Positions 1 through 32,948 of a stretch of DNA of 32,948 nucleotides are shown here, piece after piece. The position numbers and the translations under genes are program-made. Below the pieces are notes generated by a model that did no database searches, was not told where the DNA came from, and worked only from the letters and a program-made list of their open reading frames with translations. Position 1 is the stretch's first letter; every line of letters begins with the position of its first letter. The DNA lies in contig JAUSBB010000188.1 in NCBI GenBank assembly GCA_030652245.1, positions 1 to 32,948 on the forward strand, in the 5' to 3' direction. The stretch comes from Rhodocyclaceae bacterium (GTDB lineage: Bacteria; Pseudomonadota; Gammaproteobacteria; Burkholderiales; Rhodocyclaceae).

Positions 1-929
1 ATCACCAGTTTCTCGCCAAAGGCAGTCGGCAGGGTCGACAGGCGTAGCTCGATTTCCTGCCCGTCCGGGGCGCGCGTCTTGACCCGGCCGTCCTGCGGCC
101 GACGCTTTTCCACCACGTCCATGCGGCCGAGAATCTTGATGCGGCTGGTCATCGCATTCAGCACCGGCATGGGAATCTGATAGACCTGATGCAGCACGCC
201 GTCGATGCGAAAACGCACCACGCCCATGTCGCGGCGCGGCTCGATGTGAATGTCCGAGGCGCGCTGCTCGAAGGCGTACTGCCACAACCAGTCGACGATC
301 ATCACGACATGCTGGTCGTTGGCGTCGATGGACGCCTTGCCACGGCCCAGCTCGACCAGTTGCTCGAAATTGGAAATGCCGGTGCGGGCGACGTCGCCGC
401 GCTTCATGGCGCCCTTCACCGATTTCGCCATGGTGTAGAACTCGACCTGGTAGCGGGCGATGTCCTCTGGATTGGCGATCACCAGCCGGATCTCCTTCTT
501 CAGGATCGGCTTGAGCTCGTTTTCCCAACTGCGAATGAACGGCTCGGCGGTGGCGACCACCACCTCGTCGGCACGCACTTCCACCGGCAAAATGCGAAAG
601 CGCGTCGCATAGGCGCTGCTCATCACATCGGTAACCGCCGTCAGATTCACCTTCAGCGGATCGATATGGTAGTAATCCAGGCCGCTCCAGGCGGCCAGCC
701 AATCGGTCAGCGCGTCGATGTCGAGCACGCGATGCGGCGGTTCAAGGGATTTCCAGCGCTGCTCGGCGATGACGCTGAGCGGATGCCGCTCGCCCCGGTA
801 ATAACGGCGCTCCTGACGAAAAGCCTCGGCCTCCTCGCGCGGCGCCCAGCCCGTGGCGATCAAGGCATCGATGAGTTCAGGCAGGGTCAGCCGGTGCTCG
901 GGGGCACTGTTTTTGGCATGGGCGTTCAT
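1..929 (-). CDS. GspE/PulE/PilB-family secretion or type IV pilus assembly ATPase, N-terminal part (runs off left edge)
   Basis: Hand translation of the minus strand from ATG at 929: MNAHAKNSAPEHRLTLPELIDALIATGWAPREEAEAFRQ...FEQRASDIHIEPRRDMGVVRFRIDGVLHQVYQIPMPVLNAMTSRIKILGRMDVVEKRRPQDGR. The ASDIHIEP...RIDG motif is typical of GspE/PilB. Not in the ORF track because it is open at the window edge. Confidence 0.85.
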   Translation of the reverse strand, partial: MNAHAKNSAPEHRLTLPELIDALIATGWAPREEAEAFRQERRYYRGERHPLSVIAEQRWKSLEPPHRVLDIDALTDWLAAWSGLDYYHIDPLKVNLTAVTDVMSSAYATRFRILPVEVRADEVVVATAEPFIRSWENELKPILKKEIRLVIANPEDIARYQVEFYTMAKSVKGAMKRGDVARTGISNFEQLVELGRGKASIDANDQHVVMIVDWLWQYAFEQRASDIHIEPRRDMGVVRFRIDGVLHQVYQIPMPVLNAMTSRIKILGRMDVVEKRRPQDGRVKTRAPDGQEIELRLSTLPTAFGEKLV

Positions 930-948
930 GAAGCGCGACTATACCGCC

Positions 949-971
949 AAAGTCGGCGCTGGCGGGACGGC
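949..971 (-). repeat. Dispersed repeat copy A (AAAGTCGGCGCTGGCGGGACGGC on + strand)
   Basis: Reverse complement of the consensus GCCGTCCCGCCAGCGCCGACTTT, 23/23; lies between the ATPase start and the hipA 3' end. Confidence 0.85.
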
Positions 972-1015
972 GCGCCGCTGCTCAGACGCCTTGAGCCGAA
1001 TACCTCGAACGTTCA

Positions 1016-2277
1016 TCAACGGTACTCCAGCGCTGCAAAGGCGCTCGCGGTCAGGTCGATATCGGCGGCGGAAATCTTCGCCCGCCGTGCAACGGCTTGC
1101 CATTCAGCCACCACCTTCACCACCCTGTCGATGACCCCCTCGGCTTGTATTGGCGTCAGACGATAGAACGCCGCGGTAGCCAGGACGGTTTCCAGTGACG
1201 GACGGTTGTCGACATCGTCAATATTGAGCACATGGGTCGCCTTGTCGATGCTCGGATTCACATCGAAGGCCGGTGCAAGACGCCAGCCGCGCTTGCCCAG
1301 AATGAATCCATGATTCCGCAGGTGGTCGTCACGGTTGCCGACGGCGACATTGAATGCAACCCGCCGAAACAACTCCTCCAGATCCCCCTGAATGTGCTCG
1401 GGATCGCCCCGCCGCGCAAGAAACTCGGCCAGCTCCAGATAGCTGGTGCCCTCGCTGACATCCTTGCCCAACAAGGTCATGGCCGATGCGTAAAAGCGCC
1501 GCCTGGCCGGATTGCCAGCGGCGGCGTTGGCGCGGTCAAAACGCTGGACACAAAATGTATGGTGCCCACCCTGCCCTAATCGCTCCACCCTGGCCGAGGG
1601 CATGTCAATGCCGGCCCGCCTGGCCAGCCACCACGCCACCCCCTCCCAGGCGCCCATATCCCGCTCATCACCGTTGGAAGGAAATTTGGCAATCCAGAGC
1701 GCACCGGTCTTGTCGCAAAAGTTGGCCTTCGGTCGCGCGCCGCCCAGCGATGCGCCGGGGGCGACCAAGACTGAGAGCCAGCGCCGCAACTGATCCAGGT
1801 TATCGATGTCCTTGCGCGTCAACTCCTTGGCGATAGCCGCTAACTCAGCCAAATTCGTCAGCGGGGAAACGGCCAGCGCTTCATCGGCAAGGAAGGTTTC
1901 GCTATCCTTGAAGCGGAATCGCAGGGCTCCCTGGCGGGTGACGTCCTGCACGCCCAGCAAAAAGTCCCACGAATAAAGCGTTCTGGCGACGCGCTTTTCA
2001 TCCCTGGCCTGCAGTGCCTCCCGGCGCCGCATCAGTGTTTGCCCCCAGCGATCCGGGGATGAGTCGAGAAAAATGCCGAAGTTGCCCGCGTCCGGCTTTG
2101 GAAAAAACGGCCCGGCATCGAGGCTCAGTTGCGGATCGATGGCAAAGGCGATGTCCAGCTGCGTCAACCATGTCTTGTCGTAATGGAAACGCACCTGGCC
2201 ACGGTCATGGGCCAGCGTTCCCAGTCGCTGCAGCGGACACAGGCGCAGTCCAGCCAGACGTCGAGTTCATCGCTCAT
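1016..2277 (-). pseudogene. hipA: HipA-like serine/threonine kinase toxin, apparently frameshifted near the N-terminus
   Basis: Main frame 1016..2194 has HipA features (NFGIFLDSSPDRWGQTLMRRREA, GASLGGARPKA, NVAVGNRDDHLRNHGF, FDVNPSI). The natural start ATGAGCGATGAACTCGACGTCTGGCTGGAC (MSDELDVWLD) at 2277 is in another frame and ends at about 2164; the RLGTLAHDRGQVRFHYD continuation is in the main frame. Confidence 0.75.
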
Positions 2278-2582
2278 CGTCTGTCCTTGCGGGGGGCGGG
2301 CAAAGCCAGATCCTGCAGACGGCGGCCCAGCACATCGTCGCCGGCGACCACGGCGAGATCGTGCTCCAGACCGTAAATCGCGAGGATGCGCAGATAGGTT
2401 CCCAGCGTCACGGACGAGTCGCCCCGTTCGGCCTTTGCCAGCGTCGGCCGTGAAATGTCGGCGCGCCGGGCAACCGCGACCGCCGTCAAGCGGCGGCGCA
2501 AGCGGGCAAGGCGCAACCGCTCGCCAAAAGCGGCAAGCAAGCTGGCTTCGGAAGGAAAGGCGAGGGGCGCTTTGCCTGGCAT
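2274..2582 (-). CDS. hipB: HipB-like XRE-family HTH antitoxin/repressor
   Basis: Translation MPGKAPLAFPSEASLLAAFGERLRLARLRRRLTAVAVARRADISRPTLAKAERGDSSVTLGTYLRILAIYGLEHDLAVV has an HTH pattern; the stop overlaps the hipA ATG (ATGA). Start placed at 2582 because the promoter lies inside the longer ORF that begins at 2642. Confidence 0.8.
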   Translation of the reverse strand: MPGKAPLAFPSEASLLAAFGERLRLARLRRRLTAVAVARRADISRPTLAKAERGDSSVTLGTYLRILAIYGLEHDLAVVAGDDVLGRRLQDLALPAPRKDRR

Positions 2583-2591
2583 AGTGAAATC

Positions 2592-2624
2592 ATTATCAAC
2601 ACTGGATTGCTTAATGTCAATAAT
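2592..2624 (-). promoter_or_regulatory. Candidate sigma70 promoter of hipBA overlapped by an inverted-repeat operator
   Basis: Minus strand: TTGACA (2620-2615), 17-nt spacer, GATAAT (2597-2592). ATTATCAACA (2592-2601) and TGTCAATAAT (2615-2624) form an imperfect inverted repeat (8/10). Confidence 0.7.
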
Positions 2625-2838
2625 GCTTTTCACAGAAGTCATGATCGCCCCACAAAGTCACGACCACCTTCCCGTAGGACGCGCGGCGGTTTCTGACCAG
2701 CAAACTTATTTCATCAGCGTAGCGTTGGGAGTATTCTTTTCCCTCCGCCAACACCAAAAAAAGGCAACCATGCCCACCCACCCACCCCGCCATAGCGCGA
2801 TCGACCGCCGCTGACCCGTCACGGAGGGCCGCAAGAGC

Positions 2839-5800
2839 ATGAAATTCCCCCTCGCCATCGGCCTGCGCGGCCGCCTTATCCTGCTGCTGCTGGCGGCCTT
2901 CGCCGCGCTGACCGGCCTGATCGCCTGGCACTCGTTCGAGCACCGCGACGAGCGGCTGCGGAATGCCAAGGAACTTCTCCTGCGCGACGCGCAACTGATC
3001 GCCGCCCGGCATCACATCATCGCCGCGAAAGCCGATTCGATCCTGACCGGGCTGCTGCTGCGCCCCGACTTGCGCCCCGGAGTTTCCGCCGACGACTGCT
3101 CGCGGGCGCTCGCGGCGAGGATGGACCAGGATCCGGCGTTCAACCAGGCGGGGATGGTGTCGCCCGACAGCGTGCTGGCCTGTGCCGCGATCCCTCCCGC
3201 CGGCCGCGTCAGCTATGCCGACCGCAAGTGGTTCCAGCAGGCCCTGCAGTCGCGCGAGATGGTCGTCAGCGAGGCGATCGTCAGCCGCACCATCGGCAAA
3301 GCGGTCATCGTCTTCGCCAAGGCGCGGCGCGACGAGGCCGGGCGCGTGTCGGCGGTCTTCTTCGTGACACTGGACCTGGCATGGGTGCGCGAGCAACTGG
3401 CCGCGGCCCACTTGCCGGAAGACGCCCGGCTGGTGATGGTGGACGCCACGGGCACCGTGGCCGTGCACCACCCCGACCCGGAAGGCCTTACCGGAAAGAA
3501 CATCGCGGATCGGCCGCTGTTCCAGCGCCTCGTCGCCGCCGGCGGCGACGGCACGCTGGAAGAAATCGACCCGGATGGCGTGCGCCGGATTTACGGCTTC
3601 GCGCCGCTGCTGGACACGCTTTCCGGCCGCATGACCCTGTGCTTGAGCCTGCCCAGGGAAACGGTGGCCGCCACGGCAGAACGCGAATTGTGGGTCGGCC
3701 TCGCCATCGCGCTGGCGATGCTGTTCGCCACGCTGGGTCTGGTGATCTGGGGCGGCGACCGGCTGCTGCTGCGCCCCTTGCAAGTGCTGGCGCGGATGGC
3801 GGAACGTCTCAGCACCGGCGATTTCGCCGCCCGCAGCGGCTTGCCCCATGGTAACGACGAAGTCGGGCGGCTGGCGCGGACGCTGGATGAATCCGCCGCC
3901 GCCATCGCCGAACTGCACCGGCTGGAAAGACAAAACACGCTCATCCTCGACTCGGCCGGCGAAGGCATCTTCGGCCTGGATCGGGAGGGACGCGCCACCT
4001 TCATCAACCCGTCCGGCGCGGCCATGCTGCAATGGACGGCGGAAAAGATCGTCGGCCAGCCCATGCATGCCCTGCACCATCACACCCGGGCCGACGGCAC
4101 TGCGTACCCGCCCGAGGAATGCCCGATTCATGCCGCCTACCGTGACGACGCCGTCCACCGCGTGGCCGACGAGGTGTTCTGGCGCAAGGACGGCACCAGC
4201 TTTCCGGTCGAATATGTCAGCACGCCGATGCGCGACGAACGCGGCGAGTTAATGGGGGCGGTGGTCAGCTTCATGGATGTCAGCGAGCGCAAACGGGCCG
4301 AGGAAACATTGCGGGAAAGCGAACGGCGCTTCCGCGACATCGCCGAGGTTTCGTCCGACAGCATTTGGGAGGTCGACGCCGAGGCACGCTACACCTACGT
4401 CTCGGACGGCATGATGGCCATGCTGGGCTACGCGCCGGAGGAAGTTCTCGGCAAGACGCCCATGGAGCTGATGCCGCCGGAAGAAGCGGCGCGGGTGAGT
4501 GCGGAGTTCGGCGCCTGCGTCGCCCGGCGCGAAGCTTTCCGCGATCTCGACAACATCAACCTGCACAAGGACGGCAGCCTGCGTCATCTGCTGACCAATG
4601 GCATGCCGATACTGGATGCCCATGGCGCATTGCTTGGCTATCGGGGTCTGGACAAGGATGTCACGAAACAGAAGCGGGCCGAGGCCCAACTGCGCAAGCT
4701 CTCGCTGGCCGTCGAGCAGAGTCCGGAGATCATCGTCATCACCAATTTGGATGCCGAGATCGAATATGTGAACGAGGCCTTCGTCAGCGTCACGGGTTAT
4801 GCGCGCGAGGAAGTGCTCGGCCAGAACTCGCGCATCCTGCAATCGGGCAAGACGCCGCGCGCAAGCTACGACGCCCTGTGGGATGCCCTGACCCAGGGCC
4901 GACCGTGGAAGGGCGAGTTCCACAACAAGCGCAAGGACGGCAGCGAGTACGTCGAATTCGCCATCGTCACCCCGATTCGCCAGCCCGACGGGCGCATCAC
5001 CCATTACGTCGCGGTGAAGGAAGACATCACCGAGAAGAAGCGCATGGGCCGCGAACTCGACGACTACCGCAACCATCTCGAGCTACTGGTCGAAGAACGC
5101 ACGGCGCAGCTGACCGAAGCCCAGGCGCGGGCCGAAGCCGCCAACCTGGCCAAGAGCGCCTTCCTCGCCAACATGAGCCACGAGATCAGAACGCCGATGA
5201 ACGCCATCATCGGCCTCACCCATCTGATGAAGCGCGCCGGGGCGACGCCCGAGCAGGCCGAGCGGCTGGCCAAGATCGGCAGCGCCGGGCCCCATCTGCT
5301 GTCCATCATCAACGACATCCTCGACCTCTCCAAGATCGAGGCCGGCCGGCTGCAACTCGAAAGCACCGACTTTCACCTCTCCGCCATCCTCGACAATGTC
5401 CACTCCCTCATCGGCGAGCAGGCCCGGGCCAAGGGCTTGAGCGTCGCGGTGGACCCCGACCACGTCCCCGTCTGGCTGCGTGGCGACCCCACCCGGTTGC
5501 GCCAGGCCCTGCTCAACTTTGCCGGCAACGCCGTCAAGTTCACCGAACACGGCACCATCACCCTGCGCGCCGAGCTGCTGGAAGACAACGGCGGCGAATT
5601 GCTGGTGCGCTTCGAGGTGCAGGACACCGGCATCGGCATTGCCGCCGACAAACTGCCCTTGCTGTTCCAGGCCTTCGAACAGGCCGATGCCTCGACCACG
5701 CGCAAGTACGGCGGCACCGGTCTCGGCCTGGCCATCACCCGCCGTCTGGCTACACTGATGGGCGGCGAGGTCGGCGTGGACAGCACGCCGGGCCAGGGCA

Positions 5801-6759
5801 GCACCTTCTGGTTGACTGCCCGGCTGCAGCGGGGACACGGCGCGATGCCGGCCGCACCGGCCACGGGCGAGACGGACGCCGAAACCCGATTGCGCCTGCG
5901 CCACGGCGGCGCGCGGCTGTTGCTGGCCGAGGACAATGCCATCAACCGCGAAGTGGCGCTGGAACTGCTGCACGGCGTCGGGCTGGCCGTGGATACGGCG
6001 GAAAACGGGCGCGAGGCGGTGGAAAAGGCCGTCAACAATGCCTACGCGCTGATCCTGATGGATATCCAGATGCCGGAAATGAATGGCCTCGAAGCCACCC
6101 GCGCCATCCGCGCCCTGCCGGGCTGGAAAACGAAACCCATCCTGGCGATGACCGCCAATGCCTTCGACGAGGATCGCCGCGACTGCGAAGCGGCGGGCAT
6201 GGACGATTTCATCGCCAAGCCGGTGGAACCAGCTGCGCTCTTCGCCACGTTGGTCAAGTGGATGCCCCGCGACGGGTCTGACGCCGTCATCGACTTACCC
6301 GGCGTGCCGGCTGACGCCGTCCCGCCAGCGCCGACTTTTACAACGGCAGCCGCAACGCCGGTGGCAGCGCCAGACCTGGCGGCGCAACTCGCCGCGCTGC
6401 CGGGCGTGGACGCGGCCGCCGGCCTGCGGCTCTTGCTCGGCAAGACGACGCGCTATGCCGAGCTGCTGTTTCAACTGGTCGACCACCACGCCAACGATGT
6501 CGCCACCCTGCGCGCCTGCCGGGCGTCCGGCGACGCCGAGCAGGCCCGGCGGCTGGCCCATACGCTCAAGGGTGCAGCGGGCACATTGGGCGCGGTGAAC
6601 CTGCAGGCACGGGCGGGCGAACTGGAGGCAGCGATCCACGCGGGCCGGCCGGATGAGGAAATCGAACTCCTCGCAACCGCGCTCGAAGCCGCGCAAGCGG
6701 AATTGGCCACCGCCCTCGGCACACTGCCGCTGATTCCGGGACGCACAGTCGCGGGCTGA
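2839..6759 (+). CDS. Hybrid sensor histidine kinase (periplasmic sensor, HAMP, multiple PAS, HisKA, HATPase_c, REC, HPt)
   Basis: N-terminal [26 protein letters not shown] (HAMP); several PAS segments; [19 protein letters not shown] (H-box); [34 protein letters not shown] (N/G boxes); [13 protein letters not shown] (REC); [17 protein letters not shown] (HPt). Confidence 0.95.
6316..6339 (+). repeat. Dispersed repeat copy B, in frame inside the histidine kinase
   Basis: GCCGTCCCGCCAGCGCCGACTTTT, 24/24 to consensus; translated AVPPAPTF in the REC-HPt linker. Confidence 0.9.
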
Positions 6760-6813
6760 TGCCCCCCCGCATGGGAGGCGACGGTTTCTGACCAGCGGAT
6801 TCCGGTAAATGCG

Positions 6814-6842
6814 GCAAGCTTGCTGGCCGATTGCCAAGCTTG
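6814..6842. promoter_or_regulatory. Candidate antitoxin operator: two CAAGCTTG palindromes 20 bp apart
   Basis: CAAGCTTG at 6815-6822 and 6835-6842, upstream of the antitoxin start. Confidence 0.4.
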
Positions 6843-6878
6843 TAAGACGGTCAGATGGTCATTTACAAGGAAAACGCC

Positions 6879-7127
6879 ATGCGTACCGTTACCGTAGCTG
6901 CCGCCAAGGCTCGCCTGTCCGCCGTGCTGGCGGAAGTCGAGGCCGGGGAAGAAATTGTCATTACCCGTCGCGGCCTGTCCGTCGCCCGTATCGTGCCCGA
7001 GCCGGCCGCCACGCCCGCCGCATTCGACATGGCGGAGCTGTTCGCCTTCGTCGATAACCAGCCCATGCACGCCGGCCCCGATGCCGGCGAGTTGCTGCGC
7101 CGCATGCGCAACGAGGCCAGATACTAA
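6879..7127 (+). CDS. Phd/YefM-family antitoxin
   Basis: MRTVTVAAAKARLSAVLAEVEAGEEIVITRRGLSVARIVPEP is the typical Phd/YefM pattern; followed by a PIN-domain gene. The ORF also allows an upstream ATG at 6855. Confidence 0.9.
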   Translation: MRTVTVAAAKARLSAVLAEVEAGEEIVITRRGLSVARIVPEPAATPAAFDMAELFAFVDNQPMHAGPDAGELLRRMRNEARY

Positions 7128-7153
7128 CGGGCATGACGATAAGTCATCACGAA

Positions 7154-7251
7154 TCATGAAAGTCTCGCACGCCATGCCCGCACCCTCTCCCCCAACCCCT
7201 CCCCCCTCAAGGGGGAGGGGAGCGGCGCGAGCCGCTCCGCGTCTTTCACGA
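7154..7251. repeat. Compound palindromic element between antitoxin and toxin
   Basis: CCCCTCCCCC (7196-7205)/GGGGGAGGGG (7211-7220) perfect 10-bp stem; AGCGGC-GCGA-GCCGCT (7221-7236) second hairpin; imperfect outer arms TCATGAAAG (7154-7162)/CTTTCACGA (7243-7251). Confidence 0.75.
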
Positions 7252-7253
7252 TA

Positions 7254-7700
7254 ATGCGCCGCTACCTCGATACCTCGCTGATCGTTGCCGCGCTGGTGCG
7301 AGAGCAGGGTACCGAGGCCGCCAAAACTTATCTGTTGGCGGCCAGCGATGAGTTCCTGCTGGCTTCGCGCTGGGTCGTTACGGAGCTTTCATCGGCGCTG
7401 GCCCTCAAGGTGCGCACCGGCACCATTACCGAGACCGAACAGGCCGCCGCTCTGGCGATGTTCCGCCGCTTCGGCGCCACGCGCTTGCGGCTGCTGGACG
7501 TCGAGGCCAAGGACTTCGACATGGCGTCGAGCCTGTGCGACCGGATCGCCGCGCCGTTGCGTACCGGGGATGCGCTGCACCTGGCAATTTGCAAGCGCAC
7601 GGGAGCGCGTCTGGCGACATTTGACGACGGCATGGCCAAAGCCGCCCAGCAGCATGGCCTGCCCTGCGATCTACTGGCGGTATGCAGGGTGAGACCCTGA
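7254..7700 (+). CDS. PIN-domain (VapC-like) ribonuclease toxin
   Basis: MRRYLDTSLIVAALVREQGTEAA...VVTELSSALALKVRTG...PLRTGDALHLAICKRTGARLATFDDGMAKAA matches the PIN-domain acidic-residue pattern. Confidence 0.9.
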   Translation: MRRYLDTSLIVAALVREQGTEAAKTYLLAASDEFLLASRWVVTELSSALALKVRTGTITETEQAAALAMFRRFGATRLRLLDVEAKDFDMASSLCDRIAAPLRTGDALHLAICKRTGARLATFDDGMAKAAQQHGLPCDLLAVCRVRP

Positions 7701-7794
7701 GTTGCATCACCTTCAAGTTCGTCACCAAGTCGGGTGAAACCGTGCATCTGATCGGGGATTGCGGTTCGATCGTCAAGGAAGGATTGATACGCTG

Positions 7795-7881
7795 ACCAGA
7801 GCCGATATGGCCTGTTACGCCGCCAAAAAAGCCGGCAGAAACCGCATCCACACCAGCCAGGTCCAGGCATTACAGAACTGA
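7795..7881 (+). pseudogene. Remnant of a diguanylate cyclase (GGDEF) C-terminus
   Basis: Hand translation TRADMACYAAKKAGRNRIHTSQVQALQN* matches the GGDEF C-terminal pattern (ADxALYxAKxxGRN); no GGDEF core upstream. Confidence 0.7.
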
Positions 7882-7929
7882 AACGGTCAGGTCGACTGCC
7901 AGCCCGCAAGATGCGGGACAAGCCGTCAA

Positions 7930-8481
7930 TCACGCTTGACGAATACCGGCAATCGCCAGGCCCTCCCGCCAGGCGGCCAGCTTGCGCGCGAAGCTCCAGC
8001 CGGCGTTGGCCGGACTGGTGGATGGCAGGATCAGCGTTTCGAAACCCAGCGCGGCGAGCTGCGGCGCGAAGCGCCCGGCCATCTGGCCATTGAAGCAAAC
8101 TCGCCGCAAGGCGGGTGATCCGCCGGCATGCTGCAAGGCGGGCGATCCGCCCGCACGCCGTCCCGCCAGCGCCGACTTTTGCAAGGCAGCGAAATCATTG
8201 GGGATGGCATTGCGAATGGCGCTGTCGAGGCTACCCGCCCGCTCGCACTCTCCATAGACATCCCAGATGGCGATGCCCGCGTCACGCACTGCCTGTTGCC
8301 GCTCCGGGTAATCCATCGCCGGCAGCGGCTGTTCCAGCAGCAGGCCGAGGATTTTCCAGAACTGGTTTTGCTTGTGGGCGTAATACTGTTGCGCCACGAG
8401 CGAGGCCGCGGACGGAAAAGAGCCCAGGATCAGCACCCGGGCTCTTTCATCCATGATCGGGGGCAGGCCCCGCAGTTTCAT
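7930..8481 (-). CDS. DNA-deoxyinosine glycosylase / G:T-U mismatch uracil-DNA glycosylase family (TDG-like)
   Basis: RVLILGSFPSAASLVAQQYYAHKQNQFWKILG...GIAIWDVYGECERAGSLDSAIRNAIPNDF...VCFNGQMAGR...LPSTSPANAGWSFARKLAAW. Confidence 0.9.
   Translation of the reverse strand: MKLRGLPPIMDERARVLILGSFPSAASLVAQQYYAHKQNQFWKILGLLLEQPLPAMDYPERQQAVRDAGIAIWDVYGECERAGSLDSAIRNAIPNDFAALQKSALAGRRAGGSPALQHAGGSPALRRVCFNGQMAGRFAPQLAALGFETLILPSTSPANAGWSFARKLAAWREGLAIAGIRQA
8106..8159 (-). repeat. 27-bp in-frame tandem repeat x2, each unit with a small hairpin
   Basis: GCAAGGCGGGTGATCCGCCGGCATGCT / GCAAGGCGGGCGATCCGCCCGCACGCC; encodes AGGSPALQH/AGGSPALRR; GGCGG-N5-CCGCC hairpin in each unit. Confidence 0.85.
8157..8180 (+). 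repeat. Dispersed repeat copy C, in frame inside the DNA glycosylase
   Basis: GCCGTCCCGCCAGCGCCGACTTTT, 24/24; on the coding (minus) strand read KSALAGR. Confidence 0.9.
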
Positions 8482-8482
8482 T

Positions 8483-10372
8483 TCAATCTTTTAGCGACAT
8501 CGACAGCATCAGCTCGTTGATGCGTTTGACGAATGTAGCCGGATCGTCGAGCTGGCCGCCCTCGGCCAGGAGCGCCTGGTCGAACAGCACCGCCGCCCAG
8601 TCGTCGAACTTGGCTTCCTCGTACTTGAGGCGCAGCACCACCGGGTGACGCGGGTTGATTTCAAGGATGGGCTTGGCCGTCGGGCCTGACTGACCCGCAG
8701 CCTTGAGGATGCGCGCCAGGTTGCCGGAAACATCGTGCTCGTCGGCCACCAGGCAGGCCGGGCTGTCGGTGAGGCGGTGCGTCACGCGCACTTCCTTGAC
8801 GCGCTCGGTCAGCGATTGGGCGATCTTGTCGGTCAACTCCTTGAACTCGCCGGCGTCTTTTTCCTGCTCCTGCTTCTCGGCTTCGTCGGCCAGCTTGCCC
8901 AGGTCGAGTCCGCCCTTCGCCACTGACACCAGCGACTTGCCGTCGAATTCGCTGAGATGGCTGACCACCCACTCATCGACGCGGTCGGTCAGCAGCAACA
9001 CTTCGATGCCCTTCTTGCGGAAGACTTCCAGATGCGGGCTGTTCTTCGCGGCGTTGAAGGTTTCGGCGGTGACGTAGTAAATTTTTTCCTGCTCGGGCTT
9101 CATGCGGCCGATGTAGTCGGCCAGCGAAACGGTCTCGTCCTTGGTATCTGTTTGCGTCGAGGCGAAGCGCAGCAGGCCGGCGATCTTCTCCTTGTTGGCA
9201 AAGTCCTCGCCAACGCCTTCCTTCAGCACCTTGCCGAATTCGCCCCAGAATTTTGCGTATTTCTCTTTGTCATTTTCAGCCAGGTCGGCCAGGAGGCCGA
9301 GCACCTTGCCCGTGCAGCCCTTGCGGATGGCTTCGATGTCTTTCGATTCCTGCAAAATCTCGCGCGACACGTTGAGCGGCAGGTCGGCCGAATCGACCAC
9401 CCCGCGCACAAAGCGCAGATACAGCGGCATCAACTGCTCGGCGTCGTCCATGATGAAGACGCGGCGCACATAGAGCTTGATGCCGTGGCGCGCATTGCGG
9501 TCCCACATGTCGAAGGGCGCGTTGCCGGGGACGTAAAGCAGTTGCGTGTATTCGCTCTTGCCCTCGACGCGGGCATGCGTCCAGGCCAGCGGATCGTCGT
9601 AGTCGTGGCCGACGTGCTTGTAGAAGGCCTTGTAGTCGTCCTCGGTGATCTCGCTCTTCGGCTTCGCCCACAGCGCTGAAGCCTGGTTGACGGTCTCGTC
9701 CTCGTCGGTAATGGCTTCCTTGTCTTCCTTCTTCATCACGATGGGCTGGACAATGTGATCGGAATATTTGCGGATGATCGACTTGAGCTTCCAGCCGGAG
9801 AGCAGGTCGTCCTGGCCTTCGCGCAGATGCAGGGTGATCTCGGTGCCGCGCGCGGGACGGTCGATCATGGCGATGCTGAACTCGCCGCCGCCGTCGGAAA
9901 TCCATTCGACGCCCTGGTCGGCGTTCTCGCCGGCGCGGCGGGTCTTCACCGTTACCTGGTCGGCGACGATGAACGAGGAGTAGAAGCCGACGCCGAACTG
10001 GCCGATCAGATGGGCGTCCTTCTGCTGGTCGCCGGTGAGCTGCGAGAAGAACTCGCGCGTGCCGGACTTGGCGATGGTGCCGAGATTGCTGATCACCTCG
10101 TCGCGGTTCATGCCGATGCCGTTGTCGGCGATGGTCAGGGTGCGCGCGTCTTTATCGTAGCCGATGCGGATCTTCAATTCCTCGCCGCCTTCCATCATCG
10201 CCGCATTGTGCAGCGACTCGAAACGCAGCTTGTCGCAGGCGTCCGAAGCATTGGAAATCAGCTCGCGCAGGAAGATTTCCCTGTTGCTGTAGAGCGAATG
10301 GATCATCAGTTGCAGCAGTTGCTTCACCTCGGTCTGAAAACCCAGGGTTTCGTGACGGTTGTCCGTGGTCAT
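8483..10372 (-). CDS. htpG: Molecular chaperone HtpG (Hsp90)
   Basis: [52 protein letters not shown]...[15 protein letters not shown]. Confidence 0.98.
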
Positions 10373-10430
10373 GCGTCAAGGCTCCAAGAAAAGAATACGT
10401 CTGCGCCAAGTAGGGGCAATGCGGGGGATT

Positions 10431-10997
10431 TCAAGCGTAGCGAATCTCGATCACCTCGATTTCGCGCATCCCCGCCGGGCTTTGGAGGCGCACGACATCG
10501 CCCTCCTTCGCCTTCAAGAGCGCCCGCGCCAGGGGCGAAATCCAGCTAATCGCGCCCGTGGCGGGGTCGGCTTCGTCGACACCGACAATGCGGTAGGTGA
10601 CGTCGCAGGCGGCGTCAGAACCGAGAACCATCACCGTGACCGTGGCCCCAAAAAACACCTGGTCGAGATTGGACTGCTGCGCCGGGTCGACCACCTCGGC
10701 GTTGTCGAGCCGCTTGGTCAGATAGCGCAGCCGCCGGTCGATCTCGCGCAGCCGCTTCTTGCCGTAGATGTAGTCGCCATTTTCCGAACGGTCGCCGTTA
10801 CTCGCCGCCCAGGACACCACCTGCACCAGTTGCGGCCGCTCCACTTTCACCAGTTGCTCGAATTCGGCGCGCAGCGCGGCATGGCCGGCGGGCGTCAGGT
10901 AGTTTTTGGACCCGACAGGCAACGACGCCGCACCGGCGGGTTCCGCGCCATCGTCCTCTTCGTCAGATTCGCTTTCGCGTACAAAAGCCTTGTTCAT
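10431..10997 (-). CDS. greB: Transcription elongation factor GreB
   Basis: NYLTPAGHAALRAEFEQLVKVERPQLVQVVSWAASNGDRSENGDYIYGKKRLREIDRRLRYLTKRLDNAEVV. Confidence 0.95.
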   Translation of the reverse strand: MNKAFVRESESDEEDDGAEPAGAASLPVGSKNYLTPAGHAALRAEFEQLVKVERPQLVQVVSWAASNGDRSENGDYIYGKKRLREIDRRLRYLTKRLDNAEVVDPAQQSNLDQVFFGATVTVMVLGSDAACDVTYRIVGVDEADPATGAISWISPLARALLKAKEGDVVRLQSPAGMREIEVIEIRYA

Positions 10998-11051
10998 TTC
11001 AGGGATATCCGCATCGTCAAAGCCGCTATTATGCGGCGCTTACCAACATGC

Positions 11052-11084
11052 GCCGTCTTGCCAGCGCCGACTTTCATCGGCGCT
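11052..11084 (+). repeat. Dispersed repeat copy D with hairpin, 5' leader of the MFS gene
   Basis: GCCGTCTTGCCAGCGCCGACTTTC (11052-11075; 3 mismatches) followed by ATCGGCGCT; AGCGCCGA-CTTTCA-TCGGCGCT is a perfect 8-bp stem. Confidence 0.8.
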
Positions 11085-11100
11085 CCAAACCTCGACTTCC

Positions 11101-12309
11101 ATGCAAGCCAACTGGAGAACCCCCACCCTCGTCCTCATCTGCGGCGGCCTGATGCTGACGCTGGCGATGGGCGTGCGTCACGGCTTCGGCCTGTTCCTGC
11201 AACCGATGACGCTGGCGCACGGCTGGGGACGCGAGACTTTTGCCTTCGCGCTGGCGATGCAAAACCTGCTGTGGGGCATCACCCAGCCACTCACCGGCCT
11301 GATCGCCGACCGCTACGGCGCGGGTAAGGTGCTGGTAATCGGCTCAGTGCTCTATGTGCTGGGATTGATCGGCATGGCCTACGCCACCAGCAGTTCCGGC
11401 TTCGTTTTTTCCGCCGGCATCCTGATCGGCATCGGACTGTCCGGCACCACCTTCAGCATCATCTATGGCGTGCTCGGCCGCATCACCCCGCCGGAAAAGC
11501 GCAGCATGGCGCTCGGCATTGCCGGCGCGGCCGGCTCCTTCGGCCAGTTCGCGCTGCTGCCGGTATCGCAGTCGCTGATCAGCGGCTTCGGCTGGCTTGA
11601 AGCCTTGTTGATCCTCGCCGCCATCGCCGCGCTGATGGCGCCCCTGTCCGCCGTGCTGGCCGAGCCGCACCGCGATCTCGCCGCCGGACGCCACCCGCAA
11701 TCGGCCCGCGGCGCGATCCAGGAAGCCTTCGCCCACAACGGCTTCAAGCTGCTGACCCTGGGTTATTTCGTCTGCGGCTTTCAGGTGGTGTTCATCGGCG
11801 TGCATCTGCCCGCCTATCTCTCGGACAAGGGCCTGACGGCCAACGTCGGCGTGACCTGCCTGGCGCTGATCGGCCTCTTCAATATTTTTGGCACCCTGGC
11901 CGCCGGCTGGCTCGGCGCCCGGCACAGCAAGAAACATCTGCTCGCCGGCATTTATCTCACGCGCAGCATCGTCATCATCGCCTTCCTTGCCGCGCCGCTG
12001 ACGCCGACTTCCGCCTATCTGTTCGCCATGGCCATCGGTTTTCTGTGGCTGTCCACCGTGCCATTGACCAACGGCATCGTCGCGCAGGTCTTCGGCGTCG
12101 CCTATCTGTCGATGCTCGGCGGCTTCGTTTTCTTCAGCCACCAGATCGGCAGCTTCCTCGGCGCCTGGCTCGGCGGCGTGCTGTTCGACAGCACCGGCAG
12201 CTACAACATCGTCTGGGGCACCATCATCGGGCTCGGTTTTCTGGCGATGGCGATCAATCTGCCGATCAACCAGAACCCCCTGCCCCGCCTGGCGGAGCGG
12301 CCAACCTGA
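11101..12309 (+). CDS. MFS transporter
   Basis: MQANWRTPTLVLICGGLMLTLAMGVRHGFGLFLQPMTLAHGWGRETFAFALAMQNLLWGITQPLTGLIADRYGAGKVL; ~12 hydrophobic segments. Confidence 0.93.
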   Translation: MQANWRTPTLVLICGGLMLTLAMGVRHGFGLFLQPMTLAHGWGRETFAFALAMQNLLWGITQPLTGLIADRYGAGKVLVIGSVLYVLGLIGMAYATSSSGFVFSAGILIGIGLSGTTFSIIYGVLGRITPPEKRSMALGIAGAAGSFGQFALLPVSQSLISGFGWLEALLILAAIAALMAPLSAVLAEPHRDLAAGRHPQSARGAIQEAFAHNGFKLLTLGYFVCGFQVVFIGVHLPAYLSDKGLTANVGVTCLALIGLFNIFGTLAAGWLGARHSKKHLLAGIYLTRSIVIIAFLAAPLTPTSAYLFAMAIGFLWLSTVPLTNGIVAQVFGVAYLSMLGGFVFFSHQIGSFLGAWLGGVLFDSTGSYNIVWGTIIGLGFLAMAINLPINQNPLPRLAERPT

Positions 12310-13908
12310 TCAGACCGCCTGCTTGATCGCCAGCAGAGCCTGGTTGCGCAGGGTCTTCAGGAGGGTCAGCTCTTTTTCAGGAATGCTGATCGAGCCGGCT
12401 TTGTCCTTGTCGCAGTAGATCAGCGCCACCGGCTTGCCCTTGAGGGTGAGCGGAAACAGCACGAAAGTCTTCGCGGAAATGCGCTCGCGGAACCATTGCG
12501 GCACCTTGTCGGCGATTTTCGGGTCGTCGGTGTCGTTGATGATGATGTCGACTCCGCGCCCCGTCGCCAGCAGGAAAACGTCATTCACCTGGCTGCTCAG
12601 TGGGAAACGGAATTGCCGCACCAGCTCATTCACCTCCGGCCCCAGGCCGAAGCGGCCGGTCATCTGGCCAGACTTGGGATCGCGCAGGGCCAGCAGCACC
12701 CGCTTGAAACCCATCGCCCGATAGATGGTTTCGAGGATGATGCGCAGGATGTCGTTGAGCGCGAAATCCTCGACCAACGAATTGCTGATGTCCTGGATGC
12801 CGGCCGTCAGCACCGCCTGGGCATCATCCGGCATCCCGGCCGTCGCGGTGTCCTCCTGGCCGTCAAGCAGCGCCGTCTCGCCCAGCAGGGTGGCAGCCAG
12901 TTGATCGGGCGCGGCGGCGGTTGCCAGGCCGTTTGTGGCGCCGGATTCGCCACGGACAAAGGCCGCCGCATGACAGGCAAACGGGCTTTGCTTGATATTC
13001 ACCCGCAGAACCGAGGCAACCTGCGCCATTTCCATCACGGATTTCTCCATGGTCGAGAGCACCTGCCGGTCGGTGATTTGCAGGCTCGCGCCAAAGCGCT
13101 GGGTGATTTTCTTCAGCGCGCGGTCCCGCTGTTCCGGCGGCGTGGCGCTCACCAGGTCGCACAATTCGTTGCCAAAGGCGGCGGCAAAGCGCAGCGCCTC
13201 CGCGGTGGTGTGCGGCTGGCGCAATTCCTCCGTCGGCAGGCGCCGCATGCTGTGGATGATGGTGGGCGGGAAACCCCAGTTGCGGGCGATGCCGATGCCC
13301 AGGTCTTCGAGCGAAATGCCCAGCACCGACGCCGCCGCCGCCTGCTCGGACATTTTTTTCAACTGCATCCGCTTGCCGATTTCCTCGACCTCCTCGGGAA
13401 AATAGTATTGCGCCAGCAATTGCCCGAGACCGTGGAACAGCGCGCAGATGAAGGCTTCCTCGCCCTGGCGGGCGAGCAGCGGACTGGTGCAGATATCCTT
13501 CGCCACCAGACCGGCAAGGTTGGCGCGCAGAAAGGCTTCCTTCAGCTCGCGCGCGTTGGCCTTGTCCTCCAGGTGCTCGAACAGCAACACGGTCAGGGCG
13601 ATGTTGCGAATGGTGTCGAAACCCAGCACGATCACGGCGCGCGACACGGTGCTGATGTTGCCGCCGCCGGCCTGGCGGTAATAGGCCGAATTCACCAGCC
13701 GCAAAATCTTGTTGGTGAGCGCATAGTCCTTGAGGATGGCGTTCGACAACGCGGAGATGTTCTCGCCCTGTGCATGGGTCAGCTTGTTGATCGCCGACAC
13801 CGATTCGGACAGCGCCGGAAAATCAGATTTGTGGCGCATGCGACGCAGCAGGAAGTCCAGCGTGTCGCCCTGCGCGACTGTCGTCTGTCCGGCGACTTGA
13901 TCTGTCAT
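12310..13908 (-). CDS. HDOD-domain protein with C-terminal GAF-like domain
   Basis: [49 protein letters not shown] (HDOD); C-terminal [37 protein letters not shown] (GAF-like). Confidence 0.88.
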
Positions 13909-13964
13909 TATCATTGTCCGCTTCGCGTAAAATCGCCATCTTATCCCCGACACTCCGCCCCATC

Positions 13965-16586
<2,622 letters not shown>

Positions 16587-16596
16587 AGCGCCAGCC

Positions 16597-17223
16597 ATGT
16601 TCGACATCCAGCACTACGCCAGCTTCATCGCGGCCGTCCTGATCTTCCAGTTGATTCCAGGGCCGGGCACCTTCGCGATCCTCGCGGCGACCGGGCGCCA
16701 CGGCGTGCGCGGCGGCATGGCCGCCGTCGCCGGCACGCTGGTCGGCGACGCGGTGTGGATGCTGGGCGCCATGCTGGGACTGGCCGCGCTGTTGCAACTG
16801 TATCCGCAGGTATTCGGCGGGTTGCAAATCCTGGGCGTCCTCTATCTGTGCTGGATTGGCCTGCAATTGCTGCGGAAAGGCGCCGCGCCCATCCACGCCC
16901 ACGCCCCCCACGCAGCCTGGAGCGACTTTCGCCAGGCGCTGGCGATCTGTTTGACCAACCCGAAGGCGATGCTGTTCTTTGTCGCGTTTTTTCCGCTGTT
17001 TCTCGACACCGCAGCCACGCCAGCCACCCTGGCGGCGTTGGTGCTGCACGTCACCCTGATCAGCCTGCTCTATCAGACGGCGCTGGTTTTCGTCGGCCGG
17101 TGGGCGGCACGGCGGCTGGCTGGCATGGTCTGGGCGCAGACACTGGCGCGCCGTCTGGCGGGCGTGGCGCTGATCGGTTTCGGGCTAAAACTCGCGCTGG
17201 GAGATGTCAATCAGTCGCCGTAG
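16597..17223 (+). CDS. LysE/RhtB-family amino acid exporter
   Basis: FIAAVLIFQLIPGPGTFAILAATGRHGVRGGMAAVAGTLVGDAVWMLGA...CLTNPKAMLFFVAFFPLFLD. Confidence 0.92.
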   Translation: MFDIQHYASFIAAVLIFQLIPGPGTFAILAATGRHGVRGGMAAVAGTLVGDAVWMLGAMLGLAALLQLYPQVFGGLQILGVLYLCWIGLQLLRKGAAPIHAHAPHAAWSDFRQALAICLTNPKAMLFFVAFFPLFLDTAATPATLAALVLHVTLISLLYQTALVFVGRWAARRLAGMVWAQTLARRLAGVALIGFGLKLALGDVNQSP

Positions 17224-17301
17224 CAACCTGACCCGGCGGCATGCACTTGCGGCAGGGGAGTGTTTCGTTTATAACGTCGTATTTTTTTGAGCGGATCAAA
17301 G

Positions 17302-17727
17302 ATGGCCGAAGAGGTTCTGCACAAGCAATTCTCCCCCTACGTTCCCAAGAAGAACGAGGAGTACATGAGCGCGAAGCAACTCGCGCATTTCCGGAAAATT
17401 CTGGATGCCCTCAAACGCGAACTGGCGGGCGACATCGAGCGGACCGTGCATACCATGCAGGACGAGGCAACGGTATTCGCCGACCCGAATGATCGCGCCA
17501 GCCAAGAGTCCGATATCGCTCTCGAACTGCGCAACCGCGACCGCGAGCGGCGGTTGATCAAGAAGATCGACGAGTCGATTGCGCTGATCGACAATGGCGA
17601 ATATGGCTACTGCGAGAGTTGCGGTGTCGAAATCGGCCTGAAGCGTCTCGAAGCGCGCCCGACCGCAACCATGTGCATCGACTGCAAGGAACTGGAAGAG
17701 AGACGCGAGAAGCAAATAGCGAAGTGA
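17302..17727 (+). CDS. dksA: RNA polymerase-binding transcription factor DksA
   Basis: MSAKQLAHFRKILDALKREL...DPNDRASQESDIALELRNRDRERRLIKKIDESIALIDNGEYGYCESCGVEIGLKRLEARPTATMCIDCKELEE. Confidence 0.97.
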   Translation: MAEEVLHKQFSPYVPKKNEEYMSAKQLAHFRKILDALKRELAGDIERTVHTMQDEATVFADPNDRASQESDIALELRNRDRERRLIKKIDESIALIDNGEYGYCESCGVEIGLKRLEARPTATMCIDCKELEERREKQIAK

Positions 17728-17801
17728 ACGTTTTCGGCGCAACCTAACCTGAGCACAACGCAGGTTAAGCGCCTGTCCGCAGCCAAAAGCCGCGGACCCT
17801 G

Positions 17802-17839
17802 ACAACAAAAAAGGACGCCGTGGCGTCCTTTTTTGTTGT
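17802..17839. terminator. Bidirectional intrinsic terminator between convergent dksA and pnp
   Basis: ACAACAAAAAAGGACGCC-GT-GGCGTCCTTTTTTGTTGT, 18-bp perfect stem with A/T tracts on both sides. Confidence 0.93.
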
Positions 17840-17853
17840 TGCGAAAACCCCGC

Positions 17854-19965
17854 TTACTGCGCGGCGGCCTCGCCAGCCGCTTCGGTCAGCAGCGCCTTCA
17901 TGGACAGACGCACACGGCCCTTGTCATCGGTCTCGATGACCTTGACGCGCACCAGTTGGCCTTCCTTCAGATGATCGGCAACGGCATTGACCCGCTCGTT
18001 GGCGATCTGGGAAATGTGCAGCAGGCCATCCTTGCCCGGCATGATCTGGACGATGGCGCCAAAGTCCAGCAGACGCAGCACCGTGCCCTCGTAGATCTTG
18101 CCAACCTCGACTTCGGCGGTGATGTCCTCGATGCGCTTTTTCGCGACCTGTGCGGCGTCGGAACTGACGGAGGAAATGGTCACGGTACCGTCATCGCCGA
18201 TGTCGATGACGCAGCCGGTTTCTTCAGTCAAGGCGCGAATCACCGCGCCGCCCTTGCCGATCACGTCGCGGATTTTCTCCGGATTGATCTTGATCGTGAT
18301 CATGCGCGGCGCAAAATCGGAAACTTCCTGGCGATGCCCGCCCATCGAGGCATTCATGATGCCAAGGATATGCAGGCGGGCCTCGTTGGCCTGGGCCAGC
18401 GCGACCTGCATGATTTCCTTGGTGATGCCCTGAATCTTGATGTCCATCTGCAGCGCGGTGATGCCACTGTCCGTGCCGGCCACCTTGAAGTCCATGTCGC
18501 CCAGGTGATCCTCGTCGCCGAGGATGTCGGTCAGCACGGCAAAGCGGCTGCCTTCCTTGATCAGGCCCATGGCGATGCCGGCGACGTGCGACTTGAGCGG
18601 CACGCCGGCGTCCATCAGGGCGAGCGAACCGCCGCACACCGAAGCCATCGACGAGGAACCGTTCGATTCGGTGATTTCCGATACCACGCGCATCGAATAG
18701 CTGAACTCTTCGGCGGACGGCAGCACGGCGAGCAGCGCGCGCTTGGCCAGGCGGCCATGGCCGATTTCGCGGCGCTTCGGGCTGCCGACGCGGCCGGTTT
18801 CGCCGGTGGCGAAGGGCGGCATGTTGTAGTGGAGCATGAAGCGATCACGATATTCGCCCTGCAGTGCATCGATGATCTGCTCGTCGCGGCCGGTGCCCAG
18901 CGTGGCGATGACCAACGCCTGGGTTTCGCCGCGCGTGAACAAGGCCGAACCGTGGGTACGCGCCAGCACGCCGTGGCGGATGGTGATCGGACGCACGGTG
19001 CGCGTGTCGCGACCGTCGATGCGCGGCTCGCCATTGAGAATCTGGCTGCGCACAATCCTGGCTTCGATTTCGAAAATCAGGTTGCCGACATACGTCGCAT
19101 CGGGCGCGCCCTCACCGGTGCAGATCGCCGCAATGGTCTTGCTCGTCACTTCGCGGCACGCATTGGTGCGCGCCTGCTTGCTGGTGATGCGGTAGGCGTC
19201 GCGCAAGGGGGCTTCGGCCAGCGCGGCGACCTTGGCGATCAAGGCCTCGTCCTTGGCCGGCGGCTGCCAGTCCCATTCGGGCTTGCCGGCCACTTCGACC
19301 AGTTCGTTGATGGCATTGATGGCGGTCTGCATCTGCTCGTGGCCAAACACCACCGCGCCGAGCATGACCTCCTCGGACAATTGCTGGGCTTCGGATTCGA
19401 CCATCAGCACGGCGGCCTGGGTGCCGGCGACGACGAGGTTGAGCTGGCTGTCCTGCAACTGGCTGAACGTCGGGTTCAGCACATACTGCCCGCCGATGTA
19501 AGCCACGCGCGCGGCGCCGATCGGGCCGCTGAAGGGGATGCCGGAAATCGCCAGCGCCGCCGACGCGCCGAGCATCGCCGGGATGTCCGGGTCGACTTCG
19601 GGGTTGGAGGACAGCACATGGATGATGACCTGCACTTCGTTGTAAAAGCCGTCGGGAAACAGCGGGCGAATCGGCCGGTCGATCAGCCGCGAGGTCAGGA
19701 TCTCCTTCTCGGAGGGACGGCCCTCGCGCTTGAAGAAGCCGCCCGGGATGCGGCCGGCGGCATAGACCTTTTCAACGTAATCGACGGTCAGCGGGAAAAA
19801 GTCCTGCCCCGTCTTGGCGACTTCCTTGGCCACGACGGTGGCGAGCACTACGGTGTCGTCGACATTGACCAACACGGCGCCGGTTGATTGGCGCGCGATC
19901 TCGGCGGTTTCCAGCGTTACGGTATGGGCGCCGTAGGCAAAGCTTTTCTTGATGGGTGTCAGCAC
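17854..19965 (-). CDS. pnp: Polyribonucleotide nucleotidyltransferase
   Basis: [44 protein letters not shown]...[26 protein letters not shown]1 at C-terminus. GTG start at 19965 preceded by AAAGGAA. Confidence 0.98.
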
Positions 19966-19975
19966 AGCAATTCCT

Positions 19976-20014
19976 TTCAAAAAGGAAGCCGGTACAGCCT
20001 GTGGCCGCACCGGC
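19976..20014 (-). terminator. Stem-loop in the rpsO-pnp intergenic region (terminator-like)
   Basis: Minus strand: GCCGGT-N15-ACCGGC followed by TTCCTTTTT; same location as the known rpsO terminator/pnp leader structures in E. coli. Confidence 0.6.
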
Positions 20015-20043
20015 AAAGCAATCGGGTAAGGGGCAAGGGGTCC

Positions 20044-20313
20044 TTACTTGCGGAGGCCGAGGCGCGCAATCAGCGCACGATAGCTGTCGGCATTTTTGCC
20101 CTTCAGGTAGTCAAGCATCTTGCGGCGCTGGCTGACCATCTTGAGCAGGCCGCGCCGGGAGTGGTGATCCTTGACGTGGGCCTTGAAGTGACCGGTCAGG
20201 TCGTTGATGCGCGCGGTGAGGAGCGCGACTTGCACTTCGGGGGAGCCCGTGTCGCCCTGGGCACGCTGGAAATCGCTAACAACTTTCGCCTTGTCGGCAG
20301 TGGTAAAGGTCAT
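20044..20313 (-). CDS. rpsO: 30S ribosomal protein S15
   Basis: [73 protein letters not shown]. Confidence 0.98.
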
Positions 20314-20409
20314 GGTTCTTTCACTCAAACGCTGGGTTGGAAAACAGGCGCGGCCCCGGTTTGATAGAGCACTGCACCCGCTGAAAAAAGAGGGCGGATT
20401 ATATACGAA

Positions 20410-21348
20410 TCAATTTGTTGCAATCAGCCTTTTAGCTGCCAGCCAGCCGTCGGCGGTCACCTCACCCAGACCGATGAATCCCTGTGGTCCGAAGAGACGA
20501 TATTGGCGGGACGACGCCAATAGTCGGCGCTGGCAGGACGGCGTCCCGGTGACATGGGTCGAGCGAACTGGCTGGCCTTTCAAGATGTGCGCAGCTTCCA
20601 GTTCATTCAGTTGAGCAATGGGCAATTCGGCCAACAAGGTATCAGGCGGTTGCAGCAGGCTATCGCGTGCTTCGGCCGGCAATGCTTCGATGGCTTCCAG
20701 CGTGATTGCCTGCGTCAGATCCAGCATGCCGACCCGGGTGCGGCGCAAGGCGGCCAGATGCGCGCCGCAGCCAAGTGCGCTGCCGATGTCCGCCGCGAGG
20801 GTGCGCACATAGGTGCCCTTGCTGCAGGTAACGGTCAGGTCAAAATTTTCGCCGCGCCAGGCGAGCAGATCAAGCGCGTGGATGGTCACCCGGCGCGGCG
20901 TCCGGTCAACCTCGATGCCCTGCCGGGCGAGTTCATAAAGCGGCGTGCCGTCCCGCTTCAGGGCCGAATACATCGGCGGTAGCTGTTCGATTGCTCCCGT
21001 GAAGCGGACTAGCACGGCGCGCACCTCGGCCTCTGTCGCCGTGACGGGATGGGTCGCGAGCACCTGGCCCTCGGCATCGGCGGTGGCGGTAACCACGCCC
21101 AGCTTCACCGTTGCCAGATAGGTCTTGTCGGCATCCAGCAAGGTGCTGGAAAACTTGGTGGCTTCGCCGAAGCACAGCGGCAACAGCCCGGTGGCGAGCG
21201 GATCGAGCGTGCCGGTGTGGCCGGCCTTGGCGGCATTGAACAGCCAGCGGGCTTTTTGCAGCGCGGCGTTCGAACTGATGCCCAATGGTTTGTCGAGCAG
21301 CAGCACGCCGTCCACCTTGCGGCGCGGCGCCCGACGCGGTTTATTCAC
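20410..21348 (-). CDS. truB: tRNA pseudouridine(55) synthase TruB, with an in-frame repeat insertion near the C-terminus
   Basis: VDGVLLLDKPLGISSNAALQKARWLFNAAKAGHTGTLDPLATGLLPLCFGEATKFS; GTG start overlapping the rbfA stop. Confidence 0.97.
   Translation of the reverse strand: MNKPRRAPRRKVDGVLLLDKPLGISSNAALQKARWLFNAAKAGHTGTLDPLATGLLPLCFGEATKFSSTLLDADKTYLATVKLGVVTATADAEGQVLATHPVTATEAEVRAVLVRFTGAIEQLPPMYSALKRDGTPLYELARQGIEVDRTPRRVTIHALDLLAWRGENFDLTVTCSKGTYVRTLAADIGSALGCGAHLAALRRTRVGMLDLTQAITLEAIEALPAEARDSLLQPPDTLLAELPIAQLNELEAAHILKGQPVRSTHVTGTPSCQRRLLASSRQYRLFGPQGFIGLGEVTADGWLAAKRLIATN
20502..20542 (-). repeat. Dispersed repeat copy E, in frame inside truB, with adjacent hairpin
   Basis: AATAGTCGGCGCTGGCAGGACGGC (20519-20542; 22/24) plus ATTGGCG-GGACGA-CGCCAAT hairpin (20502-20521); coding strand read PSCQRRLL. 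Confidence 0.85.
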
Positions 21349-21745
21349 CGTCGGGCTTTTCCAATGCCTGGTCCGACAGGACGGCCGCGTCGATCAGATT
21401 CGACAGGCGCGTGCCGCGCTCGACCGAGGCATCGAACACGAAATGGAGTTCGGGGATGTGATGGATATGCAGGCGGCGCCCCAGCTCGCGCCGCAGGAAG
21501 CCGGCGGCGTGCGCCAGCCCCTTGGCGATTTCCGGCCCGCGCTCAGGCCCGGCCAGCGAGGTGTAAAACACCTTGGCATGGGTGTAGTCGGGGGAAAGCT
21601 CGATGTCGGTGATGGTGACGAGCGGCAGGAGTTGCGCCAGGCGCGGGTCCTTCACCTGCCGTAACAAGTCCACGAGATCGCGGCGGATCTGCTCCGCCAC
21701 GCGCTCGCCGCGCGCAAAACCCTGCACCTTTTGCCGTCCCGCCAT
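21341..21745 (-). CDS. rbfA: Ribosome-binding factor A
   Basis: MAGRQKVQGFARGERVAEQIRRDLVDLLRQVKDPRLAQLLPLVTITDIELSPDYTHAKVFYT. Confidence 0.95.
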   Translation of the reverse strand: MAGRQKVQGFARGERVAEQIRRDLVDLLRQVKDPRLAQLLPLVTITDIELSPDYTHAKVFYTSLAGPERGPEIAKGLAHAAGFLRRELGRRLHIHHIPELHFVFDASVERGTRLSNLIDAAVLSDQALEKPDGE

Positions 21746-21756
21746 CGCCGACTTTT
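21733..21756 (+). repeat. Dispersed repeat copy F, at the infB/rbfA junction
   Basis: GCCGTCCCGCCATCGCCGACTTTT, 23/24 to consensus; the single mismatch makes the rbfA ATG. Confidence 0.88.
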
Positions 21757-24445
21757 ACAACAGCGCTCGGGCGATTTCCTGAATCTCGAACACTTCGAGA
21801 TGATCGCCCTCATTGATGTCATTGAAGTTTTTCAGGGACAGACCGCACTCGAAGCCTTCCTTCACCTCGCGCACGTCGTCCTTGAAGCGTTTGAGCGAGT
21901 CGAGTTCGCCGGTATGGAGCACCACGTTGTCGCGCAGCAGGCGCACCTTCGCGGAACGTCTGACGACACCCGCGGTCACCATGCAGCCCGCCACCGCGCC
22001 GACCTTGGAAATGCGGAACACCTGGCGGATCTCGACCATGCCGATCACGCTTTCGCGCTTCTCGGGCGCCAGCATGCCCGACAGGGCCGCTTTCACCTCA
22101 TCGACGGCATCGTAGATGACATTGTAGTAACGGATATCGACGCCGAAGTTTTCGGCCGCCTTGCGCGCCCCGGCATCGGCGCGCGTGTTGAAACCGATGA
22201 TGACGGCTTTCGACGCCTGCGCCAGGTTGACGTCGGACTCGGAAATGCCGCCCACCGCGGCGTGGATGACATTAACCTTGACCTCGTCGGTCGACAGCTT
22301 GACCAGGGACTGCGCCAGCGCTTCCTGCGAACCTTGCACGTCGGACTTGATGATCAGCGCCAGGGTCTTGACCTCGCCCTCGCCCATCTGTTCGAAGATG
22401 TTTTCGAGCTTGGCGGCCTGCTGCTTGGCCAGCCGCACATCGCGGAACTTGCCCTGGCGGAACAGGGCAATCTCGCGCGCCTTCTTTTCGTCGGCCAGCA
22501 CCATCGCTTCGTCGCCGGCGGAAGGCACATCGGACAGGCCTTGAATCTCGACCGGAATCGACGGGCCGGCAGACTCAATCGGCCGACCGACTTCGTCGAG
22601 CATGGCGCGCACCCGGCCAAACACCTGCCCGCACAGCAACACGTCGCCGCGCCGCAAAGTGCCGGATTGCACCAGCACCGTCGCCACCGGGCCCTTGCCC
22701 TTATCCAGGCGCGCCTCGATGACGAGACCCTTGGCGAGCGAGTCCACCGAGGCCTGCAGTTCCAGCACCTCGGCCTGCAACAGGACGTTTTCCAGCAACG
22801 CATCGACGCCCTGCCCCGTTTTGGCGGAGACCGGCACGAACGGCACGTCGCCACCATATTCTTCGGGCACCACGCCTTCGGCTACCAGTTCCTGACGGAC
22901 GCGATCGGGGTTGGCATCGGGTTTGTCGACCTTGGTCAGCGCCACCACCAGCGGCACGTTGGCCGCCTTGGCATGATGAATGGCTTCCTTGGTCTGCGGC
23001 ATGACACCGTCGTCGGCGGCAACCACCAGAATCACGATGTCGGTCGCCTTGGCGCCGCGCGCGCGCATCGCCGTAAAGGCCGCGTGGCCCGGCGTATCGA
23101 GGAAGGTCACCATGCCACGCGGGGTTTCGACGTGGTAGGCGCCGATGTGCTGGGTGAAGCCGCCCGCCGCGCCAGCCGCCACCTTGGCGCGCCGGATGTA
23201 GTCGAGCAGCGAAGTCTTGCCGTGGTCGACGTGGCCCATCACCGTCACCACCGGTGCGCGCGGCGACATTGCGGCATCCTTGTGTTCGGCCGGCGCCTCG
23301 TCGAGGAAGGCATCCGGATCGTCAAGCTTGGCGGCAAACGCCTTGTGGCCCAGATCCTCGACGATAATCATCGCCGTTTCCTGATCGAGATGCTGGTTGA
23401 TGGTCACCATCATGCCCATCTTCATCAGCGCCTTGATGACCTCGGTGGCCTTGAGCGACATCTTGTGGGCCAGATCGGCCACCGAGATGGTCTCGGGCAC
23501 ATGCACCTCGCGCACCACCTGTTCGACCTGCTGGGGCGCGGCGCGCTCTTCCTCATGATGACGGCCATGGCGCCCGCCCACTTTGGGACCGCCACGCCAG
23601 CCGCCCGTGCCGCCCTTGGTATCGCCGCGCGTCTTGATGCCACCGCCACGACGATTGCGCTCAGCCTCGCTCTTCAGCGTGGCCGCCGATTTGCCGGCAT
23701 CGGCTTTCTTGCGTGGCGCGGCGGCGGGACTGCCCGCCGGCTTGTGCAAGGTGCCGGAAACGCCGGCGGCATCCGCCGGCGGCGCGGCGGATTTTTTCAG
23801 CTCGGCGGCTTCGGCTTGCGCCTGTTGTTGCTGCAAGCGCGCCTCGGCTTCGGCACGGGCCGCGGAGGCCTTGGCTTCACGCGCCAGCTTCTCTTTCAAC
23901 TCGGCCGCCTGGATCGCGGCAAGCCCGGCCTGACGGCGGGCTTGCTGCTCGCGCAGCGCGGCCTGCGCGGCATCGACAACCACGAAGGGCGCAGCGGGCG
24001 CGGCTACGGGAACAGCGGCAGCTACAACCTGCACGTCTGGAACGGCCGGTGCGGCCGGAACGACTTCGACGACTGGCGCCTCGCTGACCGCCTCAGCGAC
24101 CGCCTCGACGACCGCCTCGGCAACCACCTCGGCTACCACCTCGGCTTCGCGCTTGACGAAGGTGCGCTTCTTGCGCACCTCGACCTGGATCGTCCGGGCC
24201 TTGCCCGAGGAATCGGCAGCCTTGATTTCAGAGGTCTGCTTGCGGGTCAGGGTGATCTTCGCCTTGGGCGCGACTTCGCCATGCGATTTCCGCAAAAATT
24301 CGAGCAGGTGGGTCTTGTCCTGTTCGGTCAGCGTATCGCTGCTGGTTTGTTTGACCACGCCGGCCCTGGCCAGTTGTTCGATCAGCGCCGTCGGCGGCAT
24401 TTTCAGCTCCGCGGCGAATTGGGAAACACTCATCTGGGTTGTCAT
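21755..24445 (-). CDS. infB: Translation initiation factor IF-2
   Basis: [89 protein letters not shown]. Confidence 0.99.
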
Positions 24446-24454
24446 ATCGCCTCC

Positions 24455-25939
24455 TTACTTATTTTCATCGGCGAACCAGTGAGCGCGCGCGACCGTGATC
24501 AAAGCCTTGGCCCGCTCCTCGTCAATATCCGTCATTTCCATCAATTCATCCACGGCCAGGTCGGCCAGTCCTTCGCGATTCAACACATCATGCTGGGCGA
24601 GCTTCGCGGCCAGCGGCCGGTCCATGCCCTCCAGGTTGAGCAGGTCTTCCGCAACCTTGCCGAGCTCTTCTTCGTTGACGATCGCCTCGGTCAGCAGGAT
24701 GTTGCGGGCGCGGTCGCGCAATTCGTTGACCGTCGCCTCGTCGAACGCCTCGATTTCCAGCATTTCGGCGAGCGGCACATAGGCCACCTCTTCCAGGGTC
24801 GCAAAACCTTCCTGGACGAGAATTTCGGCGACTTCCGCATCCACGTCCAGTTTGTCCATGAACAACTGGCGGGTGCTGGAGGTTTCCTTCTGCTGCTTTT
24901 CCTGCGATTCCTCAACCGTCATCAGGTTGATTGTCCAACCCGTCAGTTCGGAAGCCAGGCGCACGTTCTGCCCGCTGCGACCGATAGCAATAGCGAGATT
25001 AGCCTCATCGACCACCACGTCCATGCTGTGTTTTTCTTCATCGACGACCAGCGAATTCACTTCGGCCGGCGCCAGCGCGCCAATCACGAACTGCGCCGGA
25101 TCAGCCGACCACAGCACGATATCGACGCGCTCGCCCGACAATTCATTGGTCACCGCCGTCACCCGCGAACCGCGCATGCCAACGCAGGTGCCGATCGGAT
25201 CGACGCGCGGGTCGTTCGACTTGACGCCAATCTTGGCGCGCACCCCAGGATCGCGGGCGGCCGCTTTGATCTCCAGCAAGCCGTCCTCGATCTCGGGGAC
25301 TTCCAGCTCGAACAGTTTCATGATGAACTGCGGCGCGGTGCGCGACAGGATCAATTGCGGACCGCGCGCACTGCGGTCGATCTTCATCAGCCAGGCGCGC
25401 ACGCGGTCGCCGGGACGCAGGTTTTCTTTCGGGATCATCTGATCGCGCGGCAGCAGCGCTTCGATGCGCCCGGCCTCGACAATCGCGTTGCCGCGTTCCA
25501 TGCGCTTGATGGTGCCGGTCACCAGATGTTCCTTGCGCGCCAGGAAGTCGTTCAATACCTGCTCGCGCTCGGCGTCGCGAATCTTCTGGAGAATGACCTG
25601 CTTGGCCGCCTGGGCGCCAATGCGGCCGAAGTCGATGGGTTCGAGCGCCTCTTCGATGAATTCGTCGATCTGCACGTCGGCAACCTGCTCGCGCGCTTCG
25701 GTCAGGCCGATCTGCTGGGCGGGAATTTCAACTTCCTCGTCGTCCAGCACCAGCCAGCGACGGAAGGCTTCGTAGGTGCCGGTTTCACGGTCGATCTCGA
25801 CGCGCACGTCCGCTTCGTCGTGGATGCGTTTTTTGGTTGCCGAGGCGAGCGCAAGTTCGAGGGCGCCAAAGACGATGTCCTTTTCGACGTTCTTTTCGCG
25901 CGCCAGCGCATCGACCAGCATCAGCAATTCACGACTCAT
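24455..25939 (-). CDS. nusA: Transcription termination/antitermination protein NusA
   Basis: [38 protein letters not shown]...[35 protein letters not shown]. Confidence 0.98.
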
Positions 25940-25980
25940 TTCAATCTCCCGTTCAAATTCCGAATTCGGTTAAAACTCAT

Positions 25981-26490
25981 TTAAAACTTGGGCACCAGCC
26001 GTGCCTTGTCGATATTCTCGAACGCGAATTCGCGTTCTCCTTCGGTCGTGGCAATACGCACTCGACCCTCAGCGCAACCCAGAATCGCGCCGGAAAAGTT
26101 TCTCTGGGGGCTTGATGCCCCCTGCGTGCTACTACCTTCTGGAATACGCAGCTTCAATTGCAATTCGTGGCCAATGAAGCGCTCGTAGTCGGCAGGCTTT
26201 TTCAGCGGTCGATCCAGGCCGGGCGAGGAAACCTCAAGGCGGTCGTAGTCGATGTTCTCGACCATGAACAAGCGCGACAATTGATGACTGACGGTGGCGC
26301 AATCCTCGATCGTCACCCCGCCAGGCTTTGCCCCTGGCTCTTCAGCCGACCCATCAAGCACCGCATCAAATACAACCGGCCGGTCAATAAAAACCCGCAA
26401 CAACCTCGCCCGCGGACTGGTTTCATAGTCCACGAGTTCATAACCCAACCCTGTCACTGCCTGTTCGATCAACCCTGCCAAATCTGCCAT
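25981..26490 (-). CDS. rimP: Ribosome maturation factor RimP
   Basis: MADLAGLIEQAVTGLGYELVDYETSPRARLLRVFIDRP...VTIEDCATVSHQLSRLFMVENIDYDRLEVSSPGLDRPLKKPADYERFIG. Confidence 0.96.
   Translation of the reverse strand: MADLAGLIEQAVTGLGYELVDYETSPRARLLRVFIDRPVVFDAVLDGSAEEPGAKPGGVTIEDCATVSHQLSRLFMVENIDYDRLEVSSPGLDRPLKKPADYERFIGHELQLKLRIPEGSSTQGASSPQRNFSGAILGCAEGRVRIATTEGEREFAFENIDKARLVPKF
26106..26122. repeat. Hairpin GGGGGC-TTGAT-GCCCCC inside rimP
   Basis: Perfect 6-bp palindrome with 5-nt loop, inside an apparent SSTQGASSP insertion relative to usual RimP. Confidence 0.6.
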
Positions 26491-26507
26491 ACGCGTCCGG
26501 ACACCCC

Positions 26508-26533
26508 AAAAAAAAATGGGCGACTGCCCATTT
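26508..26533 (-). terminator. Intrinsic terminator upstream of rimP
   Basis: Minus strand: AAATGGGC-AGTC-GCCCATTTTTTTTT (8-bp stem, 9-T tract). Confidence 0.8.
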
Positions 26534-26593
26534 CTTCATTTCCCGCCTCGCGCACCGCCACCACTAATGTAGCCGTGCGCTGAAAAGTTTTAA

Positions 26594-26623
26594 ATTATAC
26601 AAGCAGACGGCCCGCCAAGTAAA
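26594..26623 (-). promoter_or_regulatory. Candidate promoter of the rimP-nusA-infB operon
   Basis: Minus strand TTTACT (26623-26618), 18-nt spacer, TATAAT (26599-26594). Confidence 0.6.
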
Positions 26624-26643
26624 GCCTGCCAGAGCCAGCCCGG

Positions 26644-27636
26644 TCAGCTCGCCTGTTCGGCGCTTGCCTCCACGACTTTCAGGGCCTTCAGCAGCGCCTG
26701 CACTTCATCGGTCGTCAGTTCGCGGCTTTGTCCGCGCTTCAGGTTGGAGGGCAGGACGATCGGTCCGTAACGCACGCGCATCAGCCGGCTGACGGTGACG
26801 CCGACCGCTTCGAACATGCGCCGCACCTCGCGGTTGCGTCCTTCGTCGAGCGTCACGTTGTACCAGTGGTTGGCGCCCTCCCCGCCCGCCGGCCGGAGCC
26901 GGATGAACTTGGCCAGGCCGTCCTCGAGTTCGATGCCATCGGTCAATTGCTTCAACGCCGCCTCGCCCACCTCGCCCAGCACGCGCACCGCGTACTCGCG
27001 GTCGATGCCATAGCGCGGGTGCATCAGGCGGTTGGCCAGCGCGCCATCGGTGGTGAAGAGCAGCAGGCCGCAGGAATTGAAATCCAGCCGGCCGATGGCG
27101 ACCCAGCGGCCGCCCCGCAAGCGCGGCAGGGCGTTGAACACGCTGGGGCGGCCCTGCGGGTCGTCGCGCGAGACGATCTCGCCCTCGGGCTTGTGGTAGA
27201 GCAGCACGCGCGGCGTGCGCAGGGCGAAGTGCAGATTGACGAGCCGGCCACCCACCTTGACCTTGTCGGTGGGAGAAATCCGCTGCCCCAGATGCGCCGG
27301 CTCGCCATTGACGGCGATGCGACCGGCGGCGATCCATTCTTCGATCTCGCGGCGCGCGCCCAGGCCGGCGTCGGCCAGCGCCTTTTGCAGCTTGACGGTC
27401 GGCAGTTCAGCGGCGCCCGGCGCTTGATGCGCCGACCTCTGGGCTTGATGCGCCGACTTCCCCGCTGGGCGCGCCGGCTGCTCAGGCCGTGCCGGCGCTC
27501 TGAAAGGCGTCGCTTTGCGCGGTGCCGGCTTCGTTGTCGACGCGCTCGTTGGTCCGCGGTTCGTCGGACGCTGCGGCGAGCGTGATTTGAGGTGCTGCGA
27601 GGATTTCGGCGGGGGTTTCGGTGGGTTGGGCATCAA
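26644..27636 (-). CDS. rluB: 23S rRNA pseudouridine(2605) synthase RluB
   Basis: [40 protein letters not shown] (S4); [53 protein letters not shown]. Confidence 0.95.
27422..27463 (-). repeat. 21-bp in-frame tandem repeat x2 in rluB
   Basis: GCTTGATGCGCCGACCTCTGG / GCTTGATGCGCCGACTTCCCC; encodes [14 protein letters not shown]; the first copy completes CGGCGC-TTGAT-GCGCCG. Confidence 0.7.
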
Positions 27637-28168
27637 TCATCCGTTCAATCTCGGCCAGCGGCGGCAATTCGGACAGGCTGCGCAGGCTCAAGTCATCAAG
27701 AAACTTGCGGGTTGTAGCATACAGCGCGGGGCGGCCGGGCGAATCGCGGTGGCCGACGGCATCCACCCAGCCGCGCCCTTCCAGCGTTCTGATCACGTTG
27801 GGCGACACGGCAACGCCGCGAATGTCCTCGATGTCACCGCGCGTCACCGGCTGACGGTAGGCGATGATCGCCAGCGTTTCCATGACGGCGCGCGAATATT
27901 TCTGCGGCTTTTCGTTCTTCAGGCGGTCGAGAAAACCCTGATATTCCGGCCGGGTCTGAAACCGCCAGCCCGACGCAAGTCGCACCAGTTCCACGCCGCG
28001 ATCCGCCCAGTCGCGGCGCAAATCGTCCAGCAGGGTACGCCAGGTGTCATCATCGAAGGGCTCGTCGAAGAGTTTTTTCAGCTCGGCCAGGGACAGCGGC
28101 TCGGCGGCCGCCAAGAGCGCCGTTTCGAGGACGCGCTTGTAGTCTTCAGGCTTGTAGAGTTGCAGCAT
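27482..28168 (-). CDS. scpB: Segregation and condensation protein ScpB
   Basis: [22 protein letters not shown]...[72 protein letters not shown]. Confidence 0.96.
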
Positions 28169-29060
28169 CGCTTAATTTTACATAGATCGGTGCCAGCGCT
28201 TCGCTCTGGGTCAGTTCGACGAGACGCTCGCGCGACAGTTCGAGGATGGCCAAAAAGCTCACCACCAGGCTGGCCAGGGTGCTGTGCGCGCCGCCGGCTT
28301 CAAACAGGTCGTCGAAAACAACGTAGTTACGGCCCTGCAGCCGGCGCAGGATCAGCCCCATGTGTTCGCGCACCGAGAGTTCCTCGCGCTGGATGCGGTG
28401 ATGCCGGTGCATCTTGGCCTGCTTCATCAGCGCCAGCCAGACCACCTGCAAATCATGCACGCTGACTTCCGGCGCATGCGCGACAACCTGGTCGGCGATC
28501 CACACCGAGGCCCATTCGTAATCGCGATGCGCCTGCGGCAGGGCATCGAGCCGGGCGGCCGCCTGCTTCATCCGTTCGTACTCCATCAGGCGGCGCACCA
28601 GTTCGGCGCGCGGATCCTCTGGCTCACCCCCGTCGGTGCGGGGCGGACGCGGCAGCAGCATGCGCGCCTTGATCTCGATCAGCATCGCCGCCATCAAGAG
28701 GTAGTCGGCGGCCAGTTCCAGGTTGGTACGCCGCATGGCTTCGACATATACGAGGTATTGCGCCGTCAGCGGCGCCATCGGAATATCGAGGATGCTGAGG
28801 TTGGCCTTGCGGATCAGGTACAGCAGCAGGTCGAGCGGCCCCTCGAAGGCGTCGAGAATGATTTCCAGCGCGTCGGGCGGAATGTAGAGATCGCGCGGCA
28901 TTTCCGGAAACGGTTCGCCGTAGAGCATGGGCACATGAGCCGTCCCCATCAACGCGGTGGATCCGGCTGGCGCCGTCCCGCCAGCGCCGACTTTTGGCGT
29001 TGGCGGGACGCCCAGCCCACCGCCAGCGCCGACTTTTGAAGCATCCTCAGAGATCATCAT
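28146..29060 (-). CDS. scpA: Segregation and condensation protein ScpA, with repeat-derived N-terminal extension
   Basis: [69 protein letters not shown] at 29060 overlaps the upstream stop (ATGA). Confidence 0.95.
28972..29037 (+). repeat. Dispersed repeat, one full copy, one inverted half copy and one partial copy (G), in frame at the scpA N-terminus
   Basis: GCCGTCCCGCCAGCGCCGACTTTT (28972-28995, 24/24), GGCGTTGGCGGGACGCC (28996-29012, inverted), CCGCCAGCGCCGACTTTT (29020-29037). Coding strand reads KVGAGG...KVGAGGTA. Confidence 0.9.
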
Positions 29061-29539
29061 GACACCGTGTAAGCGGCCGTGCCGACCGCGATCAGGGCTT
29101 CCTGGTCGTTGAACAGTTCCATGCGCGTCACGGCCACCTTGTTGCCGGTGCGCAGCGGAAAACCGCGCGCCAGAAACCATTCACCCGTGCCCGGACGCAG
29201 ATAGTCGATGCGCAGGTCGATGGTGCCGATGCGTGAAAAGCGCTCCACCACCTCGGCGACCGGCTTGCCCTGCAATTTTTTCTGCACGCCGAGAAAGGCC
29301 ACCAGCCCGCCAGTGACATCGAGCACCGACGAGATCACGCCGCCATGCAGGATGTTGCGGATGTAGTTGCCGACCAGTTCAGGTCGCATGGCGAAGCGCA
29401 GTTCCGGTTGGTCGTGATGCAGCGACAGCAACTCGATGCCGAGAATCCGGTTGAAGGGCATGCGCTCGAAAAAGCTCTCGCGGATGATCGCGAGCAGTTC
29501 CGCTTCGTCGGCCGGGACGGTTTCAACAATCTTTTTCAC
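29057..29539 (-). CDS. Hotdog-fold thioesterase (PaaI/YiiD-like)
   Basis: MPFNRILGIELLSLHHDQPELRFAMRPELVGNYIRNILHGGVISSVLDVTGGLVA; GTG start overlapping the trpS TGA (GTGA). Confidence 0.85.
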   Translation of the reverse strand: MKKIVETVPADEAELLAIIRESFFERMPFNRILGIELLSLHHDQPELRFAMRPELVGNYIRNILHGGVISSVLDVTGGLVAFLGVQKKLQGKPVAEVVERFSRIGTIDLRIDYLRPGTGEWFLARGFPLRTGNKVAVTRMELFNDQEALIAVGTAAYTVS

Positions 29540-30738
29540 GAATAATCGAGCCCGATGGCCTCGCGCACATCGCGCATGGTGTCCGTTGCCAGTTTTCTGG
29601 CTTTTTCGCAACCGTCGGCGATGATGCTCTTCACCAGTTGCGGGTCTTCCGCATACATGCGGGCGCGCTCCCGCATCGGCTCCTGTTCCTTCAACACGCC
29701 CTCGATCACCGGCTGCTTGCATTCGATGCAGCCAATGCCGGCGGAACGACAGCCCTGTTGCACCCAGTCCCGGACCGCGTCATTCGAATATATCTGGTGA
29801 AACTGCCAGACCGGACATTTGTCGGGATCGCCGGGATCGGTGCGGCGCACCCGTTGCGGATCGGTCTGCATGGTGCGAATCTTCTTTTGCACCGCTGCCG
29901 CGTCTTCGCGCAGCGCAATGGTGTTGCCGTAGGATTTCGACATTTTCTGGCCGTCCAGCCCGGGCATGCGAGACGCATGGGTCAGCAATGCGCCGGGTTC
30001 GGCAAGGATCATCTTGCCGCCGCCTTCGAGATAACCGAACAGCCGCTCGCGGTCGCCATGCGAGAGGCTTTGCGCTTCATCGAGCACGGCGTGGGCCTGT
30101 TCGAGCGCGTCGGCTTCGCCTTTTTCCTGATAGCGGATACGCAACTCCTCGTAAAGCCGGGCGCGCTTCGTGCCGAGCTTTTTCACCGCCTCCTTCGCCT
30201 TCTCCTCGAAGCCCGCCTCGCGTCCGTAGAGGTGATTGAAACGCCGCGCGATCTCGCGAGTAAATTCGATATGCGGCACCTGGTCGTCGCCCACCGGCAC
30301 CTTGTCGGCGCGGTAGATCAGGATGTCGGCGGCCTGCAGCAGCGGGTAGCCGAGGAAGCCGTAGGTCGTCAGATCCTTGTGGCTCAACTTTTCCTGCTGA
30401 TCCTTGTAGGTCGGCACGCGCTCCAGCCAGGAAAGCGGCGTCATCATCGACAGCAGCAGATGCAGTTCGGCATGCTCGGGCACCCGCGACTGAATGAAGA
30501 TGGTCGCCTGCGCGGGATCGACGCCGGCGGCGAGCCAGTCGACCACCATGTCCCAGGTGTTCTGCGTGATCGTGCCCGGCTCGTCATAAGCCGTCGTCAG
30601 CGCATGCCAGTCGGCGACAAAGAACAGGCAGGGGTACTCATGCTGGAGCTTGATCCAGTTTGCCAGCACCCCATGGTAGTGGCCCAGATGCAGACGCCCG
30701 GTGGGGCGCATGCCGGAGAGAACTTTTTCAGCGAACAT
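29536..30738 (-). CDS. trpS: Tryptophanyl-tRNA synthetase
   Basis: MFAEKVLSGMRPTGRLHLGHYHGVLANWIKLQ...LDGQKMSKSYGNTIAL (HIGH-like and KMSKS motifs). Confidence 0.97.
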   Translation of the reverse strand: MFAEKVLSGMRPTGRLHLGHYHGVLANWIKLQHEYPCLFFVADWHALTTAYDEPGTITQNTWDMVVDWLAAGVDPAQATIFIQSRVPEHAELHLLLSMMTPLSWLERVPTYKDQQEKLSHKDLTTYGFLGYPLLQAADILIYRADKVPVGDDQVPHIEFTREIARRFNHLYGREAGFEEKAKEAVKKLGTKRARLYEELRIRYQEKGEADALEQAHAVLDEAQSLSHGDRERLFGYLEGGGKMILAEPGALLTHASRMPGLDGQKMSKSYGNTIALREDAAAVQKKIRTMQTDPQRVRRTDPGDPDKCPVWQFHQIYSNDAVRDWVQQGCRSAGIGCIECKQPVIEGVLKEQEPMRERARMYAEDPQLVKSIIADGCEKARKLATDTMRDVREAIGLDYS

Positions 30739-30764
30739 TGTTGGCAAATGAGTTGGAAAATGGG

Positions 30765-31412
30765 TCAGAGAAAAAACAGCGCTTTGATGAGAGAAAGAAA
30801 CACCCGCAAGAGCGGTGTCAGGATATCTTGGAGCACGCCCAGAAACAGCAGCGCGAGCAGGATGAAGAAGCCATACGGCTCGACCCGGGCCAGGCGCCAG
30901 GCGACGCCGTGCGGCAACAGGCTCACCGCAATGCGCCCGCCGTCGAGCGGCGGAATCGGCAGCAGATTCAGGAGCATCAGCACCGCATTGACGGTGATCC
31001 CGGCGCGACACATCTCCGCCAGCGGCAGACTATACGCATTAACCGGCATCACGACCGCCAGCTTGAGCAGCAGCGCCCATGCGCATGCCATAAAGAGGTT
31101 CGCGCCCGGCCCGGCGGCGGCCACCCAGAACATGTCCTGCTTGGGTCGCCGCAGGCGGCCAAAATTGACCGGCACCGGCTTGGCCCAGCCAAACAGAAAC
31201 GCGCCCTTGCTGACAAACAGGATCAGGGCCGGCACCAGCAGGGTACCGATCATGTCGATATGCTTGACGGGGTTCAGCGTGATTCGCCCCATCTGCCAGG
31301 CGGTCGGATCGCCAAAGTGACGCGCCGCATAGCCGTGCGCCGCTTCGTGCAGCGTGATGGCGAAGATCACCGGCAGGGCGTAGATCGCCAGCGTCTGAAT
31401 AATGTTTTCCAT
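30765..31412 (-). CDS. Site-2 protease family (M50) membrane metalloprotease
   Basis: ALPVIFAITLHEAAHGYAARHFGD (HExxH), LLNLLPIPPLDGGRI; multiple TM segments. Confidence 0.93.
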   Translation of the reverse strand: MENIIQTLAIYALPVIFAITLHEAAHGYAARHFGDPTAWQMGRITLNPVKHIDMIGTLLVPALILFVSKGAFLFGWAKPVPVNFGRLRRPKQDMFWVAAAGPGANLFMACAWALLLKLAVVMPVNAYSLPLAEMCRAGITVNAVLMLLNLLPIPPLDGGRIAVSLLPHGVAWRLARVEPYGFFILLALLFLGVLQDILTPLLRVFLSLIKALFFL

Positions 31413-31439
31413 GGCAGCGCCGGATTCTAGCCTCTCGCC

Positions 31440-31508
31440 GGGCCGCCCCAAGAGAGGCGACGCCCCCCTGTGGGGGGCAGCGAAATGAATTTATGAGCGT
31501 GGGGGGCC
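31440..31508. repeat. Intergenic G/C-run repeat of a type common in betaproteobacteria
   Basis: GGCCGCCCCAAGAGAGGCGACGCCCCCCTGTGGGGGGCAGCGAAATGAATTTATGAGCGTGGGGGGCC; GCCCCCC-TGT-GGGGGGC hairpin at 31462-31478. Confidence 0.6.
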
Positions 31509-31509
31509 A

Positions 31510-32142
31510 TTATTCGACGCCCAGCCCGAAGGGCTTCAACGGCCCGCAACCGGCCCGAATCAACTCGGGGGCGCCGCCCACCAGATTGATGACGGTCGTC
31601 ATGCCACCGCCGCAGGGTCCGGCGTCGATCACCACATCGACCAACTTGTCCAACCGCTCACGAATTTCTTCGGCATCGCACAAGGGCTCGGCTTCGTCCG
31701 GCAGGATCAGCGTCGAGCTCAGGATCGGCTCGTCGAGTTCGGCCAGAAGCGCCAGCACCAGCGGATGATCCGGCACGCGCAGGCCGATGGTCTTGCGTTT
31801 GGGATGCAGCACGCGGCGCGGCAGTTCCTTGGTGCCTTCGAGAATGAAGGTGTAGCTGCCCGGCGTGGCCGCCTTGAGCAGGCGGTATTGCGCGTTATCG
31901 ACCCGCGCATAGGTGGCGATTTCCGACAGATCACGGCACATGATCGTGAAATGGTGACGCTCATCCACGCCGCGAATGCGCCGGATGCGATCCAGCAGCG
32001 CGGCGTCGCCCAGATGTCCGCCCAGCGCATAGGCCGAATCGGTGGGGAACACCGCCAAGCCGCCCCGGCGCATGATCTCCGCCACTTGACTGATCAAACG
32101 CGGCTGCGGATTCTTGGGATGGATTTCAAAAAATTCCGTCAT
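31510..32142 (-). CDS. L-threonylcarbamoyladenylate synthase / Sua5-YciO-YrdC family
   Basis: MTEFFEIHPKNPQPRLISQVAEIMRRGGLAVFPTDSAYALGGHLGDAALLDRIRRIRGVDERHHFTIMCRDLSEIATYARV. Confidence 0.93.
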   Translation of the reverse strand: MTEFFEIHPKNPQPRLISQVAEIMRRGGLAVFPTDSAYALGGHLGDAALLDRIRRIRGVDERHHFTIMCRDLSEIATYARVDNAQYRLLKAATPGSYTFILEGTKELPRRVLHPKRKTIGLRVPDHPLVLALLAELDEPILSSTLILPDEAEPLCDAEEIRERLDKLVDVVIDAGPCGGGMTTVINLVGGAPELIRAGCGPLKPFGLGVE

Positions 32143-32948
32143 CAGTTCCACTCATCCCACACTGTTTTCAGATCAGGTGGCAAAACCGCCGTGCGGCCCA
32201 GGTCGATATAACTCTCGCCCGGCCCATGAAAATCCGAGCCGCGCGAGGCGAGAAAACCGAACTCGCGGGCGATGCCGGCGAACTCGCGCACTTCGTCCGC
32301 GTTGTGGGAACCGGAAATCACCTCGATACCCTGTCCGCCGAGTTCCTTGAAAGCCACAAACAGTTCGCGCCGCTCCGTTGCTGTCAGTCTATAACGCGCG
32401 GGATGGGCGATGACCGCCACGCCGCCGGCCGCCTTGATCCAGTCCAGCGCTTCGGGCAGCTCCGCCCAGGCGTGGCTGACATAGCCGGGCTTGCCCTTCG
32501 CCAGCCAGTGCTCGAACACGGTTTTGACGTCTTTGGCAAAGCCGCGCTCGACGATGTAGCGGGCAAAATGCGAGCGCGAAATCAGCGCCGGATTGCCGGC
32601 ATATTTGATTGCGCCCGCGTAGGCGCCGTCGATGCCGACCTTTGCCAGCTCCTCCGCCATGCGCCCGGCGCGCTCATCACGACCACTCCTCACCCGCGCC
32701 AGACCGGCGACCAACGCGGGATGGCGATGATCGAAGTTGAGACCGACGATATGCACGGTCTGGTCGTCGCCCCATGACACCGAGATTTCGGTGCCGGTAA
32801 CGAAGCGCAAGCCCGCTGCGGCGGCTGTCTGCCGCGCCTCATCCAGACCGGCAATTTCGTCGTGATCGGTCAGTGACAGCAGGTCGACCCCGTTCGCGCG
32901 GGCACGTTCCACCAGCGCGGCGGGCGACAGCAAGCCGTCGGAGACATT
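32142..32948 (-). CDS. PHP-domain phosphoesterase (RNase AM / 3',5'-nucleoside bisphosphate phosphatase-like), 5' end cut by window
   Basis: VDLLSLTDHDEIAGLDEARQTAAAAGLRFVTGTEISVSW...GVAVIAHPARY...GIEVISGSHNADEV...ASRGSDFHGP; open at the right edge. Confidence 0.9.
   Translation of the reverse strand, partial: NVSDGLLSPAALVERARANGVDLLSLTDHDEIAGLDEARQTAAAAGLRFVTGTEISVSWGDDQTVHIVGLNFDHRHPALVAGLARVRSGRDERAGRMAEELAKVGIDGAYAGAIKYAGNPALISRSHFARYIVERGFAKDVKTVFEHWLAKGKPGYVSHAWAELPEALDWIKAAGGVAVIAHPARYRLTATERRELFVAFKELGGQGIEVISGSHNADEVREFAGIAREFGFLASRGSDFHGPGESYIDLGRTAVLPPDLKTVWDEWN

What the first reader, a model, noticed from the sequence alone, without database searches (positions are those of the whole stretch)
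949..29037. Dispersed, six-frame-open palindromic repeat family (GCCGTCCCGCCAGCGCCGACTTTT) that sits inside genes
Seen directly: copies at 949-971, 6316-6339, 8157-8180, 11052-11075, 20519-20542, 21733-21756, 28972-28995, and a partial at 29020-29037; three are 24/24 identical. The core has no stop codon in any of six frames. It is translated inside four genes in four different frames: AVPPAPTF (kinase), PSCQRRLL (truB), KVGAGGTA (scpA), KSALAGR (glycosylase). Several copies extend into hairpins (11063-11084; 28975-29009; 20502-20521). A repeat that makes in-frame peptides in unrelated genes is the behaviour described for Rickettsia palindromic elements, and differs from ordinary REP repeats, which are mostly intergenic. 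The RPE-like interpretation is inference.
Basis: partly seen in the sequence, partly recalled or inferred. Interest (0 to 1): 0.85.

Follow-up and report, generated by a model that had tools for sequence, protein, structure and literature searches.

The report
Likely new bacterial DNA-uptake tag sequence
A 23-25-letter DNA word occurs about 410 times in this Rhodocyclaceae genome and at similar numbers in its relatives, evenly spaced, on both strands, inside and between genes and in lineage-specific spellings; it looks most like a self-recognition tag for taking up DNA, which so far is known in only two bacterial families, rather than a jumping repeat.

Summary
Seven copies lie in the window (0 expected) and 412 in the 2.27-Mb genome; the reversed control gives 0. 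It is the dominant over-represented word in the genome. The family-wide form is [C/T]GCCGTnnnGCCAGCGCCGA(C)TTT. It is not palindromic, and there is no RAYT transposase in complete genomes that carry it. Copies lie on both strands (49/44 in a 400-kb stretch). They are spaced more evenly than chance in two species, with almost no neighbours closer than 1 kb. About 65% lie in genes, strongly biased to 4 of 6 frames, and intergenic copies are about 3x enriched. Variation sits at fixed positions. Dialects exist: position 0 is C in 88% of copies here but T in 80/80 in a sister species, and another genus uses ...GCGTCGACTTT. Among 250 genomes of the family about six genera have hundreds of copies of this spelling and most have none. 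This profile matches a DNA-uptake sequence (DUS/USS). The Rickettsia-palindrome reading fits only a minority of composite copies (11 close pairs in the sequence held, one an in-frame insert in IspH). Uptake itself is untested: ComEC and ComP-like pilins are also present in motif-free relatives.

The parts
948..971 (-). motif copy (1 mm), intergenic between a T2SSE/MshEN ATPase gene (3-929 -) and a HipA_C gene (1016-2194 -)
6316..6339 (+). motif copy (0 mm), in frame as AVPPAPTF in the linker between receiver and Hpt domains of a hybrid histidine kinase (2839-6759 +); preceded by the 33-bp 5' module
8157..8180 (+). motif copy (0 mm), antisense in the UDG-family gene (7930-8481 -), peptide KSALAGR; other genera have a near-motif ancestral sequence in place; about 54 bp extra abuts its 5' end in this genome
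11052..11075 (+). motif copy (3 mm), intergenic between a GreA/GreB-family gene (10431-10997 -) and an MFS gene (11101-12309 +); same site occupied in L052, L053, L055, L058
11063..11084 (+). hairpin formed by the motif and its 3' flank
   Evidence: z -3.45
20519..20542 (-). motif copy (2 mm), sense strand in truB (20410-21315 -), rare frame PSCQRRLL, length-variable C-terminal segment
21733..21756 (+). motif copy (1 mm) on the infB/rbfA junction; the one mismatch preserves the rbfA start codon (CAT at 21743-21745)
   Evidence: sequence
28972..28995 (+). motif copy (0 mm) upstream of the ScpA domain; part of a composite
28939..29038 (+). composite: 33-bp 5' module, motif, inverted partial copy, second partial motif (29020-29037); three relatives have only a solo motif here

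Best explanation
The 24-mer is the local spelling of a DNA-uptake sequence (DUS/USS-like tag), [C/T]GCCGTnnnGCCAGCGCCGACTTT, used by several genera of the Rhodocyclaceae. Proposed working (inferred): a surface receptor of the type IV pilus DNA-uptake machine binds the bipartite motif, so DNA of tagged relatives is taken up preferentially. Biased uptake plus homologous recombination makes chance near-matches spread and be kept wherever protein sequence tolerates them, and changes of receptor specificity produce dialects. Shown here: abundance, strand symmetry, even spacing, genic frame bias, intergenic enrichment, position-specific variation, dialects, confinement to the family, clustering of copies in some few-copy genomes, and presence of competence genes. 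Inferred: receptor binding, uptake, molecular drive.
For: About 410 copies and dominant over-represented word. Both strands equal; spacing CV 0.68 against 0.98 (P 0.0002) in G017 and 0.69 against 0.91 (P 0.003) in G000; gaps <1 kb 4 against 14 and 3 against 12. Genic 115/178, intergenic 51/178 (29% against 9% expected); frames 43/34/17/16/4/1. Invariant blocks with tolerant spacer and 3' end. Dialects: position 0 C in G000, T in 80/80 G017 sites; T-spelling common in some species and absent or rare in others; G086 genus uses GCGTCGACTTT. Sporadic across genera; clustered copies in some few-copy genomes, for example the complete G123 chromosome. ComEC and ComP_DUS-like pilins present in G000, G017 and others. 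Published uptake-sequence traits match: 65% of H. influenzae copies in ORFs, even spacing, no orientation bias, dialects (PMC1939737, PMC3630211, PMC7811141).
Against: No uptake experiment exists. ComEC and PF16732 pilins are equally present in motif-free relatives, and G086, which has a dialect, shows no PF16732 match. Compared with motif-free G006, alignments gap near motif sites more often than at control positions (14 of 22 against about 10%), and sites within the genus also show length changes, so origin purely by point mutation is not proven. The motif is longer than classical DUS. Composite copies show that insertions also occur at the motif.
Confidence: 0.65

Rival explanations
1. The motif is a chromosome-wide binding site for an intracellular protein (nucleoid organiser, segregation, replication or repair), with even spacing as its purpose and spelling changes following the protein.
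For: Even spacing and short-range repulsion, strand symmetry, conserved bipartite motif, spelling shifts.
Against: Near-complete relatives in the same family lack it, so it is dispensable; no orientation bias in the 400 kb examined; copies are enriched between genes and otherwise tolerated where proteins are weakly conserved, as uptake sequences are.
Confidence: 0.17
2. It is a very small mobile repeat (RPE-, SDR- or REP-like) that inserts in frame in genes; solo motifs are inserted copies or scars of larger elements.
For: Composite copies exist (11 direct pairs); an in-frame motif-body-motif insert in IspH, with similar peptides in open frames of relatives; length changes near sites.
Against: No 23-24 nt insertion peak; relatives have a solo motif where this genome has the composite at IspH and window 28972, so composites arose at existing motifs; no RAYT; even spacing, frame bias and concerted spelling shifts are not expected of a transposon.
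Confidence: 0.12
3. Gene-internal copies are ancestral protein sequence or codon-bias artefact.
For: UDG and L038:12900 sites are near-native protein motifs in relatives.
Against: 0 in shuffles and in reversed controls; absent from motif-free relatives; intergenic copies share the same 23 bases.
Confidence: 0.02

Closest known systems
[quoted passage not shown]
   Same: Hundreds to thousands of copies, both strands, genic and intergenic, dialects that differ by single bases at the 5' end; both contain GCCGTC (TGCCGTC in G017)
   Different: 12-mer against about 23-25-mer; the rest of the motif is unrelated; a different family; uptake and receptor not shown here. The shared GCCGTC may be chance.
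Pasteurellaceae uptake signal sequence (USS, AAGTGCGGT core plus flanking tracts)
   Same: Extended motif with core and spaced segments, about 65% in ORFs, even spacing reported (PMC1939737), evolution by point mutation reported (PMC7811141)
   Different: Unrelated sequence and lineage; about 1 copy per kb there against 1 per 5 kb here; GC-rich motif in a GC-rich genome
Rickettsia palindromic elements (RPE)
   Same: In-frame presence inside unrelated genes, true of the rare composites
   Different: RPEs are (from memory) about 100-150 bp palindromic inserts; the solo motif is 23-24 bp, not palindromic, and gives no clean insertion signature
REP/REPIN elements with RAYT (PMC3116915)
   Same: Short, highly iterated, some hairpins in composites
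   Different: No RAYT in complete carriers; mostly genic; not palindromic
Small dispersed repeats of cyanobacteria (SDR, recalled from memory, about 21-27 bp)
   Same: Similar length and dispersal
   Different: Not compared here; the paper was not found in the library

Membership tests
DNA uptake sequence (DUS/USS) | one short motif in hundreds of copies, the dominant over-represented word | tested here: met
DNA uptake sequence (DUS/USS) | both strands, no orientation bias | tested here: met
   206/206 in G000; 49/44 in 400 contiguous kb of G017
DNA uptake sequence (DUS/USS) | genic and intergenic, non-coding enriched, frame-biased in genes | tested here: met
DNA uptake sequence (DUS/USS) | related lineages have dialects | tested here: met
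DNA uptake sequence (DUS/USS) | arises by point mutation in place, not insertion | tested here: inconclusive
   no 24-nt insertion peak and gapless cases, but excess gaps near sites
DNA uptake sequence (DUS/USS) | competence machinery in carriers | tested here: met
   ComEC in all 31 genomes, PF16732 pilin in 29; also in motif-free genomes, so not discriminating
DNA uptake sequence (DUS/USS) | motif increases DNA uptake or transformation | not testable with these tools
   needs experiment
Rickettsia palindromic element | palindromic | tested here: not met
   fold of the 24-mer z +1.1
Rickettsia palindromic element | in-frame insertion absent from orthologs | tested here: inconclusive
   no 24-nt peak for solo motif; true of the IspH composite
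REP/REPIN | associated RAYT (Y1_Tnp) | tested here: not met
   no PF01797 in G000, G002, G011, G017
SDR of cyanobacteria | mobile 21-27 bp unit with empty sites | not tested
   family definition not available in the library; for empty sites

The most novel reading that the evidence does not exclude
A genome-wide, evenly spaced, dialect-forming 23-25 bp recognition word that is not an uptake tag but the address of an unknown chromosome-scale DNA-binding system limited to some genera of one family.
Probability: 0.15. Interest if true: 0.9.

Novelty: new variant of a known kind. Interest (0 to 1): 0.78.

Why it matters
Uptake sequences are described from two families only, Pasteurellaceae and Neisseriaceae (PMC7811141). 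A third, environmental family, with an unrelated longer motif, dialects that shift between species of one genus and near-complete relatives that lack it, would give an independent replicate for asking how uptake tags arise, drift and are lost, would mark gene flow among uncultured bacteria, and predicts an uptake receptor that can be sought. My library searches covered open-access papers only and found no report of it.

Tried and rejected
RAYT/REP link: Y1_Tnp absent in complete carriers. Palindrome: rejected. Precise 24-bp insertion: no peak. Terminator role: only about 10% of copies have a hairpin partner. A different dominant motif in motif-free G006: none found in 634 kb. Competence genes as a discriminator: present everywhere. 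Plasmid blast of the 24-mer uninformative. Searches for a prior report of uptake sequences in Rhodocyclaceae or Sulfuritalea found none.

Full report
WHAT IS THERE. The window holds seven copies of GCCGTCCCGCCAGCGCCGACTTTT at <=3 mismatches, none expected; the genome, a 2.27-Mb assembly of 214 contigs, holds 206 on each strand with 0 for the reversed control. Named relatives by HtpG are Rhodocyclaceae and Sulfuritalea-like MAGs. In 523 kb of this genome the motif supplies the most over-represented 10- to 14-mers. Counts exceed a Markov model from 0 to 4 mismatches and reach background at 5.

WHERE IT OCCURS. At <=3 mismatches 17 of 18 same-genus genomes carry 181-706 copies; G006, placed in the same genus but only 74% alike in htpG, has none. 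Among 250 genomes of the family, six genera (g1, g2, g9, g62, g70, g88) have hundreds of copies and most others almost none. Across 399 genomes of the order there is nothing beyond trace counts outside the family. In some few-copy genomes the copies cluster on one segment, for example five within 41 kb of the complete G123 chromosome, all on one strand; I read this as acquired DNA (inference).

MOTIF ANATOMY AND DIALECTS. Ninety-eight sites in G000 show invariant blocks (GCCGT, CCAGCGCCGACTTT), a tolerant spacer at positions 6-9 and a loose 3' end. Position 0 is C in 88% here but T in 80/80 G017 sites, where position 20 is also relaxed. A genus-wide count of the T spelling separates species (243 in G017, 300 in G004, 28 in G000, 0 in G016). 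In G086 the sampled population reads CCGTnnnnCCAGCGTCGACTTT. Such concerted shifts at unlinked sites are what DUS dialects look like (PMC3630211).

DISTRIBUTION. In 400 contiguous kb of G017: 49 + and 44 - at <=4 mismatches; for the 80 sites at <=3 mismatches CV 0.68 against 0.98 random (P 0.0002) and 4 gaps <1 kb against 14. G000 large contigs repeat this: 3 against 12, CV P 0.003. With my own gene calls (about 90% coding), 115 of 178 copies are inside genes (random 88%), 51 intergenic (random 9%), 12 overlap gene ends; frames are 43/34/17/16/4/1, giving [24 protein letters not shown] and KSALAGR and avoiding the Cys- and Trp-containing frames.

ORIGIN OF COPIES. At UDG, other genera have GCCGTAGCGCCGGCGCCGACTTTT in place. 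At infB/rbfA the motif embraces the start codon and the single mismatch preserves it. One gene in G010 and G015 has the motif where G000 has a different stretch of equal length. Across 63 gapless ortholog pairs the mismatches are graded; 180 gapped pairs show scattered lengths with no 23-24 nt peak. Against this, alignments to motif-free G006 gap near sites more than at controls (14 of 22 against 44 of 440), and sites within the genus include length changes. Sites therefore lie in weakly conserved, length-variable segments; substitution in place is supported at some sites, not proven in general.

COMPOSITES. Eleven close direct pairs were found in the held sequence of the genus. At window 28972 the relatives G008, G009 and G016 have a solo motif while this genome and G015 carry expanded copies. 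In IspH, this genome carries motif-body-motif in frame (KVGAGPSQADASPPWGQRAGVASVGASKVGAGETA). The coordinates of split matches in G008, G010, G016 and G017 imply a single motif copy there, and a different genus (L330) has a solo KVGAGGTA. Composites thus seem secondary, arising at existing motifs. They are what resembles Rickettsia palindromic elements. The similar peptides found by tblastn in open frames of relatives were not checked one by one as coding.

INTERPRETATION. Even spacing with short-range repulsion, strand symmetry, frame-limited genic tolerance, intergenic enrichment, dialects and sporadic presence together match the published profile of uptake sequences (PMC1939737, PMC7811141, PMC3630211) and do not fit a transposon. 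ComEC and ComP-like type IV pilins are present but equally in motif-free relatives, so the receptor is unknown and uptake is inferred. An intracellular chromosome-organising role remains the main rival.

LIMITS. Genomes are MAGs without names in the whole-genome tool; gene calls are my own; G000 was sampled, not read whole; literature was open access only.

Noticed in passing
window 31428-31514; L042:5609, L177:7590, L036:14918, L239:1510: Second dispersed family, about 85 bp, ...GCCGGGCCGCCCCAAG(stem)..GCCCCCC.GTGGGGGGCAGCGAGCC...GCGAGCGTGGGGGGCC; its left half is flanked by an inverted copy of the local host sequence at each site.
   Followed up: partly
L165:3456-3563 (ispH, 3006-4022 +): In-frame insert in IspH: motif half, GGGGG-type body, full motif; relatives apparently have only the solo motif. 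Similar 35-aa peptides occur at many places in G008, G015 and G018.
   Followed up: partly
window 28939-28971, 6283-6315; L174 about 6060-6160 of the reverse strand; others: A 33-bp (11-codon) module GCCGTCCCCatgttgGCGGCGtgCCGGCTGAC abuts the exact 5' end of the motif in about a dozen sampled copies, once as a tandem array.
   Followed up: partly
L038:1919, L038:2979, window 8157: Sequence immediately 5' of the motif is replaced or expanded up to the motif edge between close relatives while the other flank is conserved, as if the motif edge were a breakpoint hot spot.
   Followed up: partly
   Followed up: no
G123:C1:1461266-1502266; G097 contigs C66, C104: Motif clusters in otherwise nearly motif-free genomes, probable acquired segments (or, in the MAG, binning error).
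   Followed up: partly
G086 sample (L281-L295): Over-represented GTGTTCCCCGTG-like word, probably a CRISPR repeat.
   Followed up: no
L165:4105-4494: ComP_DUS/PilE-like type IV pilin gene directly downstream of ispH, cut by the contig end.
   Followed up: partly
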